A stretch of DNA of 64,000 nucleotides from a virus, in IMG/VR virus record IMGVR_UViG_3300044641_009589, positions 1-64,000 of that record, one strand, 5' to 3'. Both the position numbers and the translations under genes were made by a program. Numbering within the stretch: the stretch's first letter is position 1; each line of letters opens with the position of its first letter. Below are positions 1-64,000 of this stretch, one piece after another. Below the pieces are notes generated by a model. The model was not told where the DNA came from. It did not search any database and was given only the letters and a program-made list of their open reading frames with translations.

Positions 1-620
1 GCAACTTCTGTGCACGCAAATCCGCCGAAGTCTCCAACTACAGAGCAGCAAGCACCGGCTTGAGATACAGCAAAACCACATTTGCGAACCCATAGCTGCT
101 TGAGCAAGTCAACCATTTCGTTAATTTGTGCATCAGTAATATTGCCGCACGGACCAGTTCCGTACACGCCGTCTTCACCCATTTGGCAATTAAGGTATCG
201 TACGAATCTTTCAGCTAGACCACCTGGACCCCACACAGAACCCCATGTTGCTGGGTCTGTTGGGTTAAACTCAGGGTGACTCCTAATCCAAGTTAATGGC
301 TCATCTCTATCGGTAACTTGACCAACGCCCACAACTGAGCCTAGTGGCGGACCAGCATATACTGGAGTGCACCCGTATTCAAGACCTAGCGGGTTCGGCT
401 GACAGTACATACTAGTAATAATCCAATCGTACGCCGTCCTGATTGTGTAACTATAGTCCATCCGCGCTGGGATACTCACACCACAGATATCAAATGTTTC
501 ACCCCCTCCACCACCCATAAGATCTTCATTTGCACTGTCAGGCTTTTTTAAAAGCGTTGGCGGTGGTGGTGTTTGTTTTAGTGCCGTTAATCTAATTTTT
601 TCTTCTATTGACTTTTTCAT
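1..620 (-). CDS. Cys-rich late protein, copy 1 of 3 (3' end outside window)
   Basis: Start ATG is the complement of 618-620; the frame stays open to base 1, so the C-terminus is missing. The N-terminus MKKSIEEKIRLTALKQ is nearly the same as that of the next gene (MNKSIEDKIRLIALKQ), followed by a Pro-rich stretch and a MGGGG motif. The visible end reads CGFAVSQAGACCSVVGDFGG, the start of the Cys-rich module shared by the next two genes. This is the promoter-distal member of a tandem paralog cluster. The position on the structural strand and the family pattern suggest a virion or head-associated protein (inference). The function is unknown. Confidence 0.85.
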   Translation of the reverse strand, partial: MKKSIEEKIRLTALKQTPPPPTLLKKPDSANEDLMGGGGGETFDICGVSIPARMDYSYTIRTAYDWIITSMYCQPNPLGLEYGCTPVYAGPPLGSVVGVGQVTDRDEPLTWIRSHPEFNPTDPATWGSVWGPGGLAERFVRYLNCQMGEDGVYGTGPCGNITDAQINEMVDLLKQLWVRKCGFAVSQAGACCSVVGDFGGFACTEV

Positions 621-622
621 AT

Positions 623-1390
623 TCAACCTTTTATCTTTTTCATTACAGCAGACACAAGATCCATAGCTTTTTTATTTTCTTTTTGCATATTCAATGGGTT
701 TGCCGCCAGACCACAGTTGTTACCACCAATTTGTTGGCAGCTTTTTCCAGGGTAAAATGTTCCCTCACACCCAAAACCAGCAGTTTCAGTGCATGCAAAC
801 CCACCAAAATCACCAACTACTGTGCAGCAGGCACCAGCTTGAGATACAATAAATCCACATTTACGAATATAAAGCTGGCGAACAAGATCAACCATTGCAT
901 TTATTTGATCTTGTGGGCACGGCCCGCCTTCGATATCGGGGCCACCGGGTGGACCTGGGCAAGCAAACCACCTTACTTGATCTTCAACATATTCACTAGA
1001 CCCAAACAAAGAACCCCATGTTTCAGGGTTTATAGGATCAAACTCTGGATGTATTCTTTGCCAAAGCAAAGGCAGATCCCTATCCGTTACAGTTACGTCT
1101 ATAGGCATTGTTCCATCTATAGGCTCTGCAAGGGATAGTCCATTGCACACACTAGGATTACCAGGATTAAGACCCATCCTACAATACATAGACTCTACCA
1201 TAATAGTGTATACTTTAATAACGATATCTGCGTATCTTGATGGTATTGTTATCCCGCAAACTTGATTGTTTGAGCCGCCACCCATTAAACTTTCTTCTGT
1301 AGACTCTGGTGTTTTTAATACGGTTGGCGGTGGCGGAACCGCTTGTTTCAAAGCGATTAGTCTGATCTTATCTTCTATTGATTTGTTCAT
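623..1390 (-). CDS. Cys-rich late protein, copy 2 of 3
   Basis: 255 residues. It has a basic amphipathic N-terminal helix, a PPPPT linker, a central region with WGSLFGSSE and HPEFDPINPETWGS segments, and a C-terminal Cys-rich module. The module has the pattern GACCxVVGDFGGFxCTE, then CxGTFYPGKSCQQIGGNNCG. It ends in a short basic helix (MDLVSAVMKKIKG). It shares all of these with the partial gene downstream, and the Cys-rich module with the gene upstream. GACC...GTFxxGxxC modules occur in phage and bacterial extracellular or virion proteins, probably disulfide-stabilised (family knowledge; exact family not assigned). A late-promoter-like GTGTATAAG lies 17 nt upstream of the start and overlaps the stop codon of the upstream gene. 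Confidence 0.85.
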   Translation of the reverse strand: MNKSIEDKIRLIALKQAVPPPPTVLKTPESTEESLMGGGSNNQVCGITIPSRYADIVIKVYTIMVESMYCRMGLNPGNPSVCNGLSLAEPIDGTMPIDVTVTDRDLPLLWQRIHPEFDPINPETWGSLFGSSEYVEDQVRWFACPGPPGGPDIEGGPCPQDQINAMVDLVRQLYIRKCGFIVSQAGACCTVVGDFGGFACTETAGFGCEGTFYPGKSCQQIGGNNCGLAANPLNMQKENKKAMDLVSAVMKKIKG

Positions 1391-1398
1391 TATAACAC

Positions 1399-1407
1399 CT
1401 TATACAC
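1399..1407 (-). promoter_or_regulatory. late-promoter-like GTGTATAAG
   Basis: The minus-strand GTGTATAAG overlaps the stop of the upstream Cys-rich gene and lies 17 nt from the ATG at 1390. Confidence 0.5.
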
Positions 1408-2341
1408 CACCCCTTAGGGCTTTTATTATCATATCAGTTATCGAAGCCGTACCAAGCTGCGTGTTTTCTCTTTTCGAAGGAGCTATTACGCTGACTTTGC
1501 TTTTCCCGCAGTTGTCGCCTCCGATTTGTTCGCAGGTTTTTCCAGAATAAAACGTTCCGTTTTGACATTCTCCTGGCCCACCAACCTGCGTACACGAGAA
1601 ACCTCCGAAATCTCCAGCAACAGAACAACATGCCCCAGATGTAGCCTCTGCTCGTATACCGCATCTAGCATCAAACATCATTTTTGCGAGCTGCAGCCCT
1701 CCAGGCGTAAAGAACGGGCTAGATGTAATAGAGCGTGAGTACGGGTGAGTACCATCCCAAAACTGCTGCCATATGGCTGGGGTTGTCGGAGCCTGCATGT
1801 CAGGCTCTGTTAATCGCGTTGGCCCGAATACGTTTACCCAGTTTCCTGGGATCGTCGTATCCGCTGGGTATCGACCAGTAAGATACTCAATAAGCATTCT
1901 GTATGTTCTAGGGACCGCCTCAAGCGGATTATCTACTGATCCAGCATAATTACTAATCACACCAGCCATTCCAAGGCTTGCAAAAGACGGACATCCAGCT
2001 GGAAGCTGTCTTGGTGCCGGCTCGTGTACGTCACCAAACCCACCGCCACTAGAGCAATACCACTTGTAATAATCGTACTGCAAATAAGCGTCTAGGCACT
2101 GGCATACCTGTGATGATGAGGCTGAAGTGCATGTTGGACACAGATCTTTTGCCGTAGCGTCTCTGTACACGTAATTCAAAGGATCTGTTGCAACTTCTAT
2201 AGGATTTCCGCGCTCGTCCTCGGTTTTAGTTGTTGGATTTGCTACAACCTGAAATCGACCCTCTGGCCTCCGACAATCAGCGGCGGTGGCTTTGTTTGCA
2301 ACCAAAAGACGTTTTATTTTTTGTTCTAATTTGTTATTCAC
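1400..2341 (-). CDS. Cys-rich late protein, copy 3 of 3
   Basis: 313 residues. The N-terminus MNNKLEQKIKRLLVANK is a basic helix as in the two downstream paralogs, but the middle diverges and carries CPTCTSASSSQVCQC. The C-terminal module (GACCSVAGDFGGFSCTQ, then CQNGTFYSGKTCEQIGGDNC) is the best conserved part, and a final helix (SITDMIIKALRGGV) follows. The start overlaps the stop of the upstream gene, so the two are probably co-transcribed and coupled. Its stop codon TAA is part of the GTGTATAA motif that may drive the next gene. The role is unknown; a virion structural or internal head protein is the favoured inference. Confidence 0.85.
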   Translation of the reverse strand: MNNKLEQKIKRLLVANKATAADCRRPEGRFQVVANPTTKTEDERGNPIEVATDPLNYVYRDATAKDLCPTCTSASSSQVCQCLDAYLQYDYYKWYCSSGGGFGDVHEPAPRQLPAGCPSFASLGMAGVISNYAGSVDNPLEAVPRTYRMLIEYLTGRYPADTTIPGNWVNVFGPTRLTEPDMQAPTTPAIWQQFWDGTHPYSRSITSSPFFTPGGLQLAKMMFDARCGIRAEATSGACCSVAGDFGGFSCTQVGGPGECQNGTFYSGKTCEQIGGDNCGKSKVSVIAPSKRENTQLGTASITDMIIKALRGGV

Positions 2342-2940
2342 TTTTTCCCCTTGCTAGAAAGCCTGTGCGTTCCCGGTAGTAGATCTGTGTCAAACGGCTT
2401 TCTTTTGAAAGACCCAGTTCTAAGTGCGTGTAAAAAACCGTTCACCCTTCCGTATCCCCACTGGTCTGCGCTTCGTACATTTGGTCTTACGCTTTGCGGA
2501 TTTGTTTTGTAAGCGCCGATACCTCTTCTGAAAACAGTAATTAAAGTGGAGACTCTTATTTTATGTTTTCCTTTTTTATTGTAGTCGTCAGCTTTTTTCT
2601 TTAGCGTGCTGCGAACAGAATCGCTTACGTAATCTCCACCCTGTGTAAAATACGACTTAAGGAAAGCATCAAAAGAAACTGGGCCTTCACACTCTAGAAA
2701 ATCGATATCGTCTATACTTAGCTCTTCAGCCTTGGACATCTTCTTCTTGTATTTGGAAAGATTGTTGTGCAGGGCTTCACGCGAAGAACAGGGCAAATAA
2801 TAAGTAGTATCGGCCTTTAATCCAGCCTGTTTTCCATCTATATTATAAAACTCTTGTGTTCCGCCACAGCCTAGTTTTTTAGCCATGTTTTCTGCGGCCT
2901 CACGAGTTGTAAAAATATAATCTGGTTCTTTGGTATCCAT
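2338..2940 (-). CDS. phage-conserved protein with SVRPNV..QWGYGRVNGF domain
   Basis: 200 residues from ATG 2940. A longer frame starting at 2997 is less likely because it would run through the promoter motif at 2951-2962. The first third (FTTREAAENMAKKLGC, then YYLPC) resembles a short Cys/Gly motif that also occurs in the middle of the prohead protease of this phage (FFTAKEAESVGKIKLGC). The C-terminal third (RRGIGAYKTNPQSVRPNV, then QWGYGRVNGF) is a signature I recognise from many phage structural regions, possibly the family called DUF5824, though the name is not certain. First gene of the minus-strand block 2940 to 1. Function unknown. Confidence 0.8.
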   Translation of the reverse strand: MDTKEPDYIFTTREAAENMAKKLGCGGTQEFYNIDGKQAGLKADTTYYLPCSSREALHNNLSKYKKKMSKAEELSIDDIDFLECEGPVSFDAFLKSYFTQGGDYVSDSVRSTLKKKADDYNKKGKHKIRVSTLITVFRRGIGAYKTNPQSVRPNVRSADQWGYGRVNGFLHALRTGSFKRKPFDTDLLPGTHRLSSKGKK

Positions 2941-2950
2941 AACTGTACTT

Positions 2951-2962
2951 TTATTTATACAC
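2951..2962 (-). promoter_or_regulatory. late-promoter-like GTGTATAAATAA
   Basis: On the minus strand this reads GTGTATAAATAA, 22 nt before the ATG at 2940, and is one of the fullest matches to the recurring motif. It resembles the TATAAATA late promoters of T4-like phages, preceded by GTG. It lies in a 34-bp divergent gap shared with the plus-strand glycosyltransferase. Confidence 0.6.
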
Positions 2963-2974
2963 CTATACTTAATT

Positions 2975-3952
2975 ATGCGAATAGCTTTTATAAACAACTT
3001 CTTTAACGCGGGAGGGTCGTCTCTTGCGTCTTTTAATTTAGCCCAGACACTTTCAAAAAACCACGAAATGATGTTTGCTGGATGTGTTGACGGTCCTTTT
3101 AGGGAAAAGTTCTCTAAGCTTGGGCAAACGTATCTGTTTGCAAATAATAACTTTGAGTACGATCAAAATCTTACGGATCATCTAAACAGGTTTTCCCCAG
3201 ATGTTATCCACATATTTGTGCCTGGCTCACAACAGCTGTCTTTCATTGGCACATTACCAAAGTGCAAGCTTTTCGCAAGTGTTTTATGTGGGCAGACTGT
3301 CGGTTTTGATACATCGAAATTTAACAAGATTTTTTTCAGCTCTGAGTATCAGCGCTCACTCAGCCCCAACGTTAGCAATTTTGAAATTGTTAAGTACGGT
3401 ATTTGCTCCACAGAGTCAATAACCCAGCAACGAGAAGCGCCTGTTTTTGGCCGCGTTTCAAGCTTCTGCCCATCAAAAATGATTCACGACACAATTTATT
3501 GTTCTGCGCGCATGCCAAACAATAATTTTATAATTGGCGGCGAGATTCTTGATCGACAGTATTTTGATGGTATTACAGCCTACCTAAATTACACAGACGC
3601 GAAAAACACTAATATATTTGCCAATGTGAGCGATGAACAAAAGCAGGAGATTATTAACTCCTGTGATGTTTATCATTATCCATCTTCTAACGAGGCCTTT
3701 TGTTTTTCAATACTTGAGGCTTTTTCTTGCGGAAAACCAGTCATCTCATACAGAAACTCTGCTATACCAGAAATGCTTGAGACAGACGAATGGCTGTGTG
3801 ACGACTTTGAATCTTTGTTAGAATTGACAAAAAAGATGGCTAGCACTTCGGCGCAAGATCGACAAACTATTGGCATGAAGAATTTCGATCTCTACAAGAA
3901 GTACGGTGTGGACATTTACGCCCAAAAAATCGAACAAGAATACCGTAACTGA
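2975..3952 (+). CDS. glycosyltransferase, GT-B fold (GT4-like)
   Basis: 325 residues from ATG 2975 (MRIAFINNFF). An upstream start at 2930 would add an unrelated hydrophobic stretch. The N-terminus IAFINNFFNAGGSSLASFNL matches the first beta-strand and Gly loop of GT4 enzymes. SSNEAFCFSILEAFSCGKPV carries the EX7E nucleotide-sugar-binding motif, followed by SYRNSAIPEMLE. It probably transfers a sugar from a nucleotide-sugar donor to an unknown acceptor (virion glycoprotein, host surface or DNA). It is first on the plus strand and separate from the larger glycosyltransferase cluster at 30-36 kb. Confidence 0.85.
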   Translation: MRIAFINNFFNAGGSSLASFNLAQTLSKNHEMMFAGCVDGPFREKFSKLGQTYLFANNNFEYDQNLTDHLNRFSPDVIHIFVPGSQQLSFIGTLPKCKLFASVLCGQTVGFDTSKFNKIFFSSEYQRSLSPNVSNFEIVKYGICSTESITQQREAPVFGRVSSFCPSKMIHDTIYCSARMPNNNFIIGGEILDRQYFDGITAYLNYTDAKNTNIFANVSDEQKQEIINSCDVYHYPSSNEAFCFSILEAFSCGKPVISYRNSAIPEMLETDEWLCDDFESLLELTKKMASTSAQDRQTIGMKNFDLYKKYGVDIYAQKIEQEYRN

Positions 3953-4003
3953 ATCTAAAAACCATGTGTATGCGAAGCTACTAATCCTACAATAAAAACC
4001 AAT

Positions 4004-5923
4004 ATGAGTCTACCAACACAGTACCAGCAGTTTATTCATTTGTCACGATACTCAAGATTTCAAGACGCGATTGGTCGGCGTGAGTCTTGGGACGAAACTG
4101 TTAACAGATACTTTGAGTTTTTTTCAAACCACCTAAAGACAAACTGCTCTTTTAATCTTGACAAGCAGCTTTTATCCGAACTAAAATCTGCAGTTCTTAA
4201 TCTTGAAATCATGCCAAGCATGCGCGCTCTAATGACTGCTGGCGAAGCTTTGCAGAGAGACAACGTTGCAGGGTATAATTGTTCTTATGTCACAGTCAGC
4301 AGAGTCCGCGCGTTTGATGAAATACTATACGTTCTCCTGTGCGGCACAGGAGTTGGATTCTCTGTTGAGCGACAATACGTCGAAAAGCTACCAACTATCG
4401 CTGAAGAGTTTACAAACAGCGAAACTACTATTGTCGTTCAAGATAGCAAGGCTGGCTGGGCTAAGGCATACAGAGAGCTGGTGTCCTTACTTATTGGAGG
4501 CCAAATTCCAAAATGGGACGTCTCAAAGGTTCGTCTTGCTGGCGCAAGACTCAAGACATTTGGTGGGCGTGCGTCTGGTCCGGGGCCATTGGAGGATCTC
4601 TTTAGATTCACTATTGATACTTTTAAAAAGGCTGCAGGAAGAAAACTCACTTCAATCGAATGCCATGATGTGGTCTGTAAAATTGCAGAAGTTGTCGTGG
4701 TTGGAGGTGTGCGAAGATCTGCACTTATATCGCTCAGCAATCTCACTGATGAAAGAATGCGGGATGCAAAATCAGGAGCTTGGTGGAACGAAAATCCCCA
4801 ACGCGGTCTTGCAAACAACTCCGTCGCCTATAAAGAAAGACCAGACATTGGTATCTTCATGGAAGAGTGGGTTTCGCTTTACAAGAGTAAAAGCGGCGAG
4901 CGTGGCATCTTTAATCGTGAAGCTTGCAAAAAAACTGTGGAAAAGCTAGGGGAAAGAAGAGACGCCTCATATGAGTTTGGAACAAATCCATGCTCTGAAA
5001 TTATTCTGCGAGACCGCGAGTTCTGTAATCTAACTGAGGTTGTTGTTCGGAACAACGATACAGAAGAGTCGCTTGAGAGAAAGGTTAGACTTGCAACTAT
5101 CCTTGGAACTTTTCAGGCGTCTTTGACTCACTTTCCGTACCTTTCATCTGAATGGAAAAACAATTGTGAAGAAGAGGCCCTGTTGGGCGTTTCTTTGACT
5201 GGCATAATGGACAATCCTTCTACAGCAACCGCCCGCAAAGAAACAGAAATGATGTTGGCTAGACTTAAGAAAGTAGCTATAGACACAAACAAAAAATACG
5301 CAAACAGCATTGGCATAAAGCCAGCAGCAGCAATCACTTGTGTAAAACCAAGCGGTACTGTTTCTCAGCTAGTCGATGCCGCTTCTGGAATTCACCCAAG
5401 ACACAACAACTACTACATCAGAACAGTCCGCGCTGACAGAAAAGATCCGCTTTGTAAGCTAATGATTGATCACGGCTTTCCACATGAGCCTTGTGTCATG
5501 AAGCCAGACTCAACAATGGTTTTCTCGTTTCCAGTGAAGGCCGAAGGATCTTTGACGAGAAACTCGCTTTCAGCAATCAAGCATCTTGAGGTTTGGCTAA
5601 TGTACCAAAGATATTGGTGCGAGCACAAACCATCAATTACTGTGACTGTTAAAGAAAATGAGTGGATGGATGTAGGTGCTTGGGTATATGCACACTTCGA
5701 TGAAATCAGCGGCATTTCCTTCTTGCCACACTCTGACCATTCTTACAGACAGGCGCCATATCAAGACTGCACGAAAGAAGAATACGAAAAGCTAAGTAAG
5801 TCAATGCCAAGCAATTTTGATTGGTCCTTGCTAAAGGATTACGAAAAGACTGACTCAACTGTCGGAACACAGACTTTTGCGTGCAGCGGCGATAAGTGTG
5901 AGCTTGTAGATATTACATCTTGA
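4004..5923 (+). CDS. nrdJ: adenosylcobalamin-dependent ribonucleotide reductase, class II monomeric
   Basis: 639 residues. It reduces ribonucleotides to deoxyribonucleotides using coenzyme B12 without a separate radical subunit. Key residues are visible: Cys93 (GYNCSYV) and Cys341 (EFCNLTEV) as the redox pair, Asn328/Cys330/Glu332 (NPCSEI) as the radical site, and the C-terminal shuttle pair Cys627/Cys632 (ACSGDKCEL). It is shorter than the Lactobacillus enzyme (about 739 residues), which is common in phages. A single-gene class II enzyme works with or without oxygen but needs cobalamin from the host. The dUTPase gene follows directly. A weak CTACAAT element precedes the start by 16 nt. Confidence 0.97.
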   Translation: MSLPTQYQQFIHLSRYSRFQDAIGRRESWDETVNRYFEFFSNHLKTNCSFNLDKQLLSELKSAVLNLEIMPSMRALMTAGEALQRDNVAGYNCSYVTVSRVRAFDEILYVLLCGTGVGFSVERQYVEKLPTIAEEFTNSETTIVVQDSKAGWAKAYRELVSLLIGGQIPKWDVSKVRLAGARLKTFGGRASGPGPLEDLFRFTIDTFKKAAGRKLTSIECHDVVCKIAEVVVVGGVRRSALISLSNLTDERMRDAKSGAWWNENPQRGLANNSVAYKERPDIGIFMEEWVSLYKSKSGERGIFNREACKKTVEKLGERRDASYEFGTNPCSEIILRDREFCNLTEVVVRNNDTEESLERKVRLATILGTFQASLTHFPYLSSEWKNNCEEEALLGVSLTGIMDNPSTATARKETEMMLARLKKVAIDTNKKYANSIGIKPAAAITCVKPSGTVSQLVDAASGIHPRHNNYYIRTVRADRKDPLCKLMIDHGFPHEPCVMKPDSTMVFSFPVKAEGSLTRNSLSAIKHLEVWLMYQRYWCEHKPSITVTVKENEWMDVGAWVYAHFDEISGISFLPHSDHSYRQAPYQDCTKEEYEKLSKSMPSNFDWSLLKDYEKTDSTVGTQTFACSGDKCELVDITS

Positions 5924-5931
5924 GAAAAACC

Positions 5932-6360
5932 ATGATAGTAAAAATTAAAAAACTTTCAGATAACGCTAAAATACCGGAATACGCAACACCAGGCTCAGCT
6001 GGTGTAGATCTTTGCTCGGCAATTTCAACTACAATAGAACCAGGAAAGATCGCACTTATAAAAACAAACATATCTATTGAAACGCCTCAAAACATTGAGG
6101 CTCAGATAAGATCGAGAAGCGGCCTTGCTTTTAAGAATGGTATTTTTGTTTTAAACGCACCTGGAACTATTGACTCTGACTATCGCGGTGACGTTGGTGT
6201 CATCTTAGCAAATTTTAGTGATAATGCATTTGATGTAAAAGTTGGTGATAGGATCGCCCAGATGGTGTTTGCAAAAGTCATCAAGCCTGCTTTCTCAGAG
6301 TCCTCAGACCTTTCCACAACATCAAGAGGAGAGGGCGGGTTTGGGCACACTGGTGTCTAG
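5932..6360 (+). CDS. dut: dUTP diphosphatase
   Basis: 142 residues. It hydrolyses dUTP to dUMP and PPi, keeps uracil out of DNA and supplies the dTMP precursor. All five trimeric dUTPase motifs are present: PGSAGVDLCS, RSRSGLA, GTIDSDYRG, RIAQMVF and the C-terminal RGEGGFGHTG arm. ATG 5932 is preferred; an in-frame TTG at 5920 overlapping the reductase stop is possible and would add MRKT. Translation is probably coupled to the reductase. Confidence 0.97.
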   Translation: MIVKIKKLSDNAKIPEYATPGSAGVDLCSAISTTIEPGKIALIKTNISIETPQNIEAQIRSRSGLAFKNGIFVLNAPGTIDSDYRGDVGVILANFSDNAFDVKVGDRIAQMVFAKVIKPAFSESSDLSTTSRGEGGFGHTGV

Positions 6361-6368
6361 TGTATTTA
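6360..6368 (+). promoter_or_regulatory. late-promoter-like GTGTATTTA
   Basis: Plus-strand GTGTATTTATG; its first base is the last base of the dUTPase stop. It lies 15 nt before the ATG at 6375. This suggests that the small genes from 6375 onward can be transcribed separately from the nucleotide genes. Confidence 0.5.
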
Positions 6369-6374
6369 TGATTG

Positions 6375-6743
6375 ATGAGCGCAGAGAAATATGTAAATGA
6401 AAATCGTAGTTCGCTGCTTTCAATATACTCACAAATATTGTCTGCAGAAGAGCTTTCCTGCGAGGTATTCGAAAAAAGAGTTGATGACAAAACTAAAAAA
6501 GATCTTTGTAGAAAGACTATAGTCGTTCATAAATATTTAAATGGCGAGGTTGATTTTCCGATCAATCTTGCCTTTTTAAAACCAAAAGATAGTCAAATTG
6601 TAGAGGAGCTTTATAGCATCATGCTGTGCGAAGAATTTGTAAAAGCCGGTAAATTAACAAGAACCGGCGATACATATGAGGCTATAATTGATTGGGATTT
6701 TAAAATAATTCCTAAATTTAAGAAATACGTTAAGGGCAAGTAA
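6375..6743 (+). CDS. hypothetical protein
   Basis: 122 residues, not recognised. It is mostly helical with charged residues, including a KKFxxYVKGK-like basic tail. ATG 6375 is preferred over TTG 6372. The stop overlaps the next start (TAATG). First of a run of small unknown genes between dUTPase and RecA. Confidence 0.75.
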   Translation: MSAEKYVNENRSSLLSIYSQILSAEELSCEVFEKRVDDKTKKDLCRKTIVVHKYLNGEVDFPINLAFLKPKDSQIVEELYSIMLCEEFVKAGKLTRTGDTYEAIIDWDFKIIPKFKKYVKGK

Positions 6744-7093
6744 TGCCTATATACCCATTTGATTGCCAAGCGTGCCAGCACCACTTTGAGATCTGGCTTA
6801 AAATGTCAGATGAAAGACCAACACAATGCCCATCTTGTGGATGTGATGGATGCTTGGCTCGTGATTTTTCTGGAATAAACACAGTTGTTGATTCCAACCA
6901 GCCAAAAACAATAGGCGATTTGGCTAACAAAAACACAGAAGATGCGGTTAAGAGAGGCGAGCTTCCAAAAAGTGCCCTTGATTGGGAATCAAATAAAAAG
7001 AAAAAACGAGAAGTAAAAAATCGAGCAAAGAAAATATCAGAAATGACTCAGCAACAAAAAACAGACTATATTATGACAGGCAAAATGCCATGA
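6743..7093 (+). CDS. FmdB-like zinc-ribbon protein
   Basis: 116 residues. The N-terminal 45 residues form a zinc ribbon: PIYPFDCQACQHHFEIWLKM, then QCPSCGC, matching the Y-x-C-x-x-C ... CPxCG pattern of the FmdB/CxxC_CXXC_SSSS family. A lysine-rich helix (about residues 75-100) follows. The role is probably nucleic-acid or protein binding; FmdB-like proteins are common in phages without a known function. It overlaps both neighbours by a few bases, so it belongs to the 6375-8864 operon. Confidence 0.8.
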   Translation: MPIYPFDCQACQHHFEIWLKMSDERPTQCPSCGCDGCLARDFSGINTVVDSNQPKTIGDLANKNTEDAVKRGELPKSALDWESNKKKKREVKNRAKKISEMTQQQKTDYIMTGKMP

Positions 7094-7389
7094 GTGTTGA
7101 AATTAAAAAAATAGATGACGAGCTTTCATGTTACACATTCATTTGTGATGATACTGGAAAAAGAATGCTAAATGTTTGGTCTCGATCTATTGTTGGAAAA
7201 ACACCAGTGCAAACAGTTGAGGCAAAATGGTTTAGCAGCGGATATGCAGGTTCTGGGCCATTTGAAATAGAGGGCGTTTTATCTTGTACACCAATTGATG
7301 ATTCAAGATTTAACACAGAGATAGTAGACTTTATGACCGATGAAATATCTGGAGACGTAAAGCTAACGGCTTTTGTAAAACAAAAATGA
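7090..7389 (+). CDS. hypothetical protein
   Basis: 99 residues, not recognised; beta-rich by appearance (YTFICDDTGKRMLNVWSRS). Start overlaps the zinc-ribbon gene stop (ATGA), indicating coupled translation. Confidence 0.7.
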   Translation: MSVEIKKIDDELSCYTFICDDTGKRMLNVWSRSIVGKTPVQTVEAKWFSSGYAGSGPFEIEGVLSCTPIDDSRFNTEIVDFMTDEISGDVKLTAFVKQK

Positions 7390-7721
7390 AATTTATAAAC
7401 TCAATAGATCAGCTTGGTGGCGAAAAGAAATACTCTAATGAGTATCTAAACGAATACGGTAATGCTAGTGAAGAGTCTAGAGCCTGCGCAAAAGTGCAGT
7501 CGTCAGACACTGGAACTAGATACTACATACTACAAAGCAACGCCCAAAGAAAGATATTTAACCCAATAATTGACGATTTTCACAAAAAGCTTCCTGGCAG
7601 GTCAGAGCATGAGTTTAAACTGACTGAATGCTCAAAAGAAGCATTCGACGCCTACGCGGATTATCTAAAAACAAAAAATCCTTTAATGCTTAAAAAAGCG
7701 GAGATTTGCGTAAAAAGATGA
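7386..7721 (+). CDS. hypothetical protein
   Basis: 111 residues, not recognised. It is mixed alpha/beta, with SDTGTRYYILQSNAQRKIF in the middle and a lysine-rich C-terminus. ATGA overlap with the gene before and after. Confidence 0.7.
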   Translation: MKFINSIDQLGGEKKYSNEYLNEYGNASEESRACAKVQSSDTGTRYYILQSNAQRKIFNPIIDDFHKKLPGRSEHEFKLTECSKEAFDAYADYLKTKNPLMLKKAEICVKR

Positions 7722-8005
7722 ACAAGGCAAAAGTAAAATCCATTCTTAGCCAATGCAAGAAATCAATAAACACAATCTTTGATGATGCTGAAGCGGCTAG
7801 GCTTAGTAAAGATCAGATGGAAGAAGTAATCGCTCTTATTTCAAGAAAAATAGAGGGCGAAACCAACAAGGAAAACGCCGATCTAGAAAAACCAGCACCA
7901 ATCAAGTCTCATGTTTTTAAGACAGGTGCTACTTCAGATGAAAGAGGCGCGTATGTTCATACTAAGTCAGCATCAGAAAAATTTGATCAAATGAACGGTA
8001 GATAA
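7718..8005 (+). CDS. hypothetical small helical protein
   Basis: 95 residues from ATG 7718, which overlaps the preceding stop; a TTG at 7706 is the only earlier option. The N-terminal half is predicted helical (SILSQCKKSINTIFDDAEAA), the C-terminal half polar. Not recognised. Confidence 0.7.
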   Translation: MNKAKVKSILSQCKKSINTIFDDAEAARLSKDQMEEVIALISRKIEGETNKENADLEKPAPIKSHVFKTGATSDERGAYVHTKSASEKFDQMNGR

Positions 8006-8007
8006 AA

Positions 8008-8448
8008 ATGAACACCTCTATTGATCCAAAGCTAAACATTTTCTGGTCAGTAAATCTTAAATCAGAAAAGACATGGTTTGATAAGCTAAATGATGATGGC
8101 GCTGAGTGGTTTAAGCTTTCAGACGCAATAGAATTTGGAGCAGAAGAAATACAATCAATGGCTCTTTGGGTTCACAAAAAGTTTCCAGAGCCACATATAA
8201 CCTCTGTTCCAGTCGCTCAGAATAAAGACGGTTACTTTTTTGGAAAGCGCGCATCAATTACTTTTGGTGACGGCAACGCCCAAGAGTTTATCGGCGCTGG
8301 ATATCTTGAAAATGATATCGTGAAAATTACTTGGTATAACAATTTACTCGAAGCTACTATGTTTGAGGAGCGCCCTCCGCAAGAATGCGGATTCTCTCTT
8401 ATAAGATGCAAGAACAAGAACACGACAGCAATTTCGTCTCAGGCTTAA
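8008..8448 (+). CDS. hypothetical protein
   Basis: 146 residues, not recognised; aromatic and beta-rich (LNIFWSVNLKSEKTWFDKL). The 3' end overlaps the next gene by about 43 nt. Same operon. Confidence 0.7.
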   Translation: MNTSIDPKLNIFWSVNLKSEKTWFDKLNDDGAEWFKLSDAIEFGAEEIQSMALWVHKKFPEPHITSVPVAQNKDGYFFGKRASITFGDGNAQEFIGAGYLENDIVKITWYNNLLEATMFEERPPQECGFSLIRCKNKNTTAISSQA

Positions 8449-8864
8449 AAATTAAAACATCAGCTTATATCACTGAGCTGATTATACTAAACGACATAGA
8501 GTGGAAGATTAAAAAAGGTATTTTGGCCTCAAAGCCAATTTCTCCGTTTTGGAGAAAAAACGCGCAAACTACGCCAGAGCTTAAAACACTTGCAGAGAAG
8601 TTTAGACTTGAGCTTAGCTATGTAAAAAATCTGCTTCATGTTTTTAGCGCCCCGGTCTTAATAAAGTATATTAAAGAGCGCGGTATTATAACGATAAGGT
8701 TTCTTACTTCAGACAAGCAAAAAGCCATGGTCTTTAATCTTTTTAATGAGCAGGTTGATTTTGAAAAAGCAAAAGCTGAAAACAAGAAAAACAAATTTGA
8801 TGAGACCATTATAACCGTTGAAGACACTCGTCGCGCTCCTAAACTACGTAAAGGACTTGTATGA
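8406..8864 (+). CDS. hypothetical protein
   Basis: 152 residues from ATG 8406; an in-frame ATG at 8385 would lengthen the overlap with the previous gene. Not recognised. A basic helix (KLRKGLV) ends the protein and the stop overlaps the RecA start. Position directly before RecA hints at a replication or recombination accessory role, but nothing in the sequence proves it. Confidence 0.65.
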   Translation: MQEQEHDSNFVSGLKIKTSAYITELIILNDIEWKIKKGILASKPISPFWRKNAQTTPELKTLAEKFRLELSYVKNLLHVFSAPVLIKYIKERGIITIRFLTSDKQKAMVFNLFNEQVDFEKAKAENKKNKFDETIITVEDTRRAPKLRKGLV

Positions 8865-9841
8865 GCACAAAACCGCTAGTTGTCGAAGATTTTTTAATTC
8901 CAGCAAATCTGCTTCGTGAAGAAGAAGGCCGAGTATTCAGAACAACCATATCAATGGACATTGCTCTGTCTGGTGGTATTCCAGAAGGAACTAGCGTTCT
9001 TCTAAGCGGTAAGCCAAAAATCGGTAAAACAACTCTAGCACTGCACTATGTGCAGCAATGCCACAGAAAAGACCCCTCTAAAAAGGCTTTCTTCTTTGAC
9101 GTAGAGGGCCGTTTGCGCACTGAGCTAGTTGACTGCTTTCCAGATATAAATAAAGAGAATCTAAACATCGTTAGATCTAACAGCACAAAAATATTGAGCG
9201 CTGAAGACTATCTAAATCTTATATTTCAAACTCTAAAAGATAATGAGCACTCAATATGCATTCTTGACTCCATTGCTGCGCTTTGCCCGGAGGGTGAGCT
9301 GTCTTCTAATATTGGCGACTCTGTTAAAATGGCTGGAACCGCCACGCTTATGTACAAGATATTTAAGAGAGTCAGCCAGATCCTGCCGGTTACGCATAGC
9401 ACATTTATTGCCTTGACTCACATGATTGCAAATCCAAACCCAGGGCCTGGAAAGAAGAGCTATGCGGTTGGTGGCAATGCTCCTCAGTACGGAGCATCTG
9501 TTTGGCTAGAGGCTGCATGGAAGCAAGACATTAATGACTCCGCTAACAAGACTATTGGTCAGAACGCACACTTCAATGTTATTGCTTCAGCGCTTGGCGC
9601 CCCTGGCGCAGAAGTAACAGTGCCAATAATTTACGGAAGAGGCGTTGATGAGCATATGGATTTGTTCAATATTTGCTGCGAACTTGGTCTTATTCAAAAA
9701 GCTGGGGCTTGGTATAGCATTGGTGGCGCAAAAGAAAAAATTCAAGGCCAACTAGCTGTTGTTGAGCTGCTAAGAAAAGACGAAAAGCTTTACTCTTCTC
9801 TTCTATCTCAGGTAGAGCAAATGGCTATGCCATGCAAGTAA
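8861..9841 (+). CDS. recA: RecA-family recombinase
   Basis: 326 residues. It forms filaments on ssDNA and drives strand exchange in recombination-dependent replication and repair. The Walker A motif GKPKIGKTT is at residues 50-58, and the Walker B motif is ICILDSIAAL. The loop region ALTHMIANPNPGPGKKSYAV and the GGIPEGTSVLLSG lead-in match RecA/UvsX folds. It lacks the long N-terminal helix and C-terminal domain of bacterial RecA, as is typical of phage recombinases. ATGA overlap with the preceding gene and 10-nt overlap with the nuclease gene that follows. Confidence 0.9.
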   Translation: MSTKPLVVEDFLIPANLLREEEGRVFRTTISMDIALSGGIPEGTSVLLSGKPKIGKTTLALHYVQQCHRKDPSKKAFFFDVEGRLRTELVDCFPDINKENLNIVRSNSTKILSAEDYLNLIFQTLKDNEHSICILDSIAALCPEGELSSNIGDSVKMAGTATLMYKIFKRVSQILPVTHSTFIALTHMIANPNPGPGKKSYAVGGNAPQYGASVWLEAAWKQDINDSANKTIGQNAHFNVIASALGAPGAEVTVPIIYGRGVDEHMDLFNICCELGLIQKAGAWYSIGGAKEKIQGQLAVVELLRKDEKLYSSLLSQVEQMAMPCK

Positions 9842-10251
9842 TTTCAATAAATAATCCATCAAAAAGAATTGCATGGGATTTACGCCCGACGACTTGGCCA
9901 ATGAAAAGCAAGGCGACTTGCAGATCAAAAATACAGCACAGTATTGGGCAAATGATATCAAAAAAATATCCTCTTGATCCGATCCTAGAGGACATAACAA
10001 TACCAGACACTAGGCTATCTCTTGATTTTTATCTGCCTCAGCGCAAAATTGCCTTTGAGATACAGGGCGAGCAGCACAGTGAAATGAACCCCTTTTTTCA
10101 TGACAGCATCGCTGACTTTGAAAATCAAAAGCAGCGTGATGAAATGAAAGAACTTTTTTGCGAACTTAATAACATAAGACTGATCAAGCTACACTCAATC
10201 AAAGAAGCGGAGAAATATTTTGGAATCACAAAATCTGATGGATCGGTCTGA
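9832..10251 (+). CDS. PD-(D/E)XK-type nuclease, Vsr/DUF559-like
   Basis: 139 residues. The core RLSLDFYLPQRKIAFEIQGE, then QH, fits the D-x(n)-E-x-Q pattern of small restriction-endonuclease-fold enzymes (compare Vsr and DUF559: an acidic residue, then E-V-D-G-x-x-H). KQRDEMKELFCELN followed by RLIKL matches the helix-strand end of that fold. It could be a repair, resolvase-like or homing nuclease. Overlap with RecA favours a recombination role; no homing arrangement is visible. Confidence 0.7.
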   Translation: MQVISINNPSKRIAWDLRPTTWPMKSKATCRSKIQHSIGQMISKKYPLDPILEDITIPDTRLSLDFYLPQRKIAFEIQGEQHSEMNPFFHDSIADFENQKQRDEMKELFCELNNIRLIKLHSIKEAEKYFGITKSDGSV

Positions 10252-10705
10252 AATTCAAAAGAAGATGGCTGAGTTTCGTGACCACTTTAAGTTTGCGGCT
10301 ATTATGGTTCCACCAGAAGTCGATAGGCTTCTTGGTATGACAAGGGATTATTTAAAGTCTGCAAACAGAGAAGATCTTGCTATTGACTGTATACGACTTT
10401 CTCAATACGGCCTTTACATTAAAACCGAAGCAAACAGGCTTCGTTCGAATATTTCTTGGTGCGACGCAAACATCAACTCTATTGTCGGCCGAGAGCTACC
10501 AAACACAAACGGCTACGGTATAGCTGAAAAGTCACTTGTAATTAAAAGGAACGATCCAGTGGCAAAGCAGCTAGAGTCAATAAAAACACTCTGCGAAGTT
10601 CAACTAAAAACAATCGAGGACATAGACAAAAAAATTGAGTTTATGGCCTCATCTATAAAAAATCTTTGCTTTGAAAAGAGAGGAATAACAAATGAAAGAT
10701 CTTAA
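10238..10705 (+). CDS. hypothetical helical protein
   Basis: 155 residues from ATG 10238; TTG 10220 is an in-frame alternative. Almost entirely helical with heptad-like spacing near the C-terminus (TIEDIDKKIEFMASSIKNL), suggesting a coiled coil. Position between nuclease and helicase suggests a replication accessory protein such as a loader or mediator; this is inference only. Confidence 0.75.
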   Translation: MDRSEIQKKMAEFRDHFKFAAIMVPPEVDRLLGMTRDYLKSANREDLAIDCIRLSQYGLYIKTEANRLRSNISWCDANINSIVGRELPNTNGYGIAEKSLVIKRNDPVAKQLESIKTLCEVQLKTIEDIDKKIEFMASSIKNLCFEKRGITNERS

Positions 10706-11183
10706 AGGTTTTCTGCAAAAGGCCATCATTACAAATGATATGGAGTCCGTTCGTGAGTTTTACACCACAATATTTGGAGAGACAGCCCCGATAAGTGTTA
10801 TGCAGCAAGGCACCAATATTGACACTCAAAAAATTGAGGCCATTAAAAAAATACTTCTCGAAGATGTTATTGAGGATCGTGGCTACGAGTATGATACTCA
10901 AGCCCAGGAGCAAGACGAGCATGAAGATGATGCTCAGTCTAGAGACCAAAGATTCATATCAAGCAAAGAGTTTGAGCTTCCCGAAGACGCGCTACCAAAC
11001 TACCAAGAAGAAGTCAAAAAGCTTAGCTCTCGAAAAAAACATTATCGTGACGCCTATAGACCAAATATGAAAAAGTGCGAGGTTTGTGCGACAACATTTG
11101 ATTTCAACAAAGAGTATCCTGCTGGCATGCTACAATCTGACAGCTCAATCAAGATAAAGTGCAATAAATGCAGAGCAAAGTAA
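10692..11183 (+). CDS. hypothetical protein with C-terminal zinc ribbon
   Basis: 163 residues. Acidic centre (QEQDEHEDDAQSRD). The C-terminus carries two Cys pairs: KKCEVCATTFDFNKE and IKCNKCRAK, a zinc-ribbon pattern. It overlaps the helicase start by 16 nt. A primase- or helicase-associated factor is possible; no family recognised. Confidence 0.75.
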   Translation: MKDLKGFLQKAIITNDMESVREFYTTIFGETAPISVMQQGTNIDTQKIEAIKKILLEDVIEDRGYEYDTQAQEQDEHEDDAQSRDQRFISSKEFELPEDALPNYQEEVKKLSSRKKHYRDAYRPNMKKCEVCATTFDFNKEYPAGMLQSDSSIKIKCNKCRAK

Positions 11184-12607
11184 AATCTTACAACCAGTCT
11201 GTCTGTGAAGAAAGCTTGATATCATGCGCCATGAACAATGGCGCTGATGTTATTTACTCAAGCGATATTGCTATTTCCGATTCTGATTTCGGTGACGCCC
11301 TTTTGGGGAAATGCTTCTTTGCAATTGCCTCCCTTGCCGAATCTGGAAACTCAGGCAAAATAAGCCCACAGCTTTTGGTTTCCGAGCTGTCAAAAACTGG
11401 GCAGGTTTCATCAAAAGAATCACAGTCAATCCAAGCAATACAGGCAATTGAATCTGAAAAGGGCGATTATCAACACTTTGCAAGACAGGTAAAGTTCTGG
11501 AGTCTTTGCCGTTTACTAAAAAAGAAGCTAGAGTCTGGCATAAAATCAATTGGCGATCTAAGCGGATCAGAAAGCATAGTTGACGTTGCTTCGGCTGTTG
11601 AGTCTTCTGTTTTTGAGTTTATACCAGAGGTCACTAGTGAAAACGACCTTGTTCAAATTGGTGAATTTGCAGAAGGTCATATAAAATATCTGGCTGAAAA
11701 TCCAGTAAAGTCAGCTGGGATTCCGACAGGTTATCCCCGATACGACCAAACTATTGGCGGTGGATATAGACGAGGAACAGTGAATGTTGTTGGTGCTAGA
11801 CCAAAGGTTGGTAAAAGCACATTTTGTCTGAACGTCGCTGCTAACATGGCAAAGCAGGGAATACCAGTTTTGTATCTTGATACAGAAATGAAAAAAGAAA
11901 CCCAGTCTGTTAAATGGGTATCTCTCCACTCTGGTGTTGATCAAGGTTCAATTGAAACTGGTCAATTTTCCCAAAAGGAGAACCTAAAGTTTTCCATCGA
12001 ACAAGCCCTAGACTCCATTAAGAAGATGCCGTTTTATCACATTAGCATTGCTGGCAAAAAGCCAGAAGAGATAATGTCGATAGCTCGCCGTTGGATTTCC
12101 TCTGTTGTTGGTCGTGACGAAGGCGGAAACACCAAAGACTGCCTAATAATGCTTGACTACTTGAAGACTATGGATCTTGCTGACGTTGGCGATTTCCAAG
12201 AGTACCAATACCTAGGTGACTTTATAACAAAGCTGCACAACTTTGCGGTTAAAAATGACGTCCCAGTTCTTGCTACAGTTCAGCTTAATCGTGACGGAAT
12301 TAGCAAAGAAGACAGTAGCGTTGTTTCTGGAAGCGATAGAATCTTGTGGCTTTGCTCTAGCCTTGCCTATCTTAAAAAGAAAACAGATGAGGATGTTGCT
12401 GCTGGAGACAGCAAAACAAACGGTGACAGAAAGCTAATTGTGATAGATACTAGATACGGTGGAGGAATGGACGCCTCTTCTGAGTACATAAATATCGTAT
12501 CTAATCTAGAAAGATCCGAAATGATTGAGGGCAAGTTTAATTTTGAGATACTAGAATCGAATAATAACATTGATCAAAATGACGACGAAGACGATATTGA
12601 GTTCTGA
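11168..12607 (+). CDS. dnaB: DnaB-like replicative helicase
   Basis: 479 residues. ATP-driven 5'-3' unwinding ahead of the fork. The N-terminal helical domain (about 1-150) is followed by a RecA-like motor domain beginning GIPTGYPRYDQTIGGGYRRG. Walker A GARPKVGKS is at about 209-217, H1a-like LYLDTEMKKE follows, Walker B CLIMLDYLKTM, then PVLATVQLNRDG. The acidic C-terminal tail ends DDEDDIEF. It overlaps the primase gene by 29 nt, the usual phage helicase-primase pairing. Confidence 0.92.
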   Translation: MQSKVKSYNQSVCEESLISCAMNNGADVIYSSDIAISDSDFGDALLGKCFFAIASLAESGNSGKISPQLLVSELSKTGQVSSKESQSIQAIQAIESEKGDYQHFARQVKFWSLCRLLKKKLESGIKSIGDLSGSESIVDVASAVESSVFEFIPEVTSENDLVQIGEFAEGHIKYLAENPVKSAGIPTGYPRYDQTIGGGYRRGTVNVVGARPKVGKSTFCLNVAANMAKQGIPVLYLDTEMKKETQSVKWVSLHSGVDQGSIETGQFSQKENLKFSIEQALDSIKKMPFYHISIAGKKPEEIMSIARRWISSVVGRDEGGNTKDCLIMLDYLKTMDLADVGDFQEYQYLGDFITKLHNFAVKNDVPVLATVQLNRDGISKEDSSVVSGSDRILWLCSSLAYLKKKTDEDVAAGDSKTNGDRKLIVIDTRYGGGMDASSEYINIVSNLERSEMIEGKFNFEILESNNNIDQNDDEDDIEF

Positions 12608-13616
12608 AGAAATAAAAATCTTTAAAAAGATTGCCTGCGAGAATGACTACAAAATCTTGCAGGCTCTTGGTTTTGAATTCAATGGAAACTCTTCTGTCCA
12701 ACAAGAATGCCCCGTTCACGGTGGAGACAACCCAACAGCTTTTAGTTATCACTTTGGTAAGTGCTGTTGGTCTTGCTTTACACATGGATGTCATCAAAAA
12801 TACGGCAATGATATTATTGGGCTTGTTCGTGGGCTAAAGCAAATAAGCTTTGCCGAAGCAATAGAGTGGATACAATCAGTAATAGAGTCAGACGATTTCA
12901 ATGATTTTTCAATAACTAGAAACCGTCAAGAAATTGTCAGCAACAAAGTTATATCAGACGGTAGGCTTTCAAAACTTGATAAAAGTCATCAGTTTATCAA
13001 ATCAAGGGGATTTACTGAAAAGGTTTGCGAGTTTTTCGAAGCTGGTGTCTCCCTAAATGGAAAGACCTACCACCATAGATTAATGATTCCAATCAGGAAT
13101 ATTAACGGTGACTTGGTTGGTATAACTGGAAGATCAATATTTGAAAAGAACAAGCTAGGATGGTATTTTCCAGAAAAATATACGATAGATGAAACGTATA
13201 GAAAACTTTACGCAAAATGGAGACACTACCCAAAGGGATTCAACAAATCGATTGAAATCTACAACATAAACAATGCGGCCGACGAAATCAAATCATCTGG
13301 ATTTGCGGTTGTTGTTGAGGGTCCTTTTGATTGCTGGAGAATGCACATGTACGGCATAAAAAACGTTGTTGGTATAATGGGTTCATCGATGTCAAACAGG
13401 CAAGCAGACCTTCTGCATTCGGTTGGCGCTGTAAAACTTGGCCTCATGCTTGATTCTGACGAAGCTGGAACAAAAGCTGCCTCAAAAATAAAATCCTTGT
13501 TTAATTCACGATTCTCTATATCTAAAATTCTTACCGACAACAAAGACCCAGACATGCTGTCTTTGGAAGAATTTAATTGCAAAGTTTTGCCACAAATAAA
13601 AGTTCTATCAAAATGA
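12579..13616 (+). CDS. dnaG: DnaG-like primase
   Basis: 345 residues from ATG 12579. The zinc-binding head (about residues 35-70) has CPVHGGDNPTAF, then CCWSCFTHGC, the CHC2-type finger. After a linker comes the TOPRIM catalytic core: VVVEGPFDCWRMHMYG supplies the conserved Glu, and LGLMLDSDEAG supplies the DxD metal site. It synthesises RNA primers. The C-terminal helicase-interaction domain of bacterial DnaG is absent, as expected for a short phage primase. Confidence 0.9.
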   Translation: MTTKTILSSEEIKIFKKIACENDYKILQALGFEFNGNSSVQQECPVHGGDNPTAFSYHFGKCCWSCFTHGCHQKYGNDIIGLVRGLKQISFAEAIEWIQSVIESDDFNDFSITRNRQEIVSNKVISDGRLSKLDKSHQFIKSRGFTEKVCEFFEAGVSLNGKTYHHRLMIPIRNINGDLVGITGRSIFEKNKLGWYFPEKYTIDETYRKLYAKWRHYPKGFNKSIEIYNINNAADEIKSSGFAVVVEGPFDCWRMHMYGIKNVVGIMGSSMSNRQADLLHSVGAVKLGLMLDSDEAGTKAASKIKSLFNSRFSISKILTDNKDPDMLSLEEFNCKVLPQIKVLSK

Positions 13617-14251
13617 AGACACAAATAATTATAATGACGGGCAAAGCGCAGAGCGGAAAAGACACTGCTTGTTCTTACGTTCGCGGCTTTCTAAAAGAGC
13701 ACGGTTATTCATCAAAAGTTTATCCATTTGCAGACGCGCTAAAACAGGTATGCATAAATGTTTTGGGTCTTGAATATAATCAATGCTGGGGTGAGAACTC
13801 CGACAAAAACACAAACACTAGATTCAAGTGGTGCGACTTGCCCATGTGCAGCACTGATATAGCAATGATAATGCAAAACAAGCCAGGATCAAGATGCGAT
13901 GATTACATGACCGCAAGAGATGTCATGCAGGTCTTTGGCACAAATATATTTAGACGATTTTACCAAGACTGCTGGGTACAAGCGACAATTAAAAAAATAA
14001 AGGAAGAGGGTCTGGATTTTGCTCTCATATCAGACGCGAGATTTCCAAATGAGATTAACTATGCTACCTTTTACGAGCCTATAGTTATCAAGTTTACAAG
14101 AAACCCACTGAACAACCAGCATGAAAGCGAAACGGCCCTTGATAACTATGACTTTAGCAATATAAAGAAATTTCATACAATCAGAAACGATGATATGAAT
14201 ATGGATGAGAAAAACGAATCCATCAAGTCAATACTGAGTCATTATATATGA
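13613..14251 (+). CDS. deoxynucleoside monophosphate kinase
   Basis: 212 residues from ATG 13613, which overlaps the primase stop. It phosphorylates dNMPs to dNDPs, closing the nucleotide supply route with NrdJ and Dut. P-loop MTGKAQSGKDT; VMQVFGTNIFRRFYQDCWV matches the LQ-x-x-GT-x-x-x-R motif of T4 gp1-like kinases; FALISDARFPNEIN matches the next conserved block. Confidence 0.88.
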   Translation: MKTQIIIMTGKAQSGKDTACSYVRGFLKEHGYSSKVYPFADALKQVCINVLGLEYNQCWGENSDKNTNTRFKWCDLPMCSTDIAMIMQNKPGSRCDDYMTARDVMQVFGTNIFRRFYQDCWVQATIKKIKEEGLDFALISDARFPNEINYATFYEPIVIKFTRNPLNNQHESETALDNYDFSNIKKFHTIRNDDMNMDEKNESIKSILSHYI

Positions 14252-14703
14252 TTATTGGTATAAAAGCTGAAGCCGTAAATTTTAATGGAGCATACGATCT
14301 TAACGATCCAGCCAGGCTATTTGTTAGAAATCAAATTATCTCACAACTCAGCTCTATAGAAGTAGATGGTTCTATTTGTATATCAAGAGCTTCAATAGGA
14401 TTTGAGCTTGATTTTATATACGCCTGCCAGGAGACTGAGATACCGTATATAGTTTACATACCATTCAAGGGCATAGAAGAAAGATGGCCACCACAAATAC
14501 AAAAGGTCTACAAGGAGATTCTTAAGCTTTCTAAGCAGAAGTTTGTAAAAAACGGTGGAGGCTACTCACCTAAAAAGATAAAATCTACTCAGGACTTTAT
14601 AGAGTCAACAGCAAACACTCTTGTTGTTGTTAAAAACTCAGAACGTATATTTAATCAACCAATTGTGAGGGTTGAGGATCAGATTGAAAAGGCCACGAAA
14701 TGA
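14248..14703 (+). CDS. SLOG-domain protein, YpsA/DUF1273-like
   Basis: 151 residues. ISRASIGFELDFIYACQETE, then IPYIVYIPFKGIEERWPP, then Y..I..LSKQKFVKNGGGYS follows the YpsA-like SLOG layout (Rossmannoid fold binding nucleotide-derived ligands). Some key Gly residues are replaced (GFELD rather than GxAxGxD). SLOG proteins are proposed to sense or process nucleotides. The position between dNMP kinase and nuclease suggests a nucleotide-linked role, but the function is unknown. Confidence 0.7.
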   Translation: MIIGIKAEAVNFNGAYDLNDPARLFVRNQIISQLSSIEVDGSICISRASIGFELDFIYACQETEIPYIVYIPFKGIEERWPPQIQKVYKEILKLSKQKFVKNGGGYSPKKIKSTQDFIESTANTLVVVKNSERIFNQPIVRVEDQIEKATK

Positions 14704-15698
14704 ACATCCAGTATTTAAGAGCGTCTTCAATAAAAACCTACGAGGGTTGTCAGTTTCAGTTCTTCCTTGACTCAATACTTGAAATACCAAGCGGGTCTGG
14801 GAAAAAGGCCCTTCTTGGTACAATTGTGCATCACGTACTTGAAATAATGGCAAAAGCCACAAAGCTTGGTCACAAAGATGGCCTTCTGCTTGATCACGTG
14901 CTTTTGCTAGATATATGCTGGAAGCGTTACAAAGCTGAAAACGCTGGAAGAATTGATTTGGCTGATGGTGCCGATAAAAGGTTTTGCCTTAAGTCTATTG
15001 AAAAGGTTCTAGGCACGAAGTACGATCCAAGAAACCTGAAGGTTCTGCACACGGAGCGTCAATTCAGAATACCTTTAACAATGCCAGGCTTTACCTTTGA
15101 GTATTACGATGTACTCAGCAAGAAAACTACTTCTGGAAACTACGAAATCCGTGGCACGATTGATCTAATAACTAAGCTTGATGACAGCACCCTAGAGATA
15201 ATTGATTGGAAAACAGGATCAAGAAAATCTTGGGAGACAGGCGAGCTTAAAGAATATGATTATTTTGCAAGCAAAGATATACAGCTAAGAATGTACGATT
15301 TGGCTGTTTCGATGCTGTATCCGCAGTACAAGACTAGACTTTTGACGATACACTTTGTAAACGACGGTGGGCCATTTACGGTATGTTTTGATGACGAGCA
15401 AAGAAAGGAAACTTTGTCAATTATCAAAGACCACTTCAATACCATAAAGGGTAATCATCTTCCAACCAGGATTAAAGAGGTTAACGGTTCACAGGCGTGG
15501 AAATGCAAGACAACATGCCATTTCGGAAAGACAAAAACCGCAAATGGTTGCAGCGTATGCGATAATGTTTTCAACTATCTTGTTGCTAACGGAATCGACA
15601 AAACTATACTTAGAGTCGGAGAGGTTCGTAAGACAAAGGCCGAGGAAAAGGCACTTAAAACATCTGACAGAAGAAACACTTTTAAAGACGAACAATGA
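14700..15698 (+). CDS. Cas4/RecB-like PD-(D/E)XK exonuclease with probable Fe-S cluster
   Basis: 332 residues. N-terminal YEGCQFQFFLDS gives the first cluster Cys and QxxF helix. TIVHHVLEIMA supplies the motif-I His. GTIDLITKLDD...LEIIDWKTGS is the catalytic GxID...D-W-K-T core. ASKDIQLRMYDLAVSML is the QhxxY helix. Three more Cys cluster near the C-terminus (WKCKTTCHFG, then GCSVC), the AddB/Cas4-type 4Fe-4S arrangement. Likely a ssDNA or end-processing exonuclease for recombination. ATGA overlap with the SLOG gene. Confidence 0.88.
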   Translation: MNIQYLRASSIKTYEGCQFQFFLDSILEIPSGSGKKALLGTIVHHVLEIMAKATKLGHKDGLLLDHVLLLDICWKRYKAENAGRIDLADGADKRFCLKSIEKVLGTKYDPRNLKVLHTERQFRIPLTMPGFTFEYYDVLSKKTTSGNYEIRGTIDLITKLDDSTLEIIDWKTGSRKSWETGELKEYDYFASKDIQLRMYDLAVSMLYPQYKTRLLTIHFVNDGGPFTVCFDDEQRKETLSIIKDHFNTIKGNHLPTRIKEVNGSQAWKCKTTCHFGKTKTANGCSVCDNVFNYLVANGIDKTILRVGEVRKTKAEEKALKTSDRRNTFKDEQ

Positions 15699-17578
15699 GC
15701 TATATTCCTGTTCATGTGCACACCGCGTGGTCGCTTCTTGATAGCGTTGTAACAATTGATTCTCTTGTTGCAAAGAGCAAAGAGTACGGCATACCAGCAA
15801 TATGCATGACAGACCACAACAATATCAAGGGCGTTGTTCCATTCTTCAAAGAATGCAAGGCCTCTGGTATCAAACCAATAATTGGGGTAGAACTTGACAC
15901 TTACAGTGGTGATAATTTTGTTGGGCGAATAACCCTTCTTGCAAAAAATAAAACAGGCTATAAAAACATAGTTAAACTTGTGTCTATGGCCCGGACAAAG
16001 GAGGCCCTTTCTTTTAATGGAATGCCTAGAACACAAGTAGAGTCACTTTATCCATATAAAGCTGGTCTTATCTGTCTCGTTGGCGATCTTAAAAGCCAAA
16101 TTTATTCAAGCGCTTTTGTAAACCACGAAATGGCTTACTCAAGCGACTCTGTTGAAGAGTGCGAAACACTGCTGCACAAAGACTGGAAGTCTCGTATTGA
16201 AAAAGTTCTAGAGAATTATAAGAAGATATACGAAAACGTATTTTTGTTTTATGACGTCAGTCTTCTTCCAGCCCATTTTGTTCTTGGCAAGAGAATAAGC
16301 GAATCTTTTGAAGAGGCCCTGCCTTCTCATAATATCCATTACCTTAATAAGGAAGATATTGAGCTTCACGAGCTTTTAACAAAGGCTAAGGAAGATGGCG
16401 GATCTTGCTGCGAGGCAATGAACGATTCTCGCATATTTGACAAGCGATGGTCTCGTGGATATCTATCAAAGGAGCTTAAGCGAGGAGAAAAAACCCTTAA
16501 GCTTTTAGATCTTATTGAAGACTACTCAATTCAAGAACGACCAATTCTTGCAAGCTTTAAAGTTGGAGACCACAAAATAGTTGATCCACATGAGTATCTG
16601 CGCGAACTTTGCAGATCTGGTTTTAAGTCAACTGGTCTTCTTCAAGAGTTTAAGCAAGACCCATCTCTTAAAGAAGCTTATGTAAAAAGAATACAACACG
16701 AACTTGAGGTATTCAAGCAAGCTGGCATGTCAGCGTACTTTTTGATTGTTCATGATATCATAAACAGTCTTCGATCAAAGGGTGTTCCGGCAGACATTAG
16801 AGGCTCATCTTCTGGCTGCATGATCTCGTATCTCATCGGTATTTCTTCCGTTGATCCGATGCGACCAGACCCAACACTTGGCTATGATCCAGGGAGAGAG
16901 CTTCCATTTGAAAGATTTTACAATGAAGGCAGAAACACAAAAGAAAACGTTTCCTTACCAGATATCGATATGGATGTGCCACCATCTTTCAGAGAGTCAC
17001 TTATTGGGTATATTAGCAAAAAATACGGAAGTGATTGTGTTGGTCACATTATTACTCACTCAAGATTTAAAGGCCGTGGCGCAATAAAAGAGGTATTTAA
17101 GCTTTTAAAACCGACACCAGATTATTTTGATGTTTCAAATCAAATCACAAAAAAGTTTGCTGAAGAAGCAAAGATCTCAGACGATCTTGTAGAAATGCAG
17201 AAAGAAGACCCGTCTTACGGAATTATCCGATGGAACATAGACAATATTAAATCAATTGCTGAATATTACGAGCAGTTCAAGGAGGCCTTTGACTATGCTT
17301 TAAGAATAGAAGAAGTGCCTAGAAATGAGAGCGTACACGCCGCTGGAATCATTATTGCTGATCAGCCACTTAGTAATCTGTTTCCAATGGTGTACTCTGA
17401 AAAACTTGATGCTATGGTGATAGATGTAGAAGGTGCCGACATAGAATATTTAGGAGGCGTTAAATTTGATATACTTGGCGTAACCGCACTAGAAAAAGTT
17501 TTTCAAATACAACGTATGGTTAATTTTAAGCTTGATGAAATTGAGTTTGGGGAGTTTTCTTACTCGTACTACGATTAA
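15695..17578 (+). CDS. dnaE: DNA polymerase III alpha subunit, N-terminal half (PHP + palm + thumb)
   Basis: 627 residues. The PHP domain opens the protein (HVH at residues 7-9, MTDHNN, IGVELDTY). The palm carries all three catalytic aspartates: LPDIDMDVP gives Asp423 and Asp425, and GGVKFDILG gives Asp592. SSSGCMISYLIGI and RVHAAG-like SVHAAGIIIA motifs are present. The reading frame ends just before the fingers, where bacterial DnaE continues with T-x-G-V-F-Q-L-E-S. That part is encoded at 28309-29853. No intein N-terminal motif is seen at the end. The last residues NFKLDEIEF resemble the start of the other half (MFNIEEVNF). The stop is followed at once by a promoter motif and structured RNA. 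Confidence 0.93.
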   Translation: MSYIPVHVHTAWSLLDSVVTIDSLVAKSKEYGIPAICMTDHNNIKGVVPFFKECKASGIKPIIGVELDTYSGDNFVGRITLLAKNKTGYKNIVKLVSMARTKEALSFNGMPRTQVESLYPYKAGLICLVGDLKSQIYSSAFVNHEMAYSSDSVEECETLLHKDWKSRIEKVLENYKKIYENVFLFYDVSLLPAHFVLGKRISESFEEALPSHNIHYLNKEDIELHELLTKAKEDGGSCCEAMNDSRIFDKRWSRGYLSKELKRGEKTLKLLDLIEDYSIQERPILASFKVGDHKIVDPHEYLRELCRSGFKSTGLLQEFKQDPSLKEAYVKRIQHELEVFKQAGMSAYFLIVHDIINSLRSKGVPADIRGSSSGCMISYLIGISSVDPMRPDPTLGYDPGRELPFERFYNEGRNTKENVSLPDIDMDVPPSFRESLIGYISKKYGSDCVGHIITHSRFKGRGAIKEVFKLLKPTPDYFDVSNQITKKFAEEAKISDDLVEMQKEDPSYGIIRWNIDNIKSIAEYYEQFKEAFDYALRIEEVPRNESVHAAGIIIADQPLSNLFPMVYSEKLDAMVIDVEGADIEYLGGVKFDILGVTALEKVFQIQRMVNFKLDEIEFGEFSYSYYD

Positions 17579-17587
17579 GTGTATATA
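17579..17587 (+). promoter_or_regulatory. late-promoter-like GTGTATATA
   Basis: Plus-strand GTGTATATATAG directly after the polymerase stop codon. The nearest coding start is 105 nt away, and a terminator lies in between. Its main product is therefore likely to be the short structured RNA described next. Confidence 0.5.
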
Positions 17588-17592
17588 TAGGT

Positions 17593-17674
17593 GATTACGC
17601 TATTCGGGCATCTTAGGCCCGTCTGAGTTACGCGTAGTTGCCCATCAGTTCGTAACTGTTCTGATGGGCTTTTT
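17593..17674 (+). ncRNA. candidate structured small RNA of about 80 nt
   Basis: The predicted 5' end lies 14 nt after the promoter motif, by analogy with the leaderless genes; the 3' end is the U-tract. Structure read by eye: TACGC (17596-17600) pairs with GCGTA (17632-17636) and encloses hairpin CGGGC/GCCCG (17605-17609 with 17617-17621). Next comes the terminator stem GCCCATCAG/CTGATGGGC. GTTACG (17627-17632) is also complementary to CGTAAC in the terminator loop (17651-17656), allowing a 6-bp pseudoknot as an alternative to the first pairing. It could instead be a leader with transcription attenuation for the methyltransferase gene. Confidence 0.5.
17640..17674 (+). terminator. rho-independent terminator
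   Basis: Perfect 9-bp stem GCCCATCAG (17640-17648) with CTGATGGGC (17661-17669), 12-nt loop, followed by TTTTT. It ends transcription of the replication operon and of the candidate small RNA. Confidence 0.85.
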
Positions 17675-17683
17675 AAGGACAAC

Positions 17684-18559
17684 ATGAAGACCACTCAAAA
17701 CAATATTGAGAGAAAAACAAACGCATGTTCTTTTTCTAAACCTAGCTATAAGCTTTGGAATATGACATCTTCACAGGGTCTAATGTTTTTTAGGAGCATC
17801 CTAGAATGCTCTGGCATAGATGACACAGACCATCTTTTAAAAATTGCAAAGCAAACTATTGATCATCTTAAAAACCCAAAGGACAAAAGAAATAAGTCAA
17901 AAGAGCTAGAGGTTCTTATGCTAGATTGGTACGATTGCTTATCTAGCGGTAGTCCTGCGTATGAGATATACAGCAAAAAAGAGTATTTAAGTGAGGTTTG
18001 GGCTTGTTGGTTAGTGTACTCAAGAAAGTACATAAAAGAAATTGCGAGTCCAACAGTTTGTATACCTAGAGGAATTTTTGGCGAGATCAACAAAGGCTCT
18101 ATTATAGCTGATCTTGGCAATGGGATTGGTATAACAAGCGCAGCCTTTAAACAAGCCTTTCCAGACGCTTCTGTGATTGGAACAAATATCATAGCATCAG
18201 ATCAATGGAGGGTAGCTAGCTTTTTATCAAATGAATATGATTTCGGTCTTGTTGAAAGCGCTGCAGATATAGCCACCAATGTAGATGTTGCGTTTGCTTC
18301 TGAGTATTTTGAGCACTTCGAAGACCCAATTGATCATCTTAACGATATATTTAAAGCAATTAAACCAAAAAGAATGATTATCGCAAACGCCTTTACCGCA
18401 AAAGCAATTGGTCACTTTGATGTTTACAAAAGAAACAATGTTAAAATAAAATCAACATCGATGGGTTCTTTTTTTTCAAGGGCGATGAAAGACTTAGGAT
18501 ATTCGCAATTAAATACTGGTCTATGGAATAATAGACCTCAAACATGGATACTTAATTAA
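17684..18559 (+). CDS. SAM-dependent methyltransferase, class I
   Basis: 291 residues; Shine-Dalgarno AAGGAC sits before ATG 17684. The N-terminal 135 residues are helical and unassigned. From about residue 140 a Rossmann fold appears: SIIADLGNGIGITSAAF is motif I, SVIGTNI follows, then VDVAFASEYFEHFEDPIDHL is the motif IV/V region typical of small-molecule or protein methyltransferases, then AIKPKRMIIANAF. No DNA-methyltransferase DPPY/NPPY motif is seen, so DNA as substrate is unproven. It lies just after the terminator. Confidence 0.8.
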   Translation: MKTTQNNIERKTNACSFSKPSYKLWNMTSSQGLMFFRSILECSGIDDTDHLLKIAKQTIDHLKNPKDKRNKSKELEVLMLDWYDCLSSGSPAYEIYSKKEYLSEVWACWLVYSRKYIKEIASPTVCIPRGIFGEINKGSIIADLGNGIGITSAAFKQAFPDASVIGTNIIASDQWRVASFLSNEYDFGLVESAADIATNVDVAFASEYFEHFEDPIDHLNDIFKAIKPKRMIIANAFTAKAIGHFDVYKRNNVKIKSTSMGSFFSRAMKDLGYSQLNTGLWNNRPQTWILN

Positions 18560-18560
18560 A

Positions 18561-18758
18561 ATGGATGATATAGACATGCGCGATATGGACCCAAGGCTTG
18601 CAAAGGCTATGATAATATTTGGTCTTAAGTTTGCCGAATACACTAAAGAGATGGACTACGAGCTTTGGACTAGAGCCATAGATTACGCAAAGACATTTAC
18701 AAAGGTTGATGGGGTTGAGATTAACTGCGACCCTAGAGAAAAAAATGAATTTCAATAA
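18561..18758 (+). CDS. small hypothetical protein
   Basis: 65 residues (MDDIDMRDMDPRLAKAMIIF). Helical and acidic, not recognised. It begins 2 nt after the methyltransferase stop and overlaps the next start, so it is operon-embedded and probably real. Confidence 0.65.
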   Translation: MDDIDMRDMDPRLAKAMIIFGLKFAEYTKEMDYELWTRAIDYAKTFTKVDGVEINCDPREKNEFQ

Positions 18759-18951
18759 CTTTGGAACCGTAAAAGCACGTCATAAAGTTCGCGGAATTGA
18801 AATAATTGAAAGAGAATACAGCATAGAGCTTAAGTCTGATAGCAGCTCTGTTTTCCTATCTTCTATTGAAGAAATAGACAGTGTTATTGATGTATTAAAG
18901 TACGCAAAGCTTGCGCATCACAAGAAAAAGTTTTTCACACTAAAAGATTAG
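18745..18951 (+). CDS. small hypothetical protein
   Basis: 68 residues from ATG 18745, with purine-rich AGAGAAAA ahead of it; an earlier in-frame TTG at 18706 is less likely. Beta-then-helix appearance (VKARHKVRGIEIIEREYSIE). Not recognised. Last gene before a late-promoter motif. Confidence 0.65.
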   Translation: MNFNNFGTVKARHKVRGIEIIEREYSIELKSDSSSVFLSSIEEIDSVIDVLKYAKLAHHKKKFFTLKD

Positions 18952-18952
18952 C

Positions 18953-18961
18953 GTGTATTAC
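18953..18961 (+). promoter_or_regulatory. late-promoter-like GTGTATTAC, 14 nt before ATG
   Basis: Plus-strand GTGTATTAC; its first G is exactly 14 nt from ATG 18967, and the start reads TATGG, matching other 14-nt cases. It implies that the two membrane-protein genes are late genes. Confidence 0.6.
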
Positions 18962-18966
18962 GCTAT

Positions 18967-19932
18967 ATGGAAAACTTTCGTTTTATAAAAACGCTTAATC
19001 AAATTGCTTTAGCAATAGAGGACCAGACTCAACTAGCCACTGGTGTTCCTGGCGAGGCTAAGGAAGGTGGTTCTTTTTTAGGTCTTGGCGAATCAGACTG
19101 GTGGGCCATCAGTATTTTGGGCGGAATGGGAGTATTTGCTGGCTTAAATAAGATCGTTGACAAAGTTTTAGAATATCTAGGAAAGAACAAAGAATGCCTT
19201 AAGCTTTTCGGTAGATATCTCAAAGGTCCTTTCCTTCAACTACTAAACGGAATGGTTCAAGGCGTTTTTGGTGGCACCATAGGAAGCTACTTAAGCAGAG
19301 ATCCATCTACTGGTGATACCTTGATGAAGGCTAGAGAGCTTTGGCAAAAATGGCAATCATCAAACTACAGAGACACTTTAAATAGGGCAGTAGACAATCT
19401 TTATTCTTCTGATCCAAATATTGAGGACGTTAAGCGGCAATTAAGAAGATGCATTGCTGATGGAACCCTAGACAAATTCATAAAAGATCTAATGTACGCC
19501 ACATTTGTATCAAAGTTCCCGAATCTACCAAAAGAGCTACTTGAAGCAATTAAGCGTTTCTGGGATTCGTTTTTAAACAATGGGGATTTGTATGCATTTG
19601 GTGCTGCGATTGCAGCAGCTGTCTATCAATTTGGTGCTGGAGCAGGAGAGGCAGCGTATGTTCTGGCTGCAGAAGTGCTTGGTCAGGGTTTTGTAGCAGA
19701 GTATGGCGTTGGTTATACTGTAATTGTTGGTGTTCTAACCGCAGTTTTTATTGGTCTCAGTGCGTTTTTCTTAGCTGGTGGCACTTTAGCTGGTATTGCT
19801 GCTTGGCTTAGCTCCACAGCTAGCGGGATAATATCTACTGCTGCTGCTGGCGCTGGTTTGAGTTCAGCAGCTATTCAGAGAATAAATGAAATAATTCAGC
19901 AAATAGCTAGACAAGTATTGCCAGCCACATGA
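18967..19932 (+). CDS. late membrane protein with basic N-terminal helix
   Basis: 321 residues. N-terminal helix MENFRFIKTLNQIALAIE, then a Gly/Glu linker (TGVPGEAKEGGSF) like those of other late proteins here. SDWWAISILGGMGVFAGL is hydrophobic, the middle is soluble helical (about 95-200), and the C-terminal 120 residues hold several membrane segments (for example YTVIVGVLTAVFIGLSAFF), rich in Ala/Gly. A pore, injection or envelope-associated virion protein is possible; no family recognised. ATGA overlap with the next gene of similar design. Confidence 0.75.
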   Translation: MENFRFIKTLNQIALAIEDQTQLATGVPGEAKEGGSFLGLGESDWWAISILGGMGVFAGLNKIVDKVLEYLGKNKECLKLFGRYLKGPFLQLLNGMVQGVFGGTIGSYLSRDPSTGDTLMKARELWQKWQSSNYRDTLNRAVDNLYSSDPNIEDVKRQLRRCIADGTLDKFIKDLMYATFVSKFPNLPKELLEAIKRFWDSFLNNGDLYAFGAAIAAAVYQFGAGAGEAAYVLAAEVLGQGFVAEYGVGYTVIVGVLTAVFIGLSAFFLAGGTLAGIAAWLSSTASGIISTAAAGAGLSSAAIQRINEIIQQIARQVLPAT

Positions 19933-20735
19933 ACAGTAAAGACGTAAAGCTTTTTAATTACATAGCAAAAGTCGCAGCAAAAAGAGGCGATACTGTTTTA
20001 GCGCCAGGCCAGACCCAAACATTTGAAGACATAGGTCCTGTTAGCGAACCAGCAGAAAAACCAGATAAAGAAACCGAAATAGCCTGGGAAAAATGGATTA
20101 CTGGGCTTTCGCTTGCCCCAATTCTAGTTTGGGCATTGAGATCTCTTTGGAAATACCTTGATCCGTTCTGCAAAAGAAGACTAGCTGGAGTTCTTGAGTC
20201 TTTAAGCGCAGCGATGAAAAAATTAAATGAAGCGGCTGGCCAAAATGAGTTTGCTGCGGCAGCAGAGGCTCTACGGCAAATATTTCAATCATTACCTAAA
20301 AACTGCAGAGATGGAGTTTTGGAAAATCCAGAGTTTGTTGCCGAGCTTAGAAGAATCTCAGACGGTATGGCTATAACCATTGAGGACTTGATTGGCAAAT
20401 ACATTATGCAAAAAAATCAGGACGACGCCCTGAGATGGCTAGTAAACTACGGAACCTCTGCGGCAACAGTAGCAGCCGTTTATCTTTGGGCTTTAAATCA
20501 GCCCGGCTCAAGTCCTAGTATTGCGGCAGAAATAGCAGCGTGGGCAGAAACAAATAGAACTGTGCTTTGGGTAATCGCTAGTGCTGCTGTGTTATTCGGT
20601 CTCGCTGCTGCACTTAGCGGCGTTGGACTTCCAGTCGGAATTGCATCTGGAGCTACTGGAGTTATACTTATGGCCCTATTGGCTTGGCTAAATCAAGATC
20701 CCCCGCAAGATGCTGGTGGCGGGATGGAAGCCTAA
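19929..20735 (+). CDS. late membrane protein, similar design to its neighbour
   Basis: 268 residues. N-terminal helix MNSKDVKLFNYIAKVAAKRG, then a polar linker (APGQTQTFEDIGPVSEPAEK), a first membrane segment (LSLAPILVWALRSLW), a soluble helical middle with CKRRLAG and NCRDGV, and two or three C-terminal membrane segments ending LLAWLNQDPPQDAGGGMEA. Same domain order as the preceding protein, suggesting distant paralogy or joint function. It converges on the minus-strand gene ending at 20732 with a 4-nt overlap. Confidence 0.75.
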   Translation: MNSKDVKLFNYIAKVAAKRGDTVLAPGQTQTFEDIGPVSEPAEKPDKETEIAWEKWITGLSLAPILVWALRSLWKYLDPFCKRRLAGVLESLSAAMKKLNEAAGQNEFAAAAEALRQIFQSLPKNCRDGVLENPEFVAELRRISDGMAITIEDLIGKYIMQKNQDDALRWLVNYGTSAATVAAVYLWALNQPGSSPSIAAEIAAWAETNRTVLWVIASAAVLFGLAAALSGVGLPVGIASGATGVILMALLAWLNQDPPQDAGGGMEA

Positions 20736-21121
20736 ATAGAAGCTTCGTTTATTGCTTTAATAAAAGAAGAAATTACTGAGCTGCTTGTGTAGTCAGTAAC
20801 AGACTTCTTAGCTTCCCACATCTTACAAGACCAGTAGTTAGCCTTCCATTTTGGACCAGGATTACTGCACCCGTGACGTGATCTGTAATTTTTTCTTCTT
20901 TTTGGGTCGTCACGACGTATTTCCATGTTTGGATCACCGAACATTACGCGGACAACATTTCCACGATCGTTCTTGACGTAAACGTAGAATTTCTTCTTCC
21001 CGTAGCCAGGATCGCCCTTACCTATTCGTCTTGGTTGATTTAGGGTTACTTTTTTACCCTGATACTCAACTGCCTGGGCTTTCTCTGAAGCAAAAATTAC
21101 GTCAAGTTCCGAGTCGGTCAT
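20732..21121 (-). CDS. conserved phage protein, GDPNMEIRRDDPKRRKNYRS family
   Basis: 129 residues. The core VEYQGKKVTLNQPRRIGKG, then KKFYVYVKNDRGNVVRVMF, then GDPNMEIRRDDPKRRKNYRS, then NYWSCKMW is a signature I recognise from many large phages, usually near structural genes, with no established function. The C-terminal helix SSSVISSFIKAINEAS resembles capsid-targeting peptides in sequence style (weak inference). Overlaps the upstream gene by 4 nt. Confidence 0.8.
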   Translation of the reverse strand: MTDSELDVIFASEKAQAVEYQGKKVTLNQPRRIGKGDPGYGKKKFYVYVKNDRGNVVRVMFGDPNMEIRRDDPKRRKNYRSRHGCSNPGPKWKANYWSCKMWEAKKSVTDYTSSSVISSFIKAINEASI

Positions 21122-21351
21122 AGCTTCTCCAGACCCTCGACGCGCTCCGTTACGCTCCAGCCGGTATTGTGCGGAAACTCTGGATTCATTATTTTAATTG
21201 ACGCAACACCAGAATTAATTTCTAAAACTTCGCCCCAAACACCAAAGTTAACCGAGTCCTTGTTTCCGCAGCTAACTATGTCGCCAGCTGAAATGCTAGC
21301 CTCTTCTGGCTGCTGTGGTGTGTAATCGTAATCGTTTTCTTCTTCGTTCAT
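21118..21351 (-). CDS. small SH3-like protein
   Basis: 77 residues. Acidic N-terminus, then ISAGDIVSCGNKDSVNFGVW, GEVLEINSGVASIKIMN: a five-stranded SH3/KOW-type pattern. Ends EGLEKL, much like the next upstream gene (DQLEKLS). Not assigned. Overlapping starts and stops mark an operon with 21348-21629. Confidence 0.7.
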   Translation of the reverse strand: MNEEENDYDYTPQQPEEASISAGDIVSCGNKDSVNFGVWGEVLEINSGVASIKIMNPEFPHNTGWSVTERVEGLEKL

Positions 21352-21629
21352 GATAGTTTTTCCAATTGATCTTCTGTCTTTTTGAGCACTGTTCCTGGGC
21401 CATACGAAGGTCCGTCATTTTCTACGGTATAATGAATAAGGTATCCGCTGTTTTCTGGCAGGGCCTCAATCATAGTAACGACCCCTACGCTGCCGTAATG
21501 CATGCACTGCTGATTTACGTCTTTTACGCGATCGCCAACCTTTATACCTTTGTACGAGGTTATTTCTGTCCCCATTGCTATTTGCAATTTTCTCAGTGCA
21601 CTCTTGATCTTATTATTGGCTAAGCCCAT
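21348..21629 (-). CDS. small SH3-like protein, phage-conserved
   Basis: 93 residues. Basic N-terminal helix (NNKIKSALRKLQIAMG) followed by VGDRVKDVNQQCMHYGSVGVVTMIE, a motif seen in several phage structural regions. First gene of the minus-strand operon 21629 to 20732, 14 nt after a GTGTATAAT motif and with no visible Shine-Dalgarno. Confidence 0.75.
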   Translation of the reverse strand: MGLANNKIKSALRKLQIAMGTEITSYKGIKVGDRVKDVNQQCMHYGSVGVVTMIEALPENSGYLIHYTVENDGPSYGPGTVLKKTEDQLEKLS

Positions 21630-21634
21630 GTATT

Positions 21635-21643
21635 ATTATACAC
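21635..21643 (-). promoter_or_regulatory. late-promoter-like GTGTATAAT, 14 nt before ATG
   Basis: The minus strand reads GTGTATAATAATACATGG: motif and start codon are exactly 14 nt apart and no ribosome binding site fits between them. Confidence 0.65.
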
Positions 21644-21648
21644 AAATT

Positions 21649-22305
21649 TTAAGGCTCCTCATCATCAGGAATAACTGGAGGAACTAGACTCACTGGATTT
21701 GCCGAAATCACCCCTGTTATTATTCCAGGAGAAACAATTGACTCAAATAGCGCAATATCCTCTGCGTAATACTCCTCCAAAACAGCTGTCTGCTCGGCCG
21801 TAAAAGTTGGCTTTGGATAAGACGCTGCGTTTATTTGAGGCAATGGTAGCATAAAACCTATCTCTGCAGAGGCCTCGTTTATGTGTTCTGGGAACTTGTA
21901 AAGCTTTGTGTTTACATCAACCCACAGAATCTGTGGCATGAAGTGTTGATTCTTTGAAATATTTATTTCACGATGGCGTCTTGTGTTAGAGACAATTGTA
22001 GATTCATTTACAAGCGCCTCAATAACGTAATCAACATCCGAAAGCTTAAATTGAGCGACTGCTGATCTAAATCTTTCAATTGGGTCTCGTATCATAGCAA
22101 GTATTGGCTTCGATGGATACTTCTCTCTTTTTACAAAGCTCTGCCACATTGAGTTATCAGCCGTTTTTCCGTTTGGGTACGCTGCGCCTGTTATAAGCGC
22201 TTCTTCTTCTGGCTGAAATGCCTTTATCACGCACCTAGACAGTGTTGAGCATCCAGATTTAGGAATAAAGGCTAGACTGTAGTTTGGTGTTACAAAATAT
22301 CCCAT
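21649..22305 (-). CDS. sulfotransferase family protein
   Basis: 218 residues from ATG 22305; a longer frame to 22386 overlaps the upstream gene. The PAPS-binding elements are visible: FIPKSGCSTLSRCVI (5'-phosphosulfate loop) near residue 15, and MIRDPIERFRSAVAQF (3'-phosphate-binding block) near residue 70. It would transfer sulfate from PAPS to a hydroxyl or amine, probably on a carbohydrate. It is the last gene behind the tail fibre and LRR-like protein, so a fibre glycan or host surface glycan is a plausible target (inference). Confidence 0.8.
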   Translation of the reverse strand: MGYFVTPNYSLAFIPKSGCSTLSRCVIKAFQPEEEALITGAAYPNGKTADNSMWQSFVKREKYPSKPILAMIRDPIERFRSAVAQFKLSDVDYVIEALVNESTIVSNTRRHREINISKNQHFMPQILWVDVNTKLYKFPEHINEASAEIGFMLPLPQINAASYPKPTFTAEQTAVLEEYYAEDIALFESIVSPGIITGVISANPVSLVPPVIPDDEEP

Positions 22306-22307
22306 TT

Positions 22308-23213
22308 TTAGCACGGTGTGTTGCCAATAACCGTATACCCCTTGTTTGTTGCTATTGAATCGTTTACTGGAACCCCCGACGCACAAGTAATATTTATATA
22401 TCCATTTCCGTTTCCAAGATCTGTAAAAAATTGCTCTATTGCTGCTGTTCCTAGTCCACAGGATTGTAGGCTCGCGCCACCCTTGAAAAGACTGTATGTT
22501 GAATAATAGTCAGAGTATAAAATACAACCAACAGCCCGTAAAGACGTTAAAGAGGCGCAGTTACTAACATTTATATTATAGAGATACGGATTATTAGCAG
22601 CTGAAAACTCAAGAGATGTAACAGATGTTATTCTACAATCAAAATTTAAAATATTTCGTAAACTAGACACTCCTGTAATTGAAGCCAGGACAGTGCTATA
22701 TGCTAGGTTCAATTCAATCAATCTAAAGCCATTAGATAGATCAAGACTCGTTAATCCAGTATTAGTTAAGGCAAGAGTTCCTATTCTTCCGTTGTGTTTA
22801 TAAGAAGTAAGCCCAGACCCAGAATCGCACGCAAAAATACCTAGCTGTGATAAAGAGTAAATATCTACAAAGTTTATCTGCGATCTCGTGTAGTTTCCAA
22901 ACCCGATTGTGGTTATGTGGCCAATTATTTTTCCTGTTGAATCGCAGGCATACATAGAAAATTCTTTTTCGGCGGATGTATTGTATGGTGCTGCAACCAA
23001 TTTTGTAATATACTGAATACTGATTGGAATGCCATTTCCGTAAACCGTAGTAACGCCGTCCCACCATTTTACAGCGACGTATCCAGTTGTCGTATAAACG
23101 TAGGCGGTATTAAGAGCACCAAACGTTCCGCTCGATTTCGGTGTTGTAAACCTAGCTATTTCAGCAACACTAGGTACCGAAGAAAAATATTTAGCGCTTG
23201 GTAAAACAATCAT
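22308..23213 (-). CDS. leucine-rich-repeat-like virion protein, candidate receptor binder
   Basis: 301 residues from ATG 23213, which overlaps the fibre stop (ATGA). About 110 N-terminal residues are beta-rich. Then LRR-like units follow: LTNTGLTSLDLSNGFRLIEL, LNLAYSTVLASITGVSSLR, ITSVTSLEFSAANN, INVSNCASLTSLRAVGC. The end (GYINITCASGVPVNDSIATN, then KGYTVIG) matches the cap seen after LRR arrays in phage and Bacteroidetes surface proteins. Probably part of the host-recognition apparatus. Confidence 0.7.
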   Translation of the reverse strand: MIVLPSAKYFSSVPSVAEIARFTTPKSSGTFGALNTAYVYTTTGYVAVKWWDGVTTVYGNGIPISIQYITKLVAAPYNTSAEKEFSMYACDSTGKIIGHITTIGFGNYTRSQINFVDIYSLSQLGIFACDSGSGLTSYKHNGRIGTLALTNTGLTSLDLSNGFRLIELNLAYSTVLASITGVSSLRNILNFDCRITSVTSLEFSAANNPYLYNINVSNCASLTSLRAVGCILYSDYYSTYSLFKGGASLQSCGLGTAAIEQFFTDLGNGNGYINITCASGVPVNDSIATNKGYTVIGNTPC

Positions 23214-25720
23214 ACTGTGAGTGTTCCTGCCAAATTGTATGTGTCTGTAGTGTAGCAAATTATACTCGCAGCACCAAACTGACCGCTTATCTTGTTTCCA
23301 GACGCGTAGCAGTTTAATGTTGCGCCAGAAAGACCAGTGCAGGTTACCTGTCCAGTTCCTAGCTGAATTATTGTCGCATTGAAACCAACGTCAAGGCCAG
23401 TTGGTATTCGCAGCGTGTGGCTTGCTGCGCTGTTAAAAGTTATTACTCTTCCATTGTCCGATGCCTGTAGTGTGTAGCCAGTTGCTGTTTGTGCGTTTAT
23501 TGCGTTTGATGTTATTCTGTAGCCGCTTGCAGCTAGCATATGCCCAGTTGACTGAACGCTTGACCAGCCAATAGCCGCACCAGTCGCTCTAACATCAGAG
23601 CTTGTTAGTATTGACTGACCTATTGCTCTTAGTGGGCCGGAATCAAGTATCACTCCGCTTGCCGAAGATCCTTTAAGGACAAGCCCACCTAGAGTGTTTC
23701 CGATTGTTATTTGGCTGTTACCGAAAGATCCGTTTGTACCAATATTTATTATCTTATGACCGCCAACAATCGAATTCGTTCCAATGTCTATGAATCCAGT
23801 GCTGCTGCCAACAGTAGTGTCTAGTGTTAGGCCACCGATTGTTATACCTGTTGCGGTTGACCCTATTACGTTTGTTCTTCCGTTTATTGTTATTGTGCCT
23901 GTAGAGGCTGTGCTTGGACCTATCGTTATGTTTGTTGTTGCTGAACCAACAGAGGCCCCCGTTCCTATGTTTATTGTTTTTGTTACACCTGCTCCGTTTG
24001 CGCCAGTACCAATGTTTAAAGTGCTTGCTGATGTGGCGCCACCAATAGTCATTGTTGTAGCGGCCCCGCCCATTGAAAGTGTAGTGGCTGTTGTATTAAA
24101 TACAGTTACAGATGCCGCGGTTGTTGTTATAGTTCCATCATTAACCGCGATATCACCAACTGTGACGACGCCAGTCGGATGACCGATCTGCACACCGCTT
24201 GCACCACCGCCAATATTAACACGGGCAGCTGTAGTGTTAAATATGTTTGCACTTGTAGCGGTTGTTGAAATGGTTCCGCTGTTCGCTGCAATGTTGCCCA
24301 TCACAACGGTTCCAGTTGGATGCCCAATCTGTACACCACTAGCGCCACCGCCAATATTAACACGGGCAGCTGTTGTATTAAAAATTGTAGCTGAAGAGTT
24401 TGACGTTGTTATATCACCACCGTTTACAGCAATGTCTCCCCCCAAAACAGTTGATGGACTGTTTATTGTGGTTGTTCCAGCAGAGGAAGAACCCAGGCTT
24501 ATTGTAACAGTTCCATCACCCCCAGCAGTTGTTCCTATTTTAATTATTTTCTGCTGCGGATCAAAAATATTTCCTGTTGCAATGTTAACGTTACTCGCTG
24601 ACGTAAATGCGTTTGCTGTTACTATGTTAGTATCAAAAACGCTTGCAGTACCAGCAAGAGGCGTAATTATGTCAGGGGTTCCTAGAGTGAGTGTTCCAGA
24701 CGCCAAAATGTTGTTTGGAACATCGTTTGTTCTGCCTGGACCAAGTACTATGATTTGCCCATTGTTTGAGTTAACTCTTCCAACACGACCAATGTTTTGC
24801 ACCAAAATGCTTGCGCCAGTCGGTCTGACATTTGTTACCCATCCAGTTGAATTAACGTAAACGCTATTACCAACAGTAAACGCCGATGTGTCAGTATCAC
24901 TTAAAACACCAACTATTACGATATAACCAGTTGCGTTTACGGCCAAAGACTGGGCACACAACCCAACCGCTGGCATTTTTGCAGTGGTATCAGCACGAGC
25001 AAGCTGAATTTCAATAACATCACTAGCCCCAACGTTTCCTGATATGAAAACTGGATCACCTTTACGTAGCGTTACTGAGTCTGTGTTTTTGCATGCTTTT
25101 AAAACAGCGCCGTCCATGTCACCTGTAATGTGGTCTACAGTTAGCGCCTTTGTGATTGTTACGTTTCCAGGGAAGGTTGTGGTTGTGTTGCTGTTTCCGA
25201 TACGAACATCATTTGGCGTTGGGTAAAGGTATCCTGTCGAAGCAGCAAGTGTATCAAGAGTAACAGCAAGAGATCCAGTAGGCTCAATTCTTATGGTGTT
25301 TGAGTCTGTTCTAAAGACCAAGTCACCGCCGTCTGTTCCAGCAACTTCTGAATAAAGACCATTGTATGTTTTTGCGTTTATCCAATGACTCCACGAAGTT
25401 GTTGGATCTTCTGATGCAAAAATGTTTAATGCTGAAGTAGTATCAGTTAATACGCCACTAACGTGCATCGATCCGCTTACGTAAATGTCTGGATCAAGTC
25501 CTATTGTTGTTGATCCTGTTGCTTGCGTAACGTAAATACCGCTTGTTGAGCCGTATACAGCGGTAACGCCCTGGTTTGTGATTTCTACTGGATTTCCCGA
25601 TGCATTACCAACAAAAAGTCTTTTGTCTGTTATGTTTACCGCAAGCTCGCCCTGCAGCAACGATCCGCTTGTTGGCGTTGACGTAGATGTTGTGGAGTTT
25701 TTTGTCTTTATTCTTGGCAT
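23210..25720 (-). CDS. large tail fibre protein with internal repeats
   Basis: 836 residues. N-terminal SGSLLQGELAVNITDKRLFV is the widespread phage fibre attachment motif. The centre carries 47-residue repeats and many IGTG/IGG turns typical of beta-helical shafts. The C-terminus YTLQASDNGRVITFNSAASH through IIQLGTGQVTCTG matches a common fibre tip domain. It is first in a minus-strand operon with the LRR-like protein and sulfotransferase, 16 nt after a GTGTATATT motif. Confidence 0.85.
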   Translation of the reverse strand: MPRIKTKNSTTSTSTPTSGSLLQGELAVNITDKRLFVGNASGNPVEITNQGVTAVYGSTSGIYVTQATGSTTIGLDPDIYVSGSMHVSGVLTDTTSALNIFASEDPTTSWSHWINAKTYNGLYSEVAGTDGGDLVFRTDSNTIRIEPTGSLAVTLDTLAASTGYLYPTPNDVRIGNSNTTTTFPGNVTITKALTVDHITGDMDGAVLKACKNTDSVTLRKGDPVFISGNVGASDVIEIQLARADTTAKMPAVGLCAQSLAVNATGYIVIVGVLSDTDTSAFTVGNSVYVNSTGWVTNVRPTGASILVQNIGRVGRVNSNNGQIIVLGPGRTNDVPNNILASGTLTLGTPDIITPLAGTASVFDTNIVTANAFTSASNVNIATGNIFDPQQKIIKIGTTAGGDGTVTISLGSSSAGTTTINSPSTVLGGDIAVNGGDITTSNSSATIFNTTAARVNIGGGASGVQIGHPTGTVVMGNIAANSGTISTTATSANIFNTTAARVNIGGGASGVQIGHPTGVVTVGDIAVNDGTITTTAASVTVFNTTATTLSMGGAATTMTIGGATSASTLNIGTGANGAGVTKTINIGTGASVGSATTNITIGPSTASTGTITINGRTNVIGSTATGITIGGLTLDTTVGSSTGFIDIGTNSIVGGHKIINIGTNGSFGNSQITIGNTLGGLVLKGSSASGVILDSGPLRAIGQSILTSSDVRATGAAIGWSSVQSTGHMLAASGYRITSNAINAQTATGYTLQASDNGRVITFNSAASHTLRIPTGLDVGFNATIIQLGTGQVTCTGLSGATLNCYASGNKISGQFGAASIICYTTDTYNLAGTLTV
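24020..24440 (-). repeat. three tandem 141-bp (47-residue) repeats in the tail fibre
   Basis: The segment IFNTTAARVNIGGGASGVQI occurs twice, exactly 47 residues apart (codons starting at 24385 and 24244 on the minus strand), and a diverged third copy (VFNTTATTL) follows 47 residues later. Each unit begins with a G-[DN]-I-A-x-N segment. The DNA of the first two copies is nearly identical over about 60 nt. Confidence 0.8.
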
Positions 25721-25727
25721 TACATTA

Positions 25728-25736
25728 AATATACAC
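25728..25736 (-). promoter_or_regulatory. late-promoter-like GTGTATATT
   Basis: Minus-strand GTGTATATTTAATG, 16 nt before the tail fibre ATG at 25720. It faces away from a second motif on the plus strand at 25781. Confidence 0.55.
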
Positions 25737-25780
25737 GAAATTACCGCTGAGCACTTTACAGATCTACAAGATCCGTCTAA

Positions 25781-25789
25781 GTGTATTAT
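25781..25789 (+). promoter_or_regulatory. late-promoter-like GTGTATTAT, 14 nt before ATG
   Basis: Plus strand: GTGTATTATAGCATATGG, 14 nt from motif to ATG 25795; no Shine-Dalgarno. Confidence 0.65.
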
Positions 25790-25794
25790 AGCAT

Positions 25795-26433
25795 ATGGGG
25801 AGCAATGAAAGCAGGGTTAAAGATTTTATCGCTCACGTTAAGGCTGTGGCAAAAGAGCACGGAGTAGTTGTAAAAATAAAAAATAGCAACAACGTCAGGG
25901 AGCCTGCTGGTAACACCCTTTGCTGTGGATACTTTTTAGATTCTGATAACGAAAAAACCATAGTGGTTGCCAGGGGCGACAGGCCGCTTCACGAATGGCT
26001 TGGGTTTCTTGTGCACGAGTACTGCCACATGATGCAGTGGATAGAGCGATCTCCGGCTTACACGAACACGTTTCTTAAAGGCGGTGAGGACGCAACTTAC
26101 AAGCTTTCCCTTCTTGAAAACGGCGAAGCAAACTACAACAAGCGTTTACGCCGTGTCTACACTAAAAAAACTATTGCCTGCGAGCTTGACTGCGAAAGGC
26201 GAGCCGTTAAAACTATAAGAAAATTTGGACTGCCGATAAATGTTGAAAATTACAAAAGATCTGCGGCAATAACCCTCTACAAATACTGGGTTCTTTGTAA
26301 TACTGGTAAGTGGATTGGTGATTCTTTTGAGAGAAAAAGATCGCTCATAAATAAAGTAAAACCGTCCCTAAAGGGGCGGTTTAATTGTGTGCCGAAAGAA
26401 ATAGAGGTGGCTTTTTCACACATCAGCACATAA
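25795..26433 (+). CDS. putative HExxH metallopeptidase
   Basis: 212 residues. FLVHEYCHMMQWIE contains the zinc-binding HExxH (HEYCH) near residue 75; the Glu in TIACELDCERRAV is a candidate third ligand. Phage proteins of this kind are annotated as putative metallopeptidases without a proven substrate. It is a single gene on the plus strand between two minus-strand virion blocks and has its own late-type motif. Its last 75 nt also encode, on the other strand, a terminator for the opposing operon. Confidence 0.7.
   Translation: MGSNESRVKDFIAHVKAVAKEHGVVVKIKNSNNVREPAGNTLCCGYFLDSDNEKTIVVARGDRPLHEWLGFLVHEYCHMMQWIERSPAYTNTFLKGGEDATYKLSLLENGEANYNKRLRRVYTKKTIACELDCERRAVKTIRKFGLPINVENYKRSAAITLYKYWVLCNTGKWIGDSFERKRSLINKVKPSLKGRFNCVPKEIEVAFSHIST
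26359..26382 (-). terminator. terminator of the minus-strand operon, inside the opposing gene
   Basis: AAACCGTCCC (26359-26368) and GGGGCGGTTT (26373-26382) form a 10-bp stem (one G-T pair) with a TAAA loop. On the minus strand it is followed by a broken T tract (TTTTACTTTATTTAT). It lies 40 nt after the stop of the minus-strand Cys-rich gene. On the plus strand only TTTAATT follows, so it is less likely to act in that direction. Confidence 0.7.
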
Positions 26434-26980
26434 GATGCTGTAAGCCTTTTCTATCGATAACCTTTTGTCTCTCTCCACACACGGTACTAATCCAAGTATA
26501 AGAGCATCCGTCTGTATAAAAATCTAAAATTTGCTGGCCCATTACGGCTTGACTGAAGCCTAAATTGTTTACACTTGGCGTGCCTGAAATAGCATTGTTC
26601 AAACAGTCGCATTCGGCTTTTCTTGAGGCTTCTGCTCTTTGCGCTGGGGTTGCGTTTTGTGGCAATGCTGCAACCACAGAGTTTGCATACGATTGGCATT
26701 TTGCAATTATTATGTCACCCTTCGTAAACTTTTTTGTTGAGCAAGGGTTGTTATTATTCCTTTTAATGTCTTTTGCGCACTGATTAGATCCAGGGCTTCC
26801 AACAGATCCAGACAGTTGTTTAACAGCCTCACATATTTTAGTTATACTTAGTTGATTTGTGCCTTCTATGCAGCAGTTGCACGAAAGACTAGTTGGTGAT
26901 TTTGTACCTGGCGCAATTTGCGTGTCTTGCCGCGCAAACAACATAATGTGTTTTTTAATTAATCTTTCTAGTTTACTCAT
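26423..26980 (-). CDS. Cys-rich late protein with basic N-terminal helix
   Basis: 185 residues, about 11 cysteines, in pairs such as SCNCCIEG, CDCLNNA and SYTWISTVCG. N-terminus MSKLERLIKKHIMLFARQDT, then a Pro/Thr linker, as in other late proteins of this phage. It resembles 37735-38304 in design (a helix, linker, then Cys-spaced helices) but not clearly in sequence. Overlaps the upstream gene by 8 nt and the opposing peptidase gene by 11 nt at the 3' end. Function unknown. Confidence 0.75.
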   Translation of the reverse strand: MSKLERLIKKHIMLFARQDTQIAPGTKSPTSLSCNCCIEGTNQLSITKICEAVKQLSGSVGSPGSNQCAKDIKRNNNNPCSTKKFTKGDIIIAKCQSYANSVVAALPQNATPAQRAEASRKAECDCLNNAISGTPSVNNLGFSQAVMGQQILDFYTDGCSYTWISTVCGERQKVIDRKGLQHLMC

Positions 26981-27635
26981 TTTCTAGCCCCGCCTCGCTG
27001 TTTTCTCTGTCTTCTTCTTCTCTTTCCCGTATTTCGTATTCAGCTTCTAACCAAGTGTCAGGCCAGTGATAGTAAGTACCACCACGGCTTAGATGCTGCA
27101 TCCAGCTTAGTATCTGCTGCAAAGTCCATCCTCGTTGTAAAGCAGCACAAACCTCTCCAACAACAGTTGGTGTCCATAAGTTTTCTGTTAGGCCATCTTG
27201 TATAGAAATTGCGACTCTTACAACAAGCTGCTCTGCGTCAGACCCAAGTGGAAGATTAAGAGCATTTACAAAACTCCATATTATTGACCTGACAATCTCT
27301 GAGACTACATCTGTTTGTCTTCCCAAATAAAACCATACAGACAGATCCCACAAGATGTTTTCAACAAGCGTAAGATGCACAACAAGCATTTCTGCCAATG
27401 GTCGTGTAAATCCAAGGTGGTACATCAAAAAATAAACGATTGCATCATTTATACCACCAAACCTTCGAATTATTGAATCAAGTATATCCGACATCCACGT
27501 ATCAAATTTTGATGGTGCTGACAAAGAGTGGGTTGGTGTTCCCTCTATTGGCACACTTGGCTCATCAAAACGCGTAGGAAAATCCGCAGCTGCCGCGTTA
27601 ATGTGTTTTATTATGCCCAACCGCATTTGATCCAT
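26973..27635 (-). CDS. hypothetical late protein
   Basis: 220 residues. Begins MDQMRLGIIKHINAAAADFP, then a Pro-rich linker (PSVPIEGTPTHSL), then helical amphipathic or hydrophobic segments (AIVYFLMYHLGF, MLVVHLTLVENILWDLSVWF). Ends in a highly acidic tail. Not recognised. First gene of the two-gene minus-strand operon, 14 nt after a GTGTATTTA motif and without a Shine-Dalgarno. Confidence 0.75.
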   Translation of the reverse strand: MDQMRLGIIKHINAAAADFPTRFDEPSVPIEGTPTHSLSAPSKFDTWMSDILDSIIRRFGGINDAIVYFLMYHLGFTRPLAEMLVVHLTLVENILWDLSVWFYLGRQTDVVSEIVRSIIWSFVNALNLPLGSDAEQLVVRVAISIQDGLTENLWTPTVVGEVCAALQRGWTLQQILSWMQHLSRGGTYYHWPDTWLEAEYEIREREEEDRENSEAGLENE

Positions 27636-27640
27636 AAAAT

Positions 27641-27649
27641 TAAATACAC
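27641..27649 (-). promoter_or_regulatory. late-promoter-like GTGTATTTA, 14 nt before ATG
   Basis: Minus strand GTGTATTTAATTTTATGG. Same 14-nt spacing and TATGG start as the other predicted leaderless genes. The divergent exonuclease gene starts 18 bp further on. Confidence 0.65.
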
Positions 27650-27666
27650 GAACACTACAATCCTAC

Positions 27667-28305
27667 ATGAACAAGAGGAATTTCGTTGTTTACGATATTG
27701 AAACCACTGGTCTAGATTATGAAAACGGTGCCGAGATAGTTCAAATAGCTGCAGTAACACTTAATTACTCGGATTACGAAATATCAAAAACAATTCCAGA
27801 ATTTTGCATTACCGTTCAACCACAAAGTCCTGAAAAGGCTGATGCCAAAGCAATACAAGTAATTGGCCAAGATCTTTGGACAAAAGCGCAAACCGATGGA
27901 ATGCATCCAAAGACTGCTCTTAGAAAGTTTAAAGAGTATCTCTCTATATCAAATCCTTCTGAAAATCCATGGGAATACCCCATAATTGTTGGTTATAACA
28001 ATTGTAATTTTGACGATAGATTTGTTGAATACTGGATGCGCAAATACAAGATAATTAATGGCAAAAATGATTGCCCGTGGTCAAACATAAAACTCGATAT
28101 GATGCCCATGATGTTTTCTATTTTTGGCAGGGATAACCTTAAAAATAACAGACTAGACACTTACGCTGGTTTACTTGGTATGAAAAGGACATCTGAGACT
28201 CACGACGCACTTGAGGACGTGAAGATTACGGCGGAAATGTTTAAACGGTATATGTCGTTTATGAACTTTAAGATACGTCCTAAGATCAAGATAACAGCTG
28301 AGTAA
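27667..28305 (+). CDS. dnaQ: DnaQ-like 3'-5' exonuclease (proofreading)
   Basis: 212 residues. DEDDh exonuclease motifs: VVYDIETTGL (Asp/Glu of ExoI), VGYNNCNFDDRFVEYW (ExoII), THDALEDVKIT (ExoIII His and Asp). It removes mispaired 3' ends. It lies 3 nt before the C-terminal polymerase gene, which supports a role as the epsilon-like proofreading partner of the split Pol III. A CTACAAT element ends 7 nt before the ATG. Confidence 0.92.
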   Translation: MNKRNFVVYDIETTGLDYENGAEIVQIAAVTLNYSDYEISKTIPEFCITVQPQSPEKADAKAIQVIGQDLWTKAQTDGMHPKTALRKFKEYLSISNPSENPWEYPIIVGYNNCNFDDRFVEYWMRKYKIINGKNDCPWSNIKLDMMPMMFSIFGRDNLKNNRLDTYAGLLGMKRTSETHDALEDVKITAEMFKRYMSFMNFKIRPKIKITAE

Positions 28306-28308
28306 AGT

Positions 28309-29853
28309 ATGTTCAACATCGAAGAAGTAAATTTTAAAAACGACAAAACATGGCGCTTAATTCAAAGTGGAAACACTGGCGGTGTTTTTCAACTCGAAAG
28401 CGAGCTTGGAAAGCAGTGGGCCTCCAAGATAAAGCCTAAAAACATAAATGAACTTAGCGCGGTTCTTGCACTTATTAGACCGGCGTGTCTTGAGTCTGGA
28501 ATGACTGAAAAATACGCGAGAGTAAAGAACGGGCTTGATGTCGCCCACAAGTTTGGAGATGAGGACGTTGACCGTATTCTGCAGCCAACAAGCGGAGTTC
28601 TCATTTATCAGGAACAGCTAATGAAATTTGGTGGCGAGATCGCATGGAAGGAAATGCCTTATATTGACCGTCTAGTTATTGTTGATAAGCTAAGAAAGGG
28701 CATTGGAAAGAAGGATTATAAAGTAATCAGTGATCTTCGTGAAAAGTTTGTTTCTGGCTGTGTAAAAAATGGAAAGTCAAAAGACTTGGCAGAGCAGCTG
28801 TTTTCAATGATTGAAAGCGCTGGAAGATACGCCTTTAATGATGCTCACGCGAAAAAATATGCAGTGTGGTCTTACAGAACTGCGTATATGAAGGCGAACT
28901 TTCCGCATGAGTTTTATTGCACATACCTAACATACTCCAAGGCTAGACAAAAATCAAGAGAAGAGCTTCACGATATGATTAATGAGGCGAAGCTTTGTGG
29001 TATAAAAATACTTCCACCAACAATCACGGAGTCGTCAAAAGACTTTAAAATTGTCAACGATAATAACTCAAAGAGTATTATATTTGGTCTTAGCCACATC
29101 AAGCAGTTTGGAGAGAAGGACTGGGAAACAATAAAGACGAATAGACCAAAGCACTTTTCTGAATTCATAAACCTTGCCTATAGGGAAAAGGATTCTTTGC
29201 GATCTCTTGGTGTAGAATCCCTAATAAAAAGTGGGGCTTGTGATTTGTATGGAATTGGAAGAAAAACAATGCTTGATGTCGTTGGTGCCATGAACGAACT
29301 AACACCAAGAGAGGTTAAGTACGTTGTGGACGAAATTTGTAAAAATGAACCGAACAACTCGGTATCATTAATTAAGCAAAAAATGATTGAGTGTTCTGAG
29401 ACTATTAGTACTAAAAAGAGAAAGCCAATAGTCAAATCTGAGGCTGATGCAATAGATGAAAACGCAAAGGACACAACTGACTGGAAGGCCTCTAGTGAAC
29501 AAGAACTTTTGTCTATTGCAATGACTTGCAGCGCAGTAGATGAGTACAAAGATATAGCTGACTTTACATGCAAGGATTGCCACAGGATGCTGCGAAACAA
29601 CAAAGGTATCACAAAAAGGGTTATTGCATCAATTGTAGACACAACGTTTACAGTCACGAAGAAGGGTGAAAATCCTGGCCAGGAAATGTGTCAAATAAAC
29701 ATTACTGACTCAAGTGGCAGCATAAGAATCGTTATTTTCCCAAATGCATACGCAAAACACAAATCAAAAATTAGAAAGGACGGCAAATATGAGTTTACCA
29801 TAAGAGGAACTGGAAGCGGATGGTCAGTAGAGTCTTTAACAGAAATAAGTTAA
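28309..29853 (+). CDS. dnaE: DNA polymerase III alpha subunit, C-terminal half (fingers, beta-binding, OB)
   Basis: 514 residues. It opens MFNIEEVNFKNDKTWRLI and by residue 25 reaches GVFQLES, the conserved start of the DnaE fingers. LALIRPACLESGM, VLIYQEQLMKF, LRKGIGKKD and YAFNDAHAKKYAVWSYRTAY follow in family order. The last 110 residues form an OB fold (INITDSSGSIRIVIFPNAYA). No catalytic aspartates are here; they are in the 15695-17578 gene. Together the halves total 1141 residues, close to bacterial DnaE. No intein C-terminal block precedes the first extein-like residues, so the two chains probably assemble non-covalently. Confidence 0.93.
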   Translation: MFNIEEVNFKNDKTWRLIQSGNTGGVFQLESELGKQWASKIKPKNINELSAVLALIRPACLESGMTEKYARVKNGLDVAHKFGDEDVDRILQPTSGVLIYQEQLMKFGGEIAWKEMPYIDRLVIVDKLRKGIGKKDYKVISDLREKFVSGCVKNGKSKDLAEQLFSMIESAGRYAFNDAHAKKYAVWSYRTAYMKANFPHEFYCTYLTYSKARQKSREELHDMINEAKLCGIKILPPTITESSKDFKIVNDNNSKSIIFGLSHIKQFGEKDWETIKTNRPKHFSEFINLAYREKDSLRSLGVESLIKSGACDLYGIGRKTMLDVVGAMNELTPREVKYVVDEICKNEPNNSVSLIKQKMIECSETISTKKRKPIVKSEADAIDENAKDTTDWKASSEQELLSIAMTCSAVDEYKDIADFTCKDCHRMLRNNKGITKRVIASIVDTTFTVTKKGENPGQEMCQINITDSSGSIRIVIFPNAYAKHKSKIRKDGKYEFTIRGTGSGWSVESLTEIS

Positions 29854-29860
29854 TTTTATA

Positions 29861-29887
29861 TTGAAAACAGAGTTAGATAACTACAAT
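29861..29887 (+). promoter_or_regulatory. possible early/middle promoter for ssb
   Basis: TTGAAA at 29861-29866 and TACAAT at 29882-29887 with a 15-nt spacer, slightly short for a sigma-70 promoter. CTACAAT also precedes the reductase (3987-3993) and exonuclease (27653-27659) genes, and CTATAAT precedes the gene at 63749. Confidence 0.35.
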
Positions 29888-29903
29888 AAGGCACAGGTAC
29901 AAC

Positions 29904-30332
29904 ATGTCAAATTTTAACAAAGTCGTTTTGGTAGGTAACTTGGTTAGTGATCCCGAGCTAAAGGAAATTGGCGATAACAACAGTGTTGTTCGATTCAGAA
30001 TGGCAATTAATCGCCGCTACACCACGAAGTCTGGTGAAAAGAAGGAAGAAACCACATACATTGATTGTGAGATGTGGGGTTCTAGAGCTGGTGTAATTTC
30101 CGAGTATCTAAAGAAGTCGGACCCGATTCTTGTAGAGGGACATCTAAAGCAAGAAAACTGGGAAAACAAGGATGGCGAAAAGAGAAGCAAGATCCTTGTT
30201 AGCATTGAAGACTTTGAGTTTCTTTCAAAGCGAGGCTCGGGCGATTCACAGCAAAGCGAATCAAAGCCATCGCAAAAGATCACAAAAAAGTCTACTCAAA
30301 AGCAGTCTGATCTTCAGGACATCCCATTCTAA
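29904..30332 (+). CDS. ssb: single-stranded DNA-binding protein
   Basis: 142 residues. OB fold with the bacterial SSB signature: NKVVLVGNLVSDPELKE, RFRMAINRRYTTKSGEKKEE, TYIDCEMWGSRAG, YLKKSDPILVEGHLKQENWE. A Gln/Ser/Lys-rich linker leads to the acidic protein-interaction tip DLQDIPF. It coats ssDNA at the fork and recruits partners. The stop overlaps the next small gene (TAATG). Confidence 0.96.
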   Translation: MSNFNKVVLVGNLVSDPELKEIGDNNSVVRFRMAINRRYTTKSGEKKEETTYIDCEMWGSRAGVISEYLKKSDPILVEGHLKQENWENKDGEKRSKILVSIEDFEFLSKRGSGDSQQSESKPSQKITKKSTQKQSDLQDIPF

Positions 30333-30508
30333 TGTCTTCAATTAAGATTGTCAAAATTCTTGAGATCTTGCAGGCCAGGGGTTTACTCAAAGCCCCTGGC
30401 CAGCTTGATTTACTTGCTGAAGAAATTGAAAAAGAGCTTAACCTTTCATCGAAGGCCAGCACTAAAAACTTAGGAAAGTTTAAAGGGTTTACTACAGGTG
30501 AGCGATAA
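30332..30508 (+). CDS. small hypothetical protein downstream of ssb
   Basis: 58 residues, MSSIKIVKILEILQARGLLK, then APGQLDLLAEEIEKELN and a basic tail. It starts on the ssb stop (TAATG) and runs 11 nt into the next gene, the arrangement of a translated gene. Predicted to form two helices. The codons for residues 14-24 form a strong RNA hairpin. Function unknown. Confidence 0.55.
   Translation: MSSIKIVKILEILQARGLLKAPGQLDLLAEEIEKELNLSSKASTKNLGKFKGFTTGER
30373..30401 (+). repeat. perfect 9-bp inverted repeat (RNA hairpin)
   Basis: GGCCAGGGG (30373-30381) and CCCCTGGCC (30393-30401) with an 11-nt loop. No T tract follows on either strand, so it is not a standard terminator. It lies inside the 58-residue gene between ssb and the glycosyltransferase island. 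Confidence 0.7.
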
Positions 30509-32165
30509 AAAAAGAATTCTGCTAGTTAGTGAATTTAGCCTGCTAAACACAGGCTTTTCTGTTATGGCATATGACGTCCTTTCAAGACTTCACAAGAGCG
30601 GAAAGTACGAGGTTGCGGAGCTGGCATCTTATGTTTCAGATGACGATCCAAGAATAAATCAGTTGCCTTGGAAGGTTTATCCAGTAATACCATCGCAGTC
30701 GAAAAAAGACGAGATGGAAAGATTCCATCGCGAATATCAAACCTCGCAGTTCGGCTCGTTAAGATTTGAAAGTGCGGTAAATCATTTTAAGCCAGATATT
30801 GTTTTTTCCTATCGGGATTACTGGCATGATGAGTTTATAACAAAATCGCCGTCAAGACCGTATTATACTTACATATGGTCAGCGTGTGTTGACTCAGAGC
30901 CACCAAGAGATGAATGGCTATCAACATTTTCAACTGTTGATTTGCTAACATCATATACGCAATGGGGGCTTAATGTTCTTAGAAAATACGGTGGCGGAAA
31001 GCTAAACGTATCTCAAATAGATACTATGCCAGGCGTTGACATAGATGTCTTCAAGCCTATGGATAAAGTAAAGATTAGAGAAGAGTACGGAATACCAAAA
31101 GACGCAAATATCATAATGACCGTAATGAGAAATCAGCCAAGAAAGCTCTTTCCAAATATTATGAGCGCTTTCGCAAATGCGCTTGATAATTTGTACAAGC
31201 TTGGGCTTGGAGATATCGCTGATAAGACCTATCTATATCTGCACACAGGAAACCCAGATTGCGGATTTGATATCCCAAAAGAGATAATCAGATACGGTGT
31301 TGGTAATAGAGTAATAGTTACTTATTATTGCCAGACGTGCAAGCAGTCCACTCCTGGTTTTTATTCTGGAGATAGAAAGTATTGCCCAAAGTGCAGAGCC
31401 AAAGCCTGCGCAATGGCAAATACATCTAACGGATCAACAAGAGAGGAGCTTGCAAAAATCTACAACCTTGCTGATCTATATATTCAGTATAGCGTAGCTG
31501 GCGCACTTGAGATTCCAATAATTGAAGCAAAGGCTTGTGGTGTCCCAGTAGTTTCTGTGGATTACGCAGCTCCGTATGAGCTAGCTAGACTTGGCGGTGG
31601 ATACGGACAGGTAAGAATGGCTGGTTGGAAGCAAGAGTCTGTCAGAGAGACTAGTCAGATTCGTGGCGTTCCAGACGATAAGCACTTGGAGGAAATATTG
31701 ACTAGCTTCCTGCAAGAGGGAGAAGAAAAAAGAATGCTGATGCGATCTCTTGCTAGAGAAACGGCTGAGCATTATCACTCAAGTGATGGTTTTGCTAAAA
31801 AATGGGACGATATATTCTCGTCCATACCAGCAAAAAATCCGTTTAGATGGTTTGCCCCGCCGAATATTTCTAGCTACATTAATCTGCAGAGTAATGGATC
31901 TTATGATGCCTTTAATGCTTGTTCTATAGCTTCTCACGCATTCACTAGGGGGTGTATGCAGGGGACACCGTTTCAAATGGCGGCAATATCCGATGTTATG
32001 AACAACAACTCCGCTTTCACTGGAAACGACATAAATCTTGAGAAACTAAACAACATTGCAAATAAGGAAGTGTTTGAAAGGAACAATTTCGAGCAAAATC
32101 GATATTTCAGCAATGTTAATAAAAAGAGCGCAGTCCAAAATAAAGGGAATGTGAAATTAATATGA
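30498..32165 (+). CDS. glycosyltransferase (GT-B) with zinc-ribbon insertion
   Basis: 555 residues from GTG 30498. GT4-like N-terminus (KRILLVSEFSLLNTGFSVMA). The donor-site region is YSVAGALEIPIIEAKACGVP, then VVSVDYAAPYEL (E-x7-E-like). Between the two Rossmann domains, at about residues 275-300, sits YYCQTCKQSTPGFYSGDRKY followed by CPKCRAK, a C-x2-C...C-x2-C zinc ribbon that is unusual for this fold. The C-terminal 100 residues are Asn-rich and unassigned. First gene of the sugar-transfer cluster; its stop overlaps the next start. Confidence 0.85.
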   Translation: MSDKKRILLVSEFSLLNTGFSVMAYDVLSRLHKSGKYEVAELASYVSDDDPRINQLPWKVYPVIPSQSKKDEMERFHREYQTSQFGSLRFESAVNHFKPDIVFSYRDYWHDEFITKSPSRPYYTYIWSACVDSEPPRDEWLSTFSTVDLLTSYTQWGLNVLRKYGGGKLNVSQIDTMPGVDIDVFKPMDKVKIREEYGIPKDANIIMTVMRNQPRKLFPNIMSAFANALDNLYKLGLGDIADKTYLYLHTGNPDCGFDIPKEIIRYGVGNRVIVTYYCQTCKQSTPGFYSGDRKYCPKCRAKACAMANTSNGSTREELAKIYNLADLYIQYSVAGALEIPIIEAKACGVPVVSVDYAAPYELARLGGGYGQVRMAGWKQESVRETSQIRGVPDDKHLEEILTSFLQEGEEKRMLMRSLARETAEHYHSSDGFAKKWDDIFSSIPAKNPFRWFAPPNISSYINLQSNGSYDAFNACSIASHAFTRGCMQGTPFQMAAISDVMNNNSAFTGNDINLEKLNNIANKEVFERNNFEQNRYFSNVNKKSAVQNKGNVKLI

Positions 32166-33271
32166 GAGTAGCATACATATCTGTTTACCGTGATGGCACC
32201 GGTTATGGAAACTCGTCTAGAGATTTTATTAAGTGCCTACAGGGTCAAGGAGTAGACGTAACACCAATTTGGTTTAGTTTAAATCAAAGACCAAACTTTA
32301 TTGACGCCCAAATAAAAGAGGGTGGCTCGCTTGATGGCGTGGATGTTGTAATTCAGCAAACGATTCCAAACACATTTGTTAGAACTGAAGGCGTAAAAAA
32401 CATCGGTCTTTTTTATTGGGAAACTTCTTCGTTTTCTGACTCTGGCTGGCAGTACTCTTGCAATTTGATGGACGAGATATGGATGACTACGCCAGAGCAA
32501 ATTGAGGCTGCTGTAGATTCTGGTGTTACTGCTCCGATTGGTATGGTAACAAGACCAGCTGATTTTTCAAAATATAATAGTTGGTGTAACCAAAAGCTAG
32601 ATCTTCCAGAAGAAATACAAGACACGTATAAGTTTTACACTATCTCAGATTACTCGTACAGGAAGAATATTTCTGGTACAATTGCGGCGTTTTTGTCTGA
32701 GTTTACATCTAGAGATAACGTTTCTCTTGTTATAAAAACATATATTGACGGTAAAAATCCATCGGAATCACTAGACGCAGTAAAGGCGTCTATAGAATCT
32801 CTAAAGTCTGAAATTAAAAGACCAGAAAGATTGCACCCTAAAATATACCTTATCACTGATGTTTTGCCTGAAAATGAATTAGCTGCTATTCACGGCAGCT
32901 GTGATTGCTTTGTCAGTGCTTCTCGTGGAGAGGGCGAGTGCATTCCAGCTTTTGATGCAGCAGCAATGGGCAAACCAGTAATAGCAACTCACTTCAATGG
33001 TATAAAAAGAATGTTTCCTGCAGACTACGAGCCAACAGTGAAGGATATGATAAGCAAGCCGGTTTTTGCCATGTCAAAGGGTGCGATAGTTCCAGGGCTG
33101 TATTCTCACAGAGGGGAATGGATGGAGGGATCTCTTTCCGAAATGATGTTCAAGATGAGAAGGGCTGCAAATGGGCACTACGAAAAAATCGCAAAAGAAA
33201 ACGTAAGACACATGCACAATACCTTTTCGTATGAAGTGGTTGGTCCAAAGATAGTATCAATGCTGAGATAA
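32162..33271 (+). CDS. glycosyltransferase (GT4-like)
   Basis: 369 residues. MRVAYISVYRDGTGYGNSSR is the N-terminal Gly loop. KFYTISDYSYRKNISGTIAA is the inter-domain strand with donor-loop residues, and SRGEGECIPAFDAAAMGKPV, then IATHFNG is the nucleotide-sugar region. Second gene of the cluster, ATGA overlap upstream, 2-nt gap downstream. Acceptor unknown. Confidence 0.85.
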   Translation: MRVAYISVYRDGTGYGNSSRDFIKCLQGQGVDVTPIWFSLNQRPNFIDAQIKEGGSLDGVDVVIQQTIPNTFVRTEGVKNIGLFYWETSSFSDSGWQYSCNLMDEIWMTTPEQIEAAVDSGVTAPIGMVTRPADFSKYNSWCNQKLDLPEEIQDTYKFYTISDYSYRKNISGTIAAFLSEFTSRDNVSLVIKTYIDGKNPSESLDAVKASIESLKSEIKRPERLHPKIYLITDVLPENELAAIHGSCDCFVSASRGEGECIPAFDAAAMGKPVIATHFNGIKRMFPADYEPTVKDMISKPVFAMSKGAIVPGLYSHRGEWMEGSLSEMMFKMRRAANGHYEKIAKENVRHMHNTFSYEVVGPKIVSMLR

Positions 33272-33273
33272 AA

Positions 33274-34296
33274 ATGAATCCAATAGTATCAATACTCAAT
33301 CGGGTAAATTTGCCTAAAAAGGAAAAGTATCGTATTTTGACTTTTCCAACACACGAATCTTATCAAACAAACCTTGCTGAGACTAGGCACGAATTTTTGC
33401 TCTTTAATCGCGGCGGTAACTCAAAAATATGGGAGACAAAATATAAACCACTCCCAAAAAACACACACGTATACAATTCAATAACAGATACTGAATACGA
33501 CATTGATTTTATTTTATCGCAAGAGCGTTTTGGCCAAATACAGTTTGCTCAAGAGGTTTCTAAAAGCCTTCGCTTGCCAATAATACATCTTGAGCACATA
33601 GAGCCACAATTAAACAATTGGCCAAAAGAACAACTTGATTACATGAAGTCCTTTAAGGCCGACATAAATGTCTTTATAACAGAGCATAATAGAAAATCAT
33701 GGGGAATTGATAACTCTAGTGTTGTTAAGCACGGCATAAGAACGGATGATTTTATTGGGTGGTCTGGCCCATCTGATGGTGAAGTTAAGTATGTTCTGTA
33801 CATAGTAAACGGTCTTGAGTCACGAGATCAGTTTTGCGGATTCACCGAGTGGCTATCAGTAAAAGAAAAAGTTTTTCAAATCGATCCGTCAATAAAGTTT
33901 GCGCTGATCGGTGAAAATCCGGGTATAAGTCAACCAATTGCAAACGAAAAGTCTCTTATTTCTTCAATAAATAAATGTGCTTGCTATATTAACACCTCTA
34001 GACTTTCTCCTGTGCCAATGTCTTTGATGGAGGCAATGTCGTGTGGTGCCCCATGCGTCTCAACAGCTAAGCAAGAAATACCAAACATAATGCGCAACGA
34101 TGAAATTTGCACCAATGATATTGACAAAATAGCCGATCAAATTGTTCGTATTTGTAACAGTAAAGAATATGCCAATAAGATCGGCTCTCATTGTCGCAAT
34201 AGAATTGTTCAAGACTACAATATAAAAGACTTTATCAGCTCTTGGAATGAAATTTTTGACAGGGCTTATTCAATTAGAATTGGCGAAACAATATGA
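33274..34296 (+). CDS. glycosyltransferase (GT4-like)
   Basis: 340 residues. The N-terminal acceptor domain is divergent but contains VFITEHNRKSWGI and KHGIRTDDF (the usual end of domain 1). The C-terminal domain has TSRLSPVPMSLMEAMSCGAP, then CVSTAKQEIPNIM, a clear GT4 donor site. The 3' end overlaps the next gene by 4 nt. Confidence 0.85.
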   Translation: MNPIVSILNRVNLPKKEKYRILTFPTHESYQTNLAETRHEFLLFNRGGNSKIWETKYKPLPKNTHVYNSITDTEYDIDFILSQERFGQIQFAQEVSKSLRLPIIHLEHIEPQLNNWPKEQLDYMKSFKADINVFITEHNRKSWGIDNSSVVKHGIRTDDFIGWSGPSDGEVKYVLYIVNGLESRDQFCGFTEWLSVKEKVFQIDPSIKFALIGENPGISQPIANEKSLISSINKCACYINTSRLSPVPMSLMEAMSCGAPCVSTAKQEIPNIMRNDEICTNDIDKIADQIVRICNSKEYANKIGSHCRNRIVQDYNIKDFISSWNEIFDRAYSIRIGETI

Positions 34297-34739
34297 AAAT
34301 AAATATTAATCACAACGAAAACTATCTTGATGGCTACGTTAATCTTGAAAAAAATGGTTCTTTTAAAACAGATCACGTTGTTGAAGACTACGTAATAAAC
34401 AGCGTAAGCGGAACAGAATCTATACAGGAAATTATTTGTCACCCAGGCGCTCTAGAAAAAAGCAAGGCTGGATACGCTGAAATTTTAAAGTCTTGGGCTA
34501 ATTTTTCATCAAGCTCATGTACCTTAAAAGCAAAATGCATAGACATTGATGCGCTTGCAAACGCCCTATCATCTGAAGTAATAGACTCAGAAATGTTTAA
34601 CTCTATGGTTAGTGGCTATTTTGTGTTTTTTGATAGACATTCATTTACACAAGCACTCTCGTCTGCTGGTTTTAAACCAACGAAAACATGGTATGGGCCA
34701 CATCAGTGGGTATTAAACGTAGAGGCGAAAAAGCAATGA
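34293..34739 (+). CDS. methyltransferase-like protein lacking the SAM-binding glycine loop
   Basis: 148 residues. The start INHNENYLDGYVNLEKNG parallels the LNLGCG..Y.DGYVNID opening of sugar-cluster methyltransferases, but the Gly-rich SAM loop is replaced by INHNEN. The rest (LEKSKAGYAEILKSWANF, then FSSSSCTLKAKCID, SFTQALSSAGFKPTKTW) follows the family order loosely. It may be an inactive or structural relative within the sugar-transfer island. Confidence 0.6.
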   Translation: MKININHNENYLDGYVNLEKNGSFKTDHVVEDYVINSVSGTESIQEIICHPGALEKSKAGYAEILKSWANFSSSSCTLKAKCIDIDALANALSSEVIDSEMFNSMVSGYFVFFDRHSFTQALSSAGFKPTKTWYGPHQWVLNVEAKKQ

Positions 34740-35263
34740 AGCCAGTAATTTGCATATTTTTGATGGAAAACAGAAACGGGCCATTATTCTTTGGAACGGC
34801 TTCTGAATGCAAAAATGAGCTAGAAATAAACCCTGATTACCAATACATTTTTGTTGACATTGGCATATCTGGTGACGAGCTAAACTGCAAGAGATCAATC
34901 TACGGAAGCCTACAAAATGTAAGATTCGTAAAGATACTTGAGTCTTTCTTTGAAGACACAAAAATGCTTTCTGAAAAAGAGCGGCTTGAATCTAGCATAT
35001 TCTTAATTTGGAATGATTATTTGAAAAATCAAAAAATGCCTTACAAAAAGGCTGGGTTTGATTATTGCGTTTGGTCAAACGAAAAATACTCGCACAAAAT
35101 TTCAGATCTTATCTCTGCTGCCTTAAAAAACACAAAGCCAGTGCTATACAGATCAGAAGACGACGGTTTTTCTCAATACGGCGCTTTTAACATTTATAGG
35201 TACGAGGATATAAGCGAAGACGAGCTTTTTAATCGTGAAAAAGAAAGGCTAGAATTCGTATGA
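34736..35263 (+). CDS. hypothetical protein in glycosyltransferase cluster
   Basis: 175 residues from ATG 34736 (MKPVICIFLMENRNGPLFFG), overlapping the previous stop. Alpha/beta appearance. YIFVDIGISGDELN and FDYCVWSNEKYSHKISDLI hint at a GT-A-like or nucleotide-binding fold, but no family is recognised. It overlaps the GT2 gene by 4 nt. Confidence 0.7.
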   Translation: MKPVICIFLMENRNGPLFFGTASECKNELEINPDYQYIFVDIGISGDELNCKRSIYGSLQNVRFVKILESFFEDTKMLSEKERLESSIFLIWNDYLKNQKMPYKKAGFDYCVWSNEKYSHKISDLISAALKNTKPVLYRSEDDGFSQYGAFNIYRYEDISEDELFNREKERLEFV

Positions 35264-35934
35264 AGTGCTCGATAATAATACCCAATTACAACCAGGGTCA
35301 TTTTTTATGGCGTTCTGTAGAGAGCGCGATAAAACAAACACTAGACCCATCAGAATACGAGATTATAATAGTTGATGACGGCAGCAAAGACAACTCATTG
35401 CTTATAGCCCAGGACATTATATCCAAAAATAAATCCCATAATATAAAGCTAGTAAAAAAGAAGAACGGTGGTACGGCAAGCGCACGAAATGCTGGTCTTG
35501 TAAACTCAACTGGTGAATACATAGGATTTCTAGATGCTGATGATGAGTACTCTCCTGAAAAGACGGCTATGAGCATCAAGTATCTTGAATTTGGTTCAGA
35601 GGTTGGTCTTGTGTACTCTGATTATTTTGAGGTTCACGGATCAAAACTTTTCTACTCCGCAAAAAGAGATTTTGATCCGCAAATCTTAAAGCGGGACTGC
35701 ATAGTTTCAACAAATTCGTTCATTAAACGAGAGGTCCTCTCCACAGTTGGTTACCTTAACGAGTCTATAAAAATAATAGAGGATTACGATTTTTGGATGC
35801 GGATATCTGCCGCAAATTACATGTGTTTGCGGATTCCAATGCCTCTGTTTACGTACTACGTCCACGGACAAAATAAAACAATCGTATCTAGCAATGAAGA
35901 CATTTCTAGAGAGTACATGATGCTTAGGAGATAA
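35260..35934 (+). CDS. family 2 glycosyltransferase
   Basis: 224 residues. GT-A fold: CSIIIPNYNQGHFLWRSVES, IIIVDDGSKDNS (first DxD region), KNGGTASARNAGL, GEYIGFLDADDEYSPE (metal-binding DAD), and DYDFWMRISA (catalytic ED region). A complete GT2 enzyme that would transfer a sugar with inversion. No membrane segments, so soluble. Confidence 0.9.
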   Translation: MKCSIIIPNYNQGHFLWRSVESAIKQTLDPSEYEIIIVDDGSKDNSLLIAQDIISKNKSHNIKLVKKKNGGTASARNAGLVNSTGEYIGFLDADDEYSPEKTAMSIKYLEFGSEVGLVYSDYFEVHGSKLFYSAKRDFDPQILKRDCIVSTNSFIKREVLSTVGYLNESIKIIEDYDFWMRISAANYMCLRIPMPLFTYYVHGQNKTIVSSNEDISREYMMLRR

Positions 35935-35935
35935 A

Positions 35936-36469
35936 ATGACAGCAGTAATGAATGAAAACTGTATAGATGACACATTTTTTATAGGTTCGCTCTACAAGCG
36001 GGCAAATCTAAACTTTGTTATTGATGGCTGCATGACACAAAAATATTACGAGATAAATAAATTTATTTCAGAGTTTACATCAAAAAGAGTTTCTTTTAAT
36101 TTATTTACTCTTGGTGACACAGCCACAATATCGGTTCCTTCTTTTCCTGTTTTTTCGGCTTCTTATATCTCTTCAATATATGGCCCAACTCTTTGCTTTT
36201 CTGCCCAAGCTTTTTCAGCTGTTACTTCAAGCGTAAATCTAGCAAAGCCAGTTATTGCTATGGTAATGGATATTGAAGATTGGTCTAATAATACTGCCAA
36301 TTTTGGTCGGGCTGATCTAGTTGCTTTCCCAAACGAATACATCAAAAATGTATTTGATTCAAGATACGGCGGTTCTTATGGAAAAGCAGCCATCATACTC
36401 CCACAATCTGCAGAGGACTACATAAGGATAGCACAATATGCCACGAAAGAGCAAAAAAGCACTAATTAA
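35936..36469 (+). CDS. hypothetical, possible truncated glycosyltransferase
   Basis: 177 residues. LAKPVIAMVMDIEDWSNN and GRADLVAFPNEYIKNVFD resemble the end of a GT-B N-terminal domain (acceptor side). No donor domain follows, so it may be half of a two-part enzyme or a decayed gene. Overlaps the next gene by 32 nt. Confidence 0.55.
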   Translation: MTAVMNENCIDDTFFIGSLYKRANLNFVIDGCMTQKYYEINKFISEFTSKRVSFNLFTLGDTATISVPSFPVFSASYISSIYGPTLCFSAQAFSAVTSSVNLAKPVIAMVMDIEDWSNNTANFGRADLVAFPNEYIKNVFDSRYGGSYGKAAIILPQSAEDYIRIAQYATKEQKSTN

Positions 36470-37259
36470 AAAACTGGTTGAGCTTGGTAAGGCCGAGGTT
36501 CTGATTTCTGATTTGCCAATTCCTGATCTTGAGGACATGCTAGCTGAAGCGGAGCCAACAAAAGTTCCAGAGGAGCTAAAGACAGAATCTGGTGTAATTG
36601 ATGACACAGATCCAAAGTGGTCTGATTTTGTGATGTCTCAACTCACAGAAAGAGAATGCAAAGACGGAATGCCAACGTGTGATGGGCTTCGGAGGATTTT
36701 TAAGAAGCTCGTAGGTAAAATTACATCTGTTGATGTTGAGGTTCTCAAGTCACCAACTATATCGGATAGAACAGCGACAGTCAGATGCTCTATTACATTC
36801 CGTAGACACGGTGTTGTTGGTTTTAATTCAGAGTACGTAAGTGACGTATTTGACGTAAATCCAGACAACACACCATTCCCCTACTGCAATGCTGCTGTTG
36901 CCACAGCCGCAACGAAGGCTGAAGCTCGCGCCCTACGCAAGGCGATTGGTCTAGTAAAGGTTTATACTCTTGAGGAAGTAAATCAAAGCGCATCAAAGGA
37001 CGAGATGGACCCCATGATGATTGATGACAATAAGCCAATTTCTGATAGCGCGAAAATTGCGATTAACACAATGTGCAACCGAATGGGAATCGATCAGAAT
37101 AAGCTAATAAAGTTCTGTGGCCTTTCAGCTGAAAGCATTCACGCTTTGACTTACAAGGAATCACACGAAGTAATCAATGTTCTAAACGGCTTTAGCAGAG
37201 GTCCTGAAAATGGCGGTCAGACCGTTCCGGATCAAATCAAGGGCGAGGTAATTTTCTAA
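36438..37259 (+). CDS. candidate ssDNA-annealing recombination protein
   Basis: 273 residues. Basic N-terminus (MPRKSKKALIKKLVELGKAE). The middle has DVEVLKSPTISDRTATVRCS beta strands, then AAVATAATKAEARALRKAIG, an alternating A-T-x-A-E-x-R-A-L-R motif found in Rad52/Erf-type annealing proteins. It may pair complementary ssDNA with RecA and SSB. The next gene, with an ssDNA-binding appearance, starts on its stop. Assignment is tentative. Confidence 0.5.
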   Translation: MPRKSKKALIKKLVELGKAEVLISDLPIPDLEDMLAEAEPTKVPEELKTESGVIDDTDPKWSDFVMSQLTERECKDGMPTCDGLRRIFKKLVGKITSVDVEVLKSPTISDRTATVRCSITFRRHGVVGFNSEYVSDVFDVNPDNTPFPYCNAAVATAATKAEARALRKAIGLVKVYTLEEVNQSASKDEMDPMMIDDNKPISDSAKIAINTMCNRMGIDQNKLIKFCGLSAESIHALTYKESHEVINVLNGFSRGPENGGQTVPDQIKGEVIF

Positions 37260-37738
37260 TGCAATACAACTCATCTTATCGTATCTATAAACCAAACACT
37301 AAAGATCACACAAAGGGGTGTGCGTCTTCGTGGGAGTGGAATCACAAGACATGCAACTTTTTTCTGACTGTTGCGAAGCAAGAAGCACAAAAAGACGGTG
37401 AGGGCAACAATCGTTTTTCATGGAAAGAGGATTCGGAAACAGTAAAGCTTGATATAGAAGAGGCTGCTGAAATTGCTTGTGTTATTTCAGGGAGAAAGGC
37501 GTTTCTTGGGGCTGCAGACGAGTCTGGAAAGGGCAAGGGCTTCTTTCATCAAAATAAAAGCGGCAATGTTATACTGAAGCTTTATAAGCTTGACGACGGA
37601 TTTGCTTTTGAGGTAAGCTCAAAAAAAGGAGACCAGCGTTTTTGGGCTGGTCACCGAATAACCGTATCGGAAGCTTTTGTTATTGAGACAATTTGTAAAA
37701 ATATAATTTCAAGCACATTTGCTGGTTGTGGAGATTAA
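37259..37738 (+). CDS. candidate whirly-like ssDNA-binding protein
   Basis: 159 residues. Beta-rich front (YRIYKPNTKDHTKGCASSWE, CNFFLTVAKQE), then FSWKEDSETVKLDIEEAAEI, GFFHQNKSGNVILKLYK and FAFEVSSKKGDQRFW, an order I associate with phage ssDNA-binding proteins of the whirly/PC4 type. It would bind ssDNA during replication or recombination. Evidence is pattern-based only. It converges with a 4-nt overlap on the minus-strand gene. Confidence 0.45.
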   Translation: MQYNSSYRIYKPNTKDHTKGCASSWEWNHKTCNFFLTVAKQEAQKDGEGNNRFSWKEDSETVKLDIEEAAEIACVISGRKAFLGAADESGKGKGFFHQNKSGNVILKLYKLDDGFAFEVSSKKGDQRFWAGHRITVSEAFVIETICKNIISSTFAGCGD

Positions 37739-38304
37739 ACAACGTATGTGTTGATTATTTCTAATATCTTATCTCTTGATGTCTTGTTATCTGAAATTCT
37801 ATAACGTCGATAGCATTCTCTTATAGCCCTTACAGCTATCTCTTCTTGATTTTTAAGCACGTCAGTCAATGCTCTTCTTGATTTGTCATTCCATTGGTTT
37901 TGAAGCAAAGCGGCATTAAAAGTCCCCTTGAAAGACGCAATAAGTGCCATAAATGCAGAACACAAACACGCTGTGCCGTCTTGATATGGCGCTATATTTC
38001 CAGCTTGTGATGTTGAGCAGCCCCCAATAAGCGCACACATATCACCAAGAGCTTCTTTTGCCTTTCTTAGCCGATCTCTTATAACGGTGTCTGATATATT
38101 TCCAAGAGAGGCTGTTATTCCAGCAAGTTCGTCACAAGCAGAGCAAGACTCTTTATTTGCGTCTGGAGAACCACAAAGATTCACCCCTGGAAGATAAGGT
38201 CTAATTACTGGTGGGGTAATTGGGCCAGTTGGTGATGGTGTAACCTGTGTCGGTGCTGATTGGGATATTACAAACTTCAGTTTGTTTAAAGATCTGTATT
38301 CCAT
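37735..38304 (-). CDS. Cys-containing late protein with N-terminal helix
   Basis: 189 residues. MEYRSLNKLKFVISQSAPTQ, then a Pro/Thr linker (VTPSPTGPITPPV), then helices with spaced cysteines (ESCSACDEL, DMCALIGGCS, TACLCSAFM). It is the most downstream gene of the long structural block, after the holin-like gene. Same overall plan as 26423-26980. Function unknown. Confidence 0.75.
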   Translation of the reverse strand: MEYRSLNKLKFVISQSAPTQVTPSPTGPITPPVIRPYLPGVNLCGSPDANKESCSACDELAGITASLGNISDTVIRDRLRKAKEALGDMCALIGGCSTSQAGNIAPYQDGTACLCSAFMALIASFKGTFNAALLQNQWNDKSRRALTDVLKNQEEIAVRAIRECYRRYRISDNKTSRDKILEIINTYVV

Positions 38305-38305
38305 T

Positions 38306-38515
38306 TTATGCTTTCATTGTCGTTGTAAAAAATGCTACTACTGTTGAGATCAAAAACGCAAGCGTGCTTGATGTAAAATAAACTTTTGTCTGAAGAACCG
38401 CAAGCTTTTCCTTTATTTCACCTATGTCGTTTTCTATACGAGTAAGGCGATCATTAGAGCGCTGAAGCTCGTTTAAAACTAATTTTCGATACTCCATCCA
38501 CCCACTATCTTCCAT
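38306..38515 (-). CDS. holin-like small membrane protein (XhlA-like)
   Basis: 69 residues. WMEYRKLVLNELQRSNDRLT and IENDIGEIKEKLAVLQTKVY form a heptad coiled coil; the C-terminal FTSSTLAFLISTVVAFFT is a single membrane span. This coiled-coil-plus-TM plan is that of XhlA-like phage holin accessory proteins. No endolysin was recognised next to it, so a lysis role is inferred only. Confidence 0.6.
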   Translation of the reverse strand: MEDSGWMEYRKLVLNELQRSNDRLTRIENDIGEIKEKLAVLQTKVYFTSSTLAFLISTVVAFFTTTMKA

Positions 38516-38522
38516 TTTAACC

Positions 38523-39194
38523 TCACACGTAGTCTATAATACACGAAAGGTTCATAGTTGATTGTTGAAAAGTTTTAGCTGGAGTAAGACTCAGGCAAAT
38601 ATACCAGTCATGTCTAGTTGAATACGACAAGCTTCCTGTAGGATTTGAACCACTTACTCCTGGGCTTGTTCTGAGTACTATAGACCCAGTAGACCCTGCT
38701 GGCATTGAAGACCAAGAAGCTGCTCCAGACCCTGGTGCTGTTTCGTCGGTGCTTGTGTGTACGCACTCGTACCACTTGAAGTCGTAAAATGAAGTTGATG
38801 TTCCAGTCGAAGAACCGTCATTTATATACATTCTGCAGCTAGAGACTCGTATGGATGATAAATCAGAAACCCTTAGATTTAGTGGCGCAGCTCTATTTGG
38901 TATATAGTTTACATTTATATCCTTATACGAACCAAGCTCTGGGCTTATTACGTCTGCCGTTGATGACGTTTCGTACACCGAGTTATTTATTTCTTCAGCG
39001 ACAGCCGTTTTGTCACCAGGAGAAATAAATGTTTTTCCCTGGTACTCTCCAACTTTTTGGAAAATTATTGAATTTTTGGCATCAACTGCGCCAAAACCAA
39101 GAGCCGTTGAAAATGAAGAAAAGTACTTGCTTGACGATCCAATAAGTACATTTTTTGCGCTGCCAAATTGTCCATAAAGACCAATAATTGGCAT
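38523..39194 (-). CDS. tail-associated protein, paralog 2
   Basis: 223 residues from ATG 39194, overlapping the previous stop (TAATG). It shares VGEYQGKTFISP / TAVAEEINN / RHDWYICLSLTP blocks with the gene upstream (IGEYQDRTFVCD / TAVGAEIDN / QHDWYVCISASP), so the two are tandem duplicates. Beta-rich and Ser/Thr-rich, probably virion appendage proteins. SSSKYFSS recalls the LRR-like protein start (SAKYFSS). Confidence 0.75.
   Translation of the reverse strand: MPIIGLYGQFGSAKNVLIGSSSKYFSSFSTALGFGAVDAKNSIIFQKVGEYQGKTFISPGDKTAVAEEINNSVYETSSTADVISPELGSYKDINVNYIPNRAAPLNLRVSDLSSIRVSSCRMYINDGSSTGTSTSFYDFKWYECVHTSTDETAPGSGAASWSSMPAGSTGSIVLRTSPGVSGSNPTGSLSYSTRHDWYICLSLTPAKTFQQSTMNLSCIIDYV
38536..38544 (-). 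promoter_or_regulatory. late-promoter-like GTGTATTAT
   Basis: Minus strand GTGTATTATAGAC within the last codons of the upstream fibre-like gene, 29 nt from ATG 38515; a GTGAGG ribosome binding site lies between. Confidence 0.5.
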
Positions 39195-39838
39195 TATAGG
39201 TACTCTGTTGTAAAGTATATTCCAAACTGGGTGTGCGAACCTATTCCTGTTGGTGAAGCTGAAATACAAACGTACCAGTCGTGTTGCGCTTCTGTTGTAT
39301 TTGATCCAGATACTCTTATGCCACTTATTCCTGGGCTTGCTATTAAGTCAACGTATGGTGTTGATCCACTGCAGGAAATCCAAGACGAGTCGCCTGAGCC
39401 AACAACTGCTTGGGAGACCTCTGGATGAACTATCTCGGCTACTTGGCATATTACACCAGATGGCCCATTATTAACATTTGATCTATCGTAAATCTGAACT
39501 TTCGCATTTTGTGTACGAACAGCAGAACCATGATCAAATCTAATGTTCAGTGTTGATTTGTAGTTTGGTATATTTACAAGTGGCAAAGAAGCATCTGTAG
39601 TGCCACCTCTGCTTATTAGAGCGCCTGTAGCGTTTACATATTTTACGTTATCTATTTCTGCACCAACAGCAGTGCCGTTTGCGTCGCATACAAATGTTCT
39701 GTCTTGGTATTCACCAATCCTGACGCTAGCAAAAGCGCCACCATTTCCAAAAAAACCTATTCCAGAGCCATTTAAATTTTGGCTTCCGCTATTTATTGCG
39801 CCTATGCCTTCGTTAGCGTAAAAAGTGACTGTTGCCAT
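39194..39838 (-). CDS. tail-associated protein, paralog 1
   Basis: 214 residues (MATVTFYANEGIGAINSGSQ). Paralogous to the downstream gene over nearly its whole length. Preceded by GTGTATAAT exactly 14 nt before the ATG, with no Shine-Dalgarno. Probable virion protein near the tail tip or head surface. Confidence 0.75.
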   Translation of the reverse strand: MATVTFYANEGIGAINSGSQNLNGSGIGFFGNGGAFASVRIGEYQDRTFVCDANGTAVGAEIDNVKYVNATGALISRGGTTDASLPLVNIPNYKSTLNIRFDHGSAVRTQNAKVQIYDRSNVNNGPSGVICQVAEIVHPEVSQAVVGSGDSSWISCSGSTPYVDLIASPGISGIRVSGSNTTEAQHDWYVCISASPTGIGSHTQFGIYFTTEYL

Positions 39839-39843
39839 ACTGT

Positions 39844-39852
39844 ATTATACAC
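39844..39852 (-). promoter_or_regulatory. late-promoter-like GTGTATAAT, 14 nt before ATG
   Basis: Minus strand GTGTATAATACAGTATGG. The TAA in the motif is the stop codon of the upstream gene. 14-nt spacing to ATG 39838. Confidence 0.65.
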
Positions 39853-41221
39853 CAGGTCTTGGAGTATTAGCAGATCCGTATTCCATTGGTGATTGAGTTG
39901 TGTGTCCGTAGAAAGGCCAAACTCCGCTTGCGCACCCGCCATCGTGAGCGTTTTCTACTTGAAAATAGTATATTGGTCCGTATGTGCTTGTGCCGTTTGG
40001 TGAGGGGAGTCTTCGGGCTTCCACAATCGTACCACTACAGACTGGCTGAACTGCAAAACCTTTAGGATATGCGGACTTTGTACCTCCTGTGAATGCTATC
40101 CCCCCAGGAACTCCATCCGGCCAAACGTTTGCTGCTGTTATTGTGTTTCCAGTGGCGGTAACAATTCCCGGACATACCAAGCCTCGTTTACCAGGCGGAT
40201 TACCAATTTCTATAAGATTTATGCATTGAACTTTTCTGTATTGAATTGGTATGGTTTCGTCTTCAACAAAAGAACCAAAGGGGGTTGAGAATCTTCTATC
40301 TGACGGAATGTCTCTACCACCGCTAAACTGAACTATAACTCCTTGATAAATCCATCTAGTCGGCATTCGCGCCGCCTGATTGTAGTTTGGTTCGTTACCA
40401 AGCGGAGACGCATCACCCTCAGAAAGTGGTCCGGGATAAGTTCCATCGTACCCTAGTATTTTTATAAAGACACTATTGTATCCAGCCTGTTCAAAAATAT
40501 AAAGCGGCTGATAATCATTAAGAGATGGATCATCACCGTTGTCTGCTTTAAGAACATTAATAGATCTCATCTGCACAATTGTGCCAGACGGAATTTTATG
40601 ATGAATTCTATCGTGTTGATTTGCGGAAGACTCAGCTAGATTTATTGCATAATTATTTATTTCGTTGCCAGACACATACGATCTTGCTGGGTATGGAAAA
40701 TCAATTGTGTCTACTGGCATATTTTTTGTTGTTGGATCTGGAAGATTGATTTCATGTATTTCTATTTCTCTCCAGCCATATCTGTTGCAAAAAATACTAT
40801 TGCCTGTCGAAACAACTCCAGTTATCTCTGCTAGGAAAAAATGATTTGTTCTCCAAAGCCCGTGTCTTGGGTCATATCTTACATCAAGCATTCCAGCCAC
40901 GTGATGCGTTGGAAGAGACTCTCCACCGAGCGGAAACTTTGCGCCTCCTGCGTTTTTTGTTATAAACTTTGTCTGGCTGTAGTTTTTAGGGCTGCTTTCA
41001 ACACCATTAAGTTCAGCTAGATTTACAGCCCCAGGAACAGGCCTTCCAAAAATATCGTATCCCCATCCAGCAATAGCTACTGGTCCAGCAAGGCCTATAA
41101 ATCTTGCTGTAAATGGGTTTATTGTTCCAGGCTCACCACCTTGTGGAACTGGTCTGTTTCTTAAATTTGAAAGAGACGTATCTCCTGGTACTAGACCGTG
41201 TGTGTCCTTTGGTATTTCCAT
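39845..41221 (-). CDS. virion protein of distal tail region
   Basis: 458 residues, no membrane segments. LDVRYDPRHGLWRTNHFFLA, then EITG and SIFCNRYGWREIEIH resemble a small beta domain often found in phage tail and neck proteins. Two regions begin with similar phrases about ingredients such as GTIVQMRSI and GTIVEARRL, suggesting an internal repeat. It follows the hub-like gene with 1 nt between. Confidence 0.7.
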   Translation of the reverse strand: MEIPKDTHGLVPGDTSLSNLRNRPVPQGGEPGTINPFTARFIGLAGPVAIAGWGYDIFGRPVPGAVNLAELNGVESSPKNYSQTKFITKNAGGAKFPLGGESLPTHHVAGMLDVRYDPRHGLWRTNHFFLAEITGVVSTGNSIFCNRYGWREIEIHEINLPDPTTKNMPVDTIDFPYPARSYVSGNEINNYAINLAESSANQHDRIHHKIPSGTIVQMRSINVLKADNGDDPSLNDYQPLYIFEQAGYNSVFIKILGYDGTYPGPLSEGDASPLGNEPNYNQAARMPTRWIYQGVIVQFSGGRDIPSDRRFSTPFGSFVEDETIPIQYRKVQCINLIEIGNPPGKRGLVCPGIVTATGNTITAANVWPDGVPGGIAFTGGTKSAYPKGFAVQPVCSGTIVEARRLPSPNGTSTYGPIYYFQVENAHDGGCASGVWPFYGHTTQSPMEYGSANTPRPGV

Positions 41222-41222
41222 T

Positions 41223-44200
41223 TTAAGTTTCCGGCAGTGCTACTTTCTGATCAAATTCCTTCAATTCAAACACTGGTATGTACTTGCTCTCTGTTTCTTT
41301 CGGCGCCGCTGTTGAAGTAAACGCTACGCTACCACCAATTGGTATGCCGTGTATACTAGGTATTATAGTTTCAGAAGCTCGTAGGGTTTCTGGATAAGCG
41401 CCACCAACAGGTGTAAAAATTTCACTCAATCCAGCGTATGCAGATGCGGTGTAAGTGCCGTAAACGTCAGCGTTTACCATCTCTTTTATTGCGCCGCCCG
41501 AAATAATCGAAACATTTGGTTTTTCGCTACCAGGAGACGTACTACACATCAGGAAGCTGCTGTCAACAGACGTGTTTTTGTCTTGACCAGAGGTTATTAC
41601 TGTGGCTGGTGTTGATCGTGATCTGTCGATGTATATGAATTTTTTACCAGATTCTGGCTCGTAATCTTTTACGATTGAGTCTAGTTTTATGAACTCTTTC
41701 TTTGCGTCTGCAAGCCTAAATGTATTTGATCTTTCAGAGTCTATCTCTTGCTTTCTCCTGAAGCCGGTTGGACCAAAGAATGTCTTAAACCTATATGTTG
41801 TAGTAAAGCCGCTAGTTCCATAAGAAAGTGAAATGTCTGCAAGATTTGATATCACCGCGCCATTGGCCGATATTTCGTATCCTATTGAATACTCTGGAAG
41901 ACCAGCAACTGTTATCGATGCGTATCCAACAGTCGAAACCTGGCCAGAAGAGTTGTCTGCAAGTATATTGCCTGCTACATTCATGTTGCCAACATTTCCA
42001 TAATTCCATGGCGTAAGACTAGTATCGTCTATTACCTGCGTTGGTCGTAGATTGTAATTTATATTAGTGTTGGTTCCAATAAATGGTCCGTACTTAAGGA
42101 ATCTCCATTTTAATGGAACGGCAACTTTGAATCCAGCGTCCATTGCTGGGGTATATCTTCTCTCGGCTAATCCTATTTTTTCTTGCCAAATCTTTGAAGA
42201 GCTGTTTATCATCTCCATGTATTTTTTGGCTGAAATTTGTTTTGATGCTGGAACTATATCATCAGTTCCGGCAACTATCTCGTAGTCGCTGTAAATCCAG
42301 GATAAAAACTCTCTAGCGCCCTCGCTTTTGTCTTTTTTAGTTGTGAGAAGTGCTGGAACTGTAGTCACAGCATCAACTGTTTTTGTTGCACCAAGAAGTC
42401 TTGGGTCTGATTCTATAGCACTTTGATCAGATGAGTATGAGTATACAGTATATGTTGCGATCCTAATATCATCGAATCCAACATTGAACGGTTCATTTAT
42501 TGTAGCTAAGAAATATCTTGGGTCAAATTTATATTGCTCTATGGAGACATCAGATCTAAGAAGGTAACAGTCAGAGCTTGATGATGGAAGTGTTGTATTT
42601 GATTTGCTTACTTTCAAGTAAGACGCTGGGTCGAAGTTATCTAGTCTTGTACCTGGCCTATTTGAAGAAAGGGTTCCGAAGTCTATTTCACAGTACGGCC
42701 TAAATAAGCCCTGCTCACTTCTGAAAGCACCCGAGTCTGTATTCAAGTGCAGACCATATAAATTATGTACAAGGTTATCATTTTGTGGATCGCTTAAATC
42801 TGGGGCTGAATCAGTTATCTCGTAAGTCATTGGTATTTTTTTACCAGAGTACACATACGAGCCAATATTGCCAGAAGAATCAGCCCCGGTTATTGAGCTA
42901 AACGATGGATCGTTAAAAATAAAGCCAACAAACACCTTGCCGTAATATTCTTGTGCGACACGAAGAGTGGCTTGATAACAAGCCTCTTTTAATGCTTCTG
43001 TCTGTGGTGTTGGAATATATCCACTTAGAAATGTTGTTGGTACATCAGAAAATGACGGGCTTTCTCGGTTGAATGGTGGTGAATATATACCCATTTTCAT
43101 CGGTATACCATTTAGTGCACCAAATGTTATAGTTTGCGTTGATCCAGAATGAGAGCCGGCTATGAACTTATTTTGATGAAAACCACTGTAGGTTGTATAT
43201 GTTATTCCGTTTACGTAAAGCTCTCTAAAAGCATACCAGATCGCAGTGGCCCAAGCTTCTTTGCTGTGCAGTGCTGCTCTGAGTATTCTTTCTGTTGCAA
43301 TGTAGCCCTTCTTAGTAAGCTGTGATTTGCTTTTATTTGTGGTTGGGTTACCAACGGAAGAAGCATTTGCCGCACCAGCAGATTTAGTCGATCTTATTCC
43401 ACCAAGAGTGACAGTGGGTAAATTAGATACTAGTGATGGATCATCGGAATGTATTGATGAAAGATCAATGAATGGCTGATCGCAAATGTATCCGTCACCG
43501 TCTATGTGGTAGACCTGGGTTAGATCTGTGTTTATGTGTAATGTTCTTTTGTTGTCACCAATAAATATTGCTTTTGTGGGATCGGTTCTTAGTTCTCTAC
43601 CAATCTCATATGATGAGAGCTTGTTAGATAGGGAGCTTATAAAGGTATTTATTGAATCATTTGTGAGAGCGTACTGATTTACTCTACTAATGCCACGAAT
43701 CGATATAGTTTTTGTGCTGTCTGCTTCTAGTGACTCGCAAACAGCGTACCAGTCAATATTATTGTCTTTGGCGACTCTGTTGATGAAGTCTTCAATACTA
43801 GCGTTTTGTATTTGAACTCTGTAGTTAAGTGGTATGCGTAATGTGAAAGTTCCATCAAATGAAACTTTATATTGCTTTCCGTAAAAATTGTACGTTGGTT
43901 GCTGTAGTCTAGTATCAAGAATACCGCGCCAAATCATTCCATCAACCGTCCAGTTTGCTGCAATAGCATTGGCAAATGTGTTTAGTGGCGTAACAACATT
44001 ATATCCGTCCCACTGAGTGGCGCCACCATTAAAGGACGGACAGTGGTCTGTAATAACTGGAATGTCTTTGAGTATTGCTCTTGGATCAGTAAGCTGAACG
44101 TTAATGAGTCTTCCAGAAGACGAATGCGTTCGACGCCAGCTAGTAACAACGCCACCAAACTTAAAACTACCATTTTGAAAAAGATGATAACTTCCTGGGT

Positions 44201-44423
44201 TTCCAGCTAAAAACTCAGAGCCTCCTTTTATAGAGGCAATGAGCGCCTGCTCATCTGTGGCGTAATCAAGAGTTCCGTGTCCAGTGAAATTTTCTCCGTT
44301 GTCCTCGACTAGCTGGACATCTAAGGTTGATGGAGAGCCATTAAAGCCTAAATTACAGCTAAAGCTTACAACGGAGCCACCAAGAAACTTTATTGGGGAC
44401 CCTATTATTGAATCTGCTGGCAT
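41223..44423 (-). CDS. tail hub / tail-associated protein
   Basis: 1066 residues. N-terminal domain: IKFLGGSVVSFSCNLGFNGS, TLDVQLVEDNGENF, NGSFKFGGVVTSWRRTHSSS, LINVQLTDPRAILKD. This layout matches hub-like (gp27/Tal type) proteins that crown the tail tube in marine and soil phages. A central region (FINRVAKDNNIDWYAVCESL) fits the next barrel of such hubs. The remaining C-terminal part is large and unassigned, perhaps tail-tip extensions. Start ATG overlaps the previous stop by 1 nt. Confidence 0.75.
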   Translation of the reverse strand: MPADSIIGSPIKFLGGSVVSFSCNLGFNGSPSTLDVQLVEDNGENFTGHGTLDYATDEQALIASIKGGSEFLAGNPGSYHLFQNGSFKFGGVVTSWRRTHSSSGRLINVQLTDPRAILKDIPVITDHCPSFNGGATQWDGYNVVTPLNTFANAIAANWTVDGMIWRGILDTRLQQPTYNFYGKQYKVSFDGTFTLRIPLNYRVQIQNASIEDFINRVAKDNNIDWYAVCESLEADSTKTISIRGISRVNQYALTNDSINTFISSLSNKLSSYEIGRELRTDPTKAIFIGDNKRTLHINTDLTQVYHIDGDGYICDQPFIDLSSIHSDDPSLVSNLPTVTLGGIRSTKSAGAANASSVGNPTTNKSKSQLTKKGYIATERILRAALHSKEAWATAIWYAFRELYVNGITYTTYSGFHQNKFIAGSHSGSTQTITFGALNGIPMKMGIYSPPFNRESPSFSDVPTTFLSGYIPTPQTEALKEACYQATLRVAQEYYGKVFVGFIFNDPSFSSITGADSSGNIGSYVYSGKKIPMTYEITDSAPDLSDPQNDNLVHNLYGLHLNTDSGAFRSEQGLFRPYCEIDFGTLSSNRPGTRLDNFDPASYLKVSKSNTTLPSSSSDCYLLRSDVSIEQYKFDPRYFLATINEPFNVGFDDIRIATYTVYSYSSDQSAIESDPRLLGATKTVDAVTTVPALLTTKKDKSEGAREFLSWIYSDYEIVAGTDDIVPASKQISAKKYMEMINSSSKIWQEKIGLAERRYTPAMDAGFKVAVPLKWRFLKYGPFIGTNTNINYNLRPTQVIDDTSLTPWNYGNVGNMNVAGNILADNSSGQVSTVGYASITVAGLPEYSIGYEISANGAVISNLADISLSYGTSGFTTTYRFKTFFGPTGFRRKQEIDSERSNTFRLADAKKEFIKLDSIVKDYEPESGKKFIYIDRSRSTPATVITSGQDKNTSVDSSFLMCSTSPGSEKPNVSIISGGAIKEMVNADVYGTYTASAYAGLSEIFTPVGGAYPETLRASETIIPSIHGIPIGGSVAFTSTAAPKETESKYIPVFELKEFDQKVALPET

Positions 44424-46006
44424 TATAAAGTACCACCCTGTCCTGGAGTTAGTATAGTTGCATTAAAAGAATAAGTTCCTTTAAATATATCAAGTGACTC
44501 GCTAAAAGAAGTAAGCCAAAAATTTGATCCTTGGTTTCCAGTAGGGTAGACATCTATTTCGCTTAAAACTGTTTTTGCGTTACTTCTATAGGTGCCGATG
44601 GTTTCAAAGTCGGCTTTAAGGCCAGTTCCTATGACAAAATTGGCTGAAATATTTCTCTTTGTTGTGTTTGTTGTTTTTATGTCCTGAATAACGGGACCTG
44701 TTGTTCTACCTGGGACTGGTATTTCAGCAACAAAATTTTCTTTTGTATTTTGGCTAACATTAACATCAAAATCTATAAAATTTGTACCCGTTAAATCTAC
44801 TGCTTTTTCCTTGAACTCAGCTTCGTAATTTACAGTCGCAGAACGTCTATTTTCAGAAATAGTCATTCCATATGGGCCGTAAATATATGAAGATCCTGTT
44901 ATGTACGGATTTGTTAGTGATCCAGTTTCTGTTATTCTTGTTTTTAGTATTCCAAAATTATTTGCAGCTATTATATTTGTAAAGTAATCTTTTGCTTTTT
45001 TGTGTCCAGTTGGTCCTGGAGCAAAACCTTTTATTGCGCCAGAAACTCTAAAAGATTTATCGTAACCGTGGGTGTTGCTTATTGCGTTTGGTCCGCTAGC
45101 CCTAGACGTCATTGATATGTTAAAATCGTCTTGAACTCCGCTTGTAGTTGTTTTAATAAACTTCCATGTCTGTTGTATAGAATAAGATCCGGCGTATTGG
45201 TCTGACTGTTCAGAAGATTGATGTCCGACGTATTCGTATCCTGACTTCGGTGCATATAAACTGTAAATAGTTATTGGATTAACTAGTCCAGCTTCTGTCA
45301 CCTTTTTTTCAACCCAGTTTTTTGCTTTTACAAATGGGCCATTGTTTCCAGTAGCTGCATATTCTGTGGCAAACGCTTTATAGCTTTGTGCTGAGACCGT
45401 TCTTGTAACAGTATAAGAATTTTCAAAATCGTTATCGGAAGAAACAGTGATTGAGTCAGAAGCTGATTTTAAGTTAAAACCACCAAACTCAGATTGCGCA
45501 AAAGTAGGATTTACTGGAGTGTATCCGTCAATAAGTATTTCATTTGTAAGTATTGTTATTGTGTAATCTGTTTTTACAACGTGAATAGCGTCTGCAAATG
45601 AAATGTTAGAAATTTGCGGCTTACATTTAAGCACACTGGTAGTTCCATCGTCAGTTTTTATTTCGAGTAAATATTCAGTTGATACTTTATTTGTAGCGGA
45701 GCCAGTATTCGGCTCTCCTGGATTGATTGTAAAAAGATCACGAAGCGCTCTTTGCTTTTTAAGAAGAGAGCCAAATTTTTTGTCATCAGTATTAATAGCT
45801 GGATCTACGGCCTCAGCAGTTGCCAAACTTGTAAAAAATTGACCAGTGGGGCCTGGTGATCCACGATCAGGAAGCAGCGTTCCATTTAATGTGAGTTCAA
45901 ACTGAGAAGATAGAACTGTACCATCAGTGGTTCTGACGTAATTCTCAGATAGACTGTAAAGCGGTGCTGGGCTAATATATTTGCCGTTATATAGTACTAT
46001 TGCCAT
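44423..46006 (-). CDS. distal tail protein-like virion component
   Basis: 527 residues. MAIVLYNGKYISPAPLYSLS, then GTVLSSQFELTLNGTLL resembles distal tail or baseplate-type proteins upstream of the hub. Beta-rich throughout, with repeated YTVTRTVSAQSYKAFA / YSIQQTWKFIKTT-like segments. It lies between the fibre-like gene and hub, consistent with Dit position. The final residues overlap the hub start. Confidence 0.65.
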   Translation of the reverse strand: MAIVLYNGKYISPAPLYSLSENYVRTTDGTVLSSQFELTLNGTLLPDRGSPGPTGQFFTSLATAEAVDPAINTDDKKFGSLLKKQRALRDLFTINPGEPNTGSATNKVSTEYLLEIKTDDGTTSVLKCKPQISNISFADAIHVVKTDYTITILTNEILIDGYTPVNPTFAQSEFGGFNLKSASDSITVSSDNDFENSYTVTRTVSAQSYKAFATEYAATGNNGPFVKAKNWVEKKVTEAGLVNPITIYSLYAPKSGYEYVGHQSSEQSDQYAGSYSIQQTWKFIKTTTSGVQDDFNISMTSRASGPNAISNTHGYDKSFRVSGAIKGFAPGPTGHKKAKDYFTNIIAANNFGILKTRITETGSLTNPYITGSSYIYGPYGMTISENRRSATVNYEAEFKEKAVDLTGTNFIDFDVNVSQNTKENFVAEIPVPGRTTGPVIQDIKTTNTTKRNISANFVIGTGLKADFETIGTYRSNAKTVLSEIDVYPTGNQGSNFWLTSFSESLDIFKGTYSFNATILTPGQGGTL

Positions 46007-46018
46007 GTTTTCCTCAAA

Positions 46019-46858
46019 TCAATATGTGCCGCCATCAATTATAGAATCAAGCGGTCCAGCACTTGAAGATGCAATTGAAGAAGCTATCCTATTTCCGTAC
46101 CAAGTAACGCCATAATCAAAACTATAAAACTCAAATCCGTCAATTTGTGTTCCAGTCGCAGTAACTGGAGAATTTAATCTTGGCTTAGAGTAACCGCTAG
46201 CCCATTGCTCGCGTGGCCAAATAATAGACGCATTAAAATCAACCTCTCTGTTACCAGCAGCATCCTGAACGGTAAATAAAGTTACCCTATAATCGCGCAT
46301 GTACGTTGATGGAAGACCCGTCGTTCCGCTCGCGTCTTGATCTTGAAAAGGTGATTTTGCAATTGATATTTGAGTTAGCGGCTGATTAAGAGTGACTTTT
46401 TGCGTAGTTCCGCTAGCTGGATAAATCACAAATACTCCAGTTGATGTTGATCCAGTTGCGCTTACTTGATAACCACCAAATGAAAAGCTTTCAATGGCCA
46501 TATTTCTAATTGTTCCGTTTTGTAACAATCCAGAACCGGCCATGCTAATAATACCGCCATTAAATGTTATGTCTCTGTTAGAACCAGCAACTATTGCCTT
46601 ATTTGACTCAACATCCCCATCAGAGCCAGCTCTGTCAATTTTATTAATTTCTAAAGCTGTCGCTGTGAGCCTGGTTCCGCTTATTAGCAATACGCCATTT
46701 ATGTCAACCCCAGTTGTGCATATTCTAAGGGCAGAGTCAGTTCCATTTCCACCAGCAACCGCCAGAAGAGTTGTGGGCATACCGTTGTTCGAATTAGATA
46801 TTTGTAAAATATCTTTATATGTCTGGCTTGGCGTTTGTCCTAAAAATGAAGTTCCCAT
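46019..46858 (-). CDS. fibre-like tail protein
   Basis: 279 residues. MGTSFLGQTPSQTYKDILQI, then GNGTDSALRICTTGVDING resembles the N-terminal collar region of phage fibres. Ser/Thr/Gly rich, beta-structured, ending in VTATGTQIDGFEFYSFDYGV. Preceded by GTGTATAAA exactly 14 nt before ATG. Confidence 0.7.
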   Translation of the reverse strand: MGTSFLGQTPSQTYKDILQISNSNNGMPTTLLAVAGGNGTDSALRICTTGVDINGVLLISGTRLTATALEINKIDRAGSDGDVESNKAIVAGSNRDITFNGGIISMAGSGLLQNGTIRNMAIESFSFGGYQVSATGSTSTGVFVIYPASGTTQKVTLNQPLTQISIAKSPFQDQDASGTTGLPSTYMRDYRVTLFTVQDAAGNREVDFNASIIWPREQWASGYSKPRLNSPVTATGTQIDGFEFYSFDYGVTWYGNRIASSIASSSAGPLDSIIDGGTY

Positions 46859-46863
46859 ATTGT

Positions 46864-46872
46864 TTTATACAC
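46864..46872 (-). promoter_or_regulatory. late-promoter-like GTGTATAAA, 14 nt before ATG
   Basis: Minus strand GTGTATAAAACAATATGG, 14 nt to ATG 46858; no ribosome binding site between. Confidence 0.65.
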
Positions 46873-46873
46873 C

Positions 46874-47476
46874 TCATTCTATACCAGAAATATAAAGTTC
46901 GACCTCAAGACTTGAAACATCAAAAGCCCCTATAAAAGCTGTGGAGGTGCCAGATGAATCTGCATAAGCACCAGATATTGCTATTGTTGTAGTTCCTGTC
47001 GATGAACCAAAGCCCTTAATAAATATTGTGCCTGTTGAACTTTCAAAGGCTTGTGCATACACAAATGCGGTTGTTGATCCATTAATTATACCATCACCGC
47101 TTGCGTACAGGAAAAGAGGCATTTGCGCATTATAATTTCCAGTGCTAGCGCCAGACATAAAAACAGATGTGTACTTTGTTATGTAGGCCCCCTGAACACA
47201 GCTTGACGGTATTACTTGCCATTGCTCAAGAGCGCTGCTAGTGTAAGTTTGCCATCTTTGATTTAGGCCGACATCCCATTGTCCGCACTGATCCATTGCG
47301 GATAAAATAAGTGGCACAGTTCCAGTGGCTGGAGTTTCTACCGTGCCTATGTACATAGGCATAGCGCCTATCGTTAGGCCTGGCGCACCAGTAGCAAATA
47401 TTGTTGCAGTACCACTTGAGACGCCGTAGGCGCCATAAGTCAAAATATTGCTAATTATTTGGTACTGGGATGGCAT
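46874..47476 (-). CDS. tail protein following the tape measure
   Basis: 200 residues. SGTATIFATGAPGLTIGAMP, FLYASGDG and FIKGFGSSTGTTTIAISGAY form an array of similar short beta segments, a pattern I know from minor tail proteins of marine phages. It begins 1 nt after the tape measure stop. Confidence 0.65.
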   Translation of the reverse strand: MPSQYQIISNILTYGAYGVSSGTATIFATGAPGLTIGAMPMYIGTVETPATGTVPLILSAMDQCGQWDVGLNQRWQTYTSSALEQWQVIPSSCVQGAYITKYTSVFMSGASTGNYNAQMPLFLYASGDGIINGSTTAFVYAQAFESSTGTIFIKGFGSSTGTTTIAISGAYADSSGTSTAFIGAFDVSSLEVELYISGIE

Positions 47477-47477
47477 T

Positions 47478-50400
47478 TTATGGTGTTGGTCGTCCTACTG
47501 GAAAGGTAAATGAAGATATGCTAAAGCCAGCTGTGTTCAATGCGTTTTTAATATATTCAGACACTTGTGTAGCAACTTCGTTTTTAATGTTCTGTATGTC
47601 TTCTTCTGCTGAAGTAAGATTGAATTTCAGATTTATGTCTTGGAGGCCCTCTATTTTGAATGTAATTGTTTCTGGGAAGCCCTCAAGTGCCTTCGCTAAA
47701 TTTTGTGCAGTTTTTGTTGCTAAAGCGTTTTGTCCATCTATTATGTCCTTTGCCTCTTTTTGAAGCTTTATTTGCGTGTTAGCAATTGCCTCAAGCTCAG
47801 TTTTAAGCTTATTTATTTCACTAAAACTATTTGATAGTCCAGTGTTAAAACCAGTCAAGCTTGGAACAATTGCCTGTCCTAGATTTATTAGATCGCTTAG
47901 TTGCGTACCAGTAAATCCAAATCCTTGAAGTGTTGCGCCACCAGCGCTTTGTGCAAGGCCAGTAGCACCAAGGAAATCTCCAGTTGCGCCTATTCTTCTT
48001 GCAAAATCTTCTGCTATGGCTTGCAGGGCTGGGCTATTTACTATTTTTTCAGGGGTTAGATCCTCTGGCTTGAAACCAGCCGCCTGAAGCTCAGAAGCAA
48101 GTCTTCGCAGATTATCTCTGTTTTTCTCTATTTCTTGACGTGCCAAGGCTTGCTCGTCTGGCGTCCCGCCAAATGCCTTGCTTACAATGTCTTTAGTAAA
48201 ACCTAGGCTTGCTTGTAGCTGGCCTTGTATAATTTGAATCTGCTCAAGAACGCCCTGTCTTGATGCGTCTAGGTAATTTCCAAACTCATCAAAAAGTCTT
48301 GGTATAAGAGACTTTGTTTCGTTGAAGGCTCTAGTGACATCGGCTATGAGTTTATTTGGGTCTGTTTCGGCTAGATTTACTTGCCCAACGGCTAACTGTC
48401 TTGACTGTATTATGTTATTTATAAAGGAGCCGAATGCCGCTGGTGAGGATTGTTGGTCTACTATAGCGCCTGGGGCAAAAAGACCCTTAGATATATTTTG
48501 AGAAAATATAGCAAAGCCTCTTTGGACATCTGCCAACGCAGCACCAAGACCAGCAAATCCACCACGGCCACCAGTCAATAGACCAGTTGCGACGCCTGGA
48601 AGCTGTGGCTTTATTGCGCCAACGCCACTCCTAAATTGAGCGTCGCTTATATTTCCACTAGCGCGATCTATTTCTAAAAGCTGTCTTCTAAGAGAGTCTT
48701 GTATACTTACTATTTGTTTTTGAACGTCAAGCTGCTGGAATCGCTTCTGTGTGGCTAAATCAGATAGGGCTACAGCATCTTTTAAATACTCGTTTTGCTC
48801 TTTAATAAGTTCATTAATTGAGGCTATTCTAGCCTCTCTTAGCTTATCGATCCCTAGAAGAGCCTCTCCTACATTTACCTCTCCAGATTTAGCCAGCTGT
48901 TCAAATCTTTTTTGAAGTTCTGACTCTCTGCCTCTCAAGTCTCTCTCGTTGTCGTCCTCACCAACAGCTGCTCGTGCAGCCTGCCTTCCTACGAATAGGG
49001 GTGGGGCGCCAGAAAAAGAACCAGACCTAAACTGCTCAGCTAGTGTGTTTATTTGATTTATTCTTTGCTGAAGATCTGGCGTTATTAATGGCGTTGCTCC
49101 AAAACGAGAAAAGAGCTGGGCCTCTGATGTAAACTGCGAAAGCTCTGTTGTCCTTGGAGTGAACGCTCCTGTTCCAAATATAGATGAAAGGGCGTCAGCA
49201 CCTAAAACGTTTCTATTTCTGACATTTTGTCTTAGCTGCGAGCTTTGGCTGACTCTTCCAAGCGACGCAAATATTCTTGCGGATGAAAGCTCAAGAGTTT
49301 GAGCGTAATCATTTAAAACCTCATCAAGGCTTAGTGATGCTCTTCCAACTTTACCGAATTGCTTGACAAGGGAATTGAATACCTTTTCAATTTCTTTTCC
49401 TTGCACCACAACGCCTGCTGAGGGTCTTGAAAGAAGGGTTTGCAGTTCTTTTTTAACAAATGCATCAGCTTTAGCACCAGTAAGACCAAGATTTTGCGCT
49501 CTTACGAACGCGTTCTTAAGTGACTGCCTCAGAATCTCAAGCGCTTGCGTTCCGCCTCCTTCTGGGCTTGTGAGATCCTTTACCGCTTCAGCTATTTGTT
49601 CTGAAGTCAGATTTGGGTCAGACCTTCTGACAAGATTTTCTAGCGATCCTTTTACATTGCCCTCTCTTTTAATAATTAAAGAAACAAGAGCGTCTATTCT
49701 TTGAGGCAAGGCGTTTTTATCAAGGAAGAATCTTTCTATGTTTGGTCCAAGTGTCGGGACGCCGCCTTGTGCTATTCTTCCGCTTGATACAAATTCTGCA
49801 GTTATGTTCTGCCTAGCAGAAAGCTGTTCTTGCTGTCTTTGCTGTTCTGCTATTCTTTGATCTTCTCTTCTTTGATTTATTACTTTAAAAGTCTCTAGCC
49901 CAGCGCCAGCAATAACACCAGCTGCTGTGCCACGAAGACCAAACCCTAAAAGTCTTGCAAATCCAGCCCCTCCAAGTCCGCCACCTAAAACATTTATTGC
50001 AGATGAAGCGGCTCCTGCGACATTTCTTTCTCTTTCATTTGTACCAAGCCTAGAAACAAAATCAGACAATATTGAAGTTAGGCCAGAGGCTAAGAAAAGA
50101 CCAGTTCCCTGTCCAAGCGGAGAAAATATAGCATTCTTTAAAAACCCACCACCTCTACCACCTCCTGCGCCACCACCACCACCTGGTGGTCCTCCTGGTA
50201 TCGAAGTGCCTCTTCCGCTAAGCGCTGTAATGTTGTTGTTAAGAATGGAAATTGTTCTATTAACCGAATCGAGTCCAGTTGTAAGTCTTTGGCTGCTTGT
50301 GATTAGTGCTCGGTACGTAACAATAGAAGACTTTATGATGTTTACTAGAGCATAAATTGCTACTGCAAAACCTGCAGGCGCAGCAACAGGCGCTATTGCG

Positions 50401-53189
50401 CCAAGAGTTGGCGCTATTGCTCCGCTAACTAGATTTGCGCCAGACTTAAATACTTCTCTTATAAACGGGTTATCAACAAGACCAACTGCAGCTTCTTGCA
50501 GAGAAATTCTAGCTCTCTCTATCGACTTTCCAACAGTTTCTAGCTGCGTCTGAGCATCACGAAGAACTGATCCAGCGGCTTTCTCTGTTGTTTGTCTTAA
50601 GTTTTCAGCCTGTGAGTTTAGAGCCTCAAAAAGAGCAAGTACCCTTGATGCGTTTCTTACGTCTACAAATTGCGCTATAGCAGAGACTTTTTCAGACTCT
50701 GTTCCAAATCTAGTCTGGAAAAGCTTTGCTACAGACTGAAGTCTTCTTGACGGGTTAAGCTCTTGAAGTATTTTTGGGTCGATACCGCCTATGAATTTTT
50801 CAAACTTTGGCTTGAATAAAGACGTTGTTATTGTCTTTAGCGATGTACCGATAACAGAGGCGGATTCTCTGGTCTGCTGCCTAAGCGCAGAGGATATGCC
50901 GAGAAACTCTTGGAAGTTTCCGCCAAGCTCAGCAAATGCAGAACCGCCACGCTTAACTATTTCAAAAAGATCTTGTGACTCTACTGCATAGTCTTTAGAG
51001 AACTGGTTTACAAGATCTAATATGTTTTTAGTATCCGAAAGCGTTAAGTTAAATTGCCTATAAACGGCAATAAGACCGTCAACTGTTTGCTCTTGGGAAC
51101 CAAACGATGGGCCAAGTCTAGCCTGGGATATTGCTTCTATGGCTCCTTTAAGCTCTGATACGTTTGTGAAGCCAGCCTGAGCAAGCAATGCGACACCACT
51201 AGCGATTTCACTAGGGGCTATTCCAAGAGATGTGCCTAGGTTCTTTATGAAGCCTGAAAGCTCTTTTATCTTTCCGTTATTTTCTGTCGTGTCACCAAGC
51301 ACCTGCCGTACTTTAGTAAGCTGCTGCTCAAGTTTAAAGAATTCACTAGTGGAGTTTCTTATGAAAGAAACTGTACCATATATTCCAGACGCGCCTATTA
51401 CATAGGCTGCAATTCTTTGAGTAGCAATTGTTACTTGTGCCCCGAGTCTCTCAAAGCTGTTTCCAAATCTAGCCGTGAATTGAAGAACGCTTTGTCTTCC
51501 ACCCTCAACATCTCTAAGCGCTTGATTAAATTCACGAAGCGCGTTTTTTGCGTCTTTTGACGCTTTTGTGGTTCTTCCAAGCGCACCCTCAAGTGAAGCC
51601 CCAGTTAGGCTTGAAATATTGACACCAGTAAGCTTGTTTACCTCAAGCGCTTGTTTTGCAAGCTCAGCATTGCTTAATTTTGTGTATCCAGGACCAGCTT
51701 TTCTAGCAACCTCGTTGTTTAGTTTTACAAGAGCGTCGTAAGTTTCACGAACACGATCTCTTATTTTTTGTCTCTTTTTAGCCTCTTCTTCAAGAACTGC
51801 CTGTCTTTGTGAAATTTCTTTACTGACAAGCTTTTCGCGCTCGGCTTGACTTCTTGCAAATGTTGCTCTTTCCGCGTTTGCCGTTATTATGTCTGCCTGG
51901 GTGGCTGGAGCAGCCCCAGGCGCAATAATTCCAAATCGCCCTTCAACGCTTGCAGCTATATCAGCTCTTGATCTCGAAGCCCTACTTCTGCCCTTTAACT
52001 TGTCAAGCTCAACAAGCTTTTGCTCAAGCGCAATTTCTTTTTCGATCAATCCTCTTAGGGATTCACGAAATCTTAACTGGTCAAGTATCGCCTTGCTTCG
52101 TTCTTTTTCTTTTGCTGTTAATTTGTCTGTAAGGTCTTTGGCTTCCTTTTTAGCAGCAACACCTTCTGCTTTTATTGTGTCTTCAACCCGCCTTCTGTCT
52201 AGCGGCGCTATTTTACCGCCACCAGACAGCAATGCTGCGACTTCTGGTCTAGACCTTATGTCTCTCTCTATTTCTGAGGCAGATCTTGCTTTGTAAAATG
52301 TTCCTGATTTTGCCGCTGTTGCAGCCTTAGCCGCTTCTGCTTTGACCTGCTCATCTACTGTTTTCTTGATGGCCTGCTCTACGCTATAAATCTTGTTTGC
52401 GTTCGCCTCTCTTATCTTGTAAGCAGCGTTTGCGTCTTTAACAGCCTTTGATGTGTTAAAGTTTTCTGCAGATATTTTTTGCGTTTCACCACGAACTTTA
52501 TTTATCAGATCATTTGCTTCACGCAGCGTGTTTACTGAGCCTGGATCAAATAGGCTTAAAGCTTCAGATCTTATATCCTGTCTTGTTTTTGCGACATAAG
52601 AAGGGTCTAGCTGTGCGCGCTGCTCTTCCTGAGCAGAGCGCGCTCTAATAAATTGCCCTATTGAAGAACCAAGAACCTGTTGTCTAGTTGCTAGTCTTGT
52701 TTTTAGGGTTTCTGTTTTTTCCAAGGCCTTGTCTATTGCTTCTGTGTCAAACTCAAGCTTTATTGCCCGCTTTGCATCGCGCTGCAATACTTTTATTTCT
52801 TCGCTTAAAAACTGAAAAAGAGTAACAAGATCCTGAGAATCCTTGAAGGTCTTTGGGTTTAGCTGAATTAATCTTATCGCTTCTCTTGCGCCAGCAGAAG
52901 CGCCCTTAAGGGCGTTAACTGATTTGAAAAGACCCTCTACGTCCCTTGAACCAGCTGCGCCAACTTTCAGTTTCGGATCATTTATGATCTTTCTTGCCTG
53001 GTCTGCTACTTTTGATATCTGGCCAAAAAGCTCGGTTGCGTCTCCTGGGCTAAAATTTACAGCAACATCAACAGCAGCCCTTTGATTAAGGGCGCTCTGT
53101 ATAGCCTTTGCCGCTTGCGAAACAGCAGACTTATTTACATTAATTGTGTTGACAAGCGCGCCAAACCTTAAAAAGAAGTCCTCTGCCAC
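47478..53189 (-). CDS. tail tape measure protein
   Basis: 1903 residues from GTG 53189, with AGAGGA eight bases before it. Extremely helical. The N-terminal 600 residues are coiled coil. Residues about 590-720 contain the TP901-type core (QRIAAYVIGASGIYGTVSFI, KLEQQLTKVRQVL, LGIAPSEIASGVALLAQAGF). Hydrophobic segments follow (APAGFAVAIYALVNII), then a Gly-rich linker (PGGPPGGGGGAGGGRGGGF) and an Ala/Gly stretch. It sets tail length; at roughly 0.15 nm per residue this predicts a tail of about 285 nm (rule of thumb). Confidence 0.93.
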   Translation of the reverse strand: MAEDFFLRFGALVNTINVNKSAVSQAAKAIQSALNQRAAVDVAVNFSPGDATELFGQISKVADQARKIINDPKLKVGAAGSRDVEGLFKSVNALKGASAGAREAIRLIQLNPKTFKDSQDLVTLFQFLSEEIKVLQRDAKRAIKLEFDTEAIDKALEKTETLKTRLATRQQVLGSSIGQFIRARSAQEEQRAQLDPSYVAKTRQDIRSEALSLFDPGSVNTLREANDLINKVRGETQKISAENFNTSKAVKDANAAYKIREANANKIYSVEQAIKKTVDEQVKAEAAKAATAAKSGTFYKARSASEIERDIRSRPEVAALLSGGGKIAPLDRRRVEDTIKAEGVAAKKEAKDLTDKLTAKEKERSKAILDQLRFRESLRGLIEKEIALEQKLVELDKLKGRSRASRSRADIAASVEGRFGIIAPGAAPATQADIITANAERATFARSQAEREKLVSKEISQRQAVLEEEAKKRQKIRDRVRETYDALVKLNNEVARKAGPGYTKLSNAELAKQALEVNKLTGVNISSLTGASLEGALGRTTKASKDAKNALREFNQALRDVEGGRQSVLQFTARFGNSFERLGAQVTIATQRIAAYVIGASGIYGTVSFIRNSTSEFFKLEQQLTKVRQVLGDTTENNGKIKELSGFIKNLGTSLGIAPSEIASGVALLAQAGFTNVSELKGAIEAISQARLGPSFGSQEQTVDGLIAVYRQFNLTLSDTKNILDLVNQFSKDYAVESQDLFEIVKRGGSAFAELGGNFQEFLGISSALRQQTRESASVIGTSLKTITTSLFKPKFEKFIGGIDPKILQELNPSRRLQSVAKLFQTRFGTESEKVSAIAQFVDVRNASRVLALFEALNSQAENLRQTTEKAAGSVLRDAQTQLETVGKSIERARISLQEAAVGLVDNPFIREVFKSGANLVSGAIAPTLGAIAPVAAPAGFAVAIYALVNIIKSSIVTYRALITSSQRLTTGLDSVNRTISILNNNITALSGRGTSIPGGPPGGGGGAGGGRGGGFLKNAIFSPLGQGTGLFLASGLTSILSDFVSRLGTNERERNVAGAASSAINVLGGGLGGAGFARLLGFGLRGTAAGVIAGAGLETFKVINQRREDQRIAEQQRQQEQLSARQNITAEFVSSGRIAQGGVPTLGPNIERFFLDKNALPQRIDALVSLIIKREGNVKGSLENLVRRSDPNLTSEQIAEAVKDLTSPEGGGTQALEILRQSLKNAFVRAQNLGLTGAKADAFVKKELQTLLSRPSAGVVVQGKEIEKVFNSLVKQFGKVGRASLSLDEVLNDYAQTLELSSARIFASLGRVSQSSQLRQNVRNRNVLGADALSSIFGTGAFTPRTTELSQFTSEAQLFSRFGATPLITPDLQQRINQINTLAEQFRSGSFSGAPPLFVGRQAARAAVGEDDNERDLRGRESELQKRFEQLAKSGEVNVGEALLGIDKLREARIASINELIKEQNEYLKDAVALSDLATQKRFQQLDVQKQIVSIQDSLRRQLLEIDRASGNISDAQFRSGVGAIKPQLPGVATGLLTGGRGGFAGLGAALADVQRGFAIFSQNISKGLFAPGAIVDQQSSPAAFGSFINNIIQSRQLAVGQVNLAETDPNKLIADVTRAFNETKSLIPRLFDEFGNYLDASRQGVLEQIQIIQGQLQASLGFTKDIVSKAFGGTPDEQALARQEIEKNRDNLRRLASELQAAGFKPEDLTPEKIVNSPALQAIAEDFARRIGATGDFLGATGLAQSAGGATLQGFGFTGTQLSDLINLGQAIVPSLTGFNTGLSNSFSEINKLKTELEAIANTQIKLQKEAKDIIDGQNALATKTAQNLAKALEGFPETITFKIEGLQDINLKFNLTSAEEDIQNIKNEVATQVSEYIKNALNTAGFSISSFTFPVGRPTP

Positions 53190-53205
53190 TTTGCGTCCTC
53201 TAGAT

Positions 53206-53214
53206 TAAATACAC
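53206..53214 (-). promoter_or_regulatory. late-promoter-like GTGTATTTA
   Basis: Minus strand GTGTATTTAATC, 25 nt before the GTG start of the tape measure gene, with AGAGGA between. Confidence 0.55.
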
Positions 53215-53224
53215 TAGAGTCGCC

Positions 53225-53890
53225 TTATTTTACTGAGGTCTTTTTCTTCTTTGGTTTTTCTTCGCTAGTGGCCTTATCTACAACTGGTGGATTTTGTGTT
53301 TCTTCACCGTGTTTTTCTAGCCATTCATTTTCAGGTCTAAGCTTTTCAATCTGTCTCAGGATTTCTTGTGTACCCTCATAGATAAAGGACATTATTTCAG
53401 AGGCGGCTCTGTTTGCGAGCGGCGAATCATCGTCCTCAAACTCCTTGAAGGATGACCATATTTTTGTGCCGTCTTCTCTAGAGCAGCAGGCAAAAGCATA
53501 GTAGTTAAATCTTCTGTTTTCAGCGAACAGTGTCGCGGATTGTGAGTTTAACTCATATCTTGCGCTGTCAACTTCGTCCATAGCCTTACGCTCTGATCGT
53601 ATTTCTTCTACGATCTTCATTCCATCGGATTTCTTTTCAGTTTTTTCAAGCTTATCCAGAAGTCTATCTATTTTCGCTTGGGATTCTTTTCTCTCGCCTT
53701 CACGAGAATATCTGTCAAGCCCACGCTCTTTAAGTATTTTTTCAACTTCTGCCTCTAAAAAAAGACCGTTTGCGATTGCTTCACGATAAGCTCTCGCGTA
53801 TATCGCATCGCTTTCTCTTCTTATTTTGTTGGTAGGCTTAATTATTCTGTAATGCGCGCCTTCAAATTCAAATTTTCTTACTTCTTCCAT
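53225..53890 (-). CDS. tail assembly chaperone-position protein
   Basis: 221 residues. Helical and highly charged, with coiled coil at about 60-120 and a Lys-rich end (EEKPKKKKTSVK). KFEFEGAHYRIIKPTNKIRR resembles short phage tail-assembly proteins. It sits just upstream of the tape measure, where the second chaperone frame is encoded in other phages, and overlaps the preceding gene by 23 nt. Chaperone role inferred from position. Confidence 0.65.
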   Translation of the reverse strand: MEEVRKFEFEGAHYRIIKPTNKIRRESDAIYARAYREAIANGLFLEAEVEKILKERGLDRYSREGERKESQAKIDRLLDKLEKTEKKSDGMKIVEEIRSERKAMDEVDSARYELNSQSATLFAENRRFNYYAFACCSREDGTKIWSSFKEFEDDDSPLANRAASEIMSFIYEGTQEILRQIEKLRPENEWLEKHGEETQNPPVVDKATSEEKPKKKKTSVK

Positions 53891-54245
53891 TTTGTTGTCC
53901 TAATTGTATTTTAGTTTCTTTTAGAGAAATTTTAAAGTTATTAATGTCTTTTGTTATTCTGTTTTTTTCAGTATTGCCTTGGTCAAATATTGCCTCTCGT
54001 AGATCAAGAAATTTATTAAACCACTTTTTCTGATCTGATGTCATCTTAGATTCGTCTACGCCTTCTAGCTCACCCCAAAGAGAACCAAAGAAATGCTCTA
54101 TTTTTGAAACAGCACCAACAAAAACGGTTTCCATTCTTGAGCAAGCAATTTTTTGCAGTATTTCTGAACACTTTTGCTCGTTTACCTCTTGTAGCTTTTG
54201 CTGTTGTATTAAGCGAAGCCGTTCACGAGCCTCTTTGTAATTCAT
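53868..54245 (-). CDS. tail assembly chaperone-position protein
   Basis: 125 residues, MNYKEARERLRLIQQQKLQE, helical. ATGA overlap with the gene upstream, and a 23-nt frame overlap with the next gene. By position it is the counterpart of the short chaperone (G in lambda), but I find no convincing slippery heptamer for a frameshift in the overlap. Confidence 0.65.
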   Translation of the reverse strand: MNYKEARERLRLIQQQKLQEVNEQKCSEILQKIACSRMETVFVGAVSKIEHFFGSLWGELEGVDESKMTSDQKKWFNKFLDLREAIFDQGNTEKNRITKDINNFKISLKETKIQLGQQNGRSKKI

Positions 54246-55279
54246 TTTTTAACCTTCAAGTTGTTTTGTTGAATTTGAATATCAACCTGCACATCGGGCA
54301 GCTCATGTTCCTTTATTGCCCCCTTCGTCTCTAATTTCCTGTTTCTGCTTTGTATACTAGCGAGACCAAGAGGGGTATTCATTGATGAATACACTTTTTG
54401 TGCGTCTTGGGGTGTTTGTGCAACTATAAATACTTCTTTTGCTGCTGCTATTTTTGGGTTTGTTGTAAATGCAGTCTTCTTTTTGTTTGTTTTGTTGTAC
54501 TGTTCTTCAAACCACTTGTCTAGTGCCTCATCGTCGTCTATTACTGACCAATCTGGTCTTTCGTGACTTTCAAATACATTATCGTATATGTTTGACCAGT
54601 AAGTCAAGTCTCTTTGCGACTTAGCCATGTCTGCAAGTGGTCTACCAAATAAATCGCCACCAGAATTACTATATGTTTTCCATATTGATCTCCATGGCTC
54701 GGATCTAGCAATTTTTCGTATTTCTTTCTCTGAGTAGAAGTCTTTAAGGATTTCGCCAGTAAGGCAATTAATTAAATCTGCACTCATTTCTTCATCAAAT
54801 TCTTTTTGGTCTTTCCACAAAAGCGCACCATTAAAGTATATTGAATATGGCAAAATAGAAGAGGCTTGATATTTTTTAAGTTGATAATCTATGGTCTGCG
54901 TAAAGAAAGACATCTTTAATTCAAGAAGCTCTTTAAGCTTTGTCTCTGCCATTTTTTTTCTAGAGACAAGCATGTTTTTCTCTATAGTCTTGTACTCAAA
55001 TTCTGGTAGTGATTTAGTTATTTCTCTTATTATTGTTTTTGTGTTTTCAAACTCTTTTTCTAGATCGTCACTCCAAAGGCCGTGCCTGTAGAGCAGCTCC
55101 TTTTCTTCTTCGCTAGATAAAAAACCGTCTTTCTTGAAGCGGTTTTCATTTATATTGGATGAGTTATAAATTCTTGAAGAAGTAATTATTCCAGGCTGTC
55201 TAAATACGTATTGTTTGTCACCGCAATGAATACAAAATTCACCAGATATTATTGAGTAAACCAAGGAGTCGGATATCAC
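54242..55279 (-). CDS. hypothetical tail gene between tube and chaperone-position genes
   Basis: 345 residues if the GTG at 55279 is used. The frame is open to 55339, but an earlier start would read through the terminator at 55293-55317, so those starts are rejected. The sequence has EFCIHCGDKQYVF (a CxxC pair), heptad helices (LEKEFENTKTIIREITKSL), and YQLKKYQASSILPYSIYFNG. Not recognised. The start lacks a strong ribosome binding site, so it is uncertain. Confidence 0.6.
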   Translation of the reverse strand: MISDSLVYSIISGEFCIHCGDKQYVFRQPGIITSSRIYNSSNINENRFKKDGFLSSEEEKELLYRHGLWSDDLEKEFENTKTIIREITKSLPEFEYKTIEKNMLVSRKKMAETKLKELLELKMSFFTQTIDYQLKKYQASSILPYSIYFNGALLWKDQKEFDEEMSADLINCLTGEILKDFYSEKEIRKIARSEPWRSIWKTYSNSGGDLFGRPLADMAKSQRDLTYWSNIYDNVFESHERPDWSVIDDDEALDKWFEEQYNKTNKKKTAFTTNPKIAAAKEVFIVAQTPQDAQKVYSSMNTPLGLASIQSRNRKLETKGAIKEHELPDVQVDIQIQQNNLKVKK

Positions 55280-55292
55280 TAGTATAGTATAG

Positions 55293-55317
55293 AAAAAACC
55301 CGGCCTTTCGGTCGGGT
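55293..55317 (-). terminator. rho-independent terminator after tail tube gene
   Basis: ACCCGGCC (55298-55305) pairs with GGTCGGGT (55310-55317), TTTC loop (GAAA on the transcribed RNA), 8 bp including one G-T, followed on the minus strand by TTTTTT. It lies 25 nt after the tube stop codon. Confidence 0.88.
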
Positions 55318-55341
55318 CTTTCTTTAGGACTAAAACCAAGA

Positions 55342-56499
55342 TTAGGTTGGTGGGCCAGAGAACGTACCTGCCACGCCAACGTTTGCTCCACCGGTCGAAA
55401 GAAGCTGGCCTGTAATTGCTGCGCCAGCAATGTCTTTGGGGTCTCTAATGTAGAGTGTGTTGTAGCTAGTGTAGGTATAAGTTGTTGTTCTATTACCACC
55501 ACCAGTGTCGCCACCAGTATCAGAAACTGAGGTAAGCTTATTCTTAAGACCCATATCAAAAAGAGTGCCGTCATTGAGACCAATGATAATTGGCTCGTTT
55601 GTCAAGTTTGCGGTGTTATCTAGCGCAGATACCTTATCGCCAGCGCGGTTGATAATTTCAAAGGTTGTAGTTACTTCAACTGGGAAGTCAATGTAACGCG
55701 CATATGGAGCACGACGACCGAGCTGGAAGATCTCTGGGCGACCAAAGTCTGTAGAAATCTGTATGGACTGTATTCTTGGCAAGTATCCACCGTCTTCACC
55801 AGTTGCGCTTTGGCCAGAAGCTGGTAGTGTTCCAGTCGCTGCTGCTATTGGTCTTACACCAGCAAGACTTCGTGGAAGAATTGATCCAGTTGGGTTCCAG
55901 TTGTATCTTCTGCGAACTCCAGTGGAGTCGATATCAGTGCCAAAGTTGTTTGGATTGAAAAATCCGGTTGCTGCCCCACCAGATACACCTGTTCCGTATA
56001 CCCAAAGCTTGTTGTTTCCTACGAATGTAACGCTGTGAGTAAAGTTTCCGTCAACGGGCATATTAAAGTTGATGGAGTTTACGTACATGCCGCTCATGAT
56101 GCATGTTCCGCTTGGTGGGCCGCCATAAGCTGTGCCAGTTCCCATTACAGTAACTGTGTCTTCCCAGAAACCAACGGCGATGTTGCACTGCTCGTTAGAG
56201 AAGCGGCCAACTAGAGTGCCGGTTGTCGCACCCTGTGTTCCAAGAGAGGAAAGCAGGGTTGCTCCGCAAAGAACCTGCTCCATAGTGCACTCTACTGATG
56301 GAAGATTTTCTGGTTGATCAAAAAGCTCGAGTTCACCAAGCTGGAATACGGTATCTAGGTTAAAGCTTGTGTCTATACCAACACTTTGAAGGCCGCTTAC
56401 AGGAATCCAGCCAGTTGTATAGCCAACTGTGCCAGCTGTAGTATTTTTTGCAATACCAACCCCGTATGCTGCGTAATATAGTCTTTTGTTGTCAGCCAT
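55342..56499 (-). CDS. tail tube protein
   Basis: 385 residues. MADNKRLYYAAYGVGIAKNT, TGWIPVSGLQSVGIDTSFNL, VFQLGELELFDQPENLPSVE and VECTMEQVL fit the tube-protein layout (beta barrel with a long loop). GDGNFTHSVTFVGNN-like and IQSIQISTDFGRPEIFQLGR segments resemble tail tube proteins of marine siphophages. The gene lies upstream of the chaperone and tape measure genes, has its own promoter motif and a strong terminator, as expected for a highly expressed tube. Confidence 0.85.
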   Translation of the reverse strand: MADNKRLYYAAYGVGIAKNTTAGTVGYTTGWIPVSGLQSVGIDTSFNLDTVFQLGELELFDQPENLPSVECTMEQVLCGATLLSSLGTQGATTGTLVGRFSNEQCNIAVGFWEDTVTVMGTGTAYGGPPSGTCIMSGMYVNSINFNMPVDGNFTHSVTFVGNNKLWVYGTGVSGGAATGFFNPNNFGTDIDSTGVRRRYNWNPTGSILPRSLAGVRPIAAATGTLPASGQSATGEDGGYLPRIQSIQISTDFGRPEIFQLGRRAPYARYIDFPVEVTTTFEIINRAGDKVSALDNTANLTNEPIIIGLNDGTLFDMGLKNKLTSVSDTGGDTGGGNRTTTYTYTSYNTLYIRDPKDIAGAAITGQLLSTGGANVGVAGTFSGPPT

Positions 56500-56520
56500 T
56501 TAAGTTTTAGTCTCCGTTTG

Positions 56521-56529
56521 ATAATACAC
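56521..56529 (-). promoter_or_regulatory. late-promoter-like GTGTATTAT
   Basis: Minus strand GTGTATTATCAAACGGAGAC, 30 nt before the tail tube ATG at 56499, with GGAG between. Confidence 0.55.
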
Positions 56530-56531
56530 AA

Positions 56532-57470
56532 TTAAGTAACTATTTCAAAATCAAACACAACAGTAGATTTGTAAATAGGAAGAGCGGTATAACCCTCTAT
56601 TTCAGTTGGATTATAATCAAATCTTCCAGTTTTCCATGGATACAGTGCGTACATTTGATCAGCACTTATTCTATTTTCAACTTGACCCTTGTGATCAAGA
56701 GGGTATTTTCTGTTTTCTATTGCTTTATTTACGTCAAACATCTTTGTGCCCTGTCCAGCTAGGGCTAGTGTTGCATCAACAATAGTGTCGTGAAGACCGG
56801 GGTCTTCAGAAACAATATCAAGAGAAATGCTGAAGTTTTGCAGTTTATTTATGTCACCAAGCTGGAAAGGATCCCCGTTTGATTGCGAGACATCTATAAA
56901 TACAGCTGGCATAAAAGATCTAAGCTCGTTTGGAACAGAATCAACACCCGATCCTGGAGTATAATTTTCAAATCTCTTTAGGTGTTCTGTGAACAGCATC
57001 TTATACTGACTAGACTTTGTTGGATATACAAATATTGCCCTTTCAGATCTATTGCAGTAGATTACGTTTCCACTTTCTGTAAGTGCGTTAGCAAAAACTA
57101 TACCGCCTCTTGCGTAATCAACATAATACTGATAAGTTCCTGTGGTTCCTGTGGGGTAAAAAACATCATTAATAAATATACCGCTTACTTGTATAGGGTT
57201 TACGCCACCGGTATAAGTTGGAGAAGCGTTTTCCCAAACCCAATCGGAGCTTAGTCCCTGCCAAAATTTAAATCCAGAAGAGTTGTGAAGCTCAGGTCTG
57301 TACGATGGCTTTAAAACAGCCATTTCACTGCCATCAAAAGATTTTGTTCCAGACTCTATATTGTAATAAGCACCAATGTTTATAAAAGCCTCACGTAATC
57401 TCCATGTAAGATTTTCTCGTATCTGTGCACGATTACTGTATTGGCCGAGATATGTTAAGTTTCTAAACAT
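56532..57470 (-). CDS. head-tail joining / tail completion virion protein
   Basis: 312 residues. YLGQYSNRAQIRENLTWRLR, then INIGAYYNI and ENASPTYTGGVNPIQVSGIF; no domain recognised. Position between the gp10-like gene and the tail tube is that of the tail terminator or a tail completion protein. ATG overlaps the previous stop. Confidence 0.65.
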   Translation of the reverse strand: MFRNLTYLGQYSNRAQIRENLTWRLREAFINIGAYYNIESGTKSFDGSEMAVLKPSYRPELHNSSGFKFWQGLSSDWVWENASPTYTGGVNPIQVSGIFINDVFYPTGTTGTYQYYVDYARGGIVFANALTESGNVIYCNRSERAIFVYPTKSSQYKMLFTEHLKRFENYTPGSGVDSVPNELRSFMPAVFIDVSQSNGDPFQLGDINKLQNFSISLDIVSEDPGLHDTIVDATLALAGQGTKMFDVNKAIENRKYPLDHKGQVENRISADQMYALYPWKTGRFDYNPTEIEGYTALPIYKSTVVFDFEIVT

Positions 57471-58453
57471 TAAATTCTCAAGCCCCCTATCTGACTAACT
57501 ATCTTTAAAAGATCCTGTATTGGTTTACCCATAAATGTTTTTTCTCCCCTTTGCGCAGCTTCTACTATTTTCTCTGCAAGCTCCCTTGCTGAAGCCTTAG
57601 CCTCTGGGCTGGCTTCTTTTGATGCTCTTTGGGAGATTGGGCCAGCGCGACCTTCTGAAATCTCTCCCTTTTTATAGGCTCCGTATTTTAGCACTTGCTC
57701 GCGTAAAGCAACACGAAAATAATCACGAGCATCATCATTAATTGTTCTAATAAACTCTTTATCGATATCTACGTCTTTTTTTCTTTTTACCCAAGACTTT
57801 ATAGAAAAAGAACCACCAAAAAGCATTGTGTGCGTTCCGCTCCTAGAGCGCTTTGCTATATTTGCCTTGATTGTGTCTTTAAGCGGTTCTAGTTTCGGAT
57901 TTAGTTTTTCATTTCCGTTTACACCAGGCCAAACACTAAAGCCCTGAATGTTACCAGTTGATGGCCTTAATAGCCACTCAAACCAATTAATTTTTTGTGA
58001 AGTTGATTTTTTAACCTTTGTGTCTGAATACGGGTTTAAGAATGTTTTTTTCGAGATGTAAAATATAGAAGACGCTATCTTGTCGAGATCTGTTTGGTTT
58101 TTGAATCTTACTGTGCCATCTGATCCGTTTTGGTTTATTTCGACTTTAAAAAAGGCTCTAGATCTTTTAAAGATCAAATCTTCAATCTTAGTATCTTTTC
58201 TCAAACCAAGAGCACCTCTAAGCTCTAAGTCAGTCATTGCTTGTTTTATATTTGGGTCATTAATAACGTGTTGACGAAATCTATCTGCTAAAAACGCAGC
58301 TGTTTTCTTTGCGGCTACACTAACTGCCCTCTTCATCAATCTTGATATTGCACCAAGGCCCTTTAAGTCTTTTTCGAGCTGCTTGATTGCAGAAGAGTAC
58401 TCAGTTTGATCAAGTATTAGAAATGTAGTGCTGACTTTGGCGGGTTTAGCCAT
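57470..58453 (-). CDS. minor tail / neck protein, HK97 gp10-like position
   Basis: 327 residues from ATG 58453; the longer frame to 58504 lacks support. AIKQLEKDLKGLGAISRLMK and RAVSVAAKKTAAFLADRFRQ form a long helical N-terminal region as in gp10-like neck proteins; basic throughout. Its C-terminal part (RELAEKIVEAAQRG, PIQDLLKIVSQIGG) is helical. It overlaps the adaptor gene by 8 nt. Confidence 0.65.
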   Translation of the reverse strand: MAKPAKVSTTFLILDQTEYSSAIKQLEKDLKGLGAISRLMKRAVSVAAKKTAAFLADRFRQHVINDPNIKQAMTDLELRGALGLRKDTKIEDLIFKRSRAFFKVEINQNGSDGTVRFKNQTDLDKIASSIFYISKKTFLNPYSDTKVKKSTSQKINWFEWLLRPSTGNIQGFSVWPGVNGNEKLNPKLEPLKDTIKANIAKRSRSGTHTMLFGGSFSIKSWVKRKKDVDIDKEFIRTINDDARDYFRVALREQVLKYGAYKKGEISEGRAGPISQRASKEASPEAKASARELAEKIVEAAQRGEKTFMGKPIQDLLKIVSQIGGLRI

Positions 58454-58976
58454 TTGATGTCTCCACCCAGTATGTCTTAACTTGATGATATCCACCAAGG
58501 CCATACGGGACAGGAGCCATAATTAGTTTTACTTTTATTTCTCTGCCCTTAAAAGAGGCGTCAAATACAGCGTCTGTGCACCTTAGTAGGTCTGGGGAAT
58601 ACTCTTTTGCGCATATCATTTTCCAGACGTTTTCAGATATGCCAGCTGCTGGATTTAGCTCTTTAAACTCTTTGTTGGCTCCATAAACTCTAGCGGTTAT
58701 TGTTTTTGTGTTTTCCTGTATCTTCAAACCAGTTGGAGAAACAGGAAGGTTGGCTAAACCAATACCAGGCACAAGTCTTGGGTTCGATCTTCCACCAAAG
58801 GACGGCATGTAGGCTTCTTTTTTGCCAATGGGATCTTGTGAAACAGCTGGCGTGGCCTCAACCGCATGTGCAAAAATAAGCTTGCAAGAAAGACCAAAGC
58901 TGTCAGTCAAGTCAGTTGCTATACTGCGCCATTCTGATTTTATTGCGCTTAATTCTGAGCTTGACAGGGTTCCCAT
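58446..58976 (-). CDS. head-tail adaptor-like protein
   Basis: 176 residues. LSAIKSEWRSIATDLTDSFG, then GIGLANLPVSPTGLKIQEN and VKTYWVETSNG. Sized and placed like a head closure or adaptor (gp9/gp16-type). No clear family; assigned by synteny. Confidence 0.6.
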   Translation of the reverse strand: MGTLSSSELSAIKSEWRSIATDLTDSFGLSCKLIFAHAVEATPAVSQDPIGKKEAYMPSFGGRSNPRLVPGIGLANLPVSPTGLKIQENTKTITARVYGANKEFKELNPAAGISENVWKMICAKEYSPDLLRCTDAVFDASFKGREIKVKLIMAPVPYGLGGYHQVKTYWVETSNG

Positions 58977-58978
58977 TT

Positions 58979-59506
58979 TTATCTCCTATGAACTGTTGGC
59001 CAGTAGAAATCGACGCTTGTTTGACCAATATTTGCGCTTTCGTATGCGCCAAATATAGCCTTGAGTGTTGCTCTGTTTCCTCTTTCCCAAGCCCATCGTG
59101 CCTTTTCGTAATTTTCAAGATAAAATTTGTACGAATCGCCACGAACTTTTAACGCAGCAGTTCCATCATAAGAAGTAACGTCATCACGAATTTTTACACC
59201 GTATTTGGCAGCGTCTCTTCTTACTTCAGACATTGCAAGAATTGCGCCTGCCTTAAAAACAAAAAGCGCTGGAATGCCAGGATCTACATCACCGCTAATT
59301 ATTGGATCTGGTGATATTGTATTGTTTGCTGTATCTATAGTAAAAGTGTTGTTTATTAGCTGGACTTCTGTGACTACGGCTGCTGCAGCGAGAGTAATAA
59401 AACTTTCAAGTATTGCGTCAGTGTATCGCTGTGGCGAATCTAAGTCGCCTATATAATAGCGCAATCTTTCTGGCAAAACGTCTGTCCAGCTGTTTACTGT
59501 TGGCAT
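58979..59506 (-). CDS. head-tail connector (gp6/adaptor-like)
   Basis: 175 residues. WTDVLPERLRYYIGDLDSPQ, then ILESFITLAAAAVVTEVQLI is the helix bundle start seen in connector proteins of this class. FKAGAILAMSEVRRDAAKYG and YLENYEKARWAWERGNRATL give the remaining helices. Likely forms the ring under the portal. Confidence 0.65.
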   Translation of the reverse strand: MPTVNSWTDVLPERLRYYIGDLDSPQRYTDAILESFITLAAAAVVTEVQLINNTFTIDTANNTISPDPIISGDVDPGIPALFVFKAGAILAMSEVRRDAAKYGVKIRDDVTSYDGTAALKVRGDSYKFYLENYEKARWAWERGNRATLKAIFGAYESANIGQTSVDFYWPTVHRR

Positions 59507-59509
59507 TTT

Positions 59510-59992
59510 TTAGACCCAGTGATCTTTTGGATATGTTTGTACGTAAATGACTTGACCAGCACCAGAGTCGCCAGATACTGTTTTTGCCCAAGCATTTCTT
59601 ACGGTTCCTATATTTTGACCACCGAACTGTATGCTGTCACCAGAACCAAGAGGAAAGCCAGGCTCAGAGGACCAGCTGCCAGAAAATGGTATGTTGTAAC
59701 CAACACGAATTGCTGTTGGTCCTGGGTTGTATATTAGAACCGACTCAACCGGCTCTCCGTGATGGCCGCTTTCTGAAGCAAAAATGTATCTTCCGGTTGA
59801 ATCTATTGATGGCCAGCCTGTTGCGAATGGCTTGATTGTTTTATCGTAGACAAACTGGTTAGCTACTATATTTTCTGAAACAAGACCTATTATACCATAA
59901 GTAATACTCTGCTGAACAGTTGGATTTTGATAAACAATAGCGCGATTTGTTACACCGCTAACATTGCTTGGGTTTGTTGGGGCTAATGGCAT
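59510..59992 (-). CDS. virion protein next to the capsid gene
   Basis: 160 residues. MPLAPTNPSNVSGVTNRAIV, QQSITYGIIGLVSENIVANQ; beta-rich with a Gly/Ser tail (VRNAWAKTVSGDSGAG). It may be a head decoration or head-tail adaptor. Own promoter motif and AGAGGA ribosome binding site after the capsid terminator. Confidence 0.6.
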   Translation of the reverse strand: MPLAPTNPSNVSGVTNRAIVYQNPTVQQSITYGIIGLVSENIVANQFVYDKTIKPFATGWPSIDSTGRYIFASESGHHGEPVESVLIYNPGPTAIRVGYNIPFSGSWSSEPGFPLGSGDSIQFGGQNIGTVRNAWAKTVSGDSGAGQVIYVQTYPKDHWV

Positions 59993-60006
59993 TTTTTCCT
60001 CTATTT

Positions 60007-60015
60007 TAGATACAC
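60007..60015 (-). promoter_or_regulatory. late-promoter-like GTGTATCTA
   Basis: Minus strand GTGTATCTAAAATAGAGGAA, 23 nt before ATG 59992, just after the capsid terminator. Confidence 0.5.
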
Positions 60016-60017
60016 AA

Positions 60018-60048
60018 ATAAAAATCCCGCCCCAAACGGAGCGGGATT
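60018..60048 (-). terminator. rho-independent terminator after the major capsid gene
   Basis: AATCCCGC (60023-60030) pairs with GCGGGATT (60041-60048); two further inner C-G pairs close an AAAC loop. On the minus strand the stem is followed by TTTTATTT. It lies 24 nt after the capsid stop. Confidence 0.88.
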
Positions 60049-60071
60049 CTTAGTATTTGCGTTACTGTAAA

Positions 60072-61136
60072 TCAGAAGGAACCAGCGAGGATGTATCTGA
60101 CGTCTAGGCAAGCCCATCCGCCTTCCATCGATCCGTAGAAGCCAACGAGACCGTGTCTGTGGAGATTCTCATCTTCAGTGATCTCAATCTTCTGAGATAC
60201 TGGGTGGATGAAAGACTTGTCTGGCTGAGTTAGGTCAAGACCGATTACAAGCTCTTCGTCGGAAGCAGCGAGTGAGCCGCTTAGTACGCCTGTGTAGTAG
60301 AGCTGATACTCTTGACCAACACCAAGCTCATCAAGGTCGTGGAAGTTTACGCCGTACATACCACGGACAGCGCCTTCTTCACTTCTTTGAATTGAGGTTC
60401 TGATGTCATCAGAGACTAAGCCTAGACCCCACGCGCTCATGTCTTCAAATGCCTCTGGGGACATGTAAAGATCGGTGAGCTTGCGACGATTGGTGCTAGT
60501 GGAGTTACCGCCACCGTTTCTACGAACGATGGTCTTCATGAGGCTAACGAGCTTTGGTGTGAAAGAACCAGCTGGTGCGTCAGCATCATAAGCAGCGATA
60601 CCACGACCGTAGGCTGCAGCGAGAAGTGTCTGCCAACCGTCGTCGTTGTTCTTCTTTACGAAGGACATGTTGAGAACTTCGATCATTCTACGAAGAACGT
60701 CGAATCTAGCGTTCTTGAGGAATTTTCTTGTGCAATCAATTGAGCTGCCTATCATGTAGGTGTTCAATTGAATGTAGTCAGCCTCAACTCTACGCATTGG
60801 TATCTTACCGTGATCTGGGATAACGTAGGCAACGTGATCCTTTTCAGTGCCTGGGGCAAGGAGATCAAGAGGAATGCGAAGGTCATTGGTTGTGCTGAAG
60901 TCTTCGGTTACGAAGATATCAGAAACAACGTCACCCTTGAGCACGCCTTCTCTGATTGGGCCTTCAACGGCCTCAGAGTAGTTGAACTCGTTTAGTGCGG
61001 AAGCAATGCCTTTTGCAATTTGAGCCTGCGCTCTCATGGAGACCGCTTTGTCATTACTGCCAGCATCGGAAAGCAGCTGCTTTGCTGCGTCGGTTAATTC
61101 TTGTGTTTCTACGCTGTCTTTGATTTCGTTGTTCAT
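60072..61136 (-). CDS. major capsid protein, HK97 fold
   Basis: 354 residues. GPIREGVLKGDVVSDIFVTE, FSTTNDLRIPLDLLAPGTEK, HGKIPMRRVEADYIQLNTYM, SIDCTRKFLKNARFDVLRRM and DGWQTLLAAAYGRGI, then SPEAFEDM (P-domain) and VRGMYGVNFHDL fit the HK97-fold of larger phages. It assembles with the scaffold into the procapsid, then is matured by the protease. A strong terminator follows. Codon use is notably more GC-rich and uniform than its neighbours, as for highly expressed genes. Confidence 0.9.
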   Translation of the reverse strand: MNNEIKDSVETQELTDAAKQLLSDAGSNDKAVSMRAQAQIAKGIASALNEFNYSEAVEGPIREGVLKGDVVSDIFVTEDFSTTNDLRIPLDLLAPGTEKDHVAYVIPDHGKIPMRRVEADYIQLNTYMIGSSIDCTRKFLKNARFDVLRRMIEVLNMSFVKKNNDDGWQTLLAAAYGRGIAAYDADAPAGSFTPKLVSLMKTIVRRNGGGNSTSTNRRKLTDLYMSPEAFEDMSAWGLGLVSDDIRTSIQRSEEGAVRGMYGVNFHDLDELGVGQEYQLYYTGVLSGSLAASDEELVIGLDLTQPDKSFIHPVSQKIEITEDENLHRHGLVGFYGSMEGGWACLDVRYILAGSF

Positions 61137-61178
61137 TTTATACCTATTTCTTTTGTTTTTATTCAGCTTTTAACTCAA

Positions 61179-61730
61179 TCATAGATCAACGTAAACCTTG
61201 GCGTAACCGTCCTCGTCAACCTTGGAGAGGAACTTACCGATTACGTAAGAGCCAGAAGCGCTGTTAAGCATTGAGCGTGAAAGCGCGTCGCCAGCTCCAG
61301 GAGCCATATGGAGAGTACCAGATGCAACGCTAGTAATGAAGCCGCTTGGCCCAGTGAAAGCTGGGGCGCCAGGAACTACAGTTACGCTGTTTGCGCCCAT
61401 AGTAGTTACGACTCTGTTGGTGACTACATAGCCCTTCTTAAGGACTGTAATCTTGTCACCTACCTGAACCTCGCTCTTGTATGGGTTGAGGATCTGTCTG
61501 GTAAGGTCGATGTTTACTACGTCGTTTAGAAGAATGCCTAGCGGACGAACGCCTGTCGCGTTTAGGCCGTACCAAACTTGGTTAGCGGCTTGGTCCATAG
61601 CGGCACCAGAAGCAACGGTTGAGCCAGTTGCGCTGACCCAGCCGCCACGCTCGCTACCATAACCAATACCAGTAGCCCAGAAATAAGAGATGTCTACGTC
61701 GAGTTCGTTTCTATCAGGTTTTAATGCCAT
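61179..61730 (-). CDS. head decoration-like protein
   Basis: 183 residues. MALKPDRNELDVDISYFWAT, AMDQAANQVWYGLNATGVRP, VQVGDKITVLKKGYVVTNRV (an SH3-like barrel), SYVIGKFLSKVDEDGYAKVY. The gene sits directly before the capsid gene and matches head decoration or stabilisation proteins in size and beta content. AAGGG ribosome binding site, promoter motif 26 nt upstream. Confidence 0.75.
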   Translation of the reverse strand: MALKPDRNELDVDISYFWATGIGYGSERGGWVSATGSTVASGAAMDQAANQVWYGLNATGVRPLGILLNDVVNIDLTRQILNPYKSEVQVGDKITVLKKGYVVTNRVVTTMGANSVTVVPGAPAFTGPSGFITSVASGTLHMAPGAGDALSRSMLNSASGSYVIGKFLSKVDEDGYAKVYVDL

Positions 61731-61747
61731 TTTTTTACCCTTGTTAT

Positions 61748-61756
61748 GTTATACAC
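61748..61756 (-). promoter_or_regulatory. late-promoter-like GTGTATAAC
   Basis: Minus strand GTGTATAACATAACAAGGGT, 26 nt before ATG 61730; probably drives the decoration and capsid genes together. Confidence 0.55.
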
Positions 61757-61776
61757 AAATTAAAAATTTGCTTTAA

Positions 61777-62274
61777 TTATTTTCTACGTAGCGCATGAGC
61801 TATGAGATTTTTCGCCACGTCGGCCTTGTTTTCACGCTTGGTCGCTACTACAAAATTCGGAGTTTGGGACTGTTGTTTCTTTGCTGCCGCAATTGCCTGT
61901 GAAGCCTTTGCGACGATTTCTTGCTCTGTGATTACCTTTTCAATCTTGTTGCTTACTTTGCTTACAGCCTTTCTTAGCTCAGCAAACGCCTCTTCTGACA
62001 TGGCCTTAAGCTCTGGAAGGTCTTCTTCTGTGTAGCTTTCACCAACCATCTCTCGCATTTCGGCAAGTCTGTCAGCGCCTACTTTGTTTTCGTAGGCTTG
62101 ATCAATAAGTTGTTCTGCTTGTGTCTTGAAGTCTTCTAGTTCTTCTAGACGGGCAAGCTTAAGGTTCATGTTTTCAATATGAGTTGTAGCCAAAGCAATT
62201 GCTTGTTCGGCGTAAACTAATTGTTCTTTAAGATCAAGAACCTCGTTATCGTTTTTTGTATTAGTGTCTGACAT
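61777..62274 (-). CDS. internal scaffold protein in the same frame as the protease
   Basis: 165 residues from the internal ATG 62274. MSDTNTKNDNEVLDLKEQLV, then a long coiled coil (QAIALATTHIENMNLKLARL, EELEDFKTQ) and a basic C-terminal helix (ADVAKNLIAHALRRK), the standard scaffold form in which the end binds coat protein. The start has a strong ribosome binding site AGAGGA and a GTGTATAAA motif 24 nt upstream, both encoded within the larger frame. This is like lambda C/Nu3. Confidence 0.75.
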   Translation of the reverse strand: MSDTNTKNDNEVLDLKEQLVYAEQAIALATTHIENMNLKLARLEELEDFKTQAEQLIDQAYENKVGADRLAEMREMVGESYTEEDLPELKAMSEEAFAELRKAVSKVSNKIEKVITEQEIVAKASQAIAAAKKQQSQTPNFVVATKRENKADVAKNLIAHALRRK

Positions 62275-63699
62275 TTTTTCCTCTTTGTTTTTATACACAA
62301 AATTATTTTTATTTTCTAAACTACTGTCTTTTTTGTTTGCTTGGCTTAAAGCGTTCTCACCAGCAGATCCTGGAGCTGGTGCTGATTGCTCAGATGATGG
62401 CCCACTTTGGTCTTGTTGTGGATTAAAAGTGCCCTCTTGAATATCGCCAGAATCGCCCTCTGGTTTGTCTATATAATAGGAAGTTTCGGATTCTTGGGAA
62501 ATGCCAAGTTCTTTTAGAACAAAACGAAGCTCGCGCTCGTCCTCGCATGGCCGATACTGTGGTATTGCCATCTGCTTTTCAAGATCTGTTGGGTCAGCCA
62601 TTAAAGCAGAGTAAAGAAGCGGCTTATCGCCGTGTCTGTCTTCCTGATAAAGGTGGTATCCAGTGCAGCCAAGCTTTATTTTGCCAACGCTTTCGGCTTC
62701 TTTTGCTGTAAAAAACAAGAATCCATCAGCTGGTGGCTTAAATGAAGTTGGCATTTCTCTTTTATTTTTTAAATCTTGAGGGGTGTCTGTTCTAGAAACG
62801 TTCGAAGTATCGTCTGGCATTTCTGCTGGATTTAGTATTGAACCAGGCTCCTGAACGGTTGATATTGGCGAGTTTGCATTCATAATATCCTGTGGTGTTT
62901 GGGCAAAAATTATGCTGTATATTTTGTTCTTCTTTTTATTTGCTGGCTCGTAAACGACGCCCTGTCCAGAAAAAGTTATGTTTTTTAGCCATCTTCCAAT
63001 CTGATATCTTTGGCCTTTGTATTGGGTTGTGCCCTTGCCGCCAAAGGCTAGAAGGTCTTTTGACATTTTTGAGTTTGCGTCAGATCTGTCAAGGAATATT
63101 ATTTCGGAATCTTCGTCTTTTCTTAGAGCGTATCCAAAATCTTCAAAGAAACATTCCATTGAAACGAAAAGCTTGCCGTCTTGAATGCCCTTTTTGATTT
63201 TTTCAGCGTATGTTGGAAAATAGCCAGACCAAATTATACCGTCTTGTTTAACGTGTATTTTCCCGCTGCAAGAGCGTGGGTTTTTGCAAGACGATTCGTC
63301 GGCTTTAATTATGTTAACTTCTGGAACGTCTCCTTCAACAAGTGTGGTCTCAAGCATAACCCCTATGTTTTCATTTTCGGTGTCCTCGGAACCCTTGTGC
63401 ATCCAATTGATTGGTTTAAATTTCGCTGTTGAGTATCTTGAGAGTATTTCTTCGGATGTAAAAACGTCGTCGTTTGCGTTCCATATGTCGCTAACAAGTA
63501 TTGATGATAGAGTTGTTACATCATCGGTTGGCTTATAGCCATTTGGTGCAATTGAGGCGATTGCGCAAGCGTTGCCCTTGCAGACATTATTAAGAGAATC
63601 TGTTTTTACAGAAATGTCTGTGACCAGAGTTGAGTCACACTTTGTTTTGTTATTAACTAAAAGTGAAGCTATTTCTTTTTCGCCTTCAAAGACTTTCAT
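61777..63699 (-). CDS. prohead protease fused to scaffold domain
   Basis: 640 residues. The N-terminal 280 residues form a serine protease of the prohead protease type: KPINWMHKG holds catalytic His101, and DGKLFVSMECFF holds catalytic Ser180 with Glu182. RYQIGRWLKNITFSGQGVVY fits the end of that domain. A Pro/Gln/Ser-rich linker with an LGC-type motif (FFTAKEAESVGKIKLGC) covers about residues 280-470. The C-terminal 165 residues are the scaffold, also made separately from an internal start at Met476. It would cleave the scaffold and mature the capsid. GTGTATATT precedes the ATG by 14 nt. Confidence 0.88.
   Translation of the reverse strand: MKVFEGEKEIASLLVNNKTKCDSTLVTDISVKTDSLNNVCKGNACAIASIAPNGYKPTDDVTTLSSILVSDIWNANDDVFTSEEILSRYSTAKFKPINWMHKGSEDTENENIGVMLETTLVEGDVPEVNIIKADESSCKNPRSCSGKIHVKQDGIIWSGYFPTYAEKIKKGIQDGKLFVSMECFFEDFGYALRKDEDSEIIFLDRSDANSKMSKDLLAFGGKGTTQYKGQRYQIGRWLKNITFSGQGVVYEPANKKKNKIYSIIFAQTPQDIMNANSPISTVQEPGSILNPAEMPDDTSNVSRTDTPQDLKNKREMPTSFKPPADGFLFFTAKEAESVGKIKLGCTGYHLYQEDRHGDKPLLYSALMADPTDLEKQMAIPQYRPCEDERELRFVLKELGISQESETSYYIDKPEGDSGDIQEGTFNPQQDQSGPSSEQSAPAPGSAGENALSQANKKDSSLENKNNFVYKNKEEKMSDTNTKNDNEVLDLKEQLVYAEQAIALATTHIENMNLKLARLEELEDFKTQAEQLIDQAYENKVGADRLAEMREMVGESYTEEDLPELKAMSEEAFAELRKAVSKVSNKIEKVITEQEIVAKASQAIAAAKKQQSQTPNFVVATKRENKADVAKNLIAHALRRK
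62290..62298 (-). promoter_or_regulatory. internal late-promoter-like GTGTATAAA in the protease gene
   Basis: Minus strand GTGTATAAAAACAAAGAGGA, 24 nt before the in-frame ATG 62274. It carries the same motif and a ribosome binding site like those of the intergenic promoters, though it lies inside an open frame (encoding VYKNKEEK). Confidence 0.65.
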
Positions 63700-63704
63700 G
63701 TTTT

Positions 63705-63713
63705 AATATACAC
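63705..63713 (-). promoter_or_regulatory. late-promoter-like GTGTATATT, 14 nt before ATG
   Basis: Minus strand GTGTATATTAAAACATG; 14 nt from motif to the protease ATG at 63699; no Shine-Dalgarno. Confidence 0.6.
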
Positions 63714-63748
63714 ATTAGTTTTAAAGAGTAAAAGTTCTATAATATTTC

Positions 63749-64000
63749 ATGCACGCAAACTCGCCAGTTATAAAAGTTTTCATAAAAAACGATTTCTTGT
63801 ACGACATGGAAGAAAAGGAAGGCTTTACTGAAGGTCATGTTTTTGGTGTTAGGTCAATGCGAGCAAGAAGTTTGCTTTTTCATGTAATGCTTAAAACTGG
63901 AGCGCACTGGCGTGGTCTTCCACTTCATTCAATGTGGTGGTACGAGCCAGAAGAAGGCTCCGAGCACTACAGCCTTGAGAATTTGCAGCTATGGGATTGC
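63749..64000 (+). CDS. conserved phage protein (5' part, runs off right end)
   Basis: 84 codons visible from ATG 63749. MHANSPVIKVFIKNDFLYDM, then FTEGHVFGVRSMRARSLLFH, VMLKTGAHWRGLPLHSMWWY, then LENLQLWDC. The sequence resembles a family of small phage proteins with G-V-R-S-x-x-x-R-x-L-x-F-H-V-x-L and LPLH motifs found near head genes; function unknown. It is divergent from the protease. TATAAT at 63738-63743, 11 nt before the start, may be its -10 box; it lacks the GTG of the late motif. Confidence 0.7.
   Translation, partial: MHANSPVIKVFIKNDFLYDMEEKEGFTEGHVFGVRSMRARSLLFHVMLKTGAHWRGLPLHSMWWYEPEEGSEHYSLENLQLWDC

What the first reader, a model, noticed from the sequence alone, without database searches (positions are those of the whole stretch)
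15695..29853. Replicative Pol III alpha split into two distant genes at the palm/fingers boundary, no intein
Seen: 15695-17578 encodes PHP, palm and thumb with all three catalytic Asp (423, 425, 592) and stops just before the fingers. 28309-29853 begins with GVFQLES at residue 25 and runs through fingers, beta-binding and OB regions. The sum, 1141 residues, is close to a whole DnaE. Neither end carries intein blocks. The last residues of one half (NFKLDEIEF) and the first of the other (MFNIEEVNF) look like two versions of the same segment, as if the split left a short duplication. The proofreading DnaQ-like gene lies 3 nt upstream of the second half. Known: cyanobacterial DnaE is split by an intein at a different place (near the YAFN-type motif, intact here). 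Inferred: the halves assemble non-covalently, and the two operons are timed together.
Basis: partly seen in the sequence, partly recalled or inferred. Interest (0 to 1): 0.85.

Follow-up and report, generated by a model that had tools for sequence, protein, structure and literature searches.

The report
Phage replication polymerase in two pieces
A large group of phages, seen here only in environmental DNA, encodes its main DNA-copying enzyme as two separate proteins instead of one, usually with the gene for the proofreading enzyme sitting in the break; in the phage read here about 10,000 bases of other genes also lie between the pieces.

Summary
Half 1 (15695-17578) and half 2 (28309-29853) are complementary pieces of one DnaE-type Pol III alpha; their predicted structures fit E. 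coli alpha residues 4-578 and 583-1074. Both are under purifying selection. In nine records (the window's own and eight relatives) there is exactly one half 1 and one half 2 each, and no Pol A or Pol B match.

It is more general than reported. Among virus contigs I recovered 96 distinct split pairs with this break; 94 have a DnaQ-like exonuclease ORF between the halves. The split rows form one clade; the 80 bacterial relatives kept are all unsplit. The ancestral layout was probably dnaE-N / dnaQ / dnaE-C. The window's 10.7-kb gap looks derived: in 58%-identical relatives dnaQ alone fills it.

Rossellomorea phage phiT1 apparently broke independently at the same place. The junction duplication is confined to the window's closest kin. 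No intein or known intron family was found.

Likely mechanism, inferred: non-covalent assembly of two subunits, perhaps with DnaQ. Split phage polymerases are precedented; this arrangement was not found in my paper searches.

The parts
15695..17578 (+). dnaE-N (half 1): PHP, palm and thumb of Pol III alpha, 627 aa, catalytic Asp 423, 425, 592
   Evidence: ORF, translation, Pfam PF02811 and PF07733, AF2 mean pLDDT 84.9, fits 2hnh 4-578 Z 32.6
28309..29853 (+). dnaE-C (half 2): fingers, HhH and OB of Pol III alpha, 514 aa; no C-terminal domain beyond the OB
   Evidence: Pfam PF17657 and PF14579, AF2 mean pLDDT 89.9, fits 5fku 583-1074 Z 20.8
27667..28305 (+). dnaQ-like 3'-5' exonuclease (DEDD), 212 aa, 3 nt before half 2; a DnaQ-like ORF lies in the break in 94 of 96 split pairs from viral contigs
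   Evidence: RNase_T E 6.4e-18; PHROG 192 'DNA polymerase exonuclease subunit'; clade survey; one RNase_T in each of 9 records
17579..27666 (.). spacer between half 1 and dnaQ, probably derived: methyltransferase-like gene (17684-18559 +) and minus-strand ORFs (20732-21121, 21649-25720, 26423-27635), which argue against a common transcript for halves 1 and 2
   Evidence: ORF table, families; distance from half-1 stop to half 2 is 664 bp in L039 and L046 with dnaQ alone, 5.1-5.6 kb in L040 and L122, 8.9-9.3 kb in L005, L009, L011
17537..17680 (+). strongly conserved stretch over the last codons of half 1 and the intergenic DNA, with a 9-bp hairpin (17640-17668) followed by a run of T: probable intrinsic terminator plus an unknown element
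   Evidence: alignment; 93.5% identity over 17537-17659 against a relative about 72% identical in the surrounding alignment; fold z -2.28; a 34-base core has one match in each of 7 viral contigs, all with this half 1; the simple terminator scan did not list it, its loop being longer than that scan allows
29904..30332 (+). SSB, 50 nt after half 2
   Evidence: PF00436 E 5.5e-30
11168..12607 (+). DnaB-like helicase
   Evidence: PF03796 E 3.1e-25; PHROG 19
12570..13616 (+). DnaG-like primase (Toprim)
   Evidence: Toprim matches; PHROG 47 DNA primase

Best explanation
The phage's replicative DNA polymerase is a two-subunit DnaE. Subunit N (PHP, palm, thumb; all three catalytic aspartates) and subunit C (fingers, HhH, OB) are made from separate genes and fold side by side without covalent joining, restoring the palm/fingers interface of an ordinary Pol III alpha. 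The DnaQ-like exonuclease, encoded just before subunit C, is the proofreading partner and may be a fixed part of the complex. In the ancestor of a large phage clade an intact dnaE was broken once at the palm/fingers linker and the break became occupied by dnaQ, giving an operon dnaE-N / dnaQ / dnaE-C. In the window's own lineage a block of genes was later inserted between dnaE-N and dnaQ, leaving two transcription units. Shown: the break, its position, its conservation, selection on both halves, the clade, a DnaQ-like ORF in the break. Inferred: assembly into an active enzyme, DnaQ as a fixed subunit, the order of events, the transcription units.
For: Complementary halves by sequence and by structure: E. 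coli alpha 4-578 and 583-1074, each half folded confidently alone (mean pLDDT 84.9 and 89.9). dN/dS 0.018-0.039 for the two halves in two relatives (synonymous sites near saturation in one of them). 9 of 9 records hold exactly one PF07733, one PF17657 and one RNase_T match; 0 of 9 hold PF00476 or PF00136. 96 distinct split pairs from viral contigs, 94 with a DnaQ-like ORF between. Split rows other than phiT1 form one clade: FastTree 99 rows support 1.0, IQ-TREE 29 rows SH-aLRT 100. 80 of 80 genome contigs relatives kept are unsplit. In L039 the dnaQ ATG follows the dnaE-N stop at once. In 66 of 94 loci the dnaQ stop lies between 25 nt past and 38 nt before the first Met of dnaE-C. Precedents: 43A/43B co-purify and polymerise, split NrdA is fully active (PMC2988022, passage).
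Against: No complex was modelled or measured: the tools fold one chain at a time. The clade members are all metagenomic contigs. L123 and L154 are split without a DnaQ-like ORF between, so dnaQ may have entered after the break. The profile used to find DnaQ was built from the same ORFs, starting from the window's DnaQ. Only one unsplit row in viral contigs (L013) lies next to the clade, on a long branch, so gain rather than loss of the split rests on outgroups. No clamp family PF02767 match in 9 of 9 records, and I saw no clear clamp-binding motif in half 2 by eye, so the source of processivity is open.
Confidence: 0.82

Rival explanations
1. Trans-splicing at RNA level: the two genes are exons joined through halves of a group I or II intron, the conserved stretch after half 1 being the 5' intron piece.
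For: The DNA just after half 1 is unusually conserved and can fold.
Against: No Rfam family reaches threshold in the window or, a tRNA apart, in 8 other loci. In the 8 close half-2 loci the start codon lies next to or overlaps the upstream dnaQ end, as read from the sequence, which leaves little room for an intron 3' half. The conserved stretch ends in a terminator-like hairpin and, by eye, is absent from the four 58-60% relatives printed (L038, L039, L040, L043).
Confidence: 0.03
2. Protein trans-splicing by a split intein at the break.
For: Known for cyanobacterial DnaE, and for the split PolB of phage MIJ3 (PMC6892783, passage).
Against: In the window half 1 stops 35 residues after D592 and half 2 has 24 residues before GVFQLES. 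Over 99 pairs, 78 half-1 tails measure 18-25 residues from the catalytic motif and 75 half-2 heads 20-29 residues. There is no space for intein blocks on either side.
Confidence: 0.01
3. The halves no longer form a polymerase: one or both are relics or have separate roles (for example a PHP nuclease), and the phage uses the host's Pol III.
For: The C-terminal domain is missing; the first PHP metal motif is not invariant in the clade; no phage clamp was found.
Against: All three catalytic Asp invariant in 37 half-1 proteins, many finger residues invariant in 35 half-2 proteins, dN/dS about 0.02-0.04 on both halves, both halves kept together in 9 of 9 records, in genomes with helicase, primase and SSB genes.
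Confidence: 0.1
4. Sequencing or assembly error.
For: The window is from a metagenomic contig.
Against: Same break and order in independent contigs of 122-125 kb (L003/L015, L009/L016, L011/L019) and in 96 distinct pairs.
Confidence: 0.01
5. Many independent breaks at a tolerant linker rather than one ancestral event.
For: phiT1 is broken at the same boundary and one clade with it is disfavoured (AU p 0.0066); other named phages have dnaE broken elsewhere.
Against: All other split rows form one supported clade, and 94 of 96 share a DnaQ-like ORF in the break.
Confidence: 0.1

Closest known systems
Split gene 43 (43A/43B) family B polymerase of Aeromonas T4-like phages 25 and 44RR (PMC2988022, passages read)
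   Same: A phage replicative polymerase made from two genes whose products co-purify and polymerise (shown for phage 25).
   Different: Family B, not Pol III alpha; the gap is an untranslated spacer or a seg homing gene, not dnaQ.
Minimal split Pol III alpha of group 2.2 jumbo phages (PMC7824862, passages and section 13 read)
   Same: Pol III alpha in two proteins from distant genes, proposed to reconstitute an enzyme.
   Different: As described there: minimal, without the other Pol III domains, divided into an NTP-binding and a Mg/template-binding part, and accompanied by a family B polymerase. Here PHP is present, the cut is palm/fingers, and no PF00136 match is found in 9 records. I did not compare sequences with those jumbo proteins.
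Two-gene DnaE in isolated phages: Rossellomorea phiT1, Bacillus Jayan, Tenacibaculum Larrie, Mycobacterium Onyinye, Microbacterium AnnaSerena cluster EF (PMC7302621, passage; its region not fetched)
   Same: DnaE encoded by neighbouring separate genes; phiT1 breaks at the same boundary.
   Different: In the four fetched, no dnaQ stands in the break. Jayan and Larrie break just before the first catalytic Asp motif, Onyinye between PHP and palm. phiT1 falls outside the clade.
Split-intein DnaE of cyanobacteria (mentioned in PMC3919608, passage; break site recalled)
   Same: dnaE split into two separate genes.
   Different: Joined by an intein at another site; no intein here.
mobE-split nrdA of phage Aeh1 (PMC2988022, passage)
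   Same: An insertion splits a large phage enzyme whose halves still work.
   Different: The insert is a homing endonuclease; here the usual insert is dnaQ, though Endonuclease VII-like and HNH ORFs also stand in some breaks.

Membership tests
C-family DNA polymerase, DnaE type | PHP domain followed by Pol III palm with three catalytic Asp | tested here: met
C-family DNA polymerase, DnaE type | Fingers, tandem HhH and OB domain after the palm | tested here: met
   met on the second polypeptide; OB below cut-off in Pfam but aligned in structure
C-family DNA polymerase, DnaE type | One polypeptide | tested here: not met
   so it is filed as a split variant that should work like a DnaE
C-family DNA polymerase, DnaE1 architecture | C-terminal domain after the OB (PMC3919608 gives it for the typical 91% of DnaE1, passage) | tested here: not met
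   half 2 ends at 5fku residue 1074
C-family DNA polymerase, DnaE type | DNA synthesis activity | not testable with these tools
   needs protein
PolC | DEDD exonuclease inserted in the PHP domain | tested here: not met
   PHP match continuous over residues 6-162; exonuclease is a separate gene
Split-intein DnaE | Intein N and C parts fused at the break | tested here: not met
   end lengths; sequences
Minimal split Pol III alpha of jumbo phages | Lacks the other Pol III domains such as PHP | tested here: not met
   PHP present
Minimal split Pol III alpha of jumbo phages | Accompanied by a family B polymerase | tested here: inconclusive
   0 of 9 records match PF00136, but the records may be incomplete
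DnaQ / epsilon | DEDDh exonuclease motifs | tested here: met
   RNase_T for the window and L039; by simple patterns over 94 DnaQ-like ORFs: Exo I 91, Exo II 73, Exo III 94
DnaQ / epsilon | Binds the PHP domain of alpha and the clamp | not testable with these tools
   needs protein

The most novel reading that the evidence does not exclude
The clade uses an obligate three-protein polymerase core, N / DnaQ / C, in which the exonuclease encoded in the break helps hold the two alpha pieces together, so that proofreading and polymerase assembly are coupled. This would be a third way, besides PolC (exonuclease inside the PHP domain) and E. coli (free epsilon), to build a C-family replicase.
Probability: 0.35. 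Interest if true: 0.85.

Novelty: new variant of a known kind. Interest (0 to 1): 0.7.

Why it matters
Pol III alpha is the main replicase of bacteria and is normally one long chain. Here a clade of phages keeps it as two proteins, cut between the part that holds the catalytic metals and the part that grips template and nucleotide. That is a natural split replicase, useful for asking how palm and fingers communicate and how proofreading is attached. A gene order in which a DnaQ-like ORF fills the break in 94 of 96 recovered pairs makes a direct, testable prediction about assembly. It also warns annotation pipelines that may call each half a fragment.

Tried and rejected
Junction duplication: tested by shuffles in the window, four relatives and 96 pairs. 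The window (p 0.016), L005/L017 (0.026) and L006/L021 (0.013, other stretches) pass, L039 and L040 do not, and 8 of 96 pairs pass against about 5 expected; I reject it as a trace of the split, not as a feature of the closest kin. RNA intron: Rfam over the window and 8 loci, nothing but a tRNA. Second polymerase: PF00476 and PF00136, 0 of 9 records; other polymerase families not searched. Phage clamp: PF02767, 0 of 9. Named isolates of the clade: none seen, but this is not exhaustive. The best-60 lists for L098 halves show rows 24-34% identical; 24 records stand in both lists, and in all 24 the N and C matches lie 22-100 bases apart, so no dnaQ between; the other rows of over 1,260 were not inspected except those fetched. 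More unsplit sisters of L013: one scan returned only the same contig. Literature: eight searches of the held open-access library gave the precedents cited but no description of dnaE split around dnaQ; subscription journals and preprints are not held. Papers were seen as passages only, except PMC7824862, where section 13 was read whole. PMC13140390, PMC10580990, PMC8008677, PMC12926913 and PMC10674732 were looked at by passages and do not describe Pol III alpha in two genes there. The structural second look lists only chains that Foldseek ranks high.

Counting choices: two pairs count as distinct if they differ anywhere in a 150-residue stretch of either half, so near-identical pairs count separately. 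41 viral rows with only one half in the fetched stretch were left out of the split count. Of the 99 pairs, three are named phages (L029, L030, L034). L029 and L030, broken elsewhere in the gene, were left out of the trees. The half-2 frame of L053 looks disturbed; it was kept. In the half-2 head count 2 pairs gave no motif and 4 a negative length. In one search the dnaQ comparison against L021 picked up only 14 codons and is not used; dN/dS against L006/L021 could not be computed because synonymous sites are saturated. The AU test named its group after the tree was seen, and long branches are present.
Full report
What is there. Two ORFs, 15695-17578 (627 aa) and 28309-29853 (514 aa), stand on the plus strand of a virus record of 82,894 bases. 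The first holds PHP and the complete Pol III palm model, the second starts in the finger model and runs through HhH to a weak OB match. Both match solved DnaE chains by sequence, half 1 up to E. coli residue 573 and half 2 from residue 590.

Structure. Alignments of 35 half-2 and 37 half-1 proteins of the clade gave models with mean pLDDT 89.9 and 84.9. Half 1 fits E. coli alpha 4-578 (2hnh, Z 32.6, rmsd 3.3, 544 aligned) and half 2 fits 583-1074 (5fku, Z 20.8, 457 aligned; rmsd 8.4, so the domains are placed differently); its core fits 5lew with Z 21.7, rmsd 2.7, 314 aligned. The cut therefore falls within a few residues between palm and fingers, and the enzyme ends after the OB domain. The last 8 residues of half 1 have pLDDT under 50.

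Selection and gene content. dN/dS is 0.039 and 0.027 for half 1 and 0.026 and 0.018 for half 2 in two relatives; synonymous differences are near saturation in the second. Nine records, the window's own and eight relatives, each hold one palm, one finger and one RNase_T match, and none a PF00476, PF00136 or beta-clamp PF02767 match; these records may be incomplete. A DnaB-like helicase, a DnaG-like primase, a RecA/UvsX-like protein and SSB are encoded in the window.

The wider clade. Two single-protein scans and two profile scans of the viral contigs gave 175 viral rows: 133 with the halves in separate ORFs, 1 unsplit (L013), 41 with only one half inside the fetched stretch. With three named phages added, these reduce to 99 distinct pairs. 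A DnaQ-like ORF lies between the halves in 94; the five without it are three named phages (L029, L030, L034) and L123 and L154. 78 of 99 half-1 tails measure 18-25 residues from the last catalytic motif, and 75 of 99 half-2 heads 20-29 residues before the FQLE-type motif. The scans keep only the best 80 rows each, so these numbers describe the window's nearer kin, not phages at large.

Tree. In a FastTree tree of 133 rows the 99 split rows other than phiT1 form one clade with support 1.0, next to unsplit L013. In an IQ-TREE tree of 50 rows the 29 split rows other than phiT1 form one clade with SH-aLRT 100. Holding phiT1 together with them lowers the likelihood by 71.7, AU p 0.0066; the group was named after the tree was seen and long branches are present. 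The 80 bacterial relatives kept are all unsplit. The simplest history is one break in this clade plus an independent break at the same boundary in phiT1; the root is not inferred by the program, so this leans on outgroups.

How the 10-kb gap arose. In L039 and L046, 58% identical in half 1, the halves are 664 bp apart with only dnaQ between, whose ATG follows the dnaE-N stop codon at once in L039. In L040 and L122 the distance is 5.1-5.6 kb, and in three close relatives of the window 8.9-9.3 kb, with dnaQ next to half 2 in each. 79 of 99 gaps are under 1.5 kb, so the large gap is best read as later insertion between dnaE-N and dnaQ. Minus-strand ORFs in the spacer argue against a common transcript in the window, and a terminator-like hairpin follows half 1.

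Mechanism. Most likely the two chains assemble non-covalently into a DnaE-like core. The parallel cases of 43A/43B, which co-purify and polymerise, and of split NrdA, fully active, are in PMC2988022 (passage). Whether DnaQ is a structural member of the complex is the interesting open point. How the break arose is unknown. An Endonuclease VII ORF (PF02945, E 4.1e-15, L056) and an HNH ORF (PF13392, E 1.2e-8, L073) stand in some breaks, which would suit mobile-nuclease insertion as in T4-like phages, but they may be later arrivals.

Known and new. Split phage polymerases and a split Pol III alpha are in print (PMC7824862, section 13; PMC7302621, passage; PMC2988022, passage). A PHP-bearing DnaE cut between palm and fingers with dnaQ in the cut, kept across a clade, was not found in eight searches of the held library. 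I therefore rate it a new variant of a known kind.

Noticed in passing
window 17537-17680: Last codons of half 1 plus the intergenic DNA are 93.5% identical (17537-17659) to a relative about 72% identical around it, one of only two such stretches (60-base windows at 93% or more) in the part of 5700-26000 that aligns; it ends in a terminator-like hairpin. Function unknown.
   Followed up: partly
window 17684-18559, L002 and L003, versus L004, L005, L006, L009, L011: Directly after that hairpin the window, L002 and L003 start one gene (methyltransferase-like in the window), while five other close relatives start a different one (MD(D/E)IDM...): the hairpin marks a module boundary.
   Followed up: no
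L056, L064, L068, L085, L095, L113, L139, L164, L171, L175 between dnaQ and dnaE-C: Endonuclease VII-like ORFs of about 120-134 aa in the break (PF02945 tested and met for L056 only; the others by similar sequence, by eye), and an HNH_3 ORF in L073.
   Followed up: partly
L098 7571-7819, L161 5104-5325 and many loci with a gap of about 900 bp: A short ORF of about 70-87 aa sits between dnaE-N and dnaQ in many members; no Pfam match for the two tested. It may be a further subunit.
   Followed up: partly
half-1 proteins of the clade, alignment A7: The first PHP metal motif HxH, intact in the window, is not invariant in the clade, so PHP nuclease activity may be lost in many members.
   Followed up: no
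L034, L029, L270, L280 (named phages): dnaE is in two genes in Rossellomorea phiT1, Bacillus Jayan, Tenacibaculum Larrie and Mycobacterium Onyinye, broken at three different places. In Staphylococcus phage MVC_VPHSA1 (L030) five neighbouring genes are annotated DNA polymerase.
   Followed up: partly
window 30498-35934: At least four genes with glycosyltransferase matches on the plus strand after SSB.
   Followed up: no
window 23210-25720 (-): 836-aa protein with a weak Mtd_N match (below cut-off), perhaps a tail fibre or receptor-binding protein, inside the spacer between the polymerase halves.
   Followed up: no
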